Source: Candidatus Korarchaeum sp.
Lineage (GTDB): Archaea; Korarchaeota; Korarchaeia; Korarchaeales; Korarchaeaceae
Reading direction: 5' to 3'
Assembly: GCA_020833055.1 (NCBI GenBank)
Contig: JAJHQZ010000001.1
Coordinates: 248,001-312,000 of the forward strand
Length of the DNA: 64,000 nucleotides
Part shown: one piece after another, positions 1 through 64,000 of the stretch
Layout: each line of letters opens with the position of its first letter
Position numbering within the stretch: the stretch's first letter is position 1
Position numbers and translations under genes: made by a program
Notes under the pieces: generated by a model
Database searches by the model: none
Told to the model about the DNA's origin: nothing
The model's input: the letters and a program-made list of their open reading frames with translations, nothing else

Positions 1-594
1 CTTGGTCAGTGCTAGGGGGTTTATCTCGAGCATCATCGCATCATATTCGACCGCTATATCCCATAATGAACTTATTATCCTCTGTATCTCGTTAACTTTA
101 TCCGGGACGTTCTTGGCTGCGTTTTTAGCTAGAGCCCTAGCTATATGGGACCTCATCCCTATGAGCGGATGGACGGTCCTCTTCTCTATTGACTCGGGGT
201 GGCTTGCAGCTATCTCCTCAACATCCATCCCTCCGTAAGGGGTGGATATGAAGGTCATGCCCCTCGAGTTCCTGTCAATTATCCCTCCGATATATATCTC
301 GGTGACTGTATCAATAGGTTCCTCGACAAGCAAGGAGCTCACTTCATATCCATAGAAAGTCCTTGAAAATAGCTCTTTAGCTACTTCTCTCGCTTCATTT
401 GGGGAATTGACTAACTTTATTCCGCCAGCTCTCCCTCTCTGTCCATGGGGTATCTGTATCTTCAGGACCCCCCTTCCTCCAAGTTTCTCAACAGCTGAAG
501 CAGCTTCCTCAGGATCTCTCGCTAGAATTCCCTTCGGAATCGGTATACCCTTAGAGGCCAGGGCCTCCTTTGACTCATACTCCAGAAGCCTCAT
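1..594 (-). CDS. sucC: Succinyl-CoA synthetase (ADP-forming) beta subunit, partial
   Basis: This gene makes the beta subunit of succinyl-CoA ligase, the ATP-grasp half of the TCA-cycle enzyme that interconverts succinyl-CoA and succinate with substrate-level phosphorylation. The minus strand is open from ATG at 594 to the window edge (198 codons, no stop), so the C-terminal half lies outside. The N-terminus reads MRLLEYESKEALASKGIPIP, the usual ATP-grasp start of this family. Further on are KIQIPHGQRGRAGGIKLV and, near the edge, LEINPLALTK, where the family has its metal-binding Glu/Asn. It is divergent from sucD across 65 bases. Identity is secure; the C-terminus cannot be judged. Confidence 0.93.
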   Translation of the reverse strand, partial: MRLLEYESKEALASKGIPIPKGILARDPEEAASAVEKLGGRGVLKIQIPHGQRGRAGGIKLVNSPNEAREVAKELFSRTFYGYEVSSLLVEEPIDTVTEIYIGGIIDRNSRGMTFISTPYGGMDVEEIAASHPESIEKRTVHPLIGMRSHIARALAKNAAKNVPDKVNEIQRIISSLWDIAVEYDAMMLEINPLALTK

Positions 595-618
595 GATGCA
601 TCTGATACTTAATCATCG

Positions 619-633
619 ATATTTTTAATATTT
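619..633. promoter_or_regulatory. Shared TATA region of divergent sucC and sucD
   Basis: The only AT-rich block in the 65-base spacer is a nearly self-complementary stretch of A and T at 619-633. A TATA box centred near 626 would put the sucD start of transcription near 652 (ATG at 660) and the sucC start near 600 (ATG at 594). One element therefore probably serves both genes and keeps subunit levels matched. This is position-based inference. Confidence 0.5.
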
Positions 634-659
634 GACCTCCCAGTCCGGGAGGTGGAGGC

Positions 660-1535
660 ATGGCGATACTAGTCAGGGAAGGGATGAGAGTACTAGTTCA
701 GGGGATAACTGGAAGGCAGGGGACTATACATACGAAGCTGATGCTCGAATATGGGACGAAGATAGTTGCGGGCGTTACCCCTGGGAAGTCTGGAGCTAAA
801 GTACATGGTGTGCCAGTTTTCGATTCTGTTGAGGAGGCTGTGAGGGAGAAGGGACCTATAGATGCATCTATAGTCTTCGTCCCAGCCCCTTATGCGATGG
901 ATGCTGTTATAGAGGCAGTGGATAACGCTATTCCACTGGTCGTAGTCATAACTGAGGGGATACCCGTCCACGATACCGCTAAATTCGTCAGCTATGCGAG
1001 GAGCATGGGTACAACGATAATAGGTCCCAACTGCCCGGGCATAATAGCTCCGGGTAAGGTGAAGATAGGGATAATGCCAGCTGACTCCTTCGCGCCCGGA
1101 CCAGTCGGTATAGTATCGAGGAGCGGGACCCTGACTTACGAGATCTCCTTATCCCTGAAGAATGCTGGATATGGGTCAAGCACGACTATAGGAATAGGAG
1201 GAGATCCCATAACTGGTTTGAACTTCATAGAGGTCTTAGAGTTATTCAAGGAGGATCCAGAGACTAAAGCAGTCGTGATAGTCGGGGAGATAGGGGGAGA
1301 TGCTGAGGAGAGGGCAGCCAAGTACATAGCTCAGGGCTATCCCAAGCCTGTAGTGGCTTACGTGGCTGGGAGGACAGCTCCCCCTGGGAAGAGGATGGGC
1401 CACGCGGGGGCGATAATAACAGCTGGCCAGGGGACAGTCGAAAGCAAGGAAAGAGCTTTCTCAGAGGCGGGGGTTCCTGTAGCTAGGACTCCCTTCGAAG
1501 TTGCTCCCCTCCTAGCTGAAAGATTGAGGCATTAA
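660..1535 (+). CDS. sucD: Succinyl-CoA synthetase alpha subunit
   Basis: This is the CoA-binding and phosphohistidine subunit that pairs with SucC. Length (291 aa) is normal for the family. The N-terminal Rossmann domain shows the CoA-binding stretch [11 protein letters not shown] (residues 15-25). GPNCPG lies at 122-127. The ligase domain has GEIGG (209-213) and the catalytic loop GKRMGHAG, whose His (about 248) is the phosphorylated residue. The ribosome-binding sequence GGAGGTGG ends a few bases before ATG 660. The gene is divergent from sucC rather than in the usual sucCD operon. Identity is secure. Confidence 0.96.
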
Positions 1536-1544
1536 AGTCCTCAT

Positions 1545-2801
1545 CTAAGATTTGCAGGGAGGTATGTCCTCCAAGTAAACCACATCAGCTCGCTCGAGGA
1601 GGTAGCTGATATCAGCATTTAGATAAGGATCTACTTTAGCTATGAAAGCGCCGGATGGCGGATACATCTGAACTAAGCCTATAACGTAGAGCTTATCACC
1701 ATCTAAGAGGACATCATATACCTGTGAATTTCCCTGTGGCGTACCATTCCTTTGGACGAATATCTCCTGCGCCTTAGCGTGGTAAATAGATTCGTTCAAA
1801 TAAATTGCATATATCGATTCATTTATTAAGCCCACGTATCCAGTGAATAAATTGGGATCCCAGCCGAATATATAAGCTCTACCATTGAGCACCTTCGCCT
1901 TAGCTGCGCATCCCTCCCCGAACGGGGGCTTCCATCGAGCCTCCCCCAAGATGTTACCATCCTTATCTACGTATATGTAGCGGCAGGAGGAACTTGAAAC
2001 TGCCAGGAGGAGCCCGTTCTTATGGCTGAATATATGAGCAACACCACTTAGTTCTTCGCTGGTCTCGATTTCCTTCTTGAGCTCCAAGTTGCCTTCCTCA
2101 TCGAACCTCAGGAGCATCAGTTTGTAGGGTCCCGTGACCTCCCCCGAGATATAGGTTACGTATATCTTTCCATCCAATACGGAGACTCGCCTTCCCGCTA
2201 TAGCTTCATTAGCATCCAAGACCCTGAATGATCTAATCAGATTACCGTTTCCATCGAATATATCGAGATAATAGTAATCCCCTTTAAGCTCTATTGCATA
2301 AATTTTATTATTTGCTACTCTGAAATCCGTGAAGTTCCCATCAACAGACCATATCAAGTTGAGCTCCGAATCGAACATGGCAATACCTGTGACCTGCTCT
2401 CGGGACTCCGCCGCTACAAATCTATCCTCATCGTACTTCTCAGCTCTCCATAACTCATGCTTGAGTTTCGCATGGCATATCGGCCTCAGATCCTCGGAGA
2501 GAATTACTGCAACTCCCTCATAATAACCGCCTAACGCATATATCTTATCCTTAATCTTCAGGATAGCATCGCTGGGTACATCGAGCCTCTTCTTCGGATC
2601 CTTTCGATCTATGAAGATAGCATCCCTCCCGGTTGTGGATAACGTCGTTGAATTGTCATGCTCTATAAGACTGCTGGTATTAGGGCTAGTGTTATGAACC
2701 TGTGTATTAGAATGGCCAATCTGAGTTATTTCCATCGAGATTACTGCGGATATGATAACTATGAGGATTACAGTAACCAGGAATGCCTTCTTATTCATCA
2801 T
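1545..2801 (-). CDS. Secreted or membrane-anchored beta-propeller-like protein, unknown function
   Basis: I do not recognise a named family. The 418-residue product begins with a hydrophobic segment (about residues 6-23, after MMNKK), then a Ser/Thr/Asn-rich linker to about residue 60. The rest is repeated beta-rich units of the type KIYALGG, KIYAIELKGDYYYLDIFD, KIYVTYISG, RAYIFGWD and KLYVIGLVQ, spaced 40-60 residues apart. This is the look of a WD/Kelch/PQQ-type propeller on the outer face of the cell. Four to five Cys are scattered in the ectodomain. It is divergent from another secreted protein gene at 2906. Codon use looks like that of its neighbours. Function is unknown. Confidence 0.6.
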   Translation of the reverse strand: MMNKKAFLVTVILIVIISAVISMEITQIGHSNTQVHNTSPNTSSLIEHDNSTTLSTTGRDAIFIDRKDPKKRLDVPSDAILKIKDKIYALGGYYEGVAVILSEDLRPICHAKLKHELWRAEKYDEDRFVAAESREQVTGIAMFDSELNLIWSVDGNFTDFRVANNKIYAIELKGDYYYLDIFDGNGNLIRSFRVLDANEAIAGRRVSVLDGKIYVTYISGEVTGPYKLMLLRFDEEGNLELKKEIETSEELSGVAHIFSHKNGLLLAVSSSSCRYIYVDKDGNILGEARWKPPFGEGCAAKAKVLNGRAYIFGWDPNLFTGYVGLINESIYAIYLNESIYHAKAQEIFVQRNGTPQGNSQVYDVLLDGDKLYVIGLVQMYPPSGAFIAKVDPYLNADISYLLERADVVYLEDIPPCKS

Positions 2802-2905
2802 CCAATAATACAGTAAATCATAAATATAAATTTCTCGTCATTCGTCGTATATATATAGCTATCGCATGAAAACCTCTATATTATTTTTCCTTCTCTATTC
2901 GGATT

Positions 2906-3811
2906 ATGAGAGACCTTCTATTAGTTTCCCTACTCATATTGCTTTTATTACCCATCCTGCATGGAGCGGCTCAGCCGGATAATACGACTCGAGAACTGGA
3001 CCCTGAGCTGATGGAGTTGAAGAAAAGGATAGATGAGAAGATAGACATGACTGAATTGAAGAAATTTTGGGAAGAAATGAAGAATGTACCCGGACCGAGT
3101 TTAACGCCAGAGCCCAACGTATACGTCCCAGGAAGGGGTTACGTCACTGATGAGCAGGGGAGGTTCATCTCGCCTTTAGGAACCACTGAGACAGATCGTT
3201 ACTATGATATATATGGTAATAGCTTTTACGTTTATGTGAATGATAAGCTCACATTCGGTAGTGTGGCATACAGTCAATTCAAAGGAACTTATTTCTCAAT
3301 CTTCGATACAAATGGAAGATGTATGAATTGCAATGATAAACAGACATATTCAGATTACAAGAATTATGAATGGATAAGGCAGCAAGTTGCTGAAAAGAAT
3401 TATCCAAAATACTTCAAAGTGCATGTGAAATACTTCATACAGGCCAAGCTAAAGGATTATGTGTATAAGAATGGGAATATGAATAATAAAGTGTATCTGG
3501 TAGTTAGATACGGGTCAGGATATATTACTCAATTCGAGGCAGAGCTATGGAGTGAGGAAAACTATTGTAAGGGGGTTAACATGAGCATGAAGTGTTACCA
3601 TGTAGGCTGGGGTAATAATCGCTGTGGCTATCCCGATGATACGGATGGAGGTGCTTCCCGCATAAGGGGGAAGACTATATCCGTATCAGTAGGGTTCTCT
3701 TACTACAGGCCCTATCCTACACTATCGAGCAGGAGCTTCGGCCGTCCTTATATCATAACTCTATACTCCCGCTTCTACCACCAATTCGCCCTATTGGGGG
3801 TAAAGGGATGA
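2906..3811 (+). CDS. Secreted protein of unknown function
   Basis: The 301-residue product has a signal peptide (MRDLLLVSLLILLLLPILHG, cleavage probably near AAQP), a charged helix (about residues 30-65), a Pro-rich linker, then a Tyr- and Gly-rich beta domain. Cysteines fall in two groups: RCMNC near residue 135 and YCKG...KCYHVGW...RCGYPDD near 215-250, so disulfides or a metal site are possible. No known family is recognised. It stands alone, divergent from the propeller-like gene and followed by an AT-rich spacer. Extracellular location is inferred from the leader. Confidence 0.6.
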   Translation: MRDLLLVSLLILLLLPILHGAAQPDNTTRELDPELMELKKRIDEKIDMTELKKFWEEMKNVPGPSLTPEPNVYVPGRGYVTDEQGRFISPLGTTETDRYYDIYGNSFYVYVNDKLTFGSVAYSQFKGTYFSIFDTNGRCMNCNDKQTYSDYKNYEWIRQQVAEKNYPKYFKVHVKYFIQAKLKDYVYKNGNMNNKVYLVVRYGSGYITQFEAELWSEENYCKGVNMSMKCYHVGWGNNRCGYPDDTDGGASRIRGKTISVSVGFSYYRPYPTLSSRSFGRPYIITLYSRFYHQFALLGVKG

Positions 3812-3993
3812 GATCTCTTGAAATGTATAACCCCCATCACTTTATTTTCATTATGGAAGCCCCTATTGTTTAATATCTCATAAAAGCTCTGATATCCTAG
3901 GAAATTTTTAACTCACTTATCCCTTATAAACTATAATAATTTTAAAGTTAATGGACTAATGAATTCATCTTTTTAGCAAAAACGGTTGAGAGA

Positions 3994-4245
3994 TCACTCA
4001 GTCCCTCCAGATCCCTCTTTCAGCAAGTACCCCTTCCCCTCCGCCGTTATCCTGTAGAAAGTATAGCCCCCATGGGAGAATTTCTCAAGGAGCCCCTCAT
4101 TGACCATCTCATCGAGGAGCTTCTTGAGGACTGATATCGAAACCTCCATTCTATTGACTATCTCCCTTAAATGTAGCACCCCTTCTTTCTCAAGTTCCCT
4201 CAGGACCCTCTCCCTCAATCCCGATTCCATATTTGTCACCGGCAT
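3994..4245 (-). CDS. Small winged-helix DNA-binding protein
   Basis: The 83-residue product is a single winged helix: recognition-type helices LREIVNRMEVSISVLKKLL and LDEMVNEGLLEKF, followed by a wing (GGYTFYRIT). This is an ArsR/MarR-like layout, so it is probably a transcription regulator. ATG 4245 is the longest start. ATG 4230 (MESGLRERVL) has GGTGA upstream at good spacing and may be the true start, giving 78 aa. It is divergent from rpl40e, whose promoter it shares. Target genes are unknown. Confidence 0.65.
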   Translation of the reverse strand: MPVTNMESGLRERVLRELEKEGVLHLREIVNRMEVSISVLKKLLDEMVNEGLLEKFSHGGYTFYRITAEGKGYLLKEGSGGTE

Positions 4246-4293
4246 GATAAAGCTTTATTTACCTTTAATGTTTCCTAGGGGAAGGGATCGAGA

Positions 4294-4458
4294 ATGCCCA
4301 TAGAGGACCCATTCAAGAGGAGCGTCGCAGCCAAGGCCCTCCTCAATTTCAAGATATGCAGGAAGTGCGGTGCTAGAAATCCGATAACAGCGACTAAATG
4401 TAGGAGGTGCAGGAGCACGAACCTCAGGTTGAAGAAAGCGAAGCTAGTGAGAAAGTGA
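4294..4458 (+). CDS. rpl40e: 50S ribosomal protein L40e
   Basis: This 54-residue protein of the large ribosomal subunit has the zinc ribbon ICRKCGARNP...TKCRRCRS followed by a basic tail, as in archaeal L40e. The four Cys are at about residues 22, 25, 36 and 39. A purine-rich sequence (AGGGGAAGGGA) precedes ATG 4294. The stop codon lies at the edge of the TATA box of the following tRNA-Arg gene. Identity is secure. Confidence 0.95.
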   Translation: MPIEDPFKRSVAAKALLNFKICRKCGARNPITATKCRRCRSTNLRLKKAKLVRK

Positions 4459-4485
4459 TTTATTAAAGGGAGGGTGTATATGAGC

Positions 4486-4561
4486 GGGCCCGTAGCTCAG
4501 CAAGGATCAGAGCGTCGGCCTGCGGAGCCGAAGGTCGCGGGTTCGAGTCCCGCCGGGCCCG
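4486..4561 (+). tRNA. tRNA-Arg(GCG)
   Basis: The acceptor strands GGGCCCG and CGGGCCC pair. The D arm is GCTC/GAGC, the anticodon stem TCGGC/GCCGA has loop CTGCGGA (anticodon GCG, reading CGC/CGU), and the T arm is GCGGG-TTCGAGT-CCCGC. Discriminator G is at 4561 and no CCA is encoded. A TATA box at 4459-4467 would start transcription at about the first tRNA base. A protein reading frame runs through the tRNA into the next gene. Confidence 0.95.
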
Positions 4562-4569
4562 CTTTACTC

Positions 4570-5526
4570 CTGATTTTTTTAATTCTGCCTTTAGCTCATG
4601 TTGGAGCTCAGCAGAACTTCGATGCAGTCGTCGTCAGGGGAGATATATACACGGATTGGATAATAGCGATGTCATACGGCATGTCCCACGGCTCCTGGAT
4701 AATCCAACTCACTCCCACAAATGAGAATGAAGTATTGAAGCTAATAACGGGATTAGCGGGCTTCAAGAGGAACATATCGATCTTGATAGTGGGAGCACCT
4801 AATGCAGTACCGATAGAGTTCGAGGAGAAGCTCCAGAACCTAGGAATAGTGGTCAAGAGGGTGGGCGGAGCCACGAGGCTGGATACATCCCTTTACCTCG
4901 CGATAAATTACTGGAGGGATTGCAAATCGCTGGTCCTCGTCGATGGGTTCAACTCATCCTATTACTTAGCCGCTCTGAGCGTAGCGGTTGAGAGGAAAGC
5001 CCCTATAATATACACGAAGGAAGGTAAGCCTCCGGATGGTTTTAGGGAATCCTTGGAGAATCATCTGAAGGACTTAAAATCGATAGTAGTTGTAGGAGGG
5101 AGCTTGGATCCCGATGAAGCTGATTTCCTGAGGTCCAAGGGGTACTCAGTGAGCTACATCTCAGGGATGAACGTGACCCTGAGGTATCCGGAAGATAATA
5201 AGCTCATATCTTGGGAGATAGCTGCCCCTATGCTCGCTTTAGTGGGCTTCCCCTTGGGGTCCCTCCTGACTTACATCCTGATGAGGAGGGGAAAGAGGGG
5301 AGAGGGTGGCCTGATGGATTTCCTCACTCTAGATGAGAGGAAGCTCGTCGAGGTAGTTAAGGAGAAGGGGGAAGTATTTCAAGAGGAATTACCTGGATTG
5401 ACAGGATTTTCCAAGCCTAAGATAAGCAGGATGATAGCCGAACTCTCCGATAGGAGGATATTGAGCAAGGAGAAGTATGGGAAGACCTATATAATAAGGC
5501 TCAGTGAGAGGGCCAGGAACCTTTAA
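4570..5526 (+). CDS. Membrane-anchored winged-helix regulator with CWB2-like ectodomain
   Basis: Domains in order are a hydrophobic leader (LLLIFLILPLAHVGAQ), an ectodomain resembling the cell-wall-binding repeat 2 fold (units ending VVVRGDIYTDW..., LGIVVKRVGGATRLDTSLYL, SIVVVGGSLD), one membrane span (about 5212-5280, then RRGKRG), and a cytoplasmic winged helix (LDERKLVEVVKEKG ... GFSKPKISRMIAELSDRRIL). It looks like a one-component sensor that carries an outside signal to DNA. The start is unclear: no ATG, GTG or TTG occurs in frame between the tRNA-Arg 3' end and ATG 4669, which lies inside the ectodomain. CTG 4570 is given as a stand-in. A related regulator is at 47892-49001. Confidence 0.7.
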   Translation: MIFLILPLAHVGAQQNFDAVVVRGDIYTDWIIAMSYGMSHGSWIIQLTPTNENEVLKLITGLAGFKRNISILIVGAPNAVPIEFEEKLQNLGIVVKRVGGATRLDTSLYLAINYWRDCKSLVLVDGFNSSYYLAALSVAVERKAPIIYTKEGKPPDGFRESLENHLKDLKSIVVVGGSLDPDEADFLRSKGYSVSYISGMNVTLRYPEDNKLISWEIAAPMLALVGFPLGSLLTYILMRRGKRGEGGLMDFLTLDERKLVEVVKEKGEVFQEELPGLTGFSKPKISRMIAELSDRRILSKEKYGKTYIIRLSERARNL

Positions 5527-5559
5527 ATTACTCGAGCTATGGGGATTGGAGGTGGTAAT

Positions 5560-5766
5560 TTGTCCGAAGAGAGGTTGGTGTTCAAGCTCCTACCAGTGGA
5601 TCGCGAGGTGTTCTGTACATCCTGCGGTAGGAAGGTGACTTATGAGAGAGGGATAGTCGCTTTTAAATGTCCTAACTGCGGGGAAGCGATAATAGTAAGG
5701 TGTAGTATCTGTAGGAAGCAAGTTAATGAGTATTCATGCCCTAATTGTGGGTTCACAGGTCCCTGA
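5560..5766 (+). CDS. Zinc-ribbon protein upstream of aEF1B (COG2888-type)
   Basis: The 68-residue product has four CxxC knuckles (FCTSCGRK, KCPNCGEA, RCSICRK, SCPNCGFTG), enough for two zinc sites. Archaea often carry this protein just before the elongation factor 1-beta gene, as here, and it is thought to act in translation or RNA binding. Start TTG 5560 is chosen because GGAGGTG sits at 5548-5554; the in-frame ATG at 5539 has no such site. The stop overlaps the ribosome-binding site of the next gene. Confidence 0.85.
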   Translation: MSEERLVFKLLPVDREVFCTSCGRKVTYERGIVAFKCPNCGEAIIVRCSICRKQVNEYSCPNCGFTGP

Positions 5767-5776
5767 GGTGATCTTG

Positions 5777-6046
5777 ATGGCTAGGATACTCGCTATATAC
5801 AGGGTCTTGCTCGATGGGAGTATCAGCAGTGAGGAAGTTGTTAGGAGTATAAGGGAGGAGCTCGAGAAGAAAGGTTTCAAGCTAGAAGGTTACGATGAGA
5901 ACCCAATAGGATTCGGTATAGTTGCTTTGAACTTAAAGATAACTGCGCCGGAGGAGGATGGCGTTACAGACGCTATATCTAATGTACTCGAGGGGTTGGA
6001 GGGAGTTAGTAGTGTGGAGCTCGATATAGTGAGCAGGGTGAGCTGA
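5777..6046 (+). CDS. ef1b: Translation elongation factor 1-beta (aEF1B)
   Basis: This is the nucleotide exchange factor that reloads aEF1A with GTP. The 89-residue length is typical of the archaeal single-domain form. It begins MARILAIYRVLLDG, contains YDENPIGFGIVALNLKIT, and ends with the acidic-hydrophobic strand GVSSVELDIVSRVS. ATG 5777 is preceded by GAGGTGAT at 5765-5772. It overlaps the next start as TGATG. It forms a three-gene unit with the zinc-ribbon gene and the winged-helix gene. Confidence 0.93.
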   Translation: MARILAIYRVLLDGSISSEEVVRSIREELEKKGFKLEGYDENPIGFGIVALNLKITAPEEDGVTDAISNVLEGLEGVSSVELDIVSRVS

Positions 6047-6294
6047 TGGCAAAGAACTTCCCATTGATCTACATCATATATGAGATAGTGAAGGAGAGAG
6101 GTTCTATAGACGATCTAGAGCTATTCGAGATACTCTCCTCTAAGCTCCAGAGGGTCTCACTCTCCGAGATAGAGAAAGCCCTACTGAAGCTGGAGGTAAT
6201 GGGGAAGATAGTCACCTCTAGCAAGGGGAAGAAAGGAGGGCTCTTAATAGAGCTTGCTGGGGAGAGGAAGTACATAACGCCTGATGAGGAGTGA
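6046..6294 (+). CDS. Small winged-helix-like protein, unknown function
   Basis: The 82-residue product is predicted helical with a winged-helix pattern: IYIIYEIVKERGSIDDLELF, then VSLSEIEKALLKLEVMGKIV and a Gly/Lys turn (SSKGKKGGLLIEL). Its start overlaps the aEF1B stop by one base, so the two are probably co-translated. No named family is recognised. It is convergent with fen, with no spacer between the stops. Confidence 0.6.
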   Translation: MAKNFPLIYIIYEIVKERGSIDDLELFEILSSKLQRVSLSEIEKALLKLEVMGKIVTSSKGKKGGLLIELAGERKYITPDEE

Positions 6295-7323
6295 TCAGAA
6301 CCATGACTCTAGCCCGCCCCCTGAGAGCATTCTATAAGATTCCTCTATCTCATTTATCACTTTTCTCACTCTTTCCTCAGAGAACTCATGCTCCTCTACC
6401 ATGAACTTCAGGAGCCCATCGCTCATAGGCCTCTTCAAAGATGTATCATAATCATCGGTAGTCGGGGGGTTCAGGAAGAATTCGTAGATCGATATGGGAT
6501 CCACATCGAACTCCCAAGGCACCCTTGAGAAGAGATCCTCCGGCCTCTTATACTTCTTGACGAGCTCCAGGGCCCTCTTCACACCTATCCCTTTGACACC
6601 GCCCAAGTTATAATCTGTCCCGACTAAAATCCCTATCATTATCAACTGCTCCCTGCTAATCCCATTCTTCTTGAGGACACTCTCAAGTTCTATTAACTCT
6701 GGGTTTATATCGACATAAACTTCCTTACCCGGGAGCTTCCTCTTACCAGTTATTGTGAGGTTCCTTATCAGCCTCGGAGCTCCGAAGAGGAGGGAATCGT
6801 AATCTTGCGATGCTGTAGCCCATACATCGCCCTTCATCGCCATGTAAGCCGCTTGAGCTTCCCCCTCACTCGGGGCTTGGACGATAGGTACGCCCATTAG
6901 CTTGAGTATGGTCTTACAATCCTCCACTATATCCTCTGTTATATTCAGAGCTGCTTGAGCGTACTTCCTAGCTTCCTCGAGATCTCCGAGCTCAAGGGCC
7001 TCTTTCCACTTCAATTCAGCTTCCTCTCTAGCTCTAACTCTCTCTTCTATCGCTCTGGACTTGAACGAGGGTTTCTCCCCGTCGAACACGTAGATGGGGA
7101 TTATCCCCTCCTTCAGGAAGTTAGCGGTCCTGTAGAAGATGCCGGAGTGGACGCTCGTTATCTCACCCTTGCTAGTCATCAAAGGGGTACCATCGGGCTG
7201 CCTGACTTTCGCTAAGAATTGATACATCGCGTTGAAAGCATCTAAAGCGATCTTCTTCCCAGATATATCGGAGAGCTCCAATTCCACTTTATCCTCGATA
7301 AGCTCCCCTATCTTAACTCCCAT
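6295..7323 (-). CDS. fen: Flap endonuclease 1
   Basis: FEN1 cuts 5' flaps in Okazaki fragment processing and repair. The 342-residue length is typical. The XPG-N region has [13 protein letters not shown] (Asp about 28) and [12 protein letters not shown]. The XPG-I region has [13 protein letters not shown] and [12 protein letters not shown] with the metal-binding acids. A helix-hairpin-helix follows ([20 protein letters not shown]). The C-terminus GGLESWF matches the L-x-x-W-F end of a PCNA-binding motif, although the usual leading Gln is missing. Confidence 0.95.
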
Positions 7324-7378
7324 CTAGGGTCATTATATATGGTAGGGAAGGCAATTAAAAGGCATCGGGGCAATAGTG

Positions 7379-8443
7379 ATGATAACTCTAGTAGGTCCTT
7401 ACTATCCAGCTGTGGGCGGAGTTCAGGTGTACATGACGTATATGGCTAGGGAGCTCCTCTCTATGGGCTTCGAAGTAACTGTAGTCAGCTATAGGGGTTC
7501 TAAAGCTAGATGGGGGGAGAGGCTCATCGAAGTCCCTACTCTCAAGATCAAGGGGCTCAGGGGAATGAGCTTCATCTTGGGAGCTACTAGTATATTGAGG
7601 AGGGAGAAGCCCGATCTAATAATCTCACATTACGCCTCAACATCAGGGATCTCAGGCCTCCTCTCTGGGTTAGATTACTTCTTAGTATTCCATGGGAGTG
7701 AGCTGAAGCTCCCTAAAGCTCTATCTAAGGTAGCGGCATCTAGATCGAGGGCAGTGATATGCGTGAGCAATTGGCTGAGGGAGAGGCTGGATTCTTCTGG
7801 AATAAGAGTCGATGCTGTTATACCTGGCGGAGTTGAGAGCGAGCTCTTCGCTTCCCTCCCCCCTAAGGAAGTAGCTAAGGAGAGATTGGGGATCGAGGGG
7901 AACGTCGTCCTCTCAGTGGGCTCGTTAGTTAGAGCTAAGGGGTTCGATCTGATCCCCGAGGTAGCTAAGATCGTTAACTCCAAGTTGAGAGCGAGCTTCC
8001 TCATAATCGGGAGCGGTCCTGAGGAGAGGAGTATAAGGAGGAGAGCTAAGGAGGAGGGTGTAGAGGATCGCGTCACCTTATTGGGGAAGAAAAGCTATGA
8101 GGAGACTGCAATTTATTATAGGGCAGCTGATCTCCTGCTTCATCCGGCTAGATATGAAGGATATGGCTTGACAGCTCTCGAATCCCTCGCCGCCGGGACT
8201 CCTGTGGTGGCCAGTGATATAGGGGGGATCAAGGATGCGGTGGTAGATGGAGTGGATGGGTTCTTAGTAGCTAGGGATGCGAAGGCCATAGCTGAGAGAG
8301 TAATCTACCTACTCGAGGATGATAATTTGAGGGAGGAAATGGGGAGGAGGGGAAGGGAGAGGGCATTGAAGAGGAGCTGGAGGGTAGTAACTCAGGAATA
8401 CATTGATTTAATGAGGGAGAAGGTCCCTGAGATCTTCCAATGA
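7379..8443 (+). CDS. Glycosyltransferase, GT4 family (GT-B fold)
   Basis: The protein transfers a sugar from a nucleotide donor; acceptor and sugar are unknown. The N-terminal domain starts MITLVGPYYPAVGGVQVYMT, the usual glycine-rich GT4 start. The C-terminal domain has VLSVGSLVRAKGFDL and the donor-binding stretch HPARYEGYGLTALESLAAGTPVVAS with the E-x7-E pattern. Length is about 354. GTG 7376 and ATG 7379 are both possible. A TATA-like CAATTAAAAG at about 7351-7360 would give almost no leader. It is a single gene between fen and pth2. Confidence 0.85.
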   Translation: MITLVGPYYPAVGGVQVYMTYMARELLSMGFEVTVVSYRGSKARWGERLIEVPTLKIKGLRGMSFILGATSILRREKPDLIISHYASTSGISGLLSGLDYFLVFHGSELKLPKALSKVAASRSRAVICVSNWLRERLDSSGIRVDAVIPGGVESELFASLPPKEVAKERLGIEGNVVLSVGSLVRAKGFDLIPEVAKIVNSKLRASFLIIGSGPEERSIRRRAKEEGVEDRVTLLGKKSYEETAIYYRAADLLLHPARYEGYGLTALESLAAGTPVVASDIGGIKDAVVDGVDGFLVARDAKAIAERVIYLLEDDNLREEMGRRGRERALKRSWRVVTQEYIDLMREKVPEIFQ

Positions 8444-8510
8444 GGTCTGAGTGGGTCAAAGCTTATAAATCTCTACTTTGAGGCTAGCTCACGATCTCGA
8501 GGGGGTAGTG

Positions 8511-8867
8511 TTGAGGTACAAACAAGTGATTGTAGTGAGGAAGGACCTAGGGATGAGCTGCGGGAAGATAGCTGTTCAAGTAGCTCATGCATCATTAGAA
8601 GCTGCTGAGATATCTAGAAGGGAAAATCCAGATCTATATAGAGCTTGGAAGGAGGAAGGAGCCAAGAAAGTTGTCCTTGAGGTTAAGAGTGAGGAGGAGC
8701 TCATTGAGATCTATAGGGAAGCTCTAGATAAGGGATTGGTATCCGTGTTGATAAGGGATGCCGGATTAACTGAGCTCGAGCCAGGGACAGCGACAGCCGT
8801 AGGGATAGGGCCTCATGAGGAGGAAAGTATAGATAAGATCACGGGAAAGCTCCCATTATTGAAGTAA
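8511..8867 (+). CDS. pth2: Peptidyl-tRNA hydrolase, Pth2 type
   Basis: Pth2 frees tRNA from dropped-off peptidyl-tRNA. Family signatures are YKQVIVVRKDLGMSCGKIAV near the N-terminus, QVAHASLEAAE, and the end DAGLTELEPGTATAVGIGP. The start is TTG 8511 (or GTG 8508): a TATA box at 8463-8470 predicts transcription from about 8493, which excludes TTG 8478, and GAGGGGG lies at 8500-8506. The product is 118 aa, normal for Pth2. Confidence 0.93.
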   Translation: MRYKQVIVVRKDLGMSCGKIAVQVAHASLEAAEISRRENPDLYRAWKEEGAKKVVLEVKSEEELIEIYREALDKGLVSVLIRDAGLTELEPGTATAVGIGPHEEESIDKITGKLPLLK

Positions 8868-8985
8868 AATTTCATTAAGTTTTCTCCCTAAAGCCAATTA
8901 ATTATTGAATTCATTAACTAGCATGAAGATATATCTGATCTATCTAGTGCATTTGATTAAACTAGATACGGACCTCGATGAAAAG

Positions 8986-8993
8986 TTTAAATA
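8986..8993 (+). promoter_or_regulatory. TATA box of a probably leaderless small gene
   Basis: TTTAAATA at 8986-8993 is centred 26 bases before ATG 9015, so the transcript probably begins at the start codon itself. This supports choosing ATG 9015 over the in-frame TTG at 9000. Confidence 0.55.
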
Positions 8994-9014
8994 CCCCTAT
9001 TGGAGGAACGGGGG

Positions 9015-9185
9015 ATGGTCGAGTGCGCTATCGAGGGATGTCATGAGGAGGCGAAGAAGGAGGTAGATAGATCCTACTTACCAGCTATTCAAAGCTTGAA
9101 GTTGAAGCTCAAGGCTGGTGAATGGAAGAAGATACCCCTCTGTAGGAAGCATTATAAGATTGTTAAGGAAGCTAAAGAACTCTAA
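9015..9185 (+). CDS. Small putative zinc-binding protein
   Basis: The 56-residue product has Cys and His spaced like a small zinc finger: ECAIEGCHEE near the N-terminus and PLCRKHYK near the C-terminus, a C-x4-C ... C-x2-H layout. The middle is basic and helical. It resembles small archaeal C-x4-C...C-x2-H proteins of unknown role. It stands alone with its own TATA box. No function can be assigned. Confidence 0.6.
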   Translation: MVECAIEGCHEEAKKEVDRSYLPAIQSLKLKLKAGEWKKIPLCRKHYKIVKEAKEL

Positions 9186-9413
9186 GCTGACTTAACTCTC
9201 GAGAAATCGATATTATAATCTCAATGCGCATTAATACAACTTGGAACTCCTCTTTCATGCGAATTCAATGATATCTAACGCCTGGGGACTTATCTAGATT
9301 CATCCATCGAGGAGATAATTAACGATTCATAAGATGGGAGCTCTAGAGGAACCTTCATCAGGATGACTAATTTAATTAGGGGAGTCGTTGGGAAGTCCTC
9401 CTGAAGTCCTCTA

Positions 9414-9956
9414 TTATCTACTTATCCTAATTATCATGAGTTCATGGAAAGCGAGCTTCCTCCTCAAGCATATCTCGGCTTTGAACCCCATGATCTCAGC
9501 TTTTCTCAAGGTCAGCTCTGGGAGATTGAAGTCAGCGTGCAATATGAGAGCCTCCCCTCTCATCAACCTAGGTAAGTCATCGATCAGAGCATCTATGAGC
9601 TCCCTCCCCCTCCTCCCCCCAGCCCACCTCGAGTCCCCCTTCCCCGGTAAGTAAGGTGGATTGAAAGCTATTAAGTCGAAGGCCAGATCCCTGAAGTGCC
9701 TTGTCATATCCCCTTGGACTACATGCACTTCGAGACCGTTCAGTTCAGCGTTCTTAGAAGCTATTAAGCATGACCTCAGGGATATATCGCTGGCCACTGT
9801 ACAGCACCCCCTCTTAGCCATCTCAATCGCGACTATCCCGCTTCCAGTCCCGAGGTCGAGGCAAACCTTACCCGATAGATCCGGATCAAGAGCATCTAAC
9901 ATCATTAAGCTGTCTTCAGCCGGCCAGTAGACGTGATCATCCTTGAGGAGTTTCAA
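9414..9956 (-). CDS. HemK2/Mtq2-like class I methyltransferase
   Basis: This SAM-dependent methylase resembles the archaeal/eukaryotic HemK2 (Mtq2) group, which methylates the Gln of the release factor GGQ motif. It shows VYWPAEDSLMML at the N-terminus, the SAM motif LDLGTGSGIVAIEMA, and FNPPYLPG, the N-P-P-Y site for planar nitrogen substrates. The chosen start, TTG 9956, overlaps the rsmA stop as TTGA. ATG 9980 further upstream lies within rsmA. The product is about 180 aa. Substrate is inferred from family. Confidence 0.85.
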   Translation of the reverse strand: MKLLKDDHVYWPAEDSLMMLDALDPDLSGKVCLDLGTGSGIVAIEMAKRGCCTVASDISLRSCLIASKNAELNGLEVHVVQGDMTRHFRDLAFDLIAFNPPYLPGKGDSRWAGGRRGRELIDALIDDLPRLMRGEALILHADFNLPELTLRKAEIMGFKAEICLRRKLAFHELMIIRISR

Positions 9957-10684
9957 TCCCCTAACCTGCCAGATAGCCAAGCTATCACTTCCCTCACTTC
10001 CTCCGGGCTCATGTGATAGGGCCTCCTCTCAGCATAGGGGAGCCCATCTAAACTCCTCAACACAGGTTTAAGTGAGTTCTTAAGCTCCTTCTTCCTCCTA
10101 GAGAATATCAACTTGCAGTACTTCAATATCTGATCCCTCAGTTCATCTCGCTTCGGCTCTATGACCAATATGGCTGAATCAACCTTAGGAACGGGGCTGA
10201 AGGACCTCCTATCGACTATAGAGACTAGGGATACCTTGAGGAGGAGGGATGCTATTACGGAGAGGCTCCCGTACTTCTCAGTCCCAGGTTTAGCAATCAA
10301 CCTCTCAGCGAATTCTTTCTGAAGAGTTAAGACTGCTCTCTTGAATTCGCTCCTAGCTAATCCTATTATGAGTTGAGATGAGAGGTAATAAGGTGGATTC
10401 GATGCTATCTTCTCTACCCTCAGTGGGAAGAGGTCCCTGATATCGGCCTTCAGTATCTCGACCCTCTCATCCCCTCCGAACTTCTCCCTCAGGATATCAA
10501 TGAACCTCTCATCTTTCTCAACCAATATGAGCTTCCTAGGATCTCTAGATAGGATCTCCTCACTCAAATTTCCAGTACCAGCGCCCAGCTCAATTACTTC
10601 ATCCCCTCTCACATCTAGTAAATCCGCTATGAGCTTTATCCACTTCTTGGACACCATCATGTGCTGCCCGAGCTTAGCTCTCAT
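9953..10684 (-). CDS. rsmA: 16S rRNA dimethyladenosine transferase
   Basis: RsmA (KsgA/Dim1) dimethylates two adjacent adenines near the 3' end of 16S rRNA. The N-terminus MRAKLGQHMMVSKKWI is the family LGQ(H/N)F-like start. The SAM motif is VIELGAGTGNLSEEIL, and the catalytic motif is ASNPPYYLSSQL. A small C-terminal domain follows (KKELKNSLKPVL). It is first in a two-gene operon with the HemK2-like methylase; both modify the translation machinery. Confidence 0.95.
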   Translation of the reverse strand: MRAKLGQHMMVSKKWIKLIADLLDVRGDEVIELGAGTGNLSEEILSRDPRKLILVEKDERFIDILREKFGGDERVEILKADIRDLFPLRVEKIASNPPYYLSSQLIIGLARSEFKRAVLTLQKEFAERLIAKPGTEKYGSLSVIASLLLKVSLVSIVDRRSFSPVPKVDSAILVIEPKRDELRDQILKYCKLIFSRRKKELKNSLKPVLRSLDGLPYAERRPYHMSPEEVREVIAWLSGRLGD

Positions 10685-10739
10685 CTAGACATGTTGGATC
10701 AAGGTTAAATAATGCTAATTCAAGATTAGCTGGATCGAA

Positions 10740-12182
10740 ATGGTAGAGCTGAGGAAGATAGATGAGGTCAGGTGGGAACTTCCGAAGGGATATAAGACTG
10801 GAATGAGGGTTCCGGGCCTTGTATTCGCTACTGAGAAACTCGTGAAGGGAATAGAGGCGAGAGCACTGGAGCAGCTGGCTAACGTAGCCATGCTCCCGGG
10901 CATATACAAGTACTCCATAGCTATGCCGGATATACACGAGGGTTACGGCTTCCCGATAGGGGGAGTGGCTGCTTTCGATGCTCACGAAGGGATATTGAGT
11001 CCGGGTGGTGTGGGTTACGATATAAACTGCGGGGTCAGATTGATAAGGACGAACTTGAGCGAGAATGAAGTGAGACCCAAGCTCAAACAATTAGTAGATG
11101 CATTATTCGAGAACGTCCCCTCGGGGCTCGGGAGCAGCGGGAAAGTGAGGCTGAGCCCGGGACAACTCGATGAAGTGATAGTGATGGGAGCGAAATGGGC
11201 TTTCGAGCAGGGCTACGGGTGGGAGAAAGATCTAGAGCACTGCGAGGAAGGAGGGATGATGGAAGGAGCGGATCCAGGTGTTATAAGCAGGAAAGCTAAA
11301 GAGAGGGGACTGCCCCAGCTCGGCTCCCTGGGGAGCGGAAATCACTTCCTAGAGGTCCAAGTAGTCGATAAGATATACGATGAGGAGACAGCTAGGGTCA
11401 TGGGGATAGAGCATGAGGGCCAAGTCGTCGCTATGGTGCACACGGGGAGCAGGGGGTTCGGCCATCAAGTAGCGGACGACTTCCTCAGTATTATGATGTC
11501 AAAGATAAGCTCGCTTAACTTCAAGCTCCCGGACAAAGAGTTGATATTCGCATATGCCAACTCGGATATAGCTGAGAAGTACTTCAAAGCGATGAAGGGA
11601 GCAGCTAATTATGCGTGGGCGAATAGGCAGATGATAACGCATTGGGTGAGGGAGGCTTTCGAGAGGGTATTCGGGAGGAGCGCTGAGGACCTAGGGATGA
11701 GCTTGGTTTACGATGTAGCCCATAACATAGCGAAGTTGGAGGAGCACGAGGTCGATGGGAAGAGGGTCAAGGTATACGTGCATAGGAAGGGGGCCACTAG
11801 ATCCTTCCCTCCCGGGCATCCGGCGATACCTAAGGATTACAGGGAAGTGGGTCAGCCCGTGCTGATACCTGGATCCCAGGGTACTGCTTCTTACTTAATG
11901 GCTGGGACGGAGAGAGCGATGAGCGAGTCCTTCGGTACCGCTGCTCATGGGGCTGGGAGGGTGATGAGCAGGGAGCAAGCTAAGAGAGTCTATAGGGGGA
12001 GCCAGATAGTGCAAATGCTAGCTGAGAGGGGCATAATAGTGAAACCAGCTTCACTAGCTGTAGCAGCTGAGGAAGCGCCCGGAGCTTATAAGGACGTCGA
12101 TGAAGTCGTTAATGCCACTCATAAAGCTGGTATAGCTAGATTAGTTGCGAGATTCGTCCCTATAGGAGTCGTCAAAGGGTGA
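10740..12182 (+). CDS. rtcB: tRNA-splicing ligase RtcB
   Basis: RtcB joins tRNA exon halves after intron removal, using GTP and Mn. At 480 residues it is full length with no intein. Metal and nucleotide sites visible are GGVGYDINCGVRL (conserved Cys), GSLGSGNHFLEV, VHTGSRGFGHQ, and the guanylylation region FGTAAHGAGRVMSR (His nucleophile). The window holds at least one intron-bearing tRNA that would need it. It is followed four bases later by the FKBP gene. Confidence 0.96.
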   Translation: MVELRKIDEVRWELPKGYKTGMRVPGLVFATEKLVKGIEARALEQLANVAMLPGIYKYSIAMPDIHEGYGFPIGGVAAFDAHEGILSPGGVGYDINCGVRLIRTNLSENEVRPKLKQLVDALFENVPSGLGSSGKVRLSPGQLDEVIVMGAKWAFEQGYGWEKDLEHCEEGGMMEGADPGVISRKAKERGLPQLGSLGSGNHFLEVQVVDKIYDEETARVMGIEHEGQVVAMVHTGSRGFGHQVADDFLSIMMSKISSLNFKLPDKELIFAYANSDIAEKYFKAMKGAANYAWANRQMITHWVREAFERVFGRSAEDLGMSLVYDVAHNIAKLEEHEVDGKRVKVYVHRKGATRSFPPGHPAIPKDYREVGQPVLIPGSQGTASYLMAGTERAMSESFGTAAHGAGRVMSREQAKRVYRGSQIVQMLAERGIIVKPASLAVAAEEAPGAYKDVDEVVNATHKAGIARLVARFVPIGVVKG

Positions 12183-12186
12183 TAAT

Positions 12187-12873
12187 TTGTTCTACTTAAT
12201 CAACCTCACGATAAGGGATGAGAAATCAGTCTACCAAACTACAGTGGAAGAGGTAGCGAGGGGAGCGGGCATATACTCGGAGAAGATCAGTTACAACCCG
12301 ATACTCATAATACCGGGGGAGACGAAGATATTCCCCAAACTCATGGAGAGGATCCTCAACTCAGAGGAAGGTGAGAAGTTCGAGTTGACCTTAGAACCTG
12401 AGGAAGCTTATGGAAATTATGATAGGAGCAAAGTGAAGGTCTTCTCAGTTAAGAGACTCGAGAGAGAGGGCATACATCCTCACGTGGGTGAGGTCATCTA
12501 CTTAGATGATCAGAGGGGAGTTATACAATCTATCAATGGAGGGAGGGTCACAGTCGACTTCAACCATCCCTTAGCTGGGAAGAGGCTGATAGTCGAGTGT
12601 GAAATCGTCAAGAAGATAGAGGACGATCTTGAGAAACTCAGGGCTATAGTAGCTGATATGTTCGAAGTGAGTATAGATGATATAACTGCGAGATGGGTGG
12701 AGGACGGGAAGGCTGAAGTGCAATTACCGCCGAAAGCTTACGTCCTCAGGGATTCATATTCGAGGAAGATAAGCTCTCTGTCATTGATAATGAGGCACTT
12801 AAAGGGGGTTAAGGCCGTTAGGTTCATAGAGGAGTTCGATATACCGAAATCGAATCAGAAAGCCACTTCATAG
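12187..12873 (+). CDS. FKBP-type peptidyl-prolyl isomerase, long archaeal form
   Basis: This is a prolyl isomerase/chaperone of the SlyD-like long FKBP class. The FKBP core is split by an insert-in-flap domain: [30 protein letters not shown], then after the insert [13 protein letters not shown]-terminal domain of about 85 residues follows, as in methanogen 26-28 kDa FKBPs. Start TTG 12187 has GGGTGAT just before it, formed by the rtcB stop. It ends in a 19-base convergent overlap with UPF0179. Confidence 0.88.
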
Positions 12874-13283
12874 ACACTCAACTCCCCGAACTTCTTACAA
12901 CTTATCTTCCCGATCTCCCTGATCACTCTCAGTTTATCCCCTTCTTTGACTCCCTCAGGCTTACAGTAATTCCGGTACTCGCACTCCTCACCGCAGCTAG
13001 CTCTATATACGAAGCTAGCCCCCTCCACCATCTTAGCCTCTAGGGCTACCTCTATGTTAGCTCTAGTTATCGATGCGAGAGTCAGCTCCCCATGTATAGG
13101 GCACTGGAACCTCTTCCTCTCATCGACTTCCTTAACTACATAGAGCCTCCCCACCTCCATCCCATCCACGCAAACGCTCCTATACTTACATCCTCTGCAA
13201 GCCCCTGCCTCTCCCATGAAGATGAACTTGAACCCCTCCTTCGCTAAGTTGCTCGGGACGAGCCCCTTCCTTTCCTCCCGCAT
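12855..13283 (-). CDS. UPF0179 family cysteine-rich protein
   Basis: This conserved archaeal protein of unknown function has eight or more Cys in four groups: [31 protein letters not shown] and ISCKK. Zinc or iron-sulfur binding is likely. The 142-residue length and N-terminus ([18 protein letters not shown]) fit UPF0179. It is convergent with FKBP and divergent from the proteasome gene. Confidence 0.85.
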
Positions 13284-13340
13284 ATGTTAATGTGAGGGAA
13301 TCCTTTTTAATCGGTTCCCTCAGTTAAGCCCGGTGCCCTT

Positions 13341-13964
13341 ATGTTGATGAAAGGTACCACTACAGTAGGTGTCAAATTCAAGAACGGGGTTATCGTAGCT
13401 TCAGATAAGAGAGCGACTAGCGGGACATTCGTAGCTAGTAAGAGCGCAGTTAAAACCCTCAAGATAACTGATTACGCTGTAGCAACGATCTCAGGGCTAG
13501 TAGCAGATGGCCAATATCTCGTGAGTAATATAAGAGCGATAGCCGATCTCTATAGTTTGGATACTGATAGACCGTTGAGTGTGAGGGGTATAGCTAGGAT
13601 ACTAGCTCTATTACTGAGGAGATACAGGCCCTACTTCCTCTTAGCCCAACTCATCGTGGGAGGGGTCGATAGGGAGGGGCCTCATTTGTTCAACGTCGAT
13701 CCCTTCGGTACATTGACTGAGGAGGACTATCTAGCGACGGGCTCAGGCTCTCCAGTAGCTATATCAGTGATAGAGAGCGGGTATTCCCCTGATATGGATA
13801 GGGAATCAGCTCTAAGGTTAGTGATATCTAGCATGACTGCAGCGCTCTCCAGGGACGCTGCTACTGGAGATGGCATAGATGTAGTAGTTATAGATGAGAG
13901 GGGAGTGAACTTCCTGAGCAGGGAGGAGATATCCGAGCTCGTGAGAGAGGTACTAGTAAGATGA
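13341..13964 (+). CDS. psmB: Proteasome subunit beta, active form
   Basis: This is a catalytic subunit of the 20S proteasome. A five-residue propeptide (MLMKG) precedes TTTVGVKF, so Thr6 becomes the N-terminal nucleophile Thr1 after self-cleavage. Asp22 and Lys38 match catalytic Asp17 and Lys33 of the mature numbering. The C-terminal region has GSGSPVAISV and SRDAATGDGIDVVVID. The stop overlaps the aCPSF1 start as ATGA. A second beta gene at 55674-56270 lacks the nucleophile. Confidence 0.95.
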   Translation: MLMKGTTTVGVKFKNGVIVASDKRATSGTFVASKSAVKTLKITDYAVATISGLVADGQYLVSNIRAIADLYSLDTDRPLSVRGIARILALLLRRYRPYFLLAQLIVGGVDREGPHLFNVDPFGTLTEEDYLATGSGSPVAISVIESGYSPDMDRESALRLVISSMTAALSRDAATGDGIDVVVIDERGVNFLSREEISELVREVLVR

Positions 13965-15835
13965 GTGAGGATCTGAAGACTAAGGTGAAGAAATATTTCT
14001 CACAATACGCTAAGGTCGAGAAAGTAGAGCTGGAAGGTCCATTCGTAACGCTCCTAGTTGAGAACCCCAAGGAAATACTGGATAAGCCAGATCTAGTGGT
14101 TAATGCAGCCAAGACACTGAAGAAGAAGATAATAATACTCGCTAGTAAGCCCCTGATGGATGAGACAGCTGCCGCTGAATTCATAAGGAAGACAATACCT
14201 GAGAACGCTGAGATAGAGGATCTTAAGTTCGTTCCAGAGACAGGAGAAGTCTACATAGTAGCTAAGAGGACGGGATACGTCGTTGGAAAGGGAGGAGCTA
14301 ATATAGTGGAGATATTGAAGGAGACAGGATGGAGACCTATTGTTATGAGAGCTCCGACTATAAGATCAACCTTCTTAGACATATTCTACAATGCAATAAT
14401 ATCCGGAGCTCCTGAGAGGAAGAAAGTGATGAAGAGACTATCTGAGAGGATCTTCAGGTCCCCTCTGAACCTCAATAGGGGTCTCTACGCCACCTTCCTC
14501 GGCGCAGCTAGGGAAGTCGGGAGGAGCTCTATCTTAATAACGACAGATGAGAGCACAATACTTCTAGACTGTGGGATAAGTCTATCCGGAAAGAACGTCT
14601 TCCCTAGATTTGATCTGATAGATATAGATGAGCTAGACGCTGTAATAATAACACACGCTCACTTAGATCACTCCGGTGCTCTACCACTCCTCTTCAAATA
14701 CGGTTACAGGGGTCCTGTCTACTTAACGAGACCGACGAGGGATTTGATGATGCTACTACTCTACGATTACATAAATCTCTCCCAGAGAGTGGGTTCTATC
14801 CCCTTCTTCTCATGGAGGGATGTAGTCAACATGATGAATCACACGATAACGCTCGATTATACTGAAACAGTGGATATATCTCCAGATATAAAGCTGACTT
14901 TTTACAACGCTGGCCATATACTCGGCTCGGCCTTAGCCCATCTCAACATAGAGAGCGCGAGGCATAACGTCCTTTATACTGGCGACTTCAGATTCAGGGA
15001 CACTAAACTACTCGATAAAGCTGTTAGGAAGTTCCCAAGGGTGGAGACCCTCGTAATGGAGTGCACATACTGTGGGGAGTCAGATGTACTACCGAGCCTC
15101 TCTGAGGCTGAGGAAATGCTCTTCTCGATAATAAGGGGGACGGCTGAGAGAGGAGGCAAGGTCCTGATACCAGCATTAGCTGTAGGGAGAGCTCAGGAGA
15201 TAATGCTCTCATTAGTCGATGGCTTCGAGAGGGGAATCCTCCCAGATATACCAGTTTATCTAGATGGTATGATATACGATTCGACTGCTATACACTCCGC
15301 ATACCCGGATTACCTCTCAAATTACGTCAGGGAGAGTGTCTTCAAGAGAGACAGGGATCCCTTCACAGAGCCCCATTTCAACTTCATAAGCTCTGATGAG
15401 AGGCCTGATGTGACTAAAGGGGGGCCCGCTGTCATAATAGCTCCATCAGGTATGCTGACTGGTGGACCTAGTGTAGATTACCTCAAGTTGCTCGCTCCTA
15501 GCGAAGAGAACTCGATAGTGCTCGTCAGTTATCAAGCTGAGGGTACCCTGGGCAGGAAGCTGAGGGATGGAGTGAGGGAACTGAGGCTCCAAGATGAGGA
15601 GGGTTATATAACGCTAAAAGTCAAGGCGGATGTGAGGGTAGTTGAGGGCTTCAGTGCGCACGCTGACAAAGTCCAGCTCCTCAGTTACTTGAGTACGATG
15701 GAACCGAGACCCCACAGAGTCTTCTTAGTCCATGGAGAAGAGGAGAAGATGAGGGAATTTGGGCCCCTGGCCTCTAGATCTGTCTCTATTAGGGCGATAT
15801 CTCCGCAAATAGGTGAGACCTTTAAGCTAGCTTAA
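13961..15835 (+). CDS. KH / beta-CASP ribonuclease aCPSF1
   Basis: aCPSF1 is the archaeal CPSF73-like nuclease implicated in 3'-end cleavage and transcription termination. The 624-residue layout is standard: two N-terminal KH-type domains (GKGG at 109-112), then the metallo-beta-lactamase core with HAHLDH at 232-237, GHILGSA and YTGDFRFRD, then the beta-CASP insert and the final VEGFSAHADK and VHGEEEK motifs. It is translationally coupled to psmB. It overlaps the sepF 3' end by four bases. Confidence 0.95.
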   Translation: MSEDLKTKVKKYFSQYAKVEKVELEGPFVTLLVENPKEILDKPDLVVNAAKTLKKKIIILASKPLMDETAAAEFIRKTIPENAEIEDLKFVPETGEVYIVAKRTGYVVGKGGANIVEILKETGWRPIVMRAPTIRSTFLDIFYNAIISGAPERKKVMKRLSERIFRSPLNLNRGLYATFLGAAREVGRSSILITTDESTILLDCGISLSGKNVFPRFDLIDIDELDAVIITHAHLDHSGALPLLFKYGYRGPVYLTRPTRDLMMLLLYDYINLSQRVGSIPFFSWRDVVNMMNHTITLDYTETVDISPDIKLTFYNAGHILGSALAHLNIESARHNVLYTGDFRFRDTKLLDKAVRKFPRVETLVMECTYCGESDVLPSLSEAEEMLFSIIRGTAERGGKVLIPALAVGRAQEIMLSLVDGFERGILPDIPVYLDGMIYDSTAIHSAYPDYLSNYVRESVFKRDRDPFTEPHFNFISSDERPDVTKGGPAVIIAPSGMLTGGPSVDYLKLLAPSEENSIVLVSYQAEGTLGRKLRDGVRELRLQDEEGYITLKVKADVRVVEGFSAHADKVQLLSYLSTMEPRPHRVFLVHGEEEKMREFGPLASRSVSIRAISPQIGETFKLA

Positions 15836-16218
15836 TCCGGGCTACGCCATATCTCGACGAACCTTGGAACTATTAATATCGGGGGATAGCCCCTATCCCT
15901 TATCATCACTAGGTCTCCGCCCATCTCTAATACTCTCTCCTTCAACCTCTGGACCATGAACTTGAGCTTCTCCTCCCCCTCTGAAGCGAGATCATCGTAC
16001 CTCAGGAGCACTATATTCCCCTCATTTATCTCATTCAATATCTGCTCGACATCCTCAGCGTTCCTCAAGTTCATCGGTTTGACTGTTATAGCTTTCTCAG
16101 ATAGGACTCTCGGTCTAGCTGGCTCGATTTCTACGGGCTCTTCCTCAAATTCCTCCTCTTCCTCATAATATTCTTCCTCCTCATGCTTGCCCCCGAATAT
16201 CTTCCTGAAGAAACCCAT
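15832..16218 (-). CDS. sepF: Cell division protein SepF
   Basis: SepF tethers FtsZ to the membrane in FtsZ-bearing archaea. It begins with the amphipathic membrane-targeting helix MGFFRKIFGG, followed by a long Glu-rich linker and the globular SepF core (KAITVKPMNLRNAEDVEQIL ... EGNIVLLRYDDL ... GGDLVMIRDRGYPPILIVP). Length 128. ftsZ is in the same window at 34952-36220. It is divergent from the Sm-like gene with a shared palindromic TATA box. Confidence 0.93.
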   Translation of the reverse strand: MGFFRKIFGGKHEEEEYYEEEEEFEEEPVEIEPARPRVLSEKAITVKPMNLRNAEDVEQILNEINEGNIVLLRYDDLASEGEEKLKFMVQRLKERVLEMGGDLVMIRDRGYPPILIVPRFVEIWRSPD

Positions 16219-16250
16219 GATCGCACCCGGTATAGAGGGGAGGGCGCGGT

Positions 16251-16258
16251 ATTTAAAT
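16251..16258. promoter_or_regulatory. Palindromic TATA shared by sepF and the Sm-like gene
   Basis: ATTTAAAT at 16251-16258 is a perfect palindrome. It is placed so that starts about 26 bases away would lie near 16281 for the Sm-like gene (ATG 16287) and near 16228 for sepF (ATG 16218). No other TATA candidate lies in the 68-base spacer. Confidence 0.55.
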
Positions 16259-16286
16259 TATAAAGGACTTAAGGTCGGGGAACGGT

Positions 16287-16529
16287 ATGTCGAGCGCCAT
16301 GAGGTACCTCGCTAAGAGCATGAACGGAAGCGTGCTAGTGATGCTGAAGAATGGAGTCTACGTTAGGGGGATATTGAAGTCTTATGATAACCATCTGAAC
16401 TTGATACTTGATAACGCTGAGGAGATAATGGAAGGGAATACGAAGAAGCTGGGGAAGAGGGTCTTGATAAGAGGGGATAACGTGATAGCCATATCGACTC
16501 AGAAGATAGAGATAGGTGAGGGAGAATGA
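16287..16529 (+). CDS. Sm-like archaeal protein (SmAP/LSm)
   Basis: The 80-residue product forms ring-shaped RNA-binding oligomers. The Sm1 motif is [20 protein letters not shown] and the Sm2 motif is [10 protein letters not shown]. The stop overlaps the L37e start as ATGA, the usual LSm-rpl37e pairing of archaea. Confidence 0.95.
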
Positions 16530-16687
16530 AGGGAACTCCGTCGATGGGAAGGAGGAGCCGAGGGCAAACTCATATCAGATGTAGGAGGTGCGGAAGACAT
16601 TCATTTAACGTTAGAAAGGGATACTGCGCTTCATGCGGCTTCGGGAGGAGCAAGAGATTACGCAGCTACGCATGGGCGAAAGTTTAA
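16526..16687 (+). CDS. rpl37e: 50S ribosomal protein L37e
   Basis: The 53-residue product reads [20 protein letters not shown], then the zinc ribbon CRRCGRHSF...[11 protein letters not shown] and a basic tail. It is coupled to the LSm gene by ATGA. Its stop codon lies within the TATA region of the tRNA-Ala gene (TTTAAAAA at 16683-16690). Confidence 0.96.
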
Positions 16688-16713
16688 AAAAGGCCCTATA
16701 GAATTAGTGTAGG

Positions 16714-16786
16714 GGGCCGGTGGCGCAGTTGGTAGCGCGCCCGCTTGGCATGCGGGAGGTCGGGGGTTCGAATCCCCCCCGGTCCA
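16714..16786 (+). tRNA. tRNA-Ala(GGC)
   Basis: The acceptor GGGCCGG pairs with CCGGTCC (one G-U pair). The anticodon stem CCCGC/GCGGG has loop TTGGCAT, anticodon GGC. The T arm is GGGGG-TTCGAAT-CCCCC. Discriminator A is at 16786 and no CCA is encoded. TATA 16683-16690 predicts a start near 16712. Confidence 0.95.
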
Positions 16787-16790
16787 CTAA

Positions 16791-16862
16791 GCCGGGGTAG
16801 CTCAGAGGGAGAGCGTCCGGCTGAAGACCGGAAGGTCGAGGGTTCAAATCCCTCCCCCGGCA
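16791..16862 (+). tRNA. tRNA-Phe(GAA)
   Basis: The acceptor GCCGGGG pairs with CCCCGGC. The D arm is short (GCTC-AGAGGGA-GAGC). The anticodon stem TCCGG/CCGGA has loop CTGAAGA, anticodon GAA. The T arm is GAGGG-TTCAAAT-CCCTC. Only four bases separate it from tRNA-Ala, so the two are probably one transcript. Confidence 0.95.
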
Positions 16863-16921
16863 CTTCGCTAGTTTTGAGGTCGATTTCACGCTGAGGATGC
16901 GTGTCGTCATACATGATCGAG

Positions 16922-16950
16922 ATGTCCGGAAATTTCATGTATCCGGACAT
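16922..16950. repeat. Perfect 9-bp inverted repeat (hairpin)
   Basis: ATGTCCGGA at 16922-16930 and TCCGGACAT at 16942-16950 are exact reverse complements with an 11-base loop. They lie 60 bases after tRNA-Phe in a 267-base spacer with no protein gene. The hairpin could end the tRNA transcript, be part of a small RNA, or bind a dimeric regulator. There is no clear C/D-box pair around it. Confidence 0.6.
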
Positions 16951-17120
16951 TGAGGAGGCTCGCTAGGTGAAGAGTGAAGTCGATCTGTCACTTTTTCCAA
17001 AAAATTTTTACTTTCACCTTCAGTTAATTATATTATTTGATTTGGCTCATAACTTGAGCTAGAGCTAATATCACTGTGGGAAAAGATAACATAATATAGG
17101 GAACCCTCAACTTAATTTAG

Positions 17121-18479
<1,359 letters not shown>

Positions 18480-18497
18480 ACATTTTTTTACCTCTAG

Positions 18498-18971
18498 ATG
18501 AGGACTATACCCGGGAGACCGGAAGTATTCAGAGTGAGTGATAAGTACCTGATATTAGTCGGTCTAAGGGGTAAGCCCAGGTCTAGACCTGAGAATATCG
18601 CCCTAATACCAGCTCCTCTGATAGCTTCGAAGAGACATCTCCTCATGGCAGTGATAAGAGCTATTAGGAGCTTCCATTATGGTGTTAACATATCTGATAA
18701 GTTCGCTTACGAAGTCTGCGTGTGTCTCCTAGGAATCAGAGAAGTATCTAAAGTAATAAAGCTACTCTCAGTCGATCAAGACGAATACGCTTTGATCATA
18801 CAATGTGAGAGAATAGAAGATTGTCTGAGGTCTCTAATCAGAATAACAATGGAAGATGTAACTCTATCTGATATTAAAGTGACTTACGAACCTCAGAAGC
18901 TGACTAGTTGCACTGGTAACATTGAATGCATCGCGATGGAGCAGGGGATCCCCATAGAGCTCGAGAGGTAG
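18498..18971 (+). CDS. KEOPS complex subunit Cgi121-like
   Basis: Cgi121 is the Bud32-binding subunit of KEOPS, which makes the t6A tRNA modification. The 157-residue product has the core IALIPAPLIASKRHLLMAVI and the helical-sheet pattern CVCLLGIREVSKVIKLL ... DEYALIIQCERIEDC, matching the family. Support comes from context: a prefoldin gene follows, and bud32 is 3 kb away. Sequence similarity is moderate, so confidence is not complete. Confidence 0.75.
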   Translation: MRTIPGRPEVFRVSDKYLILVGLRGKPRSRPENIALIPAPLIASKRHLLMAVIRAIRSFHYGVNISDKFAYEVCVCLLGIREVSKVIKLLSVDQDEYALIIQCERIEDCLRSLIRITMEDVTLSDIKVTYEPQKLTSCTGNIECIAMEQGIPIELER

Positions 18972-19006
18972 TAATATTAAGTAATCCGGAGGGGGCTCCA
19001 GAGAGT

Positions 19007-19327
19007 ATGCCATCAGACGAGTACCTTCAGGCGAAGGCCGAGGAGATATTAGCTGAGTTGAATCAGGTTTTAGTTCAATTAGCGACGCTCAGAGCTGAGT
19101 ATAACTCAGTAAATGAGGCAATAAGGAGGCTCGAGAGACTCCCAGAAGTGGATGAGATATTCGAGAGGGTCGGAGTGCTCTACATAAGGAGGGACAGGGA
19201 CTCCGTGCTCCTAGATCTGAAGGCGGCTAAGGAGACTCTAGAAGCTACGATAAAATCCCTTGAGAAGAAGGAGAGGGACCTCAGGGAGACTTTGAGCAGA
19301 GTAACTGGCTCTACTCAAAGTAGCTGA
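19007..19327 (+). CDS. Prefoldin beta-like subunit
   Basis: The product is almost entirely coiled coil (EYLQAKAEEILAELNQVLVQ ... KAAKETLEATIKSLEKKERD) around a short hairpin (VDEIFERVGVLYIRRDRDSV), the prefoldin beta plan. From ATG 19007 it has 106 residues; GGAGGGGG lies 10 bases upstream. The open frame further upstream overlaps Cgi121 in another phase and is probably not translated. It is convergent with the RecJ-like gene (17-base overlap). Confidence 0.85.
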   Translation: MPSDEYLQAKAEEILAELNQVLVQLATLRAEYNSVNEAIRRLERLPEVDEIFERVGVLYIRRDRDSVLLDLKAAKETLEATIKSLEKKERDLRETLSRVTGSTQSS

Positions 19328-20648
19328 GCAGGTTTTCCTCGAAGTCCCCCTTCATTTTCCTAGGTATCTGAGCACCCGCTGCATACTTATGTCCCCCTCC
19401 CCTCCCTCCAACTTTAGTTGAGGCTCTCCTCAGGATCTCATTCAGATCGAAATCGCTGATCCTATTCGTGAGTCTAGCAGATACTTTCAACATATCTCCC
19501 TCTGTTTCAGCGTATCCGATGACTAGATCCACGTTCTTGATGCTCTTACTCATTATCGATGTCACTGTGCTTATGATCGTGTCCTCAGCGATACCTTCAT
19601 CTATGAAAGCCACCTTCCCGACAACCCTGGGCTTGAGATCCCTCAGTAAACTTGAGAGATGTTTTTTATACTCCTGTTGGACCGATAACGCTGAGGAGAG
19701 GATCTCGCCCCTCATCCCTGCTGCTAAAAGAACTCCCAAGTATCCCCTCCCCATCCTACCGCATGCATTGAGGAGAGTCGAGAAACTCGATAAATCCCTC
19801 AGGGGTGAGCCCTTGGGCTCCATCAGATTAACATAAGTATTTCCCAGTAAGGATTTCGCCTTATCTAAGCTCTCAACTCTCTTGACCAACTCGTTCAATA
19901 GATCCCTCTTCTGATCCTCGCTCAGATCAGATAGCGTGACCCACTTCTCCCCTATCTTTATGGGGATCCCTAGAGATTCTATTAGGCTCAGAGCCCCAGC
20001 TGAATCATCTGAAACACCCCTTATGAATGGCTCGACGGTCCTCTCAAGGGAGGAGACGAGAGGATAATCGGGGCCACCGAAAAGTTTTATCTCCTTCCTG
20101 ACTTCTATTATCCCTCTCTCGATACCCCAATTCAATATAGTCTCATTCAGCCCGCTGAAACCCCTCTCCTCTTGGAGATCGCCTAGGGCTCCAGCTAGAG
20201 CTACTGGCACCATGGAGTAATCCTTGAAGAATTCTCTGTAGAGGAGGAAGCATAAGCCCGAGGAACTCACATCCCTATCCCCATCTATGCCGTATATGAA
20301 TGGATTCAACATCGGGATATCTCCACTGGATGGCCTGTGGTGATCTATAACGAAGACACGCTTACCTATCGATTTCAGGAGCTCAACTTCCCCTGAACCT
20401 AAATCTAAGAATACGCAAAGTTCATAAGGTTCTCTCTTAAGACTATCTACTAGTGATTCATTCAAGTATTTAACTGAGCTCAAGTGGAAAGGTACCTTAA
20501 ACTTCTTAAGGATTGAGATGAATATACCAGCCGAACTGAGACCATCAGCATCTATATGAGAGATTACTCTCACATGAGATTCCTTAAAGCTCTCATAGAG
20601 TTCATCTGCAAACTCCCTTACCTTATAAAAGAATGAGTTTAGTTCCAT
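19311..20648 (-). CDS. DHH-family nuclease, archaeal RecJ-like (GAN type)
   Basis: The 445-residue DHH phosphoesterase has motif I VISHIDADGLSSAG, motif II FLDLGSGE, motif III VIDHHRPS, a further acid in ALAGALGDL, and the DHHA1 nucleic-acid-binding motif GGRGGGHKYAAGAQIP. Archaeal relatives are single-strand exonucleases linked to the CMG helicase. It lies directly after rps15 (one-base gap), a common archaeal order. Confidence 0.9.
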   Translation of the reverse strand: MELNSFFYKVREFADELYESFKESHVRVISHIDADGLSSAGIFISILKKFKVPFHLSSVKYLNESLVDSLKREPYELCVFLDLGSGEVELLKSIGKRVFVIDHHRPSSGDIPMLNPFIYGIDGDRDVSSSGLCFLLYREFFKDYSMVPVALAGALGDLQEERGFSGLNETILNWGIERGIIEVRKEIKLFGGPDYPLVSSLERTVEPFIRGVSDDSAGALSLIESLGIPIKIGEKWVTLSDLSEDQKRDLLNELVKRVESLDKAKSLLGNTYVNLMEPKGSPLRDLSSFSTLLNACGRMGRGYLGVLLAAGMRGEILSSALSVQQEYKKHLSSLLRDLKPRVVGKVAFIDEGIAEDTIISTVTSIMSKSIKNVDLVIGYAETEGDMLKVSARLTNRISDFDLNEILRRASTKVGGRGGGHKYAAGAQIPRKMKGDFEENLLSYFE

Positions 20649-20649
20649 T

Positions 20650-21105
20650 TCAGGCCGCGTAGAGTTCAGCTAACTCCGGAGTGTAGTGCCAATCTGGTGG
20701 GAGCTTACCGACCCTCTTATAATATTTCACGAGCCTTCCTATCTTAGACTCAGTTAATATGAGCCCTCTCTTAGCGTGAAGATCTTTCTTATGCTCCTCT
20801 AGATGTTTCCTTATCCTGTAAGCTTTTCTTATCAGGGCCATGAGATCCTCAGGTATCTTCGGGGCCACTCCACCCTCCTCAAGTATCTCCGTTATCTTCT
20901 TACCAGTGATCCTCTTGACTAATGGGACTCCGTACTCATCCCTCAAGATCATCCCTATCTGGCTGGGTGGTACTCCCCTCTTACCTAACTTTATAACTAG
21001 TTCCTCTATCTCTTCCTTCTTCATCGGGACCCAATCTAGTGAGAAACTCTTAGGTGGTCTCTTCGACTCAGATTTACCTTTCTTCCTGCTGTGAAGCCTC
21101 GCCAT
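20650..21105 (-). CDS. rps15: 30S ribosomal protein S15p/S13e
   Basis: At 151 residues it is the long archaeal/eukaryotic S15 form. The N-terminal extension is [20 protein letters not shown]. The core is [20 protein letters not shown], and the C-terminal S15 signature is [25 protein letters not shown]-like element at about 21152-21162 (minus strand) predicts a start near 21130. Confidence 0.96.
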
Positions 21106-21174
21106 ACTTTCACCTCTCTATTCATCCCTCCCTCCCCTAACATCCACTCCTATTTATTTTTATCCTCAGCCGGG

Positions 21175-21390
21175 GGCTGATGTTCTCGCTCGGTTGAGGA
21201 GATTAAATACATGAAGGACAGGGGCTCGGGTGCGTCGAGCCCTACCGAGTTTTATTAACGATCTTGCCCAATCCCTACCTAGATCCCCGGTAAGGATGTT
21301 GCCTGTATTCGGTTCTGAGCATCGATCGGATCCTCTAGATGATATAACATGAACTCTTCGAGAAGAATCCAAATCCCTTAGTCGATGATC
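21175..21390 (-). ncRNA. Candidate structured non-coding RNA upstream of rps15
   Basis: The 326-base gap between rps15 and the HAM1 gene has no convincing protein. On the minus strand TATTTAAAG (about 21403-21411) would start a transcript near 21383. The following stretch holds a strong hairpin (GGGCTCG/CGAGCCC, 7 bp, 7-base loop) nested inside a CTCGGT/ACCGAG pairing, and at about 21168-21182 TCAGCC/GGCTGA with a 3-base loop. It ends just before the rps15 TATA. It is not recognised as SRP RNA or RNase P RNA. The strand is inferred from the TATA box alone. Confidence 0.35.
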
Positions 21391-21431
21391 TCCAATGAAC
21401 CCTTTAAATACCTCCTCATAGACGCACTGAG

Positions 21432-21992
21432 TTAAACGGATTGAAGCTCGCCGACCTCAATTCTCATCAGGAAATCCCTTAACTTGCGGCAAGATGCCCC
21501 TCTGTGCGAGAATTTATCCTTCTCCTCCCCCAGCTCTCCGTAGGTCTTATCAGAACCGCTAGGGATGAATATAGGATCGAATCCCCATCCCCCTCCTCTC
21601 ACCTCTTTCGCTATTGTCCCCTGAACGCTCCCTTTGAAGACCTCTATCCTCCTATCATAGCTCAAAGCTATAACTGAGATGAAAGAGGCCCTTCTATCCT
21701 CTATGCCATCCATCAACTTCAGGATACCCTCATTCCCGATCTTCTTGTATACGTAAGAGGAATAGGGGCCCGGGAAGCCACCCAGCGCTTCTATGAAGAG
21801 ACCTGAGTCCTCTATGAAGAAGGGCTCCCTGATGTAATTTGACAACCACTTCGCAGATGTCACGACTACCTCCTCTATATCCTCCCCCTGAGGCTCCAGA
21901 TAGTCCACCTCGAGGAATTTGAGATCGATTACATCTGAGAGCATCCTCTTGAACTCCTCATACTTATGCCTGTTGGAGGACGCGAATATCAC
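21432..21992 (-). CDS. XTP/dITP pyrophosphatase (HAM1/RdgB)
   Basis: The enzyme clears non-canonical purine nucleotides (XTP, ITP, dITP). Its motifs are IFASSNRHKYEEFKRML at the N-terminus, FFIEDSGLFIEALGGFPGPY, and near the end GFDPIFIPSGSDKTYGEL and FSHRGASCRKL. Length 186 is normal. The start GTG 21992 overlaps the bud32 stop as GTGA. Confidence 0.95.
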   Translation of the reverse strand: MIFASSNRHKYEEFKRMLSDVIDLKFLEVDYLEPQGEDIEEVVVTSAKWLSNYIREPFFIEDSGLFIEALGGFPGPYSSYVYKKIGNEGILKLMDGIEDRRASFISVIALSYDRRIEVFKGSVQGTIAKEVRGGGWGFDPIFIPSGSDKTYGELGEEKDKFSHRGASCRKLRDFLMRIEVGELQSV

Positions 21993-22573
21993 TTATACCT
22001 ACCCCTGGCCTCTACCTCCCCCAGTCTCTTTATTACGCGTTCCGCGATATCGCAATTCCTATATCCCCTGAGGAATGAATCCCATAGCGGCTCCCAATCA
22101 TCTGTTATCGATTTCAGGGATCTCTTCAGTACATAGAGATCGACCGCATAACTCTCTATATCATGCGTATACTCCGCTAGCCCGAAATCCAAGAGACATA
22201 TACCACTCTCATTCACGATCGCATTATAAGGTGTCAGGTCGTTATGCGCTATATTAGCTCTGTGAAGCTTGCAAGAAGCTAGACCAAAGGCGAACATACT
22301 TTCCTCATTTATAGAATCAGCCATTCTAATTCCTTGTATGTACTCCATCATTATAGAATCACCCCAAACATCTAGAATAGCTGGCACAGGAACTCCAGCT
22401 ATCCTAGCTCTCCTCATGAGTCTCGCTTCTTTCCTCGTCCTCATCATCCTGATAATCCTATCTAACTCACTTACCCTATACCCCTTACTCACTCTCTTCT
22501 TTATCACGACGGGGAGGCCCAGGAAGTCCGCTTTATAGAGCTCAGCTTCAGCCCCTCTATAGATCAACTCCAT
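21989..22573 (-). CDS. bud32: Bud32 kinase/ATPase of KEOPS
   Basis: Bud32 is the small atypical kinase of the KEOPS t6A complex. The 194-residue product has a minimal kinase fold: GAEAELYKADFLGLPVVIKKR (ATP-binding Lys), catalytic NIAHNDLTPYNAIV, and DFGLAEYT. It is free-standing, not fused to Kae1. It sits in a minus-strand operon pcm-bud32-HAM1 with overlapping ends. Cgi121 is nearby at 18498. Confidence 0.93.
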   Translation of the reverse strand: MELIYRGAEAELYKADFLGLPVVIKKRVSKGYRVSELDRIIRMMRTRKEARLMRRARIAGVPVPAILDVWGDSIMMEYIQGIRMADSINEESMFAFGLASCKLHRANIAHNDLTPYNAIVNESGICLLDFGLAEYTHDIESYAVDLYVLKRSLKSITDDWEPLWDSFLRGYRNCDIAERVIKRLGEVEARGRYK

Positions 22574-23229
22574 CCGTATCTACCCCTCAGAGGGACAAAA
22601 GCTACCTCAGTTATATATTTCTTCATAACCTTATCGCCTCTCTTCTCAACTAATAAGAGGTCCTGACCCCAGAAACCCGGACTCCCCACTGGTATGACTA
22701 GTTTCCCTCCATCAGCCAACATCTCTACGAGGGGAGGGGGTACCTGGGGTGCTGCTGCTGTGACAACTATCCTATCCACTTTCCTCCTGAGGGGTAATCC
22801 CATGCTACCATCAGCATTTATTACGTGGACTCTCGATGAGTAACCTGCTTTACTCAGGTTCTCAAAAGCTAGTGAGGCTAGCTTAGGATTTATCTCGACT
22901 GTTATGACGGTCCCCCATCTCGATGGTGGTGAGTCACTAGGAGCAACTATCTCAGCTATAGTAGCAGCATGATAACCGCTACCAGATCCAACTTCGAGGA
23001 CTAGCTGTCCCTCCTCGAGATCGAGCAGCTCGTTCATCATGAAGACCATGTGAGGGGCGCTTATCGTCTGATCCTCACCTATCGGTAAGGGTATGTCCTC
23101 ATAAGCGACTCTTCTATATCTCTCAGGGACGAAGAGTTCCCTCTTAACTCTCTCAGCAGCTCTCCTCACCTTCTCCGTTTTTATTATACCTCTCCTAACT
23201 AAGCTCTCGACGAGCCTAGCGTGATCCAT
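22564..23229 (-). CDS. pcm: Protein-L-isoaspartate O-methyltransferase
   Basis: Pcm repairs isoaspartyl residues in aged proteins. The 221-residue product has RELFVPERYRRVAYEDIPLP, QTISAPHMVFMMNELLDL and the SAM site VLEVGSGSGYHAATIAEI, all typical. It overlaps the bud32 start by 10 bases and is divergent from the DUF371 gene. Confidence 0.96.
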   Translation of the reverse strand: MDHARLVESLVRRGIIKTEKVRRAAERVKRELFVPERYRRVAYEDIPLPIGEDQTISAPHMVFMMNELLDLEEGQLVLEVGSGSGYHAATIAEIVAPSDSPPSRWGTVITVEINPKLASLAFENLSKAGYSSRVHVINADGSMGLPLRRKVDRIVVTAAAPQVPPPLVEMLADGGKLVIPVGSPGFWGQDLLLVEKRGDKVMKKYITEVAFVPLRGRYGWS

Positions 23230-23243
23230 CCGGGTGCTTCAGT

Positions 23244-23651
23244 ATGGAGAGAATATTAGCATACGGTCACCCTAACATAAGGGCTAGGCATAGGACCGCG
23301 ATGCAATTGACTAAGGATGAGGAGATAAGCATCAGAGCGGACTGCATAATAGGAGTGAGGGCAGATAAGTCTGTATGCGACTTGAGTGAAGTACTAAAGA
23401 GGCACTTGCTTGAGGGAGGGGAGATAGAGATCGAGATAATCGTAGGCGAACTGAGTTTCGCTTTCAGGGCCGAGGGCCATCCAGAGCTGAAGCTAAGTAA
23501 TCCAAAGGATTTAGTAATAAGGAAATCGAGTTACATAGATGACAGGACTCTAGCCATAAGGGCTACGGCTTCCTCAGCGGAGTTACCTAGGGAGATTGTG
23601 AGGGCCCTCAGGGATCCGGAGACGGGGCTAAACTTACTGATATCTTTCTAG
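23244..23651 (+). CDS. DUF371 family protein
   Basis: This conserved archaeal protein of unknown function has 135 residues. Family features are AYGHPNIRARHRTAMQLTKD, IGVRADKSVCDL and SSYIDDRTLAIRATASSAEL. It has no signal peptide and is probably cytosolic. It overlaps the truD stop by four bases in convergent orientation. Confidence 0.85.
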   Translation: MERILAYGHPNIRARHRTAMQLTKDEEISIRADCIIGVRADKSVCDLSEVLKRHLLEGGEIEIEIIVGELSFAFRAEGHPELKLSNPKDLVIRKSSYIDDRTLAIRATASSAELPREIVRALRDPETGLNLLISF

Positions 23652-24727
23652 ATGAAGCCCTGGGCGATAGGATCCCTGGGCTTTATGACCTCCCTCAGAT
23701 AAGATGTAGCATAAGCTCCAGATTCGAGGAAGAAGGAGAGCACAATGAAACCCTCTCTTTCGATCACCTTGGGCTCGACCTCGCAGAAAGCTTTCCTGAA
23801 GCCCCCGAGGGCGCTCACCTCAGGCAACTCCTTGAAGATGAACATCTCCTTCCTCAAGCCCTCCTCCCTCAGGATAGATGCGAGCTCCTCAGCGAGCCAT
23901 CCTCTCGCTTCAGTCAGGCCTCCGATTAATGGTAGGAGTAAGCTCCCCCTCTCCGGATAGAGGGCTATCTCACCATTGGGCTTCAGTACGAAGTCACCAT
24001 ATCTAGGGCCTATCCCTAACTCAATCCTCCTCGATAAGATCAAGTTGAATATGTAGGATTGATATGAGTGCACGTATAATCTGATTAATTCAGGCCCGAT
24101 CCTCTCTGATAGCTGCTTCAAGCTCCTGACATCACCTACCTCATACCCTTGCTCTGATAACATAGAAGAAGCTCCATCGATATCTCTCAACAATATAGCC
24201 TTACCTATCTCATGATTGTAAGGCCTCCTCACACCGAACCTCTGGTAAGAGAAGAAATTCGGGAATATCTTAGGTAGCTCGATCTTATCAGTTCCTCTGA
24301 TCACTACAGTGAAATGATTCCCATCGTTCATACCTAAATATATCATCTCCCCCCTCCCAGCGTACCTCAAGCTCAATCCTTCGATCTCAGGTAACTCCCT
24401 GAGGCTCCCTTGGACTGATACTAATTGAAAACTGATAGATCTAGCGTCTTTCATCCCAGCGTACCCAACACGCCTCCCTAACTTCTTGGAAAGCTTCGAT
24501 ATCATCTCAAAACTGTCCATCCTGACTCTCTTCATCACAACTAGATAACTGGCCTCGCCTCTTTCGAACTTATCGATACCTAAGAAGACCCTAGAGGCCC
24601 TCTTACCGAGGAGGACTTCATCCACTATGAAATCACTGAGCTTCTCCCTGAGTCTCCCATTTACAGGGGCCCCCTCACTCATGTAAGTCAGCATACCTAG
24701 GTGCGAGTCTATCGGGGGGACCTCCAT
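23648..24727 (-). CDS. truD: tRNA pseudouridine synthase TruD family
   Basis: The enzyme isomerises uridine (position 13 in tRNA in known members). The 359-residue product has LSDFIVDEV at the N-terminus, the catalytic motif GYAGMKDARSISFQ (Asp after Lys), NFFSYQRFG, and the inserted TRUD domain (YVHSYQSYIFNLILSRRI). GAGGTGATTGG precedes ATG 24727. Confidence 0.92.
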   Translation of the reverse strand: MEVPPIDSHLGMLTYMSEGAPVNGRLREKLSDFIVDEVLLGKRASRVFLGIDKFERGEASYLVVMKRVRMDSFEMISKLSKKLGRRVGYAGMKDARSISFQLVSVQGSLRELPEIEGLSLRYAGRGEMIYLGMNDGNHFTVVIRGTDKIELPKIFPNFFSYQRFGVRRPYNHEIGKAILLRDIDGASSMLSEQGYEVGDVRSLKQLSERIGPELIRLYVHSYQSYIFNLILSRRIELGIGPRYGDFVLKPNGEIALYPERGSLLLPLIGGLTEARGWLAEELASILREEGLRKEMFIFKELPEVSALGGFRKAFCEVEPKVIEREGFIVLSFFLESGAYATSYLREVIKPRDPIAQGFI

Positions 24728-24918
24728 CCAATCACCTCGTAGCCCCTAGGAAACAATTTTCAACTTCTTGACGCGTGCTCCTAGCATCTTTCGAGTTTAT
24801 AAATTCGACATCACTCTATTCCTAAATAGATTAAGTGATCAGAGCTAAATTCCTCGCGATAACACAGTGCGGAATCTTTAAATAGGGGAGATCTATGATT
24901 ACCGTAGCGGGGTTAGGC

Positions 24919-24992
24919 AGCGGGGTGGGGCAGCCTGGTAGCCCGCCGGGCTCATAACCCGGAGGTCGGAGGTTCGAATCCTCCCCCCGCTA
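24919..24992 (+). tRNA. Initiator tRNA-Met(CAT)
   Basis: The acceptor AGCGGGG pairs with CCCCGCT, giving the A1-U72 pair typical of archaeal initiators. The anticodon stem CCGGG/CCCGG has three G-C pairs next to loop CTCATAA, another initiator hallmark. The T arm is GGAGG-TTCGAAT-CCTCC. A TATA box (TTTAAATA) lies at 24877-24884. No intron and no encoded CCA. Confidence 0.95.
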
Positions 24993-25247
24993 CTTCTATA
25001 TACTCGGATTAATTTCCGATACTTCTTCTCTTAGGACAGCGGAGGGATAGAGAGTTCGTAGAGAGATAATCAGCTTTCAAATCATAAGACGAACCTCAAG
25101 ATTCTTCAGGATTTTACCATAAATAAATTAACGATTTAGCGTGAGTATTTCAAAAATATCGCTCTAGCTTACGATGACCCCTCACGAGCCTCAGCTTCAG
25201 GGGAATGTTTTAAGGACGTGCCCTCCCAAATATATTAGTGAGCTTAA

Positions 25248-25619
25248 ATGAACCATTCCGAGGATGAGAGAAGCAGGAAGATGGCTGATGCTCTACTCAA
25301 AGGATGGAAGATGTTACCTGAGATATGCCCCGTCTGTGGAACTCCCCTATTCGAGACTAGCGGAGGTGAAGTCATTTGCGCTGTCTGCGGTACTAAAGTG
25401 ATATTAGTAGGGTCTGAGGAAGAAGTCGGAATAGAGGAACAGAGACTGATGCTGGAGAGGGTAATGGGCGCTTTAATGAAGCAACTCGAGAGGGAGACGC
25501 TTTCCTCAAAAGAATTAGATGATGAGCTCCTATCTAGGATAAACTCCCTCCTAGACGCTATTGAGAAAGCTACCTCTATATACAGGAACTTAATTCGTCT
25601 GGGTAGGAGGCGTAGATGA
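25248..25619 (+). CDS. Sjogren/scleroderma autoantigen 1 family (p27, UPF0148)
   Basis: The 123-residue product has N-terminal MADALLKGWKMLPEICPVCG and a zinc ribbon (CPVCGTPLF...VICAVCGTKV), then a coiled-coil tail. This matches the archaeal Auto_anti-p27 family, function unknown. Its 3' end overlaps the convergent gene at 25576 by 44 bases. Confidence 0.85.
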   Translation: MNHSEDERSRKMADALLKGWKMLPEICPVCGTPLFETSGGEVICAVCGTKVILVGSEEEVGIEEQRLMLERVMGALMKQLERETLSSKELDDELLSRINSLLDAIEKATSIYRNLIRLGRRRR

Positions 25620-26091
25620 GTTTCGAACTCATTGAAGATTCCCTAGCCCTCTCAGCTATCCTCTCAACGAGCTCATCGTAACCTATCCTGGACATCCCCT
25701 TCAGGAACTTGAGTGAGAGTATAGCTCCCCTCTCCACCCCCCTCAAGCGTAGTTCGTATAGATCCTTCTTCAGATAGATGGGCCTCCCCTCTTTGATATA
25801 GTAATACCCTAGGGAAATCCTAAAATTATATGAGAGGCTCTTAGGATCATCAGGTCCGTGTAATGCTCTAACAACGGACTTAGTCACTTCAGAATCTGTT
25901 AAAGGGACTAGTCTCCTACCTTGATATGAATATATCTCATAAAAGACAAAACCTCTCTTTAATTCAGGAGATAAGCCACACCAAAGCTCCATCTCCTCCC
26001 TCTGCCCGTTTAATCTAGCTAAACCAAGTAAGAGCATTGATATAGTTTTTCTCTCATCATCACAACAGAATATATAGTTCCTAGTCAGCAA
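25576..26091 (-). CDS. Hypothetical protein coupled to HD phosphohydrolase
   Basis: No family is recognised for this 171-residue product. It has an alpha/beta mix with Cys-Cys near the start (YIFCCDDERK) and a helical C-terminus (GYDELVERIAERARESS). The start TTG 26091 overlaps the HD gene stop, so the two are probably translated together and may act in one process. No signal peptide. Confidence 0.55.
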   Translation of the reverse strand: MLTRNYIFCCDDERKTISMLLLGLARLNGQREEMELWCGLSPELKRGFVFYEIYSYQGRRLVPLTDSEVTKSVVRALHGPDDPKSLSYNFRISLGYYYIKEGRPIYLKKDLYELRLRGVERGAILSLKFLKGMSRIGYDELVERIAERARESSMSSKLIYASYPDELSSCI

Positions 26092-27248
26092 ATGAGATCT
26101 ACTCCTCTCCTAGTGGCATCCTTTAGCTTCTCTCTGATCTTTTCCCTGTACTCTGGCCATGTATAAACCCTGAAGAACGATGGATCCATATCTAGGAGTC
26201 TCTTTAGGACAGGAGATGCTTCGGATAACTCGAGGACTTCATTATCTCTCACAACCCTAGGAAGCTCACCGCCAACGAACTCTATCTTAGGAGCATCTAT
26301 GATTACATACCTCTCATTTATTCCGCATAGCTCAGATATCCTCTCCTTAATACTATCTATGAGGTCAGGCTTCAATCGGATCCCTTGTTCCTCCCAAGCT
26401 AGCTTAAGGAGCTCCCTCCTCATCAGCCTCTCAGCGATCCATGAGCTCCTCTCATCTCTCCTTATCAATTCCCAAACGGAGTAATCATCAAGCCTCAAGA
26501 AATCACTAGGATCCTCTCGCACAGTATCTATCCCTAATTTGTCTACTATCTCCCTCATGGCCATCTCGAGCATCAACTGAACCCCTCTCGAAGTCTTATG
26601 ATAATATATAGTCCTGTAGGAGAGGAGTCTAGCCATGAAGAGGGACTCAACAGACTCTAAAGCCCTGAAGTTTATTGCGAGATCTCCTCCAATCTCAACA
26701 GCATTAGAAGCTATCCTATGTACGTCGACAGTGTAACCCGCTCCGGTGTGATAGGAGTCTCTCACTATATAATCCATCTTATCGGAATCTATTGAGGAGT
26801 TTATAGCCTTAGAGAAGCTCTTCCTCGCATACCTCCCCATTATCAGATCTACTACCTCCTTCGGGTCGAAGCCAATCCTCCCCAAAATTTCAGATATCTC
26901 AGTGCTCCTTATCAAGAGAGAAGTCATCTCCTCATGTGATATCCCTAGAAGCTCCCTCAGGATCCCTTCGAAAGCGTGTGAGAAGGGACCATGACCCACA
27001 TCATGAAGGAGGCCCGCGACCCTTAGGAGGGAAATAGAATCCCTCTCCTCAGTCAAGCTCTCTCCCATAACCCCGGCTAGATGCATCACACCTAATGAAT
27101 GCTCGAACCTAGTATTAACTGCACCGGGATAAACGAATTCAGACCCAGGAAGCTGCTTTATCCTTCTAAGCCTTTGCAAGGGAAAAGAATCAACTAACAT
27201 TAACTCCTGAGGGCTTATCCTCAGATAACCATGTATTGGATCCTTTAT
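26085..27248 (-). CDS. HD-superfamily phosphohydrolase (YdhJ/SAMHD1-like), start codon unclear
   Basis: The metal-binding HD site is LLHDVGHGPFSHAFE, with upstream RFEHSLGVMHL and SDKMDYIVRDS, as in dNTPase-like HD proteins. The first ATG (27200) falls inside the conserved N-terminus: in-frame codons before it read KDPIHGYLRISPQEL, which matches homologues that start close to this motif. No ATG, GTG or TTG lies upstream in frame before the gcvH stop region. GAGGGGG at about 27255-27261 precedes an ATA codon at 27248-27246, used here as a tentative start. Confidence 0.8.
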   Translation of the reverse strand: MKDPIHGYLRISPQELMLVDSFPLQRLRRIKQLPGSEFVYPGAVNTRFEHSLGVMHLAGVMGESLTEERDSISLLRVAGLLHDVGHGPFSHAFEGILRELLGISHEEMTSLLIRSTEISEILGRIGFDPKEVVDLIMGRYARKSFSKAINSSIDSDKMDYIVRDSYHTGAGYTVDVHRIASNAVEIGGDLAINFRALESVESLFMARLLSYRTIYYHKTSRGVQLMLEMAMREIVDKLGIDTVREDPSDFLRLDDYSVWELIRRDERSSWIAERLMRRELLKLAWEEQGIRLKPDLIDSIKERISELCGINERYVIIDAPKIEFVGGELPRVVRDNEVLELSEASPVLKRLLDMDPSFFRVYTWPEYREKIREKLKDATRRGVDLIC

Positions 27249-27262
27249 GAGCTTCCCCCTCG

Positions 27263-27685
27263 TTAGTGACCCTCCTTCAGATACTTTGAGTAATCCTCTG
27301 GACTCATCAGGTCCTTCAACTCTGAGCTCAGATCACCCTTAACCTCTAGCACTACTATCCAACCTCCTTCATATGGGTCCTTAACTATTCTCTCGAGTCC
27401 TATAGGGACCTCACTACTCCCTTCCTCAACGACACCGCAATCCCTGTTTATCTCAACTATCTCACCGCTAACTGGAGCGTATATCTTCTCAGTAGTCTTA
27501 CTGCTCTCGACGACGCCTATGACATCTCCCTTCTTGATGAAGGTGCCCTTGGGCTTAACCTCTAGGAATGTTATATCTCCAAGCTGCTCAACAGCATAAG
27601 AAGTTATCCCTATTATAGCTTTATTCTCCGAAATTTTCACCCATTCATGCGTTTTTGTATAAAATCTATCGCTTGGTATCTCCAT
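27263..27685 (-). CDS. gcvH: Glycine cleavage system H protein
   Basis: This is the lipoyl-carrier of the glycine cleavage system. The 140-residue product has FYTKTHEWVKI, ITSYAVEQLGDITFLEV, and the lipoylation region GVVESSKTTEKIYAPVSGEI with Lys63 as the likely lipoylated residue. GcvPA and GcvPB are 9 kb away at 36.7-39.6 kb; GcvT is not in the window. Confidence 0.94.
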   Translation of the reverse strand: MEIPSDRFYTKTHEWVKISENKAIIGITSYAVEQLGDITFLEVKPKGTFIKKGDVIGVVESSKTTEKIYAPVSGEIVEINRDCGVVEEGSSEVPIGLERIVKDPYEGGWIVVLEVKGDLSSELKDLMSPEDYSKYLKEGH

Positions 27686-27752
27686 GATCCCCCCTCGATC
27701 GAGGGGGAGGGTAAGATAAAAAGGTGAACTTAGCCTGAGCTACGTGCAGGCA

Positions 27753-28246
27753 CTACAGTATGAACGGTGATCTCACTCTATCGCCGTAGACCTGCTTGAG
27801 CAACTTAACGTCACTACTATTATCGAGCGTGAAGTCATACCTGCCGGATGAAGCGCTTATCTCCACCTTGAGCTCATCAGGTCCGCCATGCATACTCCTC
27901 TCACGCTTTATCTTTATCTCCCTTATCGCATCGTTCTCTATGTAGAAGTTCCCTGGGTCTCCGAGAGTATATCGGAAGGTTCCATGTTCAAGTACCTCCG
28001 GGCGTAGCCGAAGCTAGCTCCGAGTTGAGCTGACCATTGGCCTAGAAATCCCTTCCCCTCTGCCTTCGCTTTCTGCCTCGCCTCCTCAGTTGCTCTCTTG
28101 ACCATATCTTTTGTGATTTGAGCGAATATCATCTTTCGCGTAGTGATCACAGCTGCGTATGTGTCCCACCTGCCCATAGACTTGGGCTTCTTTAAGAGAA
28201 TAGCTCCTATGACCCTCTCGCGAGTCTCGCCTTGAAAAGCTGTCAT
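27753..28246 (-). pseudogene. PH-like conserved archaeal protein, interrupted by a one-base frameshift
   Basis: The first frame (from ATG 28246) reads AILLKKPKSMGRWDTYAAVI ... RYLNMEPSDILSET, then stops at 27938. The next frame continues the same domain as PGNFYIENDAIREIKIKRER ... LLKQVYGDRVRSPFIL, stopping at 27753. Adding one C to the CCC run at 27955-27957 (minus strand) would restore a single 164-residue protein with ETPGNF at the joint, the expected sequence for this PH-like archaeal family. This may be a sequencing error or real decay. Function is unknown. Confidence 0.75.
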
Positions 28247-28320
28247 GATAACACTTAGTTGCTCTGAAGTTTTAGCTTATAAACTTAAGGATACGAGTTC
28301 ACGAAAGTTCTGTTAATTAA

Positions 28321-28807
28321 CTAAGCATGAGTCCTATCGAAGTATATGTTCTTAGGGGAAGCGTTGAGCGGTATCCCGAGGACTATATCCGCATCCAACA
28401 GCTTCATTTTCATCGCAGCCCTTCCTACTGTGAACATTATCCTGTTATCTACATTTAGAAGGGAGGCTGTCTTGACAGCAGAACCTAGGGCGATTCCTAG
28501 GTTCAAAATGCTCAAGATCATGTCCTCAGAGATCCATATCTGTCATCCTATTCCCCATAATCTCCACTATCTTGCATCCGATCAGCAAGAGGACCTTGCT
28601 GTTTCTCAAGCTTCTTGCATCCCTTAAGTAAGCCTCACCCAACTCTGAGGAGAGCTTCTCCATCTCACCAGCGATCTTCCCTATTGTCTCATCATCTTCG
28701 ATGATCTTGCAGACGATGTTATCAACTCCTCTCGCCTTCGGAGCAGTTATAGCTGAGATCTCCATCAGTTTAGCGACTTGAACTAAGGTCTCCTTGATCT
28801 CATTCAT
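28321..28807 (-). pseudogene. DUF2148-family protein, frame-broken and lacking the Cys-rich segment
   Basis: Two frames together make one DUF2148 protein. The first (28807-28526) has ITAPKARGVDNIVCKII and RDARSLRNSKVLLLIGCK. The second (ending 28321) has LNLGIALGSAVKTASLLNVD, NRIMFTVG and LDADIVLGIPL...KNIYFDR. The switch is at CTC-TGA (about 28526-28531), where a +1 shift would continue as SEDMILSILN. The ferredoxin-like Cys cluster (C-G-x-C-G-type) usually found between these halves is absent. A full read-through would be 161 residues. Confidence 0.75.
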
Positions 28808-29081
28808 ACTACTTCATGTCTCAAAAAATTAATTAAGTTTCTCCTGAGGATCTGAATGAAGCTCACAGCCAGCAGAGCTCCTAGTATACTTAACTTACAT
28901 TTCACTAATGAGGCAATGCAAATATATCTACACTCTATTCCAGTAGGAATTCTTTAATATAGCGTTGTAAGTATTATATACATATTTATTTTCCCAGAAT
29001 GAAGGGCCTCAGAACTCCATAACTTTATTAAGACGGGAAATCCTCAGCTTCATTGAGAGGCTGTTTAGAGGGGTGGTCGAT

Positions 29082-29366
29082 ATGGTAACTAAGAAGTCCG
29101 AGAAGATCAAGGAATATGAAGCCCTCCTCTCAGAAGCAATACAAAGATTGGATAGGATCTCCCAAGATAGGAACGTCCCTAGGAACATAAGGAGGGCTAC
29201 TACTGAGGCTATAGAGGTCCTGAGGGATGGGAGGAGCAGTTACGGTGTGAGATCGAATAAAGCGATCTCAATATTGAATGATATCGTTAATGATATAAAC
29301 ATGCCTTTCCCAACAAGGTCAGAGATATTACTTATAGTCGGTTTGCTTGAAAAAATCAAGGATTAA
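29082..29366 (+). CDS. UPF0147 family protein
   Basis: This small helical archaeal protein (94 residues from ATG 29082) contains RISQDRNVPRNIRRATTEAI and DINMPFPTRSEILLIVGLLE, both typical of UPF0147. GAGGGGTGG lies just before ATG 29082, so the in-frame GTG 29073 is less likely. A TATA-like ACTTTATTAA lies near 29020. Function is unknown. Confidence 0.85.
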   Translation: MVTKKSEKIKEYEALLSEAIQRLDRISQDRNVPRNIRRATTEAIEVLRDGRSSYGVRSNKAISILNDIVNDINMPFPTRSEILLIVGLLEKIKD

Positions 29367-30093
29367 ACTTACTACAAAGCAAAGATATTATCTTACTTTT
29401 TAATAAGATATTCTCGAAAATGAGTGAATTTTTGTCTAAATCCAATCTCATCTTTGTTCTTTTTATATCAGAGAGCATCGATAATGTGTAATTCAGGAGG
29501 TCCAGTAAATCTCCAGCTCTCAACTCCCTCAGTATCTCAATCATCCTCTCAAGAGAGCTCGCTGTCTCTTTAAGCTGGTCTGAGAACTCCTCATCGAAAT
29601 CACTAGCTCTCCTTAACCTTTCCACTGCCTCATTTAATATTCCGGAATATATTTCAGCTTTCCTCTCATCTATCTCACTAGACTTCTCACAACAAATCTG
29701 TATTGAGCTCACTAAAGAGGAGAGAATCCCTATAGTTACATCTAGCTCTCTCATCATCTTCAAACTCGTTGATGATCTGAAATCGATGCTTTGCTGTATC
29801 CTCTCCTTGGCCCAACTTATCTGGGTCTCTAATTGCTTAACTTTAGAGGAGAGATCCTCAACTCTCTCCTTCAGCTTCGCGATGGCTTGAGGGCCGTACT
29901 CCTCTAAGAAGCTCCTGAAGGACGATTTACTGACCTCCATAAGCTCTATAAGAGAGTCAGGTATATCTGTGGAGAGATCATCGAAGCACCTTATATTAGA
30001 TCTACTCAGGATCTCCGCTATTTTCTCCCCCTTCTCCTCTCCGAAGTACTCCTTCAGGGAGCTGAGTAGATAGCCGGACACCTTGCCCCCCAT
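29356..30093 (-). CDS. Coiled-coil protein, unknown function
   Basis: The 245-residue product starts with a helical, helix-hairpin-helix-like region (LLSSLKEYFGEEKGEKIAEI ... SNIRCFDDLSTDIPDSLIEL), then long coiled coil (KLKERVEDLSSKVKQLETQI), and a helical C-terminal half. No catalytic motif or membrane span is seen. The HhH-like start and coiled coil could suit a DNA-binding or scaffold role, but this is conjecture. It overlaps the UPF0147 3' end by 11 bases. Confidence 0.5.
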   Translation of the reverse strand: MGGKVSGYLLSSLKEYFGEEKGEKIAEILSRSNIRCFDDLSTDIPDSLIELMEVSKSSFRSFLEEYGPQAIAKLKERVEDLSSKVKQLETQISWAKERIQQSIDFRSSTSLKMMRELDVTIGILSSLVSSIQICCEKSSEIDERKAEIYSGILNEAVERLRRASDFDEEFSDQLKETASSLERMIEILRELRAGDLLDLLNYTLSMLSDIKRTKMRLDLDKNSLIFENILLKSKIISLLCSKFNP

Positions 30094-30544
30094 GGATTCA
30101 TCAGCATATGGATTTGAGGGAGCTTTTTCAACTTTCTGAGTCAGCTCTCTAGATCTCAGTTAAGCCCTTCATTGGACGGATCTCGGGGTATTAGCGAGCA
30201 ACATCTGTCAGTATGTTAGATTCGAATTTAATAAAATTGTAGTTATCAGTTATTATCGATATAAACATTTGAATATATCGCTCAACATAACTACTCCGGG
30301 ATTTATTTTATAGCCACTGAAGTCTATGGAGGAGTTCATCAGAACTTTCAGACAGCAAATATATAATAACAATAAAACAGACTAGGGAATTGGGTATGAT
30401 ATTAACATTATTATCCTTTTCGGATTGAAAAACCGTCCACAAGGCTCAATTATCTTATACGATACACAATTCTATATGAGAACTAAAGCTTACATTAAAG
30501 AAAACTTTATATTACAATAATTCGATCTAGCTGGGGATGTAGAT
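30094..30544. other. AT-rich spacer with no gene seen
   Basis: This is a 451-base gap between divergent genes. It is AT-rich with stops in all frames. ACTTTATATTAC at about 30506-30517 suits a TATA box for the gene at 30545. I see no tRNA, repeat array or stable hairpin. Confidence 0.6.
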
Positions 30545-30952
30545 ATGAGCGTCGATATAGAGTTCCTGAGACCTTGGGAAGTCACTACGAGAGCTGAAAA
30601 GAGGGGGAGCTTCCTAGAGGTGGAGAATAAGCTTTCATCCATATGGAAGGTGAGGATAAGGAATAAAAACTACATAGTACCCGTGACGATGACTATCACT
30701 AGCAGAGGAATTTTCGTCACTTACTTATCTAATAAGCCCGATGGTGATGGGTACTCTCCTATAGCCAGATGCTACGCTGTCGATGCCGCGAAGGAATGCT
30801 TGGAGGATATCGTAAGAAGGTACCCGGATTTCGAGTTCAATAGCGTTACGATAGGTGAGATAATAGAGGAATGCGTCAGCGAAAGATTGAAGAAGAAAAT
30901 AGGGGCCTTCGGAGATGTTAGAATAGAATGTGGTGCTATTAAGATAGAGTAA
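30545..30952 (+). CDS. Hypothetical protein
   Basis: The 135-residue product is alpha/beta with no signal peptide. The first half is beta-rich (KRGSFLEVENKLSSIWKVRI ... VPVTMTITSRGIFVTYL). The second half is helical (AVDAAKECLEDIVRRYPDFE ... IGEIIEECVSERLKKKIG). A TATA-like sequence near 30510 and purine-rich AGCTGGGGATG before ATG 30545 support expression. No family is recognised. It lies in a stretch of lineage-specific genes (29.4-31.3 kb). Confidence 0.5.
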   Translation: MSVDIEFLRPWEVTTRAEKRGSFLEVENKLSSIWKVRIRNKNYIVPVTMTITSRGIFVTYLSNKPDGDGYSPIARCYAVDAAKECLEDIVRRYPDFEFNSVTIGEIIEECVSERLKKKIGAFGDVRIECGAIKIE

Positions 30953-31062
30953 CAATTCGCTTGAACTTTTTAATATCCCGATAGGAGTCCCATAGTGAGA
31001 TCTTTTATGAGTTAGAACGCTATCGAAACTCTAGATGGTAAGTTATCGGCGACTTGGATGAG

Positions 31063-31109
31063 AGACGGGAGGTTGAAGGTGTTACTAAGAGATATTTGAG
31101 ATCCCGTCT
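31063..31109. repeat. Inverted repeat with 8-bp perfect arms
   Basis: AGACGGGA (31063-31070) and TCCCGTCT (31102-31109) are exact reverse complements 31 bases apart. They sit at the 3' end of the gene at 31114, so on the minus strand they could form a post-stop hairpin that aids termination or protects the mRNA end. Confidence 0.45.
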
Positions 31110-31113
31110 TGGG

Positions 31114-31341
31114 TTAATCGACCCTTATACTCTCACTGAGCCAGAGTTCGGGGGGAAGCTTGACCTTGATCATAGTATAAGCTGAAGAGATGAGACCTTC
31201 GGCCTCATATATCAACCAGTATACTTCATCGGGTGCTATCTCCTTGGCCCTCACGAGGAGGTTCACCGCACCATACAGTTTCTTCAATATCTCATCGACA
31301 TCGTCTAATTCGAAGCATATCCCTGAGTCTCTCACTCTCAC
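31114..31341 (-). CDS. Small hypothetical protein
   Basis: The 75-residue product is helical: LDDVDEILKKLYGAVNLLVRAKEI and APDEVYWLIYEAEGLISSAY, ending IKVKLPPELWLSESIRVD. This resembles a helical-hairpin dimerisation or toxin-antitoxin-like accessory protein only in general shape. It has its own AT-rich upstream region shared with nothing obvious. No function can be given. Confidence 0.5.
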   Translation of the reverse strand: MRVRDSGICFELDDVDEILKKLYGAVNLLVRAKEIAPDEVYWLIYEAEGLISSAYTMIKVKLPPELWLSESIRVD

Positions 31342-31417
31342 GAAAATATCTCTGAGTGTTCCTTATATTAACTTTACTGTTTAAATTTTAAAGATAATCT
31401 CCCAATTAGATGCAATG

Positions 31418-32317
31418 TCATAACTCGAAGATACCGTCTTCCCTTATGATGAAAGCTGCTTGCCCGGGCGGGAGGTAGGAGGAGTCCTCTAAGGTCACTA
31501 TCACCTTCCCCCTCACCTTCCTGAAGCAGAGCATGTTATGCGGCGTGTGTGAGAGGACGAAGCCTCCTTTGGAATATAGGTCCCTTCCCCATTTTATCGC
31601 ATGCATCGTCATTATAACAACGCTCCCCCTATCAGCGATCCTCCTCAATGATACGAGGGCCTCTTGGAGATCCTCCTGCCTCTCCCTCAATCCCTTGAGC
31701 CCCCCATACTGCCTGAAGGGATAAGAGATAGAGTCCAGACAGACTAGCTTAGAGGTGCCCGATCTGACGTAACCCATCGCGATATCGAGCGCTTCCTTGA
31801 GCTGAATTATGTTATTCACTCTGAGGACATCTATCCTGGAGAGATCCCCCTCCGATAGATTGTTCTGCCTTAGGAAGACAGAAGCTCTCTCCGGATCGAA
31901 TGTGCCCTCCGTATCTATGAATATAGCCCTCTCAGAGGAAATTCCACCCTTTTCCTCATTCATCAAGGATCTGACAGCCATATAAATGCAGAACTGAGTT
32001 TTCCCTGAGGCTGGAGGCCCGTATATACCTGTAATAGTTCTAATCCTTAACCCCCCTCCTAAGAGCTCATCTAAGCCCTTCATACCGGTCCTCAGTTTAC
32101 TCTCTCTCCCTAGGAGCTTATCAGCCGTGAGGGGCTTCAGTAGAAGTGAAGATACTTCCTTCAGGATCTCTCTAGCTACTTCCCTATCGACTCCAAGCTC
32201 CTTTGAGAGCTCGCTATCCGACATGAGGATGAGGTCATCCAAATTAATGCCCTTCCTCCTCAATATCTCGATGTACTTCTCATCCACTCTTCCTGAAAGG
32301 GAATCTAGCTCCATCAA
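31418..32317 (-). CDS. RadA/Rad51-family recombinase-like ATPase
   Basis: An N-terminal helix-hairpin-helix domain (KYIEILRRKGINLDDLILMS ... ELGVDREVAREIL) precedes a RecA core with Walker A GIYGPPASGKTQFC, AIFIDTEGTFDPERA, and Walker B LVCLDSIS. The 299-residue length is shorter than typical RadA, the L2 loop region is cut down, and the usual VTNQV strand is replaced by IMTMHA. It may be the organism's RadA in divergent form or a RadA paralogue. It overlaps the carS stop by four bases. Confidence 0.8.
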   Translation of the reverse strand: MMELDSLSGRVDEKYIEILRRKGINLDDLILMSDSELSKELGVDREVAREILKEVSSLLLKPLTADKLLGRESKLRTGMKGLDELLGGGLRIRTITGIYGPPASGKTQFCIYMAVRSLMNEEKGGISSERAIFIDTEGTFDPERASVFLRQNNLSEGDLSRIDVLRVNNIIQLKEALDIAMGYVRSGTSKLVCLDSISYPFRQYGGLKGLRERQEDLQEALVSLRRIADRGSVVIMTMHAIKWGRDLYSKGGFVLSHTPHNMLCFRKVRGKVIVTLEDSSYLPPGQAAFIIREDGIFEL

Positions 32318-32793
32318 TGAGCTACCTCCTTTATCCCAATAGCATGAGCTATGAAGTTAGTCCCCCAGTGTAATATAGGCGTTATTATCAGGAGGAATAT
32401 CGCTGACTCAATCGCTACTTTCTCTATCGGGTAAGCGAAAATCAGGGAGAATATGAGGAACCCCTCCTGATCTAGTAGAGGTGCTGATTGCCCCTCCACT
32501 AATCCGATCCTCCTCTTTACGAAGGAACCGAAGCAGTCACCGACCATAGCGCCTAGCGATAGAGCGAAGCCCTGAAGGAGCCTCCCTTGGATGAAACCGA
32601 CGAATGTCCCGACAATTATACCTGAGAGGAATCCCCTTATCGTCTTATGATCCCCTAATATCCTCCTCCCATCCCTGAATCTCTTACCCATATCTAAGGG
32701 CCTCCCCCCTCCGAAGAGCACTGGGGACATGTTAGCGAAGTAAGATGGAAGTATGTACCAAATAGCCTCTAATACGAAGCTGATATCCATCAT
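32314..32793 (-). CDS. carS: CDP-archaeol synthase (CarS, DUF46)
   Basis: CarS activates digeranylgeranylglyceryl phosphate with CTP in archaeal phospholipid synthesis. This 159-residue integral membrane protein has YILPSYFANMSPVLFGGGRP, LDMGKRFRDGRRILGDHKTIRGF and GAMVGDCFGSFVKRRIG, all diagnostic. It sits in a chain of overlapping minus-strand genes from the XPD-like helicase to the RadA-like gene. Confidence 0.94.
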   Translation of the reverse strand: MMDISFVLEAIWYILPSYFANMSPVLFGGGRPLDMGKRFRDGRRILGDHKTIRGFLSGIIVGTFVGFIQGRLLQGFALSLGAMVGDCFGSFVKRRIGLVEGQSAPLLDQEGFLIFSLIFAYPIEKVAIESAIFLLIITPILHWGTNFIAHAIGIKEVAH

Positions 32794-33227
32794 ATCACCT
32801 CTACGCTATCGAAGATCTTGAGGAACCATTCAGGAACATCGCTCTCCGTCGTATACATACTGACTGAGGATCCGCACTGCCTCTCGATAGATCTTATCAT
32901 ATTGAGGAGGAGGAGGAAGGATCTCTGGAGCTTATAGGGCTCAGGAGAGGAGCTAGCTGCCCTAAGGTAAGCACCGGAGATCTCATCCACGAGACCAGAA
33001 TTGAACTTGAGGGAATCTGTGAAGAGCATTAAGGATGTCACGATAGGGGAGGAGAAGGATGGGATTATGAGGACGTCCTTTCTCTCCCTTACGAGATCCT
33101 CTATTATATTGAGGGTCCTAGGCTCATATGAAAGTATCACGAGCTTCCTCCCGCTATCGAGAAGTGCTTTAACTTCCTTCCTCATAGCATCTGCTTTCGC
33201 TTGAGGGGAGCATATCTTCAGCAACAT
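32790..33227 (-). CDS. Hypothetical protein between XPD-like helicase and carS
   Basis: The product is up to 145 residues and I recognise no family. It has an alpha/beta start (GRKLVILSYEPRTLNIIEDLV, ERKDVLIIPSF) and a helical centre. The longest start overlaps the helicase C-terminus by 59 bases; ATG 33185 (MRKEVKALLDSG) overlaps by only 17 and is likely. Its stop overlaps the carS start by four bases. Co-translation with neighbours is likely; function is unknown. Confidence 0.5.
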   Translation of the reverse strand: MLLKICSPQAKADAMRKEVKALLDSGRKLVILSYEPRTLNIIEDLVRERKDVLIIPSFSSPIVTSLMLFTDSLKFNSGLVDEISGAYLRAASSSPEPYKLQRSFLLLLNMIRSIERQCGSSVSMYTTESDVPEWFLKIFDSVEVI

Positions 33228-34893
33228 CCATTCCCTTCATGGGAGACTTCCTATTAAAGAATTCCTGAGCTGAAGGGACTAAGTCCTCTAGCCTTACGTA
33301 CTTGATCCCCCTCCTCATCCAAGGAGGCATCATACTCAAGCAAGAGGAGAACCTCCTATCCACGAAAGCTATGAAGCCCATATCATCCTGAGACCTAACT
33401 GGCCTCGCTGCTGCCTGGATAGCTGATCTGCAGGCATTTATCAGGATTGGATCCTCCAGCTTCGTGTATCTCCTCCATAAGATCTCCTGAACTCTACCTA
33501 AAGTATCGGGTTTCGATAACTGGAGGCCCAGGACTATGGATGCTGTCATCTGCAAACCTGGGAAATCTTCCCCCTCGCTGCTCCTCCCTCCTTGGACTCC
33601 GAGTAGGATGGCACCGATAGAGGACATGCTCTTGAATTCCGAGATCATTCTAGATAGTTCATGCGAGTCCATATCCTTCCTCTCAATGAAGATGGGTTTC
33701 TCAACCATGTTCTCAAAACCGGCATTCAGTATGCCCTGGAGGACTTCATAAGAAGAGGCAAATATCCCCATATTCCCAACTACAGCTTCAGAGAGTTCAG
33801 CTAATGTCGATGCTATCCTGTAGAACTCCAGCCTGCTCCTCTCCTCAAACCTCGTCGTGAAGTCCCTCACGATGAACGATGCAACTTCCCCCCAACGATC
33901 TAAAGATATGCGTTCATAATTCAATTCCTCTAGAATCTCTCCCCTCGCTACTTCCTCGCTCCAAGTTCCCGAGATCAGCAGAACTGATTTGAACCTCTTC
34001 AGGGATTCCTCCAAGCTCCTATCGACTCCCTTGAGGAAGATCAGATTCGGTAACTCTAATATGATACGTTTAGATCCCTCAACTTCGCTCAGGATCCACT
34101 TAGAGAAATGCTCGAAGGGTTTTGGGACTGATGAGAGGCATTCCCTGAGGAGGTAAATTAGGTAATTCTTAGGTACCTCCAAGCTCTGTAATCCCGATCT
34201 CCGCAGGGATCTCACGATATCAATCCACCTCTCGCATAACGAGTTGAGGACTCTCTCGATCTTCTCTATCTCTATAGTGGTTACGATACGAGAGAGCCAG
34301 AACTTCCTGAGATTGTGGGCCTCATCTATTATCAAGTAATCCGGGTCGAATCCCTTGAGCACGGAGTAAAGTTCTTCTTCGAAGAGATACGGATAACAGA
34401 GGACCACGGCATCGTATCCATTGATAATCCCTAGAGATGCGTAATATGGGCAGGAATCAACTTCCAAGAGGAGAGGATCGTGGCATCTCCTCGCTTCTCT
34501 AATCTTAGGTGGATAATAGGGACAATTTCCCAATTTCCTGAGCTCCTCACATTTCATATTCATCAAGAAGTTATTCTTAATTCTCCTGACCTTCCAATTG
34601 ATGCAGATCTCCCCCTTCCCCCTCAGAGCGATCATCCTTATCTTGGGGAACTTGAGGCATTCCTCCATCACTCTACTAACCTGGCTATGTGTCCTGACAG
34701 CGTAGATGAATCTAGCTCTCTCTAACTCGGAAAGGCAACTTATAGCAGATAAAACACCCGATGTCTTCCCTAATCCACTAGGAGCTTCGATAACATTTAT
34801 TCCTCCCTTAAGGGATCTCAAAACTGCATATATGAACTCAGCTTGACCTCTCCTCATCGTAGGATAGGGGAAGTGCTCCTCTATCTTACACAC
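33169..34893 (-). CDS. XPD/Rad3-like (DinG family) DNA helicase
   Basis: This is a superfamily 2 helicase of 574 residues with a probable iron-sulfur cluster. Walker A is IEAPSGLGKTSGVLSA. The Fe-S Cys candidates are GEICINW, KCEELRKLGNCPYY and SCPYYA. The DEAH box is LIIDEAHNLRKFW. Motifs V/VI-like are LLGVQGGRSSEGEDFPG and AACR/QAAARPVRSQDD. Archaeal XPD opens DNA 5'-3' in repair. Divergence in helicase motifs means it could be a paralogue of canonical XPD. Confidence 0.85.
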   Translation of the reverse strand: MCKIEEHFPYPTMRRGQAEFIYAVLRSLKGGINVIEAPSGLGKTSGVLSAISCLSELERARFIYAVRTHSQVSRVMEECLKFPKIRMIALRGKGEICINWKVRRIKNNFLMNMKCEELRKLGNCPYYPPKIREARRCHDPLLLEVDSCPYYASLGIINGYDAVVLCYPYLFEEELYSVLKGFDPDYLIIDEAHNLRKFWLSRIVTTIEIEKIERVLNSLCERWIDIVRSLRRSGLQSLEVPKNYLIYLLRECLSSVPKPFEHFSKWILSEVEGSKRIILELPNLIFLKGVDRSLEESLKRFKSVLLISGTWSEEVARGEILEELNYERISLDRWGEVASFIVRDFTTRFEERSRLEFYRIASTLAELSEAVVGNMGIFASSYEVLQGILNAGFENMVEKPIFIERKDMDSHELSRMISEFKSMSSIGAILLGVQGGRSSEGEDFPGLQMTASIVLGLQLSKPDTLGRVQEILWRRYTKLEDPILINACRSAIQAAARPVRSQDDMGFIAFVDRRFSSCLSMMPPWMRRGIKYVRLEDLVPSAQEFFNRKSPMKGMDVAEDMLPSSESRCYEEGS

Positions 34894-34951
34894 AAAGAGG
34901 GAGCTCGCTCAAGATTAATGGTGAGAGATTCCGGAGGGTTTATGAAAACTT

Positions 34952-36220
34952 TCAGAGGACGTATGGGCTCCCGAGGACCTCCTCGAGGACTTCCACTGGA
35001 TCGTACTTCCCATCTACTGAGACACTGAGGGGCTCCGTCCTGAGAGGTACGTCAGGGCCGAGCATGTCCGGGGACCTTATGCCGGTCAGGAGCAATATCA
35101 CCCTTATGCCGTCCCCCAGCGATTCATCTATATCGGCACCTATCTTTATTATAGCATCGCTCGACATCTTAGAGGCTACTATCTCCGTTATCTGATGGAC
35201 CTCAGTGAGCCTCATGTTCTTCCCACCGTAAACGACGACAAGAGCACCTTTAGCTCCCTCTGGAGATATCTCTATCAATTGATTCCTCAAGGCCATCTTA
35301 ACCGCTTCCTCCCCCCTCCTCTTTGGATCCGATGATTCCCCTATGCCCACAGCAGCTACACCTCCTACGGACATCAGGGTCCTTATATCGTTCAGATCGA
35401 CGTTCACCATAGTCCTCTTCCTTATTATCTCAGCTATCCCTTTCACCATGACTGCTAAAGTCATATCGGCTATCATGAAAGCTTCATCGAGGGGTCTATC
35501 ACCAGCTAATTTCAGCAACTTGTCATTAGATATTAGGACAACTGTATCAGCCCACTTCCTGAGTTGCCTTATCCCCTCCTGAGCTAGCTTGTACTTATGC
35601 CTCCCCTCTGTCCTGAAGGGGAGCGTAACGAAGGCTATTATCTTCGCTCCCTTATCCTTAGCTATTTTAGCGACTACTGGAGCCGCGCCCGTCCCTGTTC
35701 CCCCTCCCATACCAGCTGCTATGAACACGAGATCGGGCCTGTTCCCTAGAGCATCGGATATCTTATGAGCATCTTGCTCAGCGCAAGCCCTGGCTACCTC
35801 AGGCCTCCCTCCAGCCCCTAAGCCGTGAGTTATGCTCTCCCCTATCAGGACTTTATAAGGGGCATTTATACCATCTAAATGGACTTTATCCGTATTTATC
35901 GCAACGAGCTTTATCCCCTTTATCCCTAGCTTGCTTATGTTATCTATCGTATTAGAACCGCAGCCGCCCACTCCTACTATTATCAAGTTACCCGTGACGG
36001 AATCCTCATCATCGTAGTCATCTACCTCTACGGATCTAGCTGATCTCAGGAAATCGTCTGAACTTATTACACGACGGCCCTCACTTACGTTAATCTTCTC
36101 TCCCTTGATAACTTTAGCCTTCTCGAGGGAGCCCTCTCGAGGTAAGTTGTCGAATATCCTTCTGAAAAGATCTAGCATTTCCTTAGCTTGAGAAGATACG
36201 GATTCCTCAGCAAAAATCAA
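34952..36220 (-). CDS. ftsZ: Cell division protein FtsZ
   Basis: This tubulin-like GTPase of 422 residues has [16 protein letters not shown], the tubulin signature [10 protein letters not shown] (about 172-181) and the T7 loop NVDLNDI (about 273-279) that completes the neighbouring GTPase site. An extra N-terminal region of about 75 charged residues precedes the core. Start TTG 36220 has AGGAGGTG seven bases before it and overlaps the upstream RHH gene stop as TTGA, so the pair is translationally coupled. SepF is at 15832. Confidence 0.96.
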
Positions 36221-36378
36221 TATGCGACACCTCCTGTGCTTTTCTTCCTATATTCCCTTATAAGAAGTCTTATAGCTTCCCTTATCGCCTCACTCTTACT
36301 AGTGAACCCGACCTCCTCTATGAGTCTCTCTAACTCCTTCATCAGGGAATTGGGTATGTGGAAGGAGACCACCACCAT
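36217..36378 (-). CDS. Ribbon-helix-helix DNA-binding protein in ftsZ operon (CdrS-like)
   Basis: The 53-residue product begins MVVVSFHIPNSLMKELERLI, then TSKSEAIREAIRLLIREY. This is the strand-helix-helix plan of MetJ/Arc/CopG repressors, with S-x-S-E-A-I-R typical of RHH dimers. It is just upstream of ftsZ and overlaps its start by TTGA. In haloarchaea the small RHH factor CdrS is encoded with ftsZ2 and controls division genes; a similar role is inferred here from layout alone. Confidence 0.85.
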   Translation of the reverse strand: MVVVSFHIPNSLMKELERLIEEVGFTSKSEAIREAIRLLIREYRKKSTGGVAY

Positions 36379-36716
36379 GGAACTCACCGACTCCAGAGGG
36401 GAGGTACCCTATTTTAACCTGGAGAGAGGGACCGAGCAGATTATGATAACAGGAGTATCAATACGAACTGGCCCTGTCCTATATAAATCGATGTTACTTT
36501 TATGAGTTACAAATGAAAGTTTCACTAATGCTAGAGGAACTCCCCGGCCCCCGGGCGAGGAGCTCACTTAAAGGTGCTCATAGCATCGGCATGAAAGCGG
36601 AGATCGGAGATCAAGTTGGATATTATATCATGATCTGATAAAGATCGCGGTATTTCCACTGCAGCTATATGATGATAGGGCCTCCTCCCTGAAGCGAAAT
36701 CATCTAATTATACAAG
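36379..36716. other. Divergent spacer of RHH-ftsZ and gcvPA with possible box C/D-like RNA
   Basis: The 338-base gap holds promoters for both directions. A GC-rich hairpin candidate (CCCCGG...CCGGGC around 36541-36556) is present. Near gcvPA, ATGATGA (36669-36675) is followed 13 bases later by CTGA (36689-36692), the spacing of a C and D' box, but no matching C'/D pair is clear. CCTATATAAATC at about 36479-36489 is a TATA-like element. No protein gene is seen. Confidence 0.4.
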
Positions 36717-36731
36717 GTGTGTGATAAGGCG

Positions 36732-38096
36732 ATGATAGCGCACCTATCACCTAACTCTAGTGATGATACCAAGAGGGCTATGTTGGATTTTCTCGGGATG
36801 AGAAGCTTGGAGGAACTATATTCGGATGTCCCAGAGGAAATTCTACTCAAATCACCTCCAGAGATAGGGAAGAGCCTGAATCATATAGAGATAGAGTCTC
36901 TGATCGAGTCAAAGCTCTCTAAGAAAGTGAAGTTAATATTCACGGGTGGAGGAATGGCCGATCACTACGTACCCCCTCTAGTAGATGAGCTCGCATCTAG
37001 GCAGGAATTCTACACATCTTACACACCATATCAACCTGAGATCTCTCAAGGGGTCCTTCAAGCTCTCTTCGAATACCAATCATTGATGGCCGAGCTTCTT
37101 GGAATGGACGTAGTCAATGCCTCTCTCTATGATTTCGGGTCAGCATTAGGGGAAGCGGGTAGATTCTCGATAAGGGTCACGAAGAGGAAGAAGGTAATAA
37201 TAGCATCGAACATACATCCAGAGAGGAAGATCGTCTTGAGAACTTATTTAGATCCAGTTGGCGTTGAGATAATCGAGGCGCCGATGGACGAAGCCAGGGG
37301 GACTGTCGATCTAGAGGGCTTGGAGAAGCTAATAGATGACTCAGTCGCGATGGTTTACATAGAACTCCCTAACTTCTACGGGATCTTAGAGGACAGAGCT
37401 GAGGATATCGTTAATATAGCTCACTCGAAGGGCGCTCTCGCAGCTATCGGAATAGATCCGATCTTAGCAGCGATAATAAAGCCTCCAGGTGATTTGGGTG
37501 CAGATCTCGTCATAGGTGAGGGTCAGCACCTAGGCAGCCCTATGAGTTTTGGCGGCCCCTCTCTGGGTATATTCGCCGTTAGGATGGATATGAGGTTCGT
37601 GAGGCAACTCCCGGGGAGATTGATAGGGATGACTAAGTCAGTCGACGGGTACAGGGGCTATTGCATGGTCCTTCAAACGAGGGAGCAGCACATAAGGAAG
37701 GAGGAAGCCACTTCCAACATAACGACGAGTTCTTCGCTCATGGCAATAAGGGCAGCTATATACATCGCTCTACTCGGTCCTAATGGTTTGAGGAAGCTCG
37801 CTGAGAAGATATTATACAATACCGCCTACCTTAAGGATAGGATATCTAAAAAGAGAGGTTTTAAGATTCCATTCAGCGGGATAAACTTCAAGGAACTTGC
37901 TGTTAGCTCCTCGATCCCATGGGAGAGGATAAACAGTAAATTGCTCTCCAATGGGATACTAGGAGGTTTCGTAGTCTCGAGACTCTTCCCTGAGATGGAC
38001 AGAGGGAAGAACATAGCCTTATTCTCGACGACGGAGAAGCATGGGAAGGCGGAGATAGATATGCTCGTCGATCTAATGGGGGAGGTGGGAGATTGA
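36732..38096 (+). CDS. gcvPA: Glycine dehydrogenase (decarboxylating) subunit 1
   Basis: This is one half of the two-subunit P protein of glycine cleavage. The core shows FTGGGMADHYVPPLVDELAS, YTPYQPEISQGVLQALFEYQ and VLQTREQHIRKEEATSNITT, all typical of the alpha subunit, which lacks the PLP Lys. ATG 36732 (MIAHLSPNSSDDTKRAML) fits the family N-terminus better than GTG 36717. The stop overlaps gcvPB as TTGA. Confidence 0.95.
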   Translation: MIAHLSPNSSDDTKRAMLDFLGMRSLEELYSDVPEEILLKSPPEIGKSLNHIEIESLIESKLSKKVKLIFTGGGMADHYVPPLVDELASRQEFYTSYTPYQPEISQGVLQALFEYQSLMAELLGMDVVNASLYDFGSALGEAGRFSIRVTKRKKVIIASNIHPERKIVLRTYLDPVGVEIIEAPMDEARGTVDLEGLEKLIDDSVAMVYIELPNFYGILEDRAEDIVNIAHSKGALAAIGIDPILAAIIKPPGDLGADLVIGEGQHLGSPMSFGGPSLGIFAVRMDMRFVRQLPGRLIGMTKSVDGYRGYCMVLQTREQHIRKEEATSNITTSSSLMAIRAAIYIALLGPNGLRKLAEKILYNTAYLKDRISKKRGFKIPFSGINFKELAVSSSIPWERINSKLLSNGILGGFVVSRLFPEMDRGKNIALFSTTEKHGKAEIDMLVDLMGEVGD

Positions 38097-39631
38097 GCTT
38101 CTCACAAGCTAGATGGGTGAGGGGAGATGGTGTGCTAGAACCGAGCTTATTCGAGCTGGGGAGGGCTGAAGGAGGTACTGTGATAGCTGAGCCTGAGGAG
38201 GAGATAGTGTCTCTCCTAGGGAGTATAGAGAGCATAATACCGAGGGATTTAATCAGGAGGGAGTTGAAACTCCCCGGGCTCAGCGAACCGGAGGTAGCGA
38301 GGCACTTCAACCACTTGGCTCAGATGAATTATGGAGTAGATAGCGGCTCTTATTGGCTCGGCTCATGCACTATGAAGTATACACCGAAGCTCGTAATGAG
38401 AGTAGCGGATCATCCAGCTTTGAGGAGCATGCATCCCTACTCCCCGGAGGAGTTGACTGAGGGTTTGCTCAGTATACTCTATGAGTTACAGGAAATGCTC
38501 TCAAAGATAACTGGCCTCCCGCACTATACTTTACAACCAGCAGCCGGTGCTCAAGGTGAATTTGTCGGAGCTCTCATAATAAGGAAGAAGATCTCAGATC
38601 TAGGGGAGAGGAGGGATGAGATGATAATCCCTGAGACAGCTCACGGATCTAATTTCGCTAGCGCAGCGATGGCAGGATTCAGAGTAGTTAGGATACCTCC
38701 ATCGGAGGAGGGGACTATAGATATGAACGCGTTAAAAGCTTCTATCTCCGAGAGGACCGCTGGGATAATGGTAACGAATCCAAATACATTGGGGGTATTC
38801 GAGGATAGGATTGTTGAGATATCAGAGCTCATACATGCTAACGGTGGCTATGTATATTATGATGGGGCGAACTTGAACGCTATAATGGGATGGGTCAAGC
38901 TCTCTGATATGGGAGTTGATATAGCTCACTTGAACATACATAAAACTTTCTCGGCCCCTCACGGAGGAGGAGGGCCGGGGGCTGGTGCCGTGGGTGTCGT
39001 GGATCAGCTCAAGGATTACCTACCGGTCCCGATAATAGTGAGGGACGGTGAGAGATATAAACTGAGTTACGATCTGCCCAAGAGCATCGGAAAGGTCAGG
39101 ATGTTTTATGGGAACATAGGAGTACTAATCAAGGCTTGGGCTTATCTCAAGATGCTGGGGAGCGAGGGAGTGAGGGAATCCGCTGTAATCGCTGTCCTAA
39201 ATGCGAATTACGTCAGGAAGAAGCTGATGGATTCAGGGTTCGAAGTACCTTATGGTAAGAATAGGCCTTGCAAACATGAGTTCGTGATCTCTCTAGCTAA
39301 GATAAAGAAGGAGACTGGTGTAAGGGCCTTAGATTTCTCGAAGGCCCTCATAGATGAGGGGCTACATCCCCCAACTATGTACTTCCCCCAGGTAGTCCAG
39401 GAGTGCTTAATGATAGAGCCTACTGAGAGCGATAGCATCTCAGAGCTCAATAGGTACGTTGAGGCAATGATCAAGATAAAGGAGAGAGCTTATGAGAGGC
39501 CTGAGGAGGTAATTAATGCACCTAAGAGGGCAGCTATCACTAGGATAGATGAGAGCTTCGCTAACAAAGCTCTCTGGCTATCTTGGAAAGTATATGAGAA
39601 GAGCAGAGGCCAGGAGGAGCTCAATAGATAG
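38093..39631 (+). CDS. gcvPB: Glycine dehydrogenase (decarboxylating) subunit 2
   Basis: This is the PLP-binding subunit of the P protein. It shows MNYGVDSGSYWLGSCTMKY, YTLQPAAGAQGEFVGAL, and the PLP Lys in HLNIHKTFSAPHGGGGPGAG. The start TTG 38093 has GGAGGTGG at 38081-38088. The last 54 bases overlap the convergent MraY-like gene. Confidence 0.96.
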   Translation: MSFSQARWVRGDGVLEPSLFELGRAEGGTVIAEPEEEIVSLLGSIESIIPRDLIRRELKLPGLSEPEVARHFNHLAQMNYGVDSGSYWLGSCTMKYTPKLVMRVADHPALRSMHPYSPEELTEGLLSILYELQEMLSKITGLPHYTLQPAAGAQGEFVGALIIRKKISDLGERRDEMIIPETAHGSNFASAAMAGFRVVRIPPSEEGTIDMNALKASISERTAGIMVTNPNTLGVFEDRIVEISELIHANGGYVYYDGANLNAIMGWVKLSDMGVDIAHLNIHKTFSAPHGGGGPGAGAVGVVDQLKDYLPVPIIVRDGERYKLSYDLPKSIGKVRMFYGNIGVLIKAWAYLKMLGSEGVRESAVIAVLNANYVRKKLMDSGFEVPYGKNRPCKHEFVISLAKIKKETGVRALDFSKALIDEGLHPPTMYFPQVVQECLMIEPTESDSISELNRYVEAMIKIKERAYERPEEVINAPKRAAITRIDESFANKALWLSWKVYEKSRGQEELNR

Positions 39632-40489
39632 AAGTATTATCACGAGCTGGGGCTCCCTCCTCACCCCTAACCTCATGAGTAAAGAGGGGAGTGAGAGGTT
39701 GGGCGGCGGTATCAGAGTGCCATCTTCGGAGACTCCAGTTGGTACTTTCTCACTAGTCCTCCTCCAGCTTAGGAGCTTCAGTAGGAAGTCCAGACCCTGA
39801 GGTATTGAGAGTATTATTAGGGGCCAGTAATGACCATAAAAGAAGGATGCAGCGCTTATCGTTCCTCCGCACATGAAAGTGAGTACGTTCCCAGGGAAAG
39901 CCCTAGCAGGATACCAATTGTACAGGAGGAATGATAAGAGGAGGAGGGAGAGGGAGAGGAGGTAAATGAAACCGTTGTACTCCCTATCCATTAGGAGTAT
40001 GAAGCTAATTGCCGAGGATATTATGAGGGAGATTCCGGCCTCGAGTCCATTGAAGCCCGCGTAAGTATTAGTCGAGTTGACGTAGAAAGTCCCTATGAGG
40101 AAGAGAGTCAAAGGTTGCGTGAATATTGAACTGAATGGTTCGAAACTCGGGAAGAGTCCTGAGAGGAGTAAGAAAGGCAGACCGGATAGTAATATCTTCT
40201 CGGAATTCCTCAAACTCACTATGTCATCGAGGAGTCCGATCGATGAGAAGAATATCGGGAAAATTAAGAGGGGTTTCGGGATATCCATGAGGATGGAGAG
40301 TATAGATGACTCCACTATGAATGTAAATGCTACAGGGATCCCCCCAATTTTAGCTACACGCACTTCATAAGGCTTATGGAGGTCTCTGGAGATTATTCCC
40401 CTCTCCTCTGATATCCTTATCCACCTTCCAATTGCTAAGTAAGTTATTAAGGCCGATGCCAATGCTACTATCAACGCTATAGCGATCAT
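39578..40489 (-). CDS. MraY/GPT-like glycosyl-1-phosphate transferase 1
   Basis: This polytopic membrane enzyme (303 residues, about nine or ten spans) belongs to the family that moves a sugar-1-phosphate onto a polyprenyl phosphate, the first step in N-glycan or surface polymer assembly. Motifs are RDLHKPYEVRVAKIGGIP, SIGLLDDIVSLRNSEK, NSTNTYAGFNGLEAG and ARAFPGNVLTF. The C-terminal cytosolic loop has a short WRRTSEKVP. Lipid carrier (dolichyl phosphate) and sugar (GlcNAc) are inferred from archaeal homologues. A paralogue is divergent 36 bases away. Confidence 0.88.
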   Translation of the reverse strand: MIAIALIVALASALITYLAIGRWIRISEERGIISRDLHKPYEVRVAKIGGIPVAFTFIVESSILSILMDIPKPLLIFPIFFSSIGLLDDIVSLRNSEKILLSGLPFLLLSGLFPSFEPFSSIFTQPLTLFLIGTFYVNSTNTYAGFNGLEAGISLIISSAISFILLMDREYNGFIYLLSLSLLLLSFLLYNWYPARAFPGNVLTFMCGGTISAASFFYGHYWPLIILSIPQGLDFLLKLLSWRRTSEKVPTGVSEDGTLIPPPNLSLPSLLMRLGVRREPQLVIILLSIELLLASALLIYFPR

Positions 40490-40525
40490 GTTTTTATCGG
40501 GCTGTGTGAGATCTAGTAGGTAAAA

Positions 40526-41503
40526 ATGTTAGCCGAGATGACAGTAGCTGCATCGGTCGCGGCACTGATATCTGAGCTGATGCATAGAGCTATGGTGCCC
40601 CGTTACATGAGGAGGGGCCTCCTATCCGAAGATATCCACAAAACGGGGAGACCCAAGGTCCCAGAACCCTTAGGTCCAGCTGTCTATCTACCATTCCTTA
40701 TAGCATCGATTATCTTCTACGCTCTCACGGGAGAGATCGCAGCAATAGCTGTAGCTTCTTCATCGGGTCTGGCCTTCTTAATAGGTTTATTAGATGATAT
40801 CTCTCCATTAGGCCCTGAGACTAAACCCCTGCTCCTAATATTACCGGCACTAGTCCTAATAGCGATGTATCAAGTCATTCCGAGGCCTTATCTCCCGATA
40901 GTGGGAAGAGCTAGACTCTACTACGTCTATTGGCCAATAATGTTAGCTTTATTTACTGTTTTCTCAAATGCTGTTAATATGATGGATTCTTTGAATGGTA
41001 TGATGCCCCTCTCGATATACGCTTCCACGATACCTCTGGTACCGGTCTTAATCTCCTTGGGGAGATTGGACGCTCTCGCCTCACTCTTGATACTCCACTC
41101 CTCCCTCCTCCCCTACTGCATCAGGAATAAGTACCCGGCTAAAGTATTCGGAGGGGACTCTAACTCCTTATTCATAGGCTCGGCATTAGCTTCCATATCT
41201 GTCATCTCAAATACTGAAGCTATCTTCGGGATAGCTTTGATCCCCTTTTTAGTTTCAGGTTTCTCCATCATAGCATCCGTGGGCGGGTTTAAGGAGAGGA
41301 GGCAGATCGGGAGGAGGCCCGTAATCCTCAAAGATGGAATGATAAAAGCTAATCCAGATCCTAGAGCGCCTATATCACTCATAGCGATAATAACGAGCGA
41401 GAAGTGGAAGAGGGAGCCTGATATAGTGAGGGAAGCTGCGACTCTCTCCTTAATATCGGGAACCCTCGCCTCCATCACGTTCTTCTTATTGACGCCTCAT
41501 TGA
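40526..41503 (+). CDS. MraY/GPT-like glycosyl-1-phosphate transferase 2
   Basis: This second membrane transferase has 325 residues. It shares the same plan: SEDIHKTGRPKVPEPLGPAV, FLIGLLDDISPLGPETKPL, SNAVNMMDSLNGMMPL, and AKVFGGDSNSLFIGSALASI. The NxxNxxDGxNGL-like motif reads NAVNMMDSLNGM, so the site is partly changed (D-S-L-N in place of D-G-L-N). It is divergent from the first copy, which suggests different sugars or acceptors. Membrane location is certain; specificity is unknown. Confidence 0.85.
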   Translation: MLAEMTVAASVAALISELMHRAMVPRYMRRGLLSEDIHKTGRPKVPEPLGPAVYLPFLIASIIFYALTGEIAAIAVASSSGLAFLIGLLDDISPLGPETKPLLLILPALVLIAMYQVIPRPYLPIVGRARLYYVYWPIMLALFTVFSNAVNMMDSLNGMMPLSIYASTIPLVPVLISLGRLDALASLLILHSSLLPYCIRNKYPAKVFGGDSNSLFIGSALASISVISNTEAIFGIALIPFLVSGFSIIASVGGFKERRQIGRRPVILKDGMIKANPDPRAPISLIAIITSEKWKREPDIVREAATLSLISGTLASITFFLLTPH

Positions 41504-41512
41504 GGTGATCAT

Positions 41513-41746
41513 ATGGATAAGGGGACGATCCTCTCAATATATGCGGTTATCTCCGGGTGGTTCCTCATAATGATAGCCCTCCTCCTCACGAAATTGATCC
41601 TCTCATCCGATCAGAAGGGATTCCTCATCTCAGCTCTCTACGTCCTCATGGGCTTGACCTCACTTACCTTAGCTCTAGCACTATGGTACATGAGCGTTAA
41701 GAAGCTCTTCCTCAGGATAAAACTTAGTGGGCCCGGGGGGACTTGA
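41513..41746 (+). CDS. Small two-span membrane protein overlapping a tRNA gene
   Basis: The 77-residue product has two membrane spans (ILSIYAVISGWFLIMIALLL and GFLISALYVLMGLTSLTLAL). GAGGTGATC lies before ATG 41513, ten bases after the MraY-like stop, so it is probably co-transcribed. Its last seven codons and its TGA lie inside the opposite-strand tRNA-Ile gene, whose 3' end begins at 41728. No family is recognised. Confidence 0.6.
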   Translation: MDKGTILSIYAVISGWFLIMIALLLTKLILSSDQKGFLISALYVLMGLTSLTLALALWYMSVKKLFLRIKLSGPGGT

Positions 41747-41834
41747 ACCCCCGACCTCCCGCTTTTCCCCTGGCGTTCTGTAGCGGGAGCCGCCATATAA
41801 GGCAGGCGCTCTATCCAGTCTGAGCCACGGGCCC
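41728..41834 (-). tRNA. tRNA-Ile(TAT) with a 32-nt intron
   Basis: The acceptor GGGCCCG pairs with CGGGCCC. The D arm is GCTC/GAGC. The anticodon stem CCTGC/GCGGG has loop C-T-TAT-A-A once the intron is removed. The T arm is GGGGG-TTCAAGT-CCCCC. The anticodon TAT is at 41799-41797 and reads AUA directly. The intron occupies about 41764-41795, between positions 37 and 38, with an internal TGGCG/CGCCA stem as in bulge-helix-bulge substrates. Most archaea read AUA with an agmatidine-modified CAU tRNA; UAU is rare. Confidence 0.88.
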
Positions 41835-42032
41835 GTTATTGCTAGGTGATTGGACCTCTCTCATTAATATATTTTTCGGTCCATAATGGGGGGATGATTC
41901 GACTCGCTCCGAGCTCGAAGAACTCATAAACTCTTCTTGCTGAGGATTCCAGCCGTTAGATCAGAGTTACGCTCAATCGAAGCTCAGTAGCTTAGATCGC
42001 CTGCTTAAAAAGACTAACTTCTCAAGGAAGTG

Positions 42033-42656
42033 ATGCGTATAGAAGCAGCTCAGAAAGTAAGGATAAAGGAGTTACTCGCTGGTGAGTTTGAGGAAGTCTC
42101 GGTAGATGGTACTAGGTACTTCAGGCTCCCTTGGGGGAGCGTATCGAGAGTTAGGATAATGGGACTAGTGCTCGATTCGAGCATGAAGGAAGATGGATCA
42201 TTCGCTACGCTCGAGTTACATGATGGTACAGCATCTATTCAAGTTAAGGCGTGGGACGAGGATGTTAACTTACTCATGGATCCGGACACTGGCCGTATCT
42301 ATGGGGCAGGATCCATAATAGATTTGATAGGTAAAGTGAAAAGCTGGAAGGATTCTATATATCTATCTCCAATACTGGTAATTAAGGTACGCGACCCCAA
42401 CGCTATTCTCCTGAGGGAACTCGAAATACTGAGGAGGGAGCTCAGATTGAGGGGTAAACCTAAGCTCAAGGATTCAAAAGAGGATATGAAAGTTATAATA
42501 AGGGCATTAAAGGATTTAGGTCCTCTCTCAGCTGAGGAGATAGCGGATCTCCTCAAGGAGGAAGTAGAGGATGTGAGGAAGTTGTTAGGTGAGATGGTGA
42601 CATCAGGCTTATTATATGAGAGCGGAGGTAAATACAGTTACGTCGGCCAAAGGTGA
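42033..42656 (+). CDS. OB-fold and winged-helix protein (RPA32/RPA2-like)
   Basis: This is likely a single-strand DNA-binding accessory factor. The OB fold spans about residues 20-130 (VSRVRIMGLVLDSSM ... TLELHDGTASIQVKAWDEDV ... YLSPILVIKVRDPN). A C-terminal winged helix follows (KDLGPLSAEEIADLLKEE ... KLLGEMVTSGLLYESGGKYS), the layout of RPA32. ATG 42033 is preferred over GTG 42030. Eight bases separate its coding end from the aIF2beta start. Confidence 0.78.
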   Translation: MRIEAAQKVRIKELLAGEFEEVSVDGTRYFRLPWGSVSRVRIMGLVLDSSMKEDGSFATLELHDGTASIQVKAWDEDVNLLMDPDTGRIYGAGSIIDLIGKVKSWKDSIYLSPILVIKVRDPNAILLRELEILRRELRLRGKPKLKDSKEDMKVIIRALKDLGPLSAEEIADLLKEEVEDVRKLLGEMVTSGLLYESGGKYSYVGQR

Positions 42657-42660
42657 TAAG

Positions 42661-43083
42661 ATGTCCACGAGGGAGGAGTACATCCAGATGCTGAAGGAAG
42701 CAAGGAGCAAGCTCCCCGTACTAATAACGAGTGGGGAGAGGTTCGTACCGCCCAGAGCCTTGATAACGATAGAGGGGAGGCAGACTCATATAGTGAACTT
42801 CAAGGAGATCGCTACTGCCCTGAACAGGGACCCGAAGATGATAGCGAGGTTCCTCTCAAAGGAGCTCGGATCACCCTACTTCCTCACTGAAGGCGATAGG
42901 AAGCTCATACTCAGTAGGAAGATAGATCCGAAGCAAGTTGAGAACAGGTTAGATAAATTCATTAAGGTGTACGTGACGTGTCCTCACTGCGGGAGGCCTG
43001 ATACCACTATAACTAAAGTGAAGAAAGCTTGGATACTCAGATGTCAGGCCTGCGGCGCTGAGACCCCTATCCCCAAGTTGTGA
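42661..43083 (+). CDS. Translation initiation factor 2 subunit beta
   Basis: aIF2beta is part of the aIF2 complex that brings initiator tRNA to the ribosome. The 140-residue product has FVPPRALITIEGRQTHIVNF, RDPKMIARFLSKELGSP and the zinc ribbon YVTCPHCGRPDTTI...RCQACGAETPI. ATG 42661 follows GGTGATAAG. The longer in-frame start at 42616 lies inside the previous gene and is not needed. Confidence 0.95.
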   Translation: MSTREEYIQMLKEARSKLPVLITSGERFVPPRALITIEGRQTHIVNFKEIATALNRDPKMIARFLSKELGSPYFLTEGDRKLILSRKIDPKQVENRLDKFIKVYVTCPHCGRPDTTITKVKKAWILRCQACGAETPIPKL

Positions 43084-43092
43084 GGTGATCGC

Positions 43093-43443
43093 TTGTCGAA
43101 GAGAAGGGGAAATAGGGAGGAAGCGGAGAGATCTCTAGACGCTGAGATGGAGGAGCTTCTACCTGCAGATGAACTAGAAGTATTCGGGAGAGTCTTGGAA
43201 CCGTTGGGAAAGGGGCACTTCAGGGTTGAATGCATAGATAACTCAGTGAGGGTGTGCAGAGTTAGGGGGAAGCTCAGAGGGAGAAGGGCTTGGATCAAGA
43301 GGGGAGATGTAGTGCTAGTATCTCTCTGGCCATTTCAGAGGACTAAGGGGGATATAGTAGTCAGGTACGATAGGCAGCAAGTGGAGTGGCTGATAGAGAA
43401 AGGTTACATACCACAAGACTGGGCGACTCTAGAGGAGGGCTGA
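43093..43443 (+). CDS. Translation initiation factor 1A
   Basis: aIF1A is an OB-fold protein that binds the small subunit A site. The 116-residue product has basic N-terminus MSKRRGNREE, then EVFGRVLEPLGKGHFRVECI and KRGDVVLVSLWPFQRTKGDI. Start TTG 43093 follows GAGGTGATCGC. It is third in the run from the RPA-like gene to top6A. Confidence 0.95.
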   Translation: MSKRRGNREEAERSLDAEMEELLPADELEVFGRVLEPLGKGHFRVECIDNSVRVCRVRGKLRGRRAWIKRGDVVLVSLWPFQRTKGDIVVRYDRQQVEWLIEKGYIPQDWATLEEG

Positions 43444-43445
43444 TC

Positions 43446-44249
43446 TTGGGCTATGAAGATATCGAGGAGAGGATAGAGAGGGCTTTAGAGAGGGGAGAGA
43501 AGAGGATAAAGGATGAGGAGTATTACGAAGTTAAGCAACTGGTTTTCGATGAGAGGACCGTGAGAAATCTCCTGAAGTTATTCAATAAGGGAGTGATAGA
43601 CGATTTAACTTGGATCGTGAGCGCGGGTAAGGAGTCTGTCGTCCTAGCTGGGAGGGGAGTGGGTATCGAGCTCGCTATCAAGATACACAGAGTTTACACG
43701 GCTAATTTCAAGAGATACCTAGATTATATGGATTATAGATTTCCAATTGTAAGAGATAAAGAGAAACTTATTTATTTATGGGCGAAGAAAGAATTTAGAA
43801 ATTTGAAGAGAATGGCAGAGGGAGGTGTCAAGGTCCCCAAGCCAGTAGATATAGCTGGTAATATAGTGGTGATGGAGTTCATAGGTGAGGATGCGACACC
43901 AGCCCCCCTACTCAAGGACTTAGAGGAATTGGAGAGCCCTAAGGGGCTGAGAGATGCTATACTGGAGGACGTGAGGAGATGCTACGTGAAAGCAGGACTC
44001 GTTCATGGAGATCTCAGCGAATACAACATAATTTATTGGAAAAACTCACATTGGATCATAGATGTTTCTCAAGCAGTTGTAACAGAGCATCCTATGTCCT
44101 ATTCCCTCCTCATAAGGGATCTAGAGAGAGTGATAATGTTCTTTAAGAGGAGGTATGGGATAGATTCGACAGATCCTAAGGAGCTCGCTGATGGTATAGT
44201 GAAGGAGAGGGGATCCCGATTTGAAGGAGATAAGGATACTGATACCTAG
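43446..44249 (+). CDS. rio1: Rio1 atypical serine kinase
   Basis: Rio1 acts in small-subunit maturation. The 267-residue product has IVSAGKESVVLAGRGVG (ATP-binding loop), LAIKIHRV (Lys), catalytic LVHGDLSEYNII and metal-binding WIIDVSQAVVTEHP. TTG 43446 is chosen because GGAGGGCTGATC precedes it; the open frame upstream lies inside aIF1A. It overlaps the KH gene by 29 bases. Confidence 0.93.
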   Translation: MGYEDIEERIERALERGEKRIKDEEYYEVKQLVFDERTVRNLLKLFNKGVIDDLTWIVSAGKESVVLAGRGVGIELAIKIHRVYTANFKRYLDYMDYRFPIVRDKEKLIYLWAKKEFRNLKRMAEGGVKVPKPVDIAGNIVVMEFIGEDATPAPLLKDLEELESPKGLRDAILEDVRRCYVKAGLVHGDLSEYNIIYWKNSHWIIDVSQAVVTEHPMSYSLLIRDLERVIMFFKRRYGIDSTDPKELADGIVKERGSRFEGDKDTDT

Positions 44250-44808
44250 GGAGAGGATAGGAGTACTGATAGGTAAGAAGGGGGTCACTAAAGCTAAGAT
44301 AGAGGAATTGACAGGCTCCAAGATAGATGTAGATAGCTCCTCGGGAGAGGTCGTGCTCAGATTTCCCGAGCAGTTAGAGGACCCTCTCCTACCTATGAAG
44401 CTAGAATCCGTCGTTAGAGCGATAGGCAGGGGGTTTAATCCAGAGGTAGCGATCAAGTTACTCGAGGACGATTATGTACTCGAAGTATTGGACATAAGGA
44501 GGTTCGTCGGGGAGACTAAGAACGCACTGACTAGGATGAGGGGTAGGATAATAGGGGAGAAGGGGAAAGCTAAGAAGTATATTGAGGAGAGGACTAATAC
44601 GAAGATATCTGTCTATGGGCATACTGTATCAATAATAGGGAGGACTTATGATGTGATAGCTGCTAGGGAGGCGATAATCTCCTTACTGGAGGGTTCGATG
44701 CACTCGACTGCTTATAGGCTCATGGAGAGGAAGATAGCTGAGATGAGTAAGAGAGCGATAATGGATGAGCTTATGCTCGAGAAAGCATTGAAAGAGGAGA
44801 AGGAATGA
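44221..44808 (+). CDS. KH-domain protein, Pno1/Dim2-like
   Basis: This archaeal Dim2-like RNA-binding factor probably helps 16S rRNA 3'-end maturation with Rio1. The 195-residue product has two KH domains: IPRERIGVLIGKKGVTKAKI and LTRMRGRIIGEKGKAKKYIE, the first with GKKG and the second GEKG. Start TTG 44221. The aIF1A-Rio1-KH order is common in archaea. Confidence 0.92.
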   Translation: MKEIRILIPRERIGVLIGKKGVTKAKIEELTGSKIDVDSSSGEVVLRFPEQLEDPLLPMKLESVVRAIGRGFNPEVAIKLLEDDYVLEVLDIRRFVGETKNALTRMRGRIIGEKGKAKKYIEERTNTKISVYGHTVSIIGRTYDVIAAREAIISLLEGSMHSTAYRLMERKIAEMSKRAIMDELMLEKALKEEKE

Positions 44809-44823
44809 TTCGAGGGTGGGCTA

Positions 44824-46362
44824 ATGAGTGGGAAGGTTAAGCTAGAGGAGATAAGTGCAGCGGATTTCTTCTATAGGAACAGATCCCTAGCGGGATTCGA
44901 TAATCCAGTGAGGGCGACTTACACAATAATCAGGGAACTCGTCGAGAACTCATTGGATGCTGTAGAACTAGCGGGTAGATCTCCTAAGGTACTGGTAGTG
45001 ATGAAGGAGGAGAGGGAGGGAGGGGAAGAGAACCTCCCATGGTACAGGATAAAAGTCGCTGATAACGGAATAGGGATGGATCCGGAGGAGATACCTCTAG
45101 CCTTCGGCAGAGTTTTCGTGAGTTCTAAGTATAGGCTAATTCAGAGTAGGGGTACTTTCGGTCTAGGTGGGACTATGGCACTTCTATACGGTCAGATCAC
45201 AACGAATATGCCCTTTAAGATAACATCAGCTAAGGAGGGGGAGCCGATCTACGAGTTGACGATGATGATAGATATAAAGAAGAACGAGCCGATAATATTA
45301 GATAAGAGGGTAAAGGGTATCTCAAGGAAGTCCTTCACGATAGTAGAATCGACTTTCGAGGGAAACTATCCTAGAGCTAAGAGGAAGATAATAGATTACT
45401 TACAGCAGACGGCTATAGTAGTGCCCTATATCTCGATAGTTTTCATGGACCCCGAGGGTCACTTATACATATTCCCTAGGAGCACTGAGAAGATACCGCC
45501 CAGGCCCAAAGAAGCACTATTCCATCCAAAGGGGGTGGATCTAGAGTTGCTTCAGAGACTCCTCAACTCAACGAGGACTAAGAGTTTAGAGTCCTTTCTC
45601 GTGACGCACTTCCAGAGAGTAGGGAAGAAGACAGCTAATGAAGTCCTTAAAATAGCTGGAATTCCTCCTGATAAGAGACCATCCGATCTAACTGATGAAG
45701 ATATAAGGAAGCTCTATGAAGCGCTTAGGAGCTATAAGGGATTCCTGCCACCTGATCCGAGCGTGCTCTCCCCTCTAGGTGAGGAACTCTTTGAATCAGG
45801 GATAAGGAAGGAGTTACAACCGGAGTTCGTTAAAGCGATTCAGAGACCACCATCCGTTTATGAGGCCCATCCTTTCATAGTGGAAGTCGCGATAGCATAC
45901 GGAGGTTTGATAAAGCCTACGGGAGATATACAGTTATATAGATACGCTAACAAGATACCTCTGCTCTATGATGCTTCAAGCGATGTCTCCTATCAAGTCA
46001 TCAAGAGGATAGATTGGAGTATATATGGGATAAAGAACCCTGAAGATGAGCCAATCGCTTTCTTCGTTCATATAGTATCTACTAAGGTCCCATTCAAGAC
46101 TGTAGGCAAGGAGTTCATAGCGAACGTGCCTGAAGTCGCTAGGGAAATAGAACTGGGTCTCAGAGGGTGCGCTAGAGAACTTAGATTATATCTCGGGAGG
46201 AAGAGAAGAAAGGAGATGTTATTAAAGAGATATGAGCTCTTCAAAATGTATTATGAGCTGATATCCTGGACTCTAGAGGAGATGATAGGGGAGAGACCCC
46301 CCATTGAGAACTTGATATGGAGGATAAAGGAGGGCTTGGGTGATGAGGATGAGCGTGGATGA
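44824..46362 (+). CDS. top6B: DNA topoisomerase VI subunit B
   Basis: This is the GHKL ATPase subunit of type IIB topoisomerase. The 512-residue product has TIIRELVENSLDAVELA, KVADNGIGMDPEEIPLAFGR, RGTFGLGGTMALLYGQ, then a H2TH domain and transducer (Lys in DPSVLSPLGEELFESGIRKE region). The G1/G2 ATP-lid motifs are intact. It overlaps top6A. Confidence 0.95.
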   Translation: MSGKVKLEEISAADFFYRNRSLAGFDNPVRATYTIIRELVENSLDAVELAGRSPKVLVVMKEEREGGEENLPWYRIKVADNGIGMDPEEIPLAFGRVFVSSKYRLIQSRGTFGLGGTMALLYGQITTNMPFKITSAKEGEPIYELTMMIDIKKNEPIILDKRVKGISRKSFTIVESTFEGNYPRAKRKIIDYLQQTAIVVPYISIVFMDPEGHLYIFPRSTEKIPPRPKEALFHPKGVDLELLQRLLNSTRTKSLESFLVTHFQRVGKKTANEVLKIAGIPPDKRPSDLTDEDIRKLYEALRSYKGFLPPDPSVLSPLGEELFESGIRKELQPEFVKAIQRPPSVYEAHPFIVEVAIAYGGLIKPTGDIQLYRYANKIPLLYDASSDVSYQVIKRIDWSIYGIKNPEDEPIAFFVHIVSTKVPFKTVGKEFIANVPEVAREIELGLRGCARELRLYLGRKRRKEMLLKRYELFKMYYELISWTLEEMIGERPPIENLIWRIKEGLGDEDERG

Positions 46363-47449
46363 TGTCAAGTCGAGAGTTCTTGAGGTAGCTAGGGAGGTCG
46401 CGGAAGCGATAAAGGAGGGGAAGTTCCCGGAATTGGAATATCCCCCCAACACTCAGAGGAATATAGTTTTCGATGAGAGAGTGGGTTATATATTCAAGCC
46501 TACTTTCTACGGGAAGATAAAGGGCTCCCACTCTAAGAGCTTGAAGACATTAGCTGGAGTACTTTACGGTATGAGTAGAGCATTAGATCACTTAGAGAAT
46601 GGATTGACGATGACTAAGAGGGACTTCTACTATCTACATAAGGTGGAGAAACTCAAGGGGACGCTCTTCCCTGAGGATCAGAGGGAGACCGATGCTAGGA
46701 TTATACTCATGGAACTGATCCTCGGGATGCCCAGGGAAGCATTCTCCATAACTAGCGACCCTAGAGGATGGATATATGGTGATATAGAGCTTATTGATAG
46801 ATCTGGGAGAGTGCTGAAGGCAGATCAAGTCGGTGAGATGGGATACTCAGTTCCCCCGAGGCCTGAGAATATAAAGTTCAAGAGGATAGGGGTGAAGGCC
46901 GTGGTAGCTGTCGAGAAAGTCGGACCCGCTAAGAACATGATAGAGCTAGGCATACCCGAGGAGAAGAAGATAGCTATAGCCATATTACAGGGACAAGCTT
47001 CGAGGAGCATGAGGAGATTCCTCAGGATGCTCTCAGATGAGGGGGTTCCGCTGGCAGTACTGACCGACTTATCCCCTTGGTCTCTCAGGATAGCTGCTAC
47101 TGTCATATATAATAGTATAAACTCCGCTCATATACCTCACCTAGCTACACCGGAAGCGAGGTTCATAGGGATATTGACGAGAGATGTAGAAGAGGGGTTC
47201 TTCAAGGATTATAAATTCGCTTTAGAGCCCTTGACTCAAGCAGATTATAAAGCTGCTCTAGATAATAAATCCCTTCCAAACCTCCAGAACGAATTCTGGC
47301 AGAGGGAGAATGATTGGTTCCTCCAAAATAGGAAGAAAGCTGAGCTGGAGATATTTAAGGCGATGAGCCCCTCAGCCAAGACCCTGAAGGAGTACTTCAT
47401 CAAGTACCTCAGTGAGAAGTTAGAGCAGCACTTGGGCGTGAGTATATGA
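46343..47449 (+). CDS. top6A: DNA topoisomerase VI subunit A (Spo11-like) with altered Toprim site
   Basis: This is the DNA-cleaving subunit. The winged-helix (CAP) part has the catalytic-Tyr segment MTKRDFYYLHK (Tyr about 96-97). The Toprim domain keeps Glu in VVAVEKVG (about 191) and one Asp in LTDLSPWSLR, but the usual DGDPWG reads DLSPWS, so the second metal-binding Asp is Ser. The AKGQPxxxTR motif is also changed (LQGQASRSMRRF). ATG 46343 has AGGAGGG eight bases upstream. Identity is clear; metal binding may differ. Confidence 0.9.
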   Translation: MRMSVDDVKSRVLEVAREVAEAIKEGKFPELEYPPNTQRNIVFDERVGYIFKPTFYGKIKGSHSKSLKTLAGVLYGMSRALDHLENGLTMTKRDFYYLHKVEKLKGTLFPEDQRETDARIILMELILGMPREAFSITSDPRGWIYGDIELIDRSGRVLKADQVGEMGYSVPPRPENIKFKRIGVKAVVAVEKVGPAKNMIELGIPEEKKIAIAILQGQASRSMRRFLRMLSDEGVPLAVLTDLSPWSLRIAATVIYNSINSAHIPHLATPEARFIGILTRDVEEGFFKDYKFALEPLTQADYKAALDNKSLPNLQNEFWQRENDWFLQNRKKAELEIFKAMSPSAKTLKEYFIKYLSEKLEQHLGVSI

Positions 47450-47484
47450 ACAAGATTTTTATTTGGGTATCTCTAAAATCACTT

Positions 47485-47562
47485 GCTCCGGTGGTGTAGC
47501 CCGGTCAAGCATAGGGGCCTTTCGAGCCCCAGACCCGGGTTCAAATCCCGGCCGGAGCACCA
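47485..47562 (+). tRNA. tRNA-Glu(TTC) with encoded CCA
   Basis: The acceptor GCTCCGG pairs with CCGGAGC. The anticodon stem GGGGC/GCCCC has loop CTTTCGA, anticodon TTC. The T arm is CCGGG-TTCAAAT-CCCGG. Discriminator A 47559 is followed by CCA at 47560-47562, the only tRNA here with an encoded CCA. A TATA box at 47456-47464 predicts a start at about the first base. Confidence 0.95.
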
Positions 47563-47649
47563 GCGGGGGTTGCCGAGCCAGGTCCAAGGCGCCGGATTCA
47601 GGGTCCGGTGGGCGTCAGGCCCGCGTGGGTTCAAATCCCACCCCCCGCA
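47563..47649 (+). tRNA. tRNA-Leu(CAG)
   Basis: This class II tRNA of 87 nt has acceptor GCGGGGG/CCCCCGC. The anticodon stem CCGGA/TCCGG has loop TTCAGGG, anticodon CAG. The long variable arm is TGGGCGTCAGGCCCGC. The T arm is GTGGG-TTCAAAT-CCCAC. It begins at the base after the tRNA-Glu CCA, so the two share a precursor. Confidence 0.95.
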
Positions 47650-47891
47650 TCCTCTCTTTGATACTCCTTATGGTCATGAGGACTTTCTTTAATTTCATAG
47701 TAATTCATCTGGAGCTCTCCGGGAGAAGAGAGATTCATGGAATATTCACTCTAAAATGCTATTAGAGCGTCTCAACTAACTCAGAACCTTAGATAACGAA
47801 TCCCGGCTTTGTACGCATAGGCTAGCTAAAGAGGAGTGAAGTACGACGCATCTCCGCCGATTTCTATGCAAGTTAATGTCTAAAGATAGAT

Positions 47892-49001
47892 TCATTCAGC
47901 TCTTTCAGAAGATTCCTTTAAAATCCTATTCAGGGCTGGATTGAGCTCCACGATCTTCGTCTTCCCTTGAGATAACCTCCTCACGAACCCCATCGAGTCC
48001 AGCCTCTTGAGGACCCTCGAGACCTTGCTCTTTGAGAACCCAGTGAGTTCAGGGAGGTCCTTTTGCTCGATCTTCCCATTATTCCTGAATATTATGTCTA
48101 TTACATCCCTCTCATCCTTATCTAGCTTCTCCAATGCCTCCTCGATTCTAGCTAATGTCTCCTCATCGTATCCCTCTTCCGAGATACTGATAGGGATGAC
48201 TCTGCCCTGCCTCCTCATCAGGAAGAGGGAGGCAACAAAAGTTATACTCGCTGTGATAGCATTCGAGATTACGAGCGGGAATATAAAGCCCATCATATCC
48301 TGTTGAAGGGGTCCGGTAGTGAGGTTAAATCTTTGAGGTGAGATCTGGTCGATGATCTTAAACTCGAGGACGAAGTCCCATCCCCCTCCCCTAGGGCTAG
48401 GGAAAGGAATCCATATCGCTACGAGCCTCTCCGATAGGGGATCCATACTCAGGGCACCATCCTGACTTATCTTCGTGACACCAGCGCCCTTAGGTAAGAT
48501 AACTTCCATTACCGACTTGTTGTAGTTCAGTGTGATGTTAGGCTTATAGAACCTGTAAGCGAATCTATATGAATCATCGAACTTCGCTAAGGCCGTAGTT
48601 GGAGTGAGAGTGAAACTGAAGGATATGTTCCTCACAGTCCCTGCTTTCGGAATCTCATCTAAGTTCACCACTACTACATCTCCGAAGGATTCTGTGCTGA
48701 CCCTATGAACTGATATGCCTTGGGATAACGCTTTTACTGACGATATCCTCTTAGATGGATTCTCCATGGATATCCCTATCGGAATTATGGGGAAGATTAT
48801 AGAACTCAAAGTCCCGCTGTAGTTCCTGGGGACGCTGAGCTCTGCGTTTACCGTTACCTTCACTGATGCGTTCTCAAATAGTTCAGCTATGACACTCATC
48901 CTAGTTATACTCGCTTCCTGAGGATCGGCTGATGTATCGAGTGTACTGACCAAAGTTAGTAGAAGCATTGTACACAATAGGACATTTGCTATTTGTTTCA
49001 T
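47892..49001 (-). CDS. Membrane-anchored winged-helix regulator with secreted-type ectodomain
   Basis: The 369-residue product has a signal peptide (IANVLLCTMLLLTLVSTL), a beta-rich ectodomain to about 235, one span (about 237-263, ending FLMRRQGR), and a cytoplasmic winged helix (LDKDERDVIDIIFRNNGKIE ... LTGFSKSKVSRVLKRLDSMG). The DNA-binding end is closely like that of the protein at 4570-5526, but the ectodomain is not. It is probably a one-component sensor-regulator. Signal and targets are unknown. Confidence 0.72.
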   Translation of the reverse strand: MKQIANVLLCTMLLLTLVSTLDTSADPQEASITRMSVIAELFENASVKVTVNAELSVPRNYSGTLSSIIFPIIPIGISMENPSKRISSVKALSQGISVHRVSTESFGDVVVVNLDEIPKAGTVRNISFSFTLTPTTALAKFDDSYRFAYRFYKPNITLNYNKSVMEVILPKGAGVTKISQDGALSMDPLSERLVAIWIPFPSPRGGGWDFVLEFKIIDQISPQRFNLTTGPLQQDMMGFIFPLVISNAITASITFVASLFLMRRQGRVIPISISEEGYDEETLARIEEALEKLDKDERDVIDIIFRNNGKIEQKDLPELTGFSKSKVSRVLKRLDSMGFVRRLSQGKTKIVELNPALNRILKESSERAE

Positions 49002-49073
49002 GGACCCTCCTCCTTCACGAAATCTACCGATAGACTGTCAAGTAACTTTATTAATTTATCTCGGCTACAGTCG

Positions 49074-49505
49074 ATGGGTTCTGTGTTGAGGCCGAGGGAG
49101 CTGCTCGAAAGCCTTATAGAATGGAGAGATCTGATGAGAGCGAGAGCCTCTTCAGAGACAGCTGAAGTAGTAGTGGAAGGACCGAGAGATAAGGAAGCGC
49201 TCTCACTCCTCGGTATAAGGGCTAATTATACTTATGCCGGGAGTCTCTTGAGAGACCTGAGGGAGCTCGGAGAGGGGAGAGTTAAAGGGAAAACATTTAT
49301 AATAATGACAGATTTTGATAAAGAAGGAATAAAAATGTATGAAAAATTGAAAATAATTTTAACACAATATGGAGGGAATCTTGATGACGGACCTAGAAAT
49401 GAGTATTTAAGGAGGGGGTTCCCCACGCTGATAGAGGAATTGAGAGGGTTCCTAGAGAGGAGGTTCCCGGATTGGGATCTGATAGTAAGTTCTCACTCAG
49501 ATTGA
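49074..49505 (+). CDS. Small Toprim-domain protein (UPF0292 family)
   Basis: The 143-residue product is a single Toprim fold: VVVEGPRDKEALSLLGI (conserved Glu) and FIIMTDFDKEGIKMYEKL (DxD). Related small Toprim proteins occur in many archaea with unknown roles in nucleic-acid processing. ATG 49074 follows a TATA-like ACTTTATTAATTTA at 49044-49057; the longer frame upstream is unlikely. It overlaps the UPF0201 gene by 34 bases. Confidence 0.85.
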   Translation: MGSVLRPRELLESLIEWRDLMRARASSETAEVVVEGPRDKEALSLLGIRANYTYAGSLLRDLRELGEGRVKGKTFIIMTDFDKEGIKMYEKLKIILTQYGGNLDDGPRNEYLRRGFPTLIEELRGFLERRFPDWDLIVSSHSD

Positions 49506-49951
49506 TCCTTGAGGCTGAGGTATATCCAACGGAAGATGAGAAGAAGGTAATCCAAGCGATGAAGACAATAGTACCGTTCAGCGAGGAACTGGACGATGTA
49601 GAGATAGAAGAAGGTGAAATTAAGGTAATCAGAGTTACTAAAGATGGATACGAATCTCTATCAAAACTCAGGAATTCTTTCAGGAGCAATAGAATTTTAG
49701 ATACTGCTAGGAGCTTACTACTATCTAAGAAAGGCGATCTCAGGCCGTTGAGGTTCCATAAACAAGCAGCTATGGTAGGCAGGGTCAGCTTAGTTGATAA
49801 TGAGGAATTCTCCCCTCTAGGCGTGATAGTCCTCAGGATATATTACGATGGGGATCCCCTAGTCCTAGCAGATTGGCTCGCTCCTAAGACAGAGAGAGGG
49901 AGGCCGGTGAATGAGGCCACTCTACAGGATCTACTCTACGGTAGAGGCTAG
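49472..49951 (+). CDS. UPF0201 family protein
   Basis: This conserved archaeal protein of unknown function has 159 residues. It shows LILEAEVYPTEDEKKVIQAM, LLSKKGDLRPLRFHKQAAMVG and IYYDGDPLVLADWLAPKTER, typical of the family, which resembles a ribosomal-protein/KH-like RNA-binding fold. TTG 49472 has AGGAGG at 49459-49464. It is coupled to the UPF0292 gene. Confidence 0.88.
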   Translation: MGSDSKFSLRLILEAEVYPTEDEKKVIQAMKTIVPFSEELDDVEIEEGEIKVIRVTKDGYESLSKLRNSFRSNRILDTARSLLLSKKGDLRPLRFHKQAAMVGRVSLVDNEEFSPLGVIVLRIYYDGDPLVLADWLAPKTERGRPVNEATLQDLLYGRG

Positions 49952-50159
49952 ATTACCACTTACTAAAGCTAATTTCGTGAGATTCAACTCATTTCTCCTC
50001 GGGACTCACCTTAGAAATCCGCTGAATTAACGCCCTAGACTTTCGTTGAAGTAATTAGAGTTATTCCGCCAGATAAATCAAAAATGTTAACAGGATTATA
50101 GTTAATTGAGAGATCTCTGCATCACGGAGAGTCATGAATCATTATTGATGTCTAGACGA

Positions 50160-51065
50160 TTAAATTTCCACTGTTAAGAAGTCCTTAGCGATCAAAACTT
50201 CCCCATTATAAACTCTCGAAACCTCCTCCTTGAACTTGAGGAGATCTTCCTCTGAATACCTAGCGCTGAAGTGTGTCAAAATTAGTCTCTTAACGCCAGA
50301 AGCACTAGCGACCTCTCCGGCTTCCAGAGCTGTACTGTGTCCTGTTGACTCAGCTCTATCCTTCAACTCATTCAAGTAAGTTGCTTCATGTATGAGTAGA
50401 TCAGCGTCCTTTGAGGCCCTTATCACGGATTCTGTCGGTCTAGTATCTGAGGAGTATACGAGCACAGACCCCCTCCTAGGTGGCCCCATCACATCGCTCG
50501 GGCTCACGATCCTCCCATCCGGTAGCTTAATAGTATAACCTTTCTGTAAGAAGCCTCTCATGAACACAGGTACACCGAGCTCATCAGCTTTTTTGGGATC
50601 GAACTCACCAGGCCTGTCTTTCTCCTTTATTTTCACACCGTAAGTCTCGAAACCGTTGTGATTCACCTCGAAGAACTCTAAAGTGAACTTCCCTAAGCTT
50701 ATCTCACCCCTCTCTATCCCGATGAAGTTTACCTTGAAGCTGGGTTTGGATCCCGTTCTCTCCATCACAGAAAGAAGCAAGGGCTCGAGGCTCTTTGGCC
50801 CTAATATAGTGAGCTCAGATCCCTTCCTCAATATCCCCAATGTTTGTATCAAGGGAAAGAGTCCGAAGAAATGATCCCCATGGAGATGAGTTATCACGAC
50901 TTTATCTATATCCATTAAGCTCTCTTTAGCTATTATCATCTGCCTCTGCGTCCCCTCCCCACAATCGAGGAGTATAGAGTCTCCAACAGTCTTCACAAGT
51001 ATAGCTGGAAGCCCCCTATCCCTGGTCGGGACAGCTGAGCTCGTGCCTAGGAACTTTATCCTCAC
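50160..51065 (-). CDS. rnz: Ribonuclease Z (tRNase Z)
   Basis: This metallo-beta-lactamase nuclease removes tRNA 3' trailers, needed here because almost all tRNAs lack CCA. The 301-residue product has VRIKFLGTSSAVPTRDRGLP, ITHLHGDHFFGLFPL, the exosite/PxKxRN-like region, YSSDTRPTESV and HSTALEAGEVA. GTG 51065 is chosen: TTTTTATAT (51087-51095, minus) is centred 26 bases upstream, so the mRNA is probably leaderless. The frame open further upstream to 51161 is not needed. Confidence 0.92.
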   Translation of the reverse strand: MRIKFLGTSSAVPTRDRGLPAILVKTVGDSILLDCGEGTQRQMIIAKESLMDIDKVVITHLHGDHFFGLFPLIQTLGILRKGSELTILGPKSLEPLLLSVMERTGSKPSFKVNFIGIERGEISLGKFTLEFFEVNHNGFETYGVKIKEKDRPGEFDPKKADELGVPVFMRGFLQKGYTIKLPDGRIVSPSDVMGPPRRGSVLVYSSDTRPTESVIRASKDADLLIHEATYLNELKDRAESTGHSTALEAGEVASASGVKRLILTHFSARYSEEDLLKFKEEVSRVYNGEVLIAKDFLTVEI

Positions 51066-51099
51066 AGGGTGGGAAAGGTAATGAACATATAAAAACGGT

Positions 51100-51387
51100 T
51101 CTGGGGCTTTGGAACTGTTTCTCTCTAGCGTAAAGTTCATCAATCTAGCATAAGCTCCCATTGATGGAATATGTCGAAGCTGGAGTGACTTCTAGCCTGC
51201 GCCCGGTATTTGGGAAAAGGCTGAGCCCGAATGGGCGCAGGATGTTGAAGCGTAGAACTTGCTCCGCAAGTACCGGATGGATGTGGGGGCTCCGTCCGTT
51301 CACCCCGAAGGCCTCCCATGACGACCGAGAGGGATGAAGAATAAGAGGGGGGAAGGGATGAAAGTCCATTCTAGACCAGAACGGGAG
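51100..51387. ncRNA. Candidate structured non-coding RNA between rnz and Trm-G10
   Basis: The 322-base gap is unusually GC-rich after 51190 and folds well. On the plus strand CCTGCGCCC (51197-51205) pairs with GGGCGCAGG (51233-51241). ACTTGC/GCAAGT makes a small hairpin (51257-51271). CGGATGGA pairs with TCCGTCCG (51274-51298), and its GTGGGGG loop can pair with CACCCC (51301-51306) as a pseudoknot. Hairpins of this kind at several points suggest a functional RNA. Strand is not settled, and I could not match it to RNase P or SRP RNA. Confidence 0.4.
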
Positions 51388-52416
51388 CTAAGACAATCTG
51401 CCCACCCAGATCCTCCGTACTAGGGATTTATGCTCCCTCAAATCGAAGAAGCTCACGATACTGATTCCAGCATCCTCAAAATCCTTTTCATTCAGGAACT
51501 CCTTGGGCAGGGAGATAGAGATCCATCCCCCTCTCCTTAAGTACTCAGGGACTTTAGAGATGAATTTCTTCGCGAGCTCCCTCGGGGCATAAGGGGAGCT
51601 GCTCATCCTACCGTAAGGTGGATCCGTTACTACCCTATCGACGTATCCCCCGAGCTCGAGCGAGAGAGCATCTCCGACCCGGAGTTCGTAACCCTCGAGG
51701 AACCCGTATGTTATGAGGTTGTTTTTAGCTTGGATGACCAATTTCTCATTTATATCTACTCCTATTAACTTAGCTCCAACTGATAGGATCTCCAGGGCTA
51801 TACCCCCGACCCCGAGGAATGGATCCAAGACTAAATCGCCTCTCCTCGTCCTAGCTAGGTTCACCATCGCTCTAGCTAACGTAGGTCTCATCGATGCTGG
51901 ATGAACGTAAGGCCTAGCTGAAACTTCCTTGACTTTGAAGAGCGATCTATCGACTTCCCCCTCCTTAAGATATATCACGATATGATCAGATGTGATCACA
52001 GCAATTATCTCAGATTCGGGATTCTTCAGATCCACTTTAGCCCCTTCATTATTATCAATCACCCAACTCCCGAGCTTCTCCTCGATGTCCTTCCTTCTTA
52101 TCCATTCACAACTCCTCTCTACCCTCACACACGTGATCTTGAACCTTCCAGAGATTAAGACAGTTTCAAGTTCATTTAGAGCTCTTGGGAATTCGGAGCA
52201 GTGAAATAGACCTAATAACCTACCGAAGCTTCTCGTGAATGAGAGCCTCTCAGATAGGATGTGAAAGAGGCCCTCGAATAGATCGATGTCCAGCACTAGA
52301 CAAGATCTCATCTCCTTTATAGTCTCATACCTTGCATCTAGTGCCTCAAGTGTTGCTTTGACCTCCTCCTTTGGGATATCAGGGTGCTCCCCCGAGAGAA
52401 GGAAAGCTGTCCTCAT
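51388..52416 (-). CDS. tRNA (guanine-N2) methyltransferase Trm-G10/Trm11 type
   Basis: The enzyme dimethylates G10 in tRNA in known archaeal members. The 342-residue product has an N-terminal THUMP region and a C-terminal SAM domain: VLDPFLGVGGIALEILSVGA, then the catalytic VVTDPPYGRMSS. It overlaps the Nog1-like gene by four bases in a long minus-strand operon of RNA- and GTPase-related genes. Confidence 0.92.
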   Translation of the reverse strand: MRTAFLLSGEHPDIPKEEVKATLEALDARYETIKEMRSCLVLDIDLFEGLFHILSERLSFTRSFGRLLGLFHCSEFPRALNELETVLISGRFKITCVRVERSCEWIRRKDIEEKLGSWVIDNNEGAKVDLKNPESEIIAVITSDHIVIYLKEGEVDRSLFKVKEVSARPYVHPASMRPTLARAMVNLARTRRGDLVLDPFLGVGGIALEILSVGAKLIGVDINEKLVIQAKNNLITYGFLEGYELRVGDALSLELGGYVDRVVTDPPYGRMSSSPYAPRELAKKFISKVPEYLRRGGWISISLPKEFLNEKDFEDAGISIVSFFDLREHKSLVRRIWVGRLS

Positions 52417-53450
52417 TTTCCCCTCAATACCCTCTCTAACTCACTTATTAATTCCTCCAATCCATCTCCTCGCTCTGCAGATATCCTCAAAGCTCTAATT
52501 CCCATTTCTTCGAGCTCCCTCTCGGCCTCTGGGAACTTCCCATCCTTGATATCGCACTTATTCAAGACCACGAGATAACGCTTCGGTAAGCTACCCATCA
52601 ACTCCCTGAGTAGAGATAGCTGGCTATCTAGAGGGTAGCCACAAGTCTCCGTTGGATCCATAATGTAGATAGCTGGCCCTCTTAAATGCCTCAGAGCAGC
52701 TATTGCTTGCAGTTCCATCTTGTTCCTCTCTGAGAGTGGTCTATCTAGGAGACCGGGCGTATCAACGAACTGAACCCTCCCTATGGATGTTTCCCTGTGC
52801 CCTATTATCAAACCCTTCGTCGTGAAAGGATATGGCGCGATCTCGGGCTTCTTCGTTGTCAATTTAGATAGAAGAGTGCTCTTCCCTGTGTTAGGCATTC
52901 CAGCTATTATGACCACAGGTGAATTCATATCGAAATCTGGGAGATCCCTCAGCTTTGGGATGGAGTCCCTCAAGAAGTCGATTTCTCTCCTTACCCTCCT
53001 CAAGACAGAGGCAGTTCTACCTAAGAACTCTCTCCTCAGCTTCGCCATCCTATCCGGATCACTCTCTCCTCTTATAGATGAATAATAAACCCTAGAAATT
53101 CTTTTTATCGTAGTAGAAGCCCAGAAAATTGCTCCAAGTGAATGCTTGACTTCATCTATCCCCGCGAGGACGTCGAGGAGCTCCCTATAGAACGGATCTA
53201 CTTCATCTATATTTGGAAAATTTTTAACAAAATTCTCTAATTTAGATGATATTATATCAGTTATTGATTGTATTCTCCCCATTTCTTTCTCTCTTATCGC
53301 TAGCATTTTATCTCTCCTCTTCTTGGGGGGCTTCCCCTTAGAGAAAGCCCTCTTGAAGGAGATGTCGATTAGGTCCTCGATGGCAGGGGGCTCCACGATA
53401 GATGAGAATGGATTCCCCAAATTATCATCCCAAGAAGAATAAGAGAGCAT
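52413..53450 (-). CDS. Nog1-like GTPase
   Basis: This ribosome-biogenesis-type GTPase of the OBG/Nog1 class has 345 residues. The helical N-terminal domain is Nog1-like. The G domain has G1 IAGMPNTGKSTLLSKL, G2 YPFTTKGLIIGH, G3 FVDTPGLLDRPLSERN and G4 LNKCD. Start ATG 53450 overlaps the protease gene end by 26 bases. Confidence 0.93.
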   Translation of the reverse strand: MLSYSSWDDNLGNPFSSIVEPPAIEDLIDISFKRAFSKGKPPKKRRDKMLAIREKEMGRIQSITDIISSKLENFVKNFPNIDEVDPFYRELLDVLAGIDEVKHSLGAIFWASTTIKRISRVYYSSIRGESDPDRMAKLRREFLGRTASVLRRVRREIDFLRDSIPKLRDLPDFDMNSPVVIIAGMPNTGKSTLLSKLTTKKPEIAPYPFTTKGLIIGHRETSIGRVQFVDTPGLLDRPLSERNKMELQAIAALRHLRGPAIYIMDPTETCGYPLDSQLSLLRELMGSLPKRYLVVLNKCDIKDGKFPEAERELEEMGIRALRISAERGDGLEELISELERVLRGK

Positions 53451-54555
53451 TATAAATCAGTATTAAGGCGAAGGGTGCGGATATAGTCCAAGTGAGCTTC
53501 CTAGCTAATTTATCATCTATATAGGAGCTCAGGATCTCCGAGAGTATGAGACCACCGTCGAGAGGTAGCATAGGCAATGAGTTTATCGCAGCGAGCCCTA
53601 TACTGAATACCATTGTCAGAAGGAGAAACTCGAGTAATCGAACTGAGAATCCACTGGGCATGGGAATGGAGGGATCGAAGTAGGGGATAGGTTGAACGCC
53701 CAAATAGGGAAACCTCGGATCATCAGGTCTGGAGCCGAGTTTGACTCTGAAGTTACCTTTATCAGTCACTATGTACACTTCATCCCCCGGCTTAAACTTC
53801 CTCAATGCTTCTGAGAGGCTGTTGACATCCTTGACGCTGTAACCATCTACAGCTCTTATCACCACGCCCTCGGGTAATAAGCCCTCGGAAGGCCCCCCCT
53901 GGAGCACCTTCTCAACGTAGACGCCAGAGGGCCTAGCTGAACTCAAGTCTAATGAGAAACCCGGGAAGATGAGTATAGTTACCAGTAAAAAAATCAAAAA
54001 GGTCATGAAATTCGAGAAGATACCTGCAGAATAGATCCCCATTTTCTTTGAGCGATCGAGTTTCCTCAGATATTCTTCATCCGGTTCAACGAAAGCCCCT
54101 AAGATGAAGAAGAGGATGAAAAATGCTATCTTTTTAACAGGGACTCCGAAACGGTAACTCATAACGGCATGTCCTAAGACCTCATGTGCTAATAGCACGA
54201 CGAATATCGAGAGGAGAGAGGGTATCGTTATATCTAAGGTGAGCCCGGGTATTATTGGGACTATTTGAGCGACTTTAGGACCGAATAATGAGTCTATAGT
54301 TATCTTCACTAAGTAGATAGATGATATAATGGATAAAACTATTGTGATAATAACCGATAGTTTGTATAATGGTCCAATGAGTCTCGATATGAGACCGATG
54401 AACTTAGATAAGAGCTTAGAGTCCGTAGATATCTCTAGATAGAAGAAACCGACTTTGAAGTGCTTAACTCTCTTTCTCTCAAGTAAGATGCCGATCACGA
54501 ATAGGATTAACCAAAAGAGGATTAGGTTCCTCATGAAAGTGGGTAAATCTGTCAT
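53425..54555 (-). CDS. Site-2 protease, M50 family, with PDZ domain
   Basis: This intramembrane zinc metalloprotease of 376 residues has several membrane spans, the zinc site VLLAHEVLGHAVMSYRF (HExxH), a PDZ-like insert (VLQGGPSEGLLPEGVVIRAV ... KFKPGDEVYI), and the third ligand region NSLPMLPLDGGLILSE. Such enzymes cut membrane-bound regulators. The window contains two membrane-tethered winged-helix regulators that could be substrates; this link is conjecture. Confidence 0.92.
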   Translation of the reverse strand: MTDLPTFMRNLILFWLILFVIGILLERKRVKHFKVGFFYLEISTDSKLLSKFIGLISRLIGPLYKLSVIITIVLSIISSIYLVKITIDSLFGPKVAQIVPIIPGLTLDITIPSLLSIFVVLLAHEVLGHAVMSYRFGVPVKKIAFFILFFILGAFVEPDEEYLRKLDRSKKMGIYSAGIFSNFMTFLIFLLVTILIFPGFSLDLSSARPSGVYVEKVLQGGPSEGLLPEGVVIRAVDGYSVKDVNSLSEALRKFKPGDEVYIVTDKGNFRVKLGSRPDDPRFPYLGVQPIPYFDPSIPMPSGFSVRLLEFLLLTMVFSIGLAAINSLPMLPLDGGLILSEILSSYIDDKLARKLTWTISAPFALILIYNALLFFLG

Positions 54556-54558
54556 GGG

Positions 54559-55662
54559 CTAGCCCCTCAATATCGCACTGAGTATCTCCGCGAGTGCGTA
54601 AACTGATGGTATATGGACATACTCATCTGGAGAATGGTGATTCCCACCGGATGGTCCCATTATGACTGCCTTTATGTTCCCCAGTTTGTTCAAGTAATTC
54701 GCATCGGATACCGTCCAATAAACGGAGGTCTCGAGCCTCCTCCCGATAGTCCTCTCACAAACTTCCTGAACGTACTCCAAGAATTCATCGTTTTCAGGCA
54801 ATTCGTAAGGTTCCATGAAGGGAGTGGGTCTCTTCATGAGGGAGATAGAGATCTTAGCTTTGAGTTCCGGGGTCTTCCTGAGGTACTCCATGAACCTCTT
54901 CCTTATCACCCCGGGATCCTGACCGGGTGGGTAGTGCCTATCTAACCTGACTAAGCACCTATCCGGATGTGCTATTACCAGTTCAGGGGACTTTATAGTC
55001 AGAGGAGCGACACTTCCACCTATACCATCTACTTTAGGAAGCTCTATAGCCCATAGTATTATCTTAGCTGCCTCTATTATAGCATTGACACCGGCTTCCT
55101 CAGTCCCTAACGACGAGACCCCTATGACATCTACATCGAACACGAACCTCCCGTAAGCTCCTCTGAATAACCTCATGTTCGTTGGTCCTGCAACTATTGC
55201 GCCCCTCACTTTCGGAAGCAAATTGCTCCTCAGGAGCTCATAAGTCCCCCTGCTAAATCCCTCAGCATCGCAGACAGCGGCTAATACAACTCCTTTCCCC
55301 TCGCCCTCCGGGAGGCTCATGATAGCTTCTACCATCGCTGCCAAGGTACTCTTATCGTCATAAGCCCCGAGCCCATAGAAGATGTCACCCTCTAGCTCCC
55401 CCCACGGGTTCTTCGTCCAATCTGAATAGAGTTCGAAGGTATCCGTGTGGGCTAAAAAGAGGATATTGTCTTCTTTCAAGTTCTTGAATGCTATCAAGTT
55501 CCCTGCGCAATCTCTAACTGGTTGATGTACAACTTTATCTACATATTTAGCTAATAAGTCCTGGAGGTAGTATATGAGCTCCCCTTCCCTCCCTCTGAAG
55601 CTCTTTATCCCTACTAGATCGATTAAAATATTCTTCAGTCTCTCCTTGTCTATCGGGCCCAT
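54559..55662 (-). CDS. M20-family metallohydrolase (deacetylase/peptidase)
   Basis: This di-zinc amidohydrolase of the carboxypeptidase/deacylase class has 367 residues. The metal site shows LFLAHTDTFELY, GLGAYDDKSTLAAMVEAI, AAVCDAEGFSRG and, at the end, SGGNHHSPDEYVHI. The substrate is unknown. ATG 55662 is chosen because GAGGAG lies seven bases before it; GTG 55677 would overlap the proteasome stop. It is in the operon psmB2-M20-S2P-Nog1-Trm. Confidence 0.88.
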   Translation of the reverse strand: MGPIDKERLKNILIDLVGIKSFRGREGELIYYLQDLLAKYVDKVVHQPVRDCAGNLIAFKNLKEDNILFLAHTDTFELYSDWTKNPWGELEGDIFYGLGAYDDKSTLAAMVEAIMSLPEGEGKGVVLAAVCDAEGFSRGTYELLRSNLLPKVRGAIVAGPTNMRLFRGAYGRFVFDVDVIGVSSLGTEEAGVNAIIEAAKIILWAIELPKVDGIGGSVAPLTIKSPELVIAHPDRCLVRLDRHYPPGQDPGVIRKRFMEYLRKTPELKAKISISLMKRPTPFMEPYELPENDEFLEYVQEVCERTIGRRLETSVYWTVSDANYLNKLGNIKAVIMGPSGGNHHSPDEYVHIPSVYALAEILSAILRG

Positions 55663-55673
55663 TCGAAATCTCC

Positions 55674-56270
55674 TCACGCGGTCCTAATGGGTATGAACTC
55701 CATCCTATTGCCCCTATTCGTTATAATAAGGAGATCTATTCCATCGCCCGAGAGGGCGTCCCTAGATATAGCTTCTCTCATAGCCCTCTCAGCGAGTTCA
55801 ACAGCCTCCTTCTCACTCATACCTTCCTTAAAGAACCTCTCCAATATTCCCGTCGCTATCTGAGCGCCGCTCCCAACGGCTGAGAAGCTCTCCTCCATCA
55901 GGCCTCCTGCAGGATCTAGGACGAATATCTTGGGACCGCTATTATCTATCCCCCCGACTATGAGCTCGGCATAATATATCCCGCTGAATCTCCCTTGATA
56001 TAACATTATCGAGAGCAATTTCGCTACATTAGTTGGGGTAGCGATTCTCTCGCTCTCGAGCTCATACATCGTTATGTTGTATTTCAGGACATCCACTAGC
56101 TCTTGGAAATCACCGGGCAGACCAGCTGTAGATACGCCCACTCTCTCATTTATCAGGAAGACCTTCCTAGCGGACTTACTTAAGATGAATCCATTGTAAG
56201 AGACTCTCCTATCTGCAGCTAAGACAACTCCTCCATCGAATCTGAGCCCTAAAGCTGTCGCTAGTACCAC
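55674..56270 (-). CDS. Proteasome subunit beta, probably non-catalytic
   Basis: This second 20S beta subunit has 198 residues. Aligning MVLATALGLRFDGGVVLAAD with the active beta (KGTTTVGVKF...) by the invariant Gly and Asp17 places Ala4 at the Thr1 site. Asp20 and Lys36 (Asp17, Lys33) remain, but the nucleophile is missing; Thr5 would be one residue off. The propeptide is not evident. It probably fills the beta ring without cutting, as known for one beta subunit in Sulfolobus. GTG 56270 follows GAGGGGTG. Confidence 0.9.
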   Translation of the reverse strand: MVLATALGLRFDGGVVLAADRRVSYNGFILSKSARKVFLINERVGVSTAGLPGDFQELVDVLKYNITMYELESERIATPTNVAKLLSIMLYQGRFSGIYYAELIVGGIDNSGPKIFVLDPAGGLMEESFSAVGSGAQIATGILERFFKEGMSEKEAVELAERAMREAISRDALSGDGIDLLIITNRGNRMEFIPIRTA

Positions 56271-56293
56271 CTTAACACCCCTCTTTCATATTA

Positions 56294-56368
56294 AGCCCCG
56301 GGCGGGATTCGAACCCGCGCCCTCCGCCTTACCAAGGCGGCGCTCCGACCGGGCTGAGCTACCGGGGC
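56294..56368 (-). tRNA. tRNA-Thr(GGT)
   Basis: The acceptor GCCCCGG pairs with CCGGGGC. The anticodon stem CCGCC/GGCGG has loop TTGGTAA, anticodon GGT. The T arm is CGGG-type GCGGG-TTCGAAT-CCCGC. The discriminator is U, usual for archaeal tRNA-Thr. A TATA box (TTTATAAAT on the minus strand near 56391-56399) lies inside the 3' end of the upstream gene and predicts a start near the first tRNA base. Confidence 0.95.
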
Positions 56369-56379
56369 CCCCACTTAGG

Positions 56380-58047
56380 TCAACTCGACTCATTTATAAA
56401 AATACTTAGATCCCTACAGGACTTGAATAGGATCGATATTGTGAATAATGTGATAACTAAAATCGAGATATACGGAAGAAGCTTCATGAAATCAAAGCTC
56501 TTCCCTATCTTAACTTCAATATTATCTCCCGGACTGAAGTAGCCAGCGTAAGCAGTCGATAGTGTAGTTATATATATGAAGGTCCCTTCTTCATCTTCAA
56601 ACCAATTTGAGTATATGCTTGGCTTATCGGAATTGATAGATGGAGGTCCTCTCTCAGGTACCCTTAAGAATATTGTAGGCGTCTCATTCAATATACTCAC
56701 CCGATAAACCCCTCTCCCCTCTCTAACTCCGAAGGGGAGGTCACTAGGCCTTAACTTAATGGTAGGATCCCCTAGAAGTAGTTCGTTTGCCGCTCTGTCA
56801 TCAGATATGCCTCCTGATTCCCTTATGCGTAAGTTGTTCACTATCCTGACGGCATCCCCTAAGCTCTCCCCACTCATCAATAGCATGAGAATCAGATCCG
56901 GATAAGAAGTCCCGAACTCTGAACTGACGCTGAATTCCACTTTTGTAGATCCAACGTATGCGAGAGCACCGGAATCTAGGAAAGAGTATGCGATGGATTC
57001 CTCTGGGTTCACTAGCTCTTCGAACTTAAGGGTATCGCATGAGAGCGTGATGATAATAGATCCGGGGATTGCAGAGCCCCTGATAGTAGAAGCTGTGATC
57101 ACAGGATGACTATCTGATTTCAATGCCATAACATAGGGGTTCCCGTGAAGCGATAGGTATATAATGCTCCTGCCCCTCAATAAGGATTTTACGAGATCTC
57201 CCGTTAAGTTAGAGTAACTGATATCGGGGTGGTAGATCTTAGAGGGGATGCCCATGAGGGAGGAGATCCACTCGACTTTCCTAGCTAGGGGGAGATCCTC
57301 TATTAGTGAGATCCCGATGAATTCCTGAGGTCTCTGGGATGACTCACTAGCTAGGAGCATGAGGAAGGGTGTTTCTATATAGTTCCCGGTGATCAAGCCG
57401 AAGGAGGCATCTATATATGGATCTTCATCTATCTCCGTCAAAATCTCCAGTAGATGCTTGTATCTCTGATAGCTATCCTTAGTGATGGGTCTCGTTACCA
57501 CGATAACGTATGAGACGTTCCTCAGGAGCGAGGGATCGAAGTTATAATCAGCATCCAAGAGAGATGCGTTCTTTAACAAAGCCGTGTAACTCGCTAGGAA
57601 GGAGTATTCGACCCCATCAGAGCTGTAGAATATTACGGAAACGTCCCTTCCTCTCGAAAGTTTGTCCTCAAATTCGTCAGTTTGATTCACTAAAGTTAGT
57701 ACGTCATGGACTGAGATATCCTCGAGGGATTCTGAGGCGTATAGGAGCGCGTAAGCTAGCTTATGCGGATCCAACTTTTCCAAAAGCTTATCATTATATT
57801 CATCTTTAGGTATTATACTAAATGAAATATTGTAATTATAGATTACATTTTTCAACCTTTCGATATCTTTCGTTAATATAATTCTCACATTTCCCTCTTT
57901 GACATGCGGGAGCATCGGGATTAAGCTAGCTAGACTCTCAGATAATATTATGTTAGATCCTCGCTCAGATGATAACGGGATGCATTGTAGTATCATCAGT
58001 ATCAGTAATATTAGGATTTGAGCTCTCAAACTCTCACTTCTCTTCAC
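56380..58047 (-). CDS. Gingipain (C25)-like membrane-anchored cysteine protease homologue
   Basis: The 555-residue product has an N-terminal leader (LILLILMILQCIPLSS), a large exported region and a C-terminal span (LPYISILVITLFTISILFKS). The caspase-like domain has the His-Gly of YLSLHGNPY (His301), the Cys of ITLSCDTLKF (Cys337), and the following SIAYSFLDSGALAYVGSTKV and LLLGDPTI, which match the order seen in peptidase C25. Activity is inferred. Start GTG 58047 overlaps the upstream gene; TTG 58029 is an alternative. Confidence 0.7.
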   Translation of the reverse strand: MKRSESLRAQILILLILMILQCIPLSSERGSNIILSESLASLIPMLPHVKEGNVRIILTKDIERLKNVIYNYNISFSIIPKDEYNDKLLEKLDPHKLAYALLYASESLEDISVHDVLTLVNQTDEFEDKLSRGRDVSVIFYSSDGVEYSFLASYTALLKNASLLDADYNFDPSLLRNVSYVIVVTRPITKDSYQRYKHLLEILTEIDEDPYIDASFGLITGNYIETPFLMLLASESSQRPQEFIGISLIEDLPLARKVEWISSLMGIPSKIYHPDISYSNLTGDLVKSLLRGRSIIYLSLHGNPYVMALKSDSHPVITASTIRGSAIPGSIIITLSCDTLKFEELVNPEESIAYSFLDSGALAYVGSTKVEFSVSSEFGTSYPDLILMLLMSGESLGDAVRIVNNLRIRESGGISDDRAANELLLGDPTIKLRPSDLPFGVREGRGVYRVSILNETPTIFLRVPERGPPSINSDKPSIYSNWFEDEEGTFIYITTLSTAYAGYFSPGDNIEVKIGKSFDFMKLLPYISILVITLFTISILFKSCRDLSIFINESS

Positions 58048-58465
58048 ACATCTTCTTGAGCATGATTATGTAGTGCGAGTTCCCGAAACCGTACTCCCTG
58101 ATTATCCCCTCTAGATCGTGAGAGATGAAACATGGACTATTGCAAGTAGGAGTTCTCTTCACATAGAAGGCCACTATCCTCCACTCCTCATCCCCCTTCA
58201 TGATCTCAGAGAGTTCTGGGAACTTCTGCTTAGATGAGAGGATCCCCCTGAGGAATGTTATCGTAAGGTCTGATATGAATTTTAATGATTTCTCCGACGA
58301 ATATCCGTAAAGTTTTGCTAAATCCCTAACAGCAGAAGAGATTACTCCCTCTAAATCCCCCGTTTCCCTCCTCATAGAGCACCTCATCATCGAGTGCCAC
58401 GCACTTAAAACAGTACCTCCACTATCAATCGATAAGTTGTCAGGAGGGATTGAGCTATATCTCAT
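58034..58465 (-). CDS. Hypothetical protein directly after tRNA-Gly
   Basis: The 143-residue product is mainly helical (AVRDLAKLYGYSSEKSLKFI), with a Cys pair (PTCNSPC). No family is recognised. The ATG (58465) comes one base after the tRNA-Gly 3' end, so tRNA maturation by RNase Z would leave an almost leaderless mRNA. No other promoter is seen, since the only TATA (minus strand, about 58563-58571) fits the tRNA start. ATG 58390 is a possible shorter start. It overlaps the C25-like gene by 14 bases. Confidence 0.55.
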   Translation of the reverse strand: MRYSSIPPDNLSIDSGGTVLSAWHSMMRCSMRRETGDLEGVISSAVRDLAKLYGYSSEKSLKFISDLTITFLRGILSSKQKFPELSEIMKGDEEWRIVAFYVKRTPTCNSPCFISHDLEGIIREYGFGNSHYIIMLKKMCEEK

Positions 58466-58466
58466 A

Positions 58467-58540
58467 TGCGGCCGCCGGGATTTGAACCCGGGTCTCCGGC
58501 TTGGAGGGCCGGCATCCTGTCCAGGCTAGACTACGGCCGC
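58467..58540 (-). tRNA. tRNA-Gly(TCC)
   Basis: The acceptor GCGGCCG pairs with CGGCCGC. The anticodon stem CCGGC/GCCGG has loop CCTCCAA, anticodon TCC, with C rather than U at position 33. The T arm is CCGGG-TTCAAAT-CCCGG. Discriminator A is at 58467. A protein start codon follows after one base. Confidence 0.93.
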
Positions 58541-58761
58541 CCTCTTACGTTGGAGTATCGATCTAAAAAACATTACGACTGAAGTAATCTCCAGAGGGTC
58601 TCCGAGAAGTATTATTACTGAGTTTTAGGTAAAAAATATTATGATATCCACTAAATTAAATAAAACATTTCCTCATCTTCTCTTCTCTATAAATATTCTA
58701 CAGAGAAATGTGAAATAATTATTAAAATTTTTCTGCAACTTTGATTCATCTATAAGCTTGA

Positions 58762-58787
58762 CGAAAGATTTATATATAATACTTTCG
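58762..58787 (+). promoter_or_regulatory. tfb promoter: TATA box bracketed by an inverted repeat
   Basis: TTTATATA (58770-58777) lies between CGAAAG (58762-58767) and CTTTCG (58782-58787), exact reverse complements. The box would start transcription near 58800, ten bases before ATG 58810. A protein bound to both arms would cover the TATA, suggesting control of TFB level. The tbp promoter has a similar plan with different arm sequences. Confidence 0.5.
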
Positions 58788-58809
58788 GAATATCTTCGGC
58801 AATACGCTA

Positions 58810-59829
58810 ATGGGGTGGGTGAGTCGACTGCCTAAAGGGCTCGAGGGGCGGGATGCCCCGGATTATTCGGGTGAGGAGATCAGGTGTCCTAGATGTGGTA
58901 GTAAGAATATCGTCGAGGATCCAAATACTGGGGACTTAGTTTGCCAGAACTGCGGGTTGATACTGGATTCAAGTGCGCTGGACTTCTCTAAGGACTGGAG
59001 AGCCTTCGATTCGGATGAGTACGTTGAGAGGGCTCATGCTGGTGCTCCTGTAACTCCTCTAAGGCCTGGGTTCGGTCTAGATACCGATATAGTCCTCACT
59101 AAGGGGGCCAGTAAGAAGTCCGTGAATCTACTGAAGAGAGCTCAGAAGCATGCTGCTGACTCCAAGGAGAAGACGATAGAGCCGGCCCTTAGGAAGATAA
59201 GAGATGCAGCTGATTCCTTAGTCCTCCCGCAGGAGACTATAGAGGATGCAGCAACCCTCTACAGGATGGCTGCTAGAGCAGGTCTCGTTAAGGGGAGGAG
59301 TATGGATGCGATGGTAGCTGCTGTCATTTACGCTGCCTGTAGGAGGACGGATGTCCCAAAGACTCTGGAGGAGATATCTAAATTCTTCGCTCTGGAGGAG
59401 AAGGAGATCGGAAGGAGCTTCAGGTTCCTCTTCAGGAAATTGGGGATACAGATCCCCCCGCCCAAGCCTGAGAACTTCGTCTACCTGATAGCATCAAAGC
59501 TCTCGTTACCGGAGGAAGTAGCGACGCAAGCAATCAGGATAATAAAGATAGCGAAGAGGAACGGAGCTACTATGGGGAGGGAACCAGTTGGAGTAGCGGC
59601 AGCAGCTGTATACATGGCATGTCAGGAGCTGGGACTTCACAGGACGCAGAGGGAGTTAGCACAGGCAGCTAATGTCACGGAAGTCACAGTGAGGAACAGA
59701 TATAAGGAGCTTATAGCGAGGGCTAGGAACGATTGGCTCGAGGAGATAGGAGAGGAGAAGCTGAACGAACTGAAGAGGAGAGTAGCTGAGTACATGAAAG
59801 TCTCGCAGGCCACTCAACCCGTTAAGTAA
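58810..59829 (+). CDS. tfb: Transcription initiation factor B (TFB/TFIIB)
   Basis: TFB bridges TBP and RNA polymerase at archaeal promoters. The 339-residue product has a zinc ribbon (Cys26, 29, 45, 48 in RCPRCGSKN...LVCQNCGLIL), the B-reader/linker region (DFSKDWRAFDSDEYVERAHA), and two cyclin-like repeats, the second ending with a recognition helix (RTQRELAQAANVTEVTVRNR). It lies next to rpoP, and tbp is 850 bases downstream. Confidence 0.97.
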   Translation: MGWVSRLPKGLEGRDAPDYSGEEIRCPRCGSKNIVEDPNTGDLVCQNCGLILDSSALDFSKDWRAFDSDEYVERAHAGAPVTPLRPGFGLDTDIVLTKGASKKSVNLLKRAQKHAADSKEKTIEPALRKIRDAADSLVLPQETIEDAATLYRMAARAGLVKGRSMDAMVAAVIYAACRRTDVPKTLEEISKFFALEEKEIGRSFRFLFRKLGIQIPPPKPENFVYLIASKLSLPEEVATQAIRIIKIAKRNGATMGREPVGVAAAAVYMACQELGLHRTQRELAQAANVTEVTVRNRYKELIARARNDWLEEIGEEKLNELKRRVAEYMKVSQATQPVK

Positions 59830-59872
59830 CGTATAAAAAGGGAGAGTTCGACTCGAGCCCGGGGGTGCCCGG

Positions 59873-60016
59873 TTGTATCAGTGCTTGAGGTGCGGCTATA
59901 TCTTCACTAAGGAGGAGATGGAGGAGTACTTTAAGGATTTCAAGTGCCCTAGGTGCGGTTATAGGATACTTAGGAAAGTGAGGAAGGAGGAGCCTAAGGT
60001 GGTGAAGGCGATCTGA
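59873..60016 (+). CDS. rpoP: RNA polymerase subunit P (Rpo12)
   Basis: The 47-residue product is the small zinc-binding RNAP subunit: MYQCLRCGYIFTKEEMEEYF, then FKCPRCGYRILRKVRKEEPK, with the two CxxC knuckles of Rpo12. Start TTG 59873 follows GGGGGTGCCCGG. Its stop is one base before the signal peptidase ATG (60018), so they are probably one transcript. Confidence 0.93.
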   Translation: MYQCLRCGYIFTKEEMEEYFKDFKCPRCGYRILRKVRKEEPKVVKAI

Positions 60017-60017
60017 A

Positions 60018-60554
60018 ATGAGTAGTGGGAAGTCTATAAAGAGAGAGATAATATCCTTAATCGCGGTACTGATATTATTCCTGCTGATATTTCAAGTGGT
60101 AATCCCGAGTATCTCAGGGGTACCTACACCGTTCACTGTAGTGACTTCAGGTTCTATGAGGCCCACTTTAGAGCCGGGGGATTTCATAATAGTAGTTGGT
60201 TGCGATCCCTATAAACTCAAGGAAGGAGATATAATAGTTTTCAAGGTCCCTTGGTCTGAGAACATGATAGTTCATAGGATAATTAAGATAGAGAGAGGGC
60301 CGGATGGACTTATCTTCTATACTAAGGGAGATAATAATCTAATAGCGGATCCAGGGTATAGGAAGCCATCAGATATATATGGGAAGGTCCTGACGGATGA
60401 GAAGGGGAATGTCCTATTCAGAGTACCATGGATAGGTTACTTCCTCGAGGTGCTTCAGATACTCCCGGTGAAGTTAGCGTTAGCCGGCCTTATCGTAGGT
60501 TACTTGATATACGATTACTCGAAGGAGATGAGATTAAAATCTGATGAATCTTAA
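60018..60554 (+). CDS. Signal peptidase I, archaeal Sec11 type
   Basis: This membrane protease removes secretory leaders. The 178-residue product has an N-terminal span (IISLIAVLILFLLIFQVVI), the catalytic Ser in VVTSGSMRPTLEPGDFIIV, His in MIVHRIIKI (in place of the bacterial Lys), and Asp in TKGDNNLIADPG. A C-terminal span (VKLALAGLIVGYLIYDYS) follows. It would process the secreted proteins coded in this window. Confidence 0.94.
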   Translation: MSSGKSIKREIISLIAVLILFLLIFQVVIPSISGVPTPFTVVTSGSMRPTLEPGDFIIVVGCDPYKLKEGDIIVFKVPWSENMIVHRIIKIERGPDGLIFYTKGDNNLIADPGYRKPSDIYGKVLTDEKGNVLFRVPWIGYFLEVLQILPVKLALAGLIVGYLIYDYSKEMRLKSDES

Positions 60555-60615
60555 GGGGACTCCTAGTCCCTGAGTGGATGCGAAAATCTCGAGGATCGCT
60601 GTTCATGAGAGCACC

Positions 60616-60659
60616 TATTTATATATAGTGGTGCCGCGCCTTAAATATGAACGCGGTAC
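60616..60659 (+). promoter_or_regulatory. tbp promoter region with inverted repeat around a TATA-like box
   Basis: Two TATA-like elements are seen: TTTATATATA (60618-60627) and TTAAATAT (60641-60648). The second is bracketed by GTGCCGCG (60631-60638) and CGCGGTAC (60652-60659), reverse complements in seven of eight positions. ATG is at 60674. The arrangement fits an operator over a promoter, perhaps for autoregulation of TBP. Confidence 0.5.
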
Positions 60660-60673
60660 ATTGGTGAAAAATC

Positions 60674-61309
60674 ATGTCCCTCGAAAGTGATGAGAGGGGG
60701 GATTCTTCTGAGATAGTCTCAGAGGAGGAGAGGATCCAGAGGATCCTGAAGAATATTAGGGAACCTGAGATCGCTATACAGAACGTAGTATCTTCTGCTG
60801 ATATAAGGCAGAGGCTGGACCTTCATGAGATATCCAGGAGGATCAAGAAATCTAGATATGATCCAGAAAAGTTCCCTGGGCTTGTTTTAAAGATAGATGA
60901 ACCAAAAGCAGCTTTATTGCTTTTCAGTAGCGGTAAGTTCGTTTGTACTGGGACGAAATCTGTCGAAGAGTCGGCTAAAGCTATAAACGCAGCTATAGAA
61001 GTGCTTCAGAAGCATGGTATAGAGGTGAAAGGGAGACCTTTGATAAAAGCGGAGAACATAGTTGCCTCAGCTAAGCTTCATGTCAAAGTGGATATAGAGA
61101 GACTCGCTCTCGAGCTCGAAAATACCCTCTATGAACCTGAGCAGTTCCCCGGTCTCATTTTCAGGATGAGAGATCCCGATGTAGTATTCCTCATATTCGC
61201 CTCAGGGAGTCTCGTTTGCACAGGGGCTAAGAAGGAATCCGATGTGAGGAGAGCTGTATATAAACTCAGGGATATCTTAGCTAGGAAGGGATATCTAGTA
61301 TTCGAGTGA
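60674..61309 (+). CDS. tbp: TATA-box-binding protein
   Basis: The saddle-shaped general factor has 211 residues. It holds two direct repeats: IQNVVSSADIRQRLDLHEIS ... FPGLVLKIDEPKAALLLFSS and AENIVASAKLHVKVDIERLA ... FPGLIFRMRDPDVVFLIFAS, each ending GxxVCTGxK. An acidic N-terminal extension of about 30 residues (SDERGDSSEIVSEEER) is longer than in many archaeal TBPs. Confidence 0.97.
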   Translation: MSLESDERGDSSEIVSEEERIQRILKNIREPEIAIQNVVSSADIRQRLDLHEISRRIKKSRYDPEKFPGLVLKIDEPKAALLLFSSGKFVCTGTKSVEESAKAINAAIEVLQKHGIEVKGRPLIKAENIVASAKLHVKVDIERLALELENTLYEPEQFPGLIFRMRDPDVVFLIFASGSLVCTGAKKESDVRRAVYKLRDILARKGYLVFE

Positions 61310-61355
61310 TACCTCACATTTTTTATTTTTATAGTAGTGAGTGGGTGGGGATATC

Positions 61356-62453
61356 ATGGTTAGAACGACAGTCTCCGTTATAAAAGCGGATATCGGGAGT
61401 CTCGCGGGCCATCATATTGTCCATCCAAAGCTCAAGGAGATAGCTGCGAGTGAATTAGCTGAAGCAAAATCCTCTAGAATTATAGAGGATTTCTATGTCA
61501 CATCCGTTGGGGACGATCTACAGCTAATAATGACGCATAGGAAGGGAACGGACAGTTCAGAAGTGCATGGACTGGCGTGGAATATATTCAGGAAGTGCGC
61601 TGATATAGCTAAGGAGTTAGGTCTCTATGGGGCGGGTCAAGATCTACTCAAGGAAGCCTTCTCCGGGAACCTCAGAGGGATGGGGCCTGGAGTAGCTGAG
61701 ATGGAATTCGAGGAAAGGCCCTCTGATCCAATAGTAGTCTTTATGGCTGATAAAACTGAACCAGGTGCTTTCAATTTGCCGATATTCAGGATATTCGCGG
61801 ATCCCTTCAATACAGCTGGACTCGTCATAGATCCTAAGCTTCACTCAGGCTTTATATTCGAGATAATGGACTTGATCGAGAGCAAGGTAGTGGAACTAGC
61901 TTCCCCTGAGGATATGTACGATATATTATCGCTAATAGGGACTCCCTCGAGGTATGTGATAAGGAGGGTCTTCAGGAAGGTCGATAGAGAAATAGCCGCT
62001 TCTATCAGCACGACGAGACTCAGCTTGATAGCTGGGAAGTACGTTGGTAAGGATGATCCTGTCGCGATAGTAAGAGCTCAAGCAGGATTCCCGGCATTGG
62101 GTGAGATACTCGAGCCTTTCTCCTTCCCCTTCTTAGTGGCTGGATGGATGAGGGGTTCTCATGCAGGTCCTCTGATGCCAGTGAGTGAGAGGGACGCGAG
62201 GCCGACTAGGTTCGATGGTCCTCCTAGGATAGTGGCCTTGGGATTCCAAGTGAAGGACTCGAAGCTCATAGGACCGAGCGACCTATTCTCAGATGTAGCT
62301 TTCGATGAGACTAGGAGGATGGCTAACTTCATAGCTGATTACATGAGGAGGCACGGCCCCTTCATGCCTCACAGATTGGGCCCAGAGGAGATGGAGTATA
62401 CCACGCTCCCAGAGGTCCTGAAGAAATTGGAGGGGAAGTTCAGGCACGAGTGA
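61356..62453 (+). CDS. fbp: Fructose 1,6-bisphosphate aldolase/phosphatase
   Basis: This archaeal bifunctional gluconeogenesis enzyme has 365 residues. It begins VRTTVSVIKADIGSLAGHH, with further motifs FYVTSVGDDLQLIMTHRKG, DKTEPGAFNLPIFRIFADPF and AGWMRGSHAGPLMPVSERD. ATG 61356 is chosen as GGTGGGG precedes it. The neighbouring convergent gene makes triosephosphate isomerase, so two steps of the same pathway are side by side. Confidence 0.95.
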   Translation: MVRTTVSVIKADIGSLAGHHIVHPKLKEIAASELAEAKSSRIIEDFYVTSVGDDLQLIMTHRKGTDSSEVHGLAWNIFRKCADIAKELGLYGAGQDLLKEAFSGNLRGMGPGVAEMEFEERPSDPIVVFMADKTEPGAFNLPIFRIFADPFNTAGLVIDPKLHSGFIFEIMDLIESKVVELASPEDMYDILSLIGTPSRYVIRRVFRKVDREIAASISTTRLSLIAGKYVGKDDPVAIVRAQAGFPALGEILEPFSFPFLVAGWMRGSHAGPLMPVSERDARPTRFDGPPRIVALGFQVKDSKLIGPSDLFSDVAFDETRRMANFIADYMRRHGPFMPHRLGPEEMEYTTLPEVLKKLEGKFRHE

Positions 62454-63126
62454 ATGATGCTATTGGTTCAGCCAGCTCCCTTATTTTTCTTTGAGGGTCC
62501 GGACTCTTCGTTACTGCTGAGGCCACGAGGACCCCGTAGCTCCCTAGCTCTAGGGCCGCTCTGACATCATCACCACTCGATATACCAGCGCCGCAGAGGA
62601 GGGGTATCGCTGAATTCACTACTCTAACGGACCTCAGGGAGCTCAATATCACCTCTGGCTTCGCTTTAGATACGGGAATTCCGCTACCTATGAGTTCAGG
62701 CGGCTCCACAGCTATAGCATCTGGCGATAAAGCAGCGACAGCAGCGGATTCAGACGGGGTCGGTGAGCAGACTATGGAGATGAGCTTCAAATCCCTCATT
62801 ATACTTATAGATTCGGCTATATGCCTTAAGGGGATCTGCCTCTCTGAGTGATTCAAGAGGGAGCCTCTCGCACCAGCTTCCTTCACTAAGCTAGGTGGTA
62901 CATGCCCTGTGTAAGCACCAGCTGGTATAGGGTCCACATGCTGTGCGAATACTGGTATCTCGACAGATGAGGAGACTTGCCTGAGATCTATTATGTTCGG
63001 GGATACCCCTATCAGAACGCCTGTCTCCTTCCAGACCCTCTCAGCTGACTTAGATATCTCAACTGCTCTATCACCTGATGACTCTACGTAAGCCTTGAAG
63101 TTTATCAACAGTCTGGGTATATGCAT
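62440..63126 (-). CDS. tpiA: Triosephosphate isomerase
   Basis: The 228-residue archaeal-length TIM has LLINFKAYVESSGDRAVEIS, FAQHVDPIPAGAYTGHVPP, catalytic His in LLNHSERQI, Glu in AVEPPELIGSG, and the phosphate-binding LLCGAGISSGDDVRAALELG. ATG 63126 is chosen because a TATA region near 63144-63155 would begin transcription there; the frame open to 63177 adds an atypical N-terminus. Fourteen bases overlap fbp. Confidence 0.93.
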   Translation of the reverse strand: MHIPRLLINFKAYVESSGDRAVEISKSAERVWKETGVLIGVSPNIIDLRQVSSSVEIPVFAQHVDPIPAGAYTGHVPPSLVKEAGARGSLLNHSERQIPLRHIAESISIMRDLKLISIVCSPTPSESAAVAALSPDAIAVEPPELIGSGIPVSKAKPEVILSSLRSVRVVNSAIPLLCGAGISSGDDVRAALELGSYGVLVASAVTKSPDPQRKIRELAEPIASFTRA

Positions 63127-63143
63127 AAGTCGGAGGAGAAAAG

Positions 63144-63155
63144 CTAATTTATTAG
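63144..63155. promoter_or_regulatory. Shared TATA region of tpiA and AMMECR1
   Basis: CTAATTTATTAG at 63144-63155 is nearly self-complementary and lies midway between the two starts. It would give nearly leaderless mRNAs for tpiA (ATG 63126) and for the AMMECR1 gene (ATG 63169 or 63172). Confidence 0.45.
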
Positions 63156-63168
63156 TGTATCTTATCGT

Positions 63169-63783
63169 ATGATGCACCTCGAGTTAGATGAGGGGTCATT
63201 CTTAGTCAGGCTCGCGAGGACTGCTATAGTCTCGTTCTTCGCTAATAGGGAAGTTCTAGAGATAAAGCCACCTTATCCGAAGCTTGAGGAGAAATCTGGT
63301 GCATTCGTAACTCTAAATACGTATCCCGAGGGTGAGCTCAGGGGATGTATAGGGTTCCCAGAGCCTATATACCCGCTATATAAGGCAGTAGTGAGAGCTG
63401 CACTAGCAGCGGCTTTCGAAGACCCGAGGTTCCCTCCCTTATCCGAGGATGAGATCGATAAAGTCACCGTCGAGGTCTCAGTTTTGACACCTCCGGAGAG
63501 GATAGACACGATGGTGAGCAAGAGGGAGGAGCTTCCAGAGCTCGTAATCGTGGGGAAACATGGGTTGATAGTCAGGAGAGGCCGCCTCTCTGGGCTCCTC
63601 CTCCCTCAAGTGGCCGTTGAGTATTCCTGGAGCCCTGAGGAGTTCTTAGATCAGACATGCATTAAGGCTTGGATGCGTCCGGGTTGCTGGCTCTCAGAGG
63701 GCACTGAGGTCTACAGGTTCTCAGCATTGGTTTTCGCTGAGGAGAGTCCCAATGGAAAGGTAGTGATCAGGGAATTAGGGTAA
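63169..63783 (+). CDS. AMMECR1 family protein
   Basis: This conserved protein of archaea and eukaryotes has no settled function. The 204-residue product has FVTLNTYPEGELRGCIGFPE (family core LRGCIG), EDPRFPPLSEDEIDKVTVEV and LLLPQVAVEYSWSPEEFLDQ. Two adjacent ATGs (63169, 63172) are possible. The stop overlaps the next gene by one base. Confidence 0.93.
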   Translation: MMHLELDEGSFLVRLARTAIVSFFANREVLEIKPPYPKLEEKSGAFVTLNTYPEGELRGCIGFPEPIYPLYKAVVRAALAAAFEDPRFPPLSEDEIDKVTVEVSVLTPPERIDTMVSKREELPELVIVGKHGLIVRRGRLSGLLLPQVAVEYSWSPEEFLDQTCIKAWMRPGCWLSEGTEVYRFSALVFAEESPNGKVVIRELG

Positions 63784-64000
63784 TGTTAAGAGCTTACATA
63801 TCTCCTCTAGGTATAGGATACGGCCACGCTTCTAGATGCGCGAACTTAGCTAATAGATTGATCGAGGAGGGGTTCTCAGTCTACTTCTCAGCGAGGGGCG
63901 ATGCGTATTCCTACCTAAAAGCGAATAAGTTTGAAGTATTGGGAGGAGGAGAGGAGATCCTATGGAAGAGTAAGGATGATGGATCTCCAGATTTCTGGGG
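63783..64000 (+). CDS. Glycosyltransferase, MurG/GT28-like, partial
   Basis: The gene is cut by the right edge after 72 codons. It begins MLRAYISPLGIGYGHASRCA, then NLANRLIEEGFSVYFSARGD, the glycine-rich loop and helix seen at the N-terminus of UDP-GlcNAc-type GT-B transferases. ATG 63783 overlaps the AMMECR1 stop (TAATG). Donor and acceptor cannot be judged. Confidence 0.75.
   Translation, partial: MLRAYISPLGIGYGHASRCANLANRLIEEGFSVYFSARGDAYSYLKANKFEVLGGGEEILWKSKDDGSPDFW

What the first reader, a model, noticed from the sequence alone, without database searches (positions are those of the whole stretch)
15832..36378. Small RHH regulator coupled to ftsZ, with sepF elsewhere
A 53-residue ribbon-helix-helix gene (36217-36378) overlaps the ftsZ start by TTGA with a strong ribosome-binding site inside it. 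This mirrors the CdrS-ftsZ2 layout of haloarchaea, in a distant lineage. It suggests an old link between an RHH switch and FtsZ. SepF shares a palindromic TATA with an Sm-like gene.
Basis: partly seen in the sequence, partly recalled or inferred. Interest (0 to 1): 0.65.

Follow-up and report, generated by a model that had tools for sequence, protein, structure and literature searches.

The report
Self-regulated switch gene before archaeal ftsZ2
In a Korarchaeota genome a tiny DNA-binding protein gene sits directly in front of the cell-division gene ftsZ2, an arrangement already known from many archaea; what is new is a conserved DNA site, found once per genome, at the pair's own promoter, which suggests that the little protein controls its own operon.

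Summary
On the minus strand a 53-aa RHH_1 gene (36217-36378) overlaps the TTG start of ftsZ (34952-36220) by TTGA, with GGAGGTG 7 nt before it. A tree places this FtsZ in the FtsZ2 group; FtsZ1 lies elsewhere in the genome. The RHH gene precedes ftsZ2 in all 22 genomes of the same family where ftsZ2 was found (five genera), and in Thermococcus-like archaea (30/30 loci), haloarchaea and others. The layout is not new: Darnell 2020 reported cdrS-ftsZ2 co-occurrence across archaea except DPANN, having searched Korarchaeota, and Pende 2021 noted 'ftsZ2 frequently with parD'. New here is a footprint. In 15 of 16 genus genomes the rhh-ftsZ2 promoter carries an inverted repeat, WGTNACY-N6-RGTNACA (one mismatch in G008), preceded by a weaker third element, phased by 13 bp, 6-7 bp upstream of TATA. 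The strict palindrome occurs once per genome in 11 genomes, always here. Sites are absent at sepF and ftsZ1. Best reading: a CdrS-type regulator acting almost only on its own operon; binding is inferred and its sign is open. Thermococcus-like promoters carry a different inverted repeat (30/30). The shared sepF/Lsm TATA is a local feature of two species.

The parts
36217..36378 (-). 53-aa ribbon-helix-helix regulator gene
   Evidence: RHH_1 38.9 bits; 16/16 genus genomes
34952..36220 (-). ftsZ2, TTG start overlapping the rhh stop codon
   Evidence: Tubulin and FtsZ_C; outside the FtsZ1 clade in the tree, in a 99/99 Korarchaeal FtsZ2 clade
36228..36234 (-). GGAGGTG ribosome-binding site for ftsZ2, inside the rhh gene
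   Evidence: sequence; GGTG core conserved in the genus
36384..36388 (-). GGTGA ribosome-binding site for rhh
   Evidence: GGTG conserved in 16/16 genomes
36480..36487 (-). TATA box (TTTATATA) of the rhh-ftsZ2 promoter
   Evidence: TATA invariant in 15/15 aligned genomes
36492..36511 (.). operator core, inverted repeat TGTAACTCATAAAAGTAACA (elements B and C)
   Evidence: footprint and genome-wide uniqueness
36519..36523 (.). third, weaker operator element (GAAAC), 13 bp further upstream
   Evidence: AC at the same phase in 14 of 15 genomes
15832..16218 (-). sepF, FtsZ anchor gene; not linked, no operator
   Evidence: PF04472
16251..16258 (.). ATTTAAAT shared by sepF and Lsm promoters in this species and G010 only
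16287..16529 (+). Lsm (Sm-like) gene
   Evidence: PF01423
36717..38096 (+). gcvPA, divergent neighbour
   Evidence: NF001696 over cut-off

Best explanation
This is a CdrS-type regulator-FtsZ2 operon, inherited within Korarchaeota, with its own operator. The RHH protein and FtsZ2 are made from one mRNA with overlapping stop and start codons. The RHH protein, as dimers on GT-N-AC elements phased by 13 bp and lying just upstream of the BRE/TATA, controls transcription of its own operon, so that the FtsZ2 level is set by the regulator's feedback on itself. Shown: the overlapping layout, its conservation, the operator, its fixed geometry and its uniqueness in the genome. Inferred: one mRNA, that this RHH protein is the binder, that binding regulates, and the link to the division cycle. 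Sign unknown: the centre of the site lies near -45 from the expected start of transcription, the range where several CdrS sites lie in Haloferax (-41 to -50), which fits activation, but its edge also touches the BRE, which would allow repression.
For: RHH-ftsZ2 adjacency in all 22 Korarchaeal family genomes with ftsZ2 and overlapping or near-overlapping junctions. Footprint: GT and AC of both half-sites invariant in 15/15 aligned genomes and TATA at one distance. Strict palindrome exactly once per genome in 11 of 16 genus genomes, always at this promoter, reversed-pattern control 0 in those 11. Operator-plus-TATA pattern finds this promoter in 15/16 genomes, and the few other hits (G002, G007, G011, G014, G015) are singletons. 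A site used by one promoter only points to the locally encoded regulator. In Thermococcus-like archaea, 30/30 rhh-ftsZ2 promoters carry TAWTAY-N4-ATAWTA-type repeats at a near-fixed distance from TATA against 0.6 expected in shuffles. CdrS regulates ftsZ genes in haloarchaea (PMC7439475, PMC8406309).
Against: No binding or expression data. G002, G019 and G022 keep the predicted DNA-contact residues (V3, S5, H7 by alignment to NikR) but lack a clear copy of the operator: G002 and G022 at chance level; G019 has a one-mismatch copy, P about 0.04. In Haloferax the published list of CdrS ChIP sites (Table 1 as read) does not name its own operon, and in Halobacterium the operon is bound by CdrL, which is missing here. 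A second conserved small RHH gene exists in the genus and could be the binder.
Confidence: 0.7

Rival explanations
1. The operator is bound by another factor, for example the second small RHH protein of the genus (L309-L311), as CdrL controls cdrS-ftsZ2 in haloarchaea; the linked RHH acts elsewhere.
For: Second small RHH ORFs recur in the CdrS-family search of the genus and three were read; CdrL precedent (PMC7439475); mismatch between contact residues and operator in G002 and G022.
Against: The site occurs once per genome, next to the linked RHH gene; a factor encoded elsewhere would usually have a site at its own gene or others.
Confidence: 0.17
2. The conserved block is a core-promoter element (extended BRE or site of a general factor) and the palindrome is incidental; adjacency of rhh and ftsZ2 is only co-expression.
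For: It abuts the BRE and TATA.
Against: A general element would occur at many promoters; this one occurs at one.
Confidence: 0.08
3. The RHH gene is a leftover antitoxin (ParD-like) of a toxin-antitoxin pair that came to lie before ftsZ2.
For: A ParD-type antitoxin model matches 8 of 13 linked RHH proteins weakly; Pende 2021 labels the neighbour parD.
Against: No toxin gene next to it; strict conservation over five Korarchaeal genera and other archaea.
Confidence: 0.05

Closest known systems
CdrS-FtsZ2 operon of haloarchaea (Darnell 2020, Liao 2021)
   Same: Small single-domain RHH protein directly before an FtsZ2-type gene; cdrS is 3 nt from ftsZ2 in H. volcanii; several CdrS sites lie near -41 to -50 of their targets.
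   Different: No CdrL upstream (divergent gcvPA instead); score far below the CdrS model cut-off; conserved site at its own promoter and apparently only there, whereas Haloferax CdrS has 18 sites with its own operon not named among them.
aCcr1 of Sulfolobales
   Same: Small RHH regulator tied to the division machinery; 31.6 bits to its model.
   Different: Below its cut-off of 60; aCcr1 represses cdvA from a box between TATA and start codon (from memory of Yang 2023); Korarchaeota lack ESCRT-III (PMC8178401).
NikR (closest solved structure, 2bj1)
   Same: RHH N-terminal domain.
   Different: No metal-binding C-terminal domain.

Membership tests
CdrS (NF058555) | score over the curated cut-off (100 bits) | tested here: not met
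   30.8-31.0 bits; 0 of 160 genomes over cut-off
CdrS (NF058555) | small RHH_1 protein immediately upstream of an FtsZ2-type gene | tested here: met
CdrS (NF058555) | CdrL gene upstream (haloarchaeal loci) | tested here: not met
   divergent gcvPA upstream
CdrS (NF058555) | regulates ftsZ transcription | not testable with these tools
   only a conserved operator is shown
aCcr1 (NF053762) | score over cut-off (60 bits) | tested here: not met
   31.6 bits
aCcr1 (NF053762) | box between TATA and start codon of cdvA | tested here: not met
   the conserved site here is upstream of TATA and before rhh-ftsZ2; no ESCRT-III in Korarchaeota per PMC8178401
NikR | C-terminal metal-binding domain | tested here: not met
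   53 aa only
ParD antitoxin | partner toxin gene next to it | tested here: not met
   neighbours are ftsZ2 and gcvPA
FtsZ2 | groups outside the FtsZ1 clade | tested here: met
   FtsZ1 clade 97/99 excludes it

The most novel reading that the evidence does not exclude
RHH-ftsZ2 is an old self-regulating unit of archaeal division: the regulator sits before ftsZ2 in several archaeal lineages and each lineage has evolved its own palindromic operator at the same promoter (GTNAC pairs in Korarchaeota, TAWTAT-N4-ATAWTA in Thermococcus-like archaea, TTGTCNGACAA in family f12), with the operon as nearly its only target.
Probability: 0.4. Interest if true: 0.55.

Novelty: new member of a known kind. Interest (0 to 1): 0.4.

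Why it matters
How archaea time FtsZ-based division is largely unknown. The operator gives a concrete, testable control point for ftsZ2 outside haloarchaea. The same architecture in Thermococcus-like archaea brings the test into a lineage in which, from general knowledge, a genetic system exists, which Korarchaeota do not offer.

Tried and rejected
Looked for the operator at sepF and ftsZ1: best matches have 3 or more of 10 fixed positions wrong. A second wide-pattern hit in the window (53751-53770) lies inside a site-2-protease-like coding sequence; a look-alike in G005 lies in unrelated sequence. Shared sepF/Lsm TATA rejected as meaningful. Did not try a tree of the RHH proteins, since about 45 alignable residues cannot separate CdrS, aCcr1 and NikR. 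The named-genome scan returned many bacterial FtsZs; only its archaeal loci were useful. The first upstream alignment was made with loci in mixed orientation and discarded. Covariation between RHH contact residues and the operator was considered and not supported. Structure prediction was not run: RHH_1 is clear from sequence.

Full report
OBSERVATION. The two genes lie on the minus strand. The RHH ORF is 36217-36378 (53 aa from ATG 36378) and ftsZ is 34952-36220, starting TTG; stop and start share TTGA, and GGAGGTG lies 7 nt before TTG. Pfam gives RHH_1 at 38.9 bits (cut-off 20.5), Tubulin/FtsZ_C, and SepF and LSM for the genes at 15832-16529.

WHICH FTSZ. FtsZ_C hits in the own genome: one FtsZ outside the window (G000:C1:202696), this one, and a trio of diverged FtsZ-like genes on contig 7. 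A 99-row maximum-likelihood tree has a supported FtsZ1 clade (97/99, 43 rows, none with an upstream RHH). All 35 RHH-linked rows lie outside it; the Korarchaeal ones form one clade (99/99, 22 rows, all RHH-linked). So the linked gene is ftsZ2. Some long branches (G025, G109, the Thermococcus-like group) are not safely placed. The label needs at least 5 changes on the tree, so one origin with losses and several gains are both open.

DISTRIBUTION. Within the Korarchaeal family the RHH gene stands before ftsZ2 in the window's genus and four further genera. G023 and G024 have no ftsZ2 in their incomplete assemblies; G025 (same class, other family) has a very diverged second FtsZ without an RHH gene. 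Outside: family f10, 30/30 RHH loci followed by ftsZ2. f10 is Thermococcus-like (inference): its Spt5 matches PDB chain 9bct_G over all 152 residues at 278 bits, which I recall as Thermococcus kodakarensis, and its L11 best matches 4v6u, which I recall as Pyrococcus furiosus. Further: f12, f27, f65 and, by a diverged RHH, f53; and named Haloferax, Halobellus, a Halobacteriales MAG, Methanocorpusculum, a Thermoplasmatota MAG and a Euryarchaeota MAG. DPANN records such as Woesearchaeota lack it, as Darnell 2020 reported.

PRIOR KNOWLEDGE. [quoted passage not shown] Pende 2021 (PMC8178401) states that ftsZ2 is frequently next to parD and sepF has a variable context. The layout is therefore known. 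I found no report of an operator in Korarchaeota or of self-regulation by such an RHH protein, in the library available here.

OPERATOR. Aligning upstream DNA of the genus showed a conserved block before TATA. In 15 of 16 genomes it reads WGTNACY-N6-RGTNACA (G008 has C for R), with a third, weaker element 13 bp further out; AC at positions 5-6 and 18-19 is invariant, and AC at -8/-7 is present in 14 of 15. TATA stands at +27 to +30 in all, and the distance from the block to the RHH ATG is 112-115 bp in all. The strict pattern TGTNACN8GTNACA occurs once in each of 11 genus genomes and only here; the reversed control pattern gave none in those 11. The widened pattern adds the sites of G003, G007, G013 and G014 plus four scattered others. 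Of these four, the window one is inside a coding sequence and the G005 one matches nothing comparable; the other two were not examined. Requiring TATA 4-9 bp downstream leaves this promoter in 15 genomes, plus single, non-recurrent hits in G002, G007, G011, G014 and G015. No site at sepF (16 genomes) or ftsZ1 (6 genomes).

MECHANISM. A two-fold site of short subsites is what RHH dimers use (general knowledge of Arc, CopG and NikR). A site used at one promoter only, beside an RHH gene, makes that RHH the likeliest binder. Sign: taking transcription to start about 25 nt downstream of TATA (assumption), the middle of the pair lies near -45. In Haloferax several CdrS sites lie at -41 to -50 and CdrS is thought to activate ftsZ1. 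aCcr1, by contrast, is described as acting from between TATA and the start codon (memory; the papers are not held). The site also touches the BRE, so repression stays possible. Weak points: three relatives with the same ribbon residues do not show a clear site, and a second small RHH is conserved in the genus.

OTHER LINEAGES. f10 promoters carry TAWTAY-N4-ATAWTA-type repeats, 30/30 against 0.6 expected in Markov shuffles, about 11-14 bp before the AAARTATTTAAC box; the pattern was read from the same sequences and they are related, so the count is not a clean probability. In f12, TTGTCNGACAA lies just downstream of TATA at rhh-ftsZ2 in 12 of the 29 loci returned, but it occurs elsewhere too and the reversed control is as frequent genome-wide. 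Haloferax Q22 and Halobellus have GTAAGAC-N4-GTCTTAC before cdrS. These suggest the same architecture with changed sequences; not proven.

SEPF. G000 and G010 have a short sepF/Lsm spacer (68 bp in the window) with one palindromic box; in relatives the spacer is longer and sepF keeps TTTAAATA. Ordinary.

VERDICT. Correct observation, known kind, with a new and testable operator; interest 0.4.

Noticed in passing
G000:C7:13603-18405 (outside the window): Three diverged FtsZ/tubulin-like genes in tandem (about 335 aa each), also seen as two or three copies in G005, G010, G011, G012 and G021; role unknown.
   Followed up: no
L309:861, L310:720, L311:875: A second small RHH protein (about 66-70 aa, MSQQVSLQVDKELIDAIDALVSEGMFKSRSEAIKAAL...) recurs in most genus genomes, beside an ORF that looks like an Lrp-type C-terminal domain.
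   Followed up: partly
L179 and L184, upstream of cdrS: GTAAGAC-N4-GTCTTAC inverted repeat and further GTCTTAC copies at the haloarchaeal cdrS-ftsZ2 promoter; candidate CdrL or CdrS site.
   Followed up: no
L100 and L101, about 90 bp upstream of rhh: Two CCCGCGGG palindromes flank the TATA box of the rhh-ftsZ2 promoter in genus g2.
   Followed up: no
window 41728-41834, minus strand: tRNA found by Rfam over 107 nt but missed by ARAGORN, probably intron-containing.
   Followed up: no
sepF start in L084-L099: sepF starts with TTG in most genus members but ATG in the window's clade of five.
   Followed up: no
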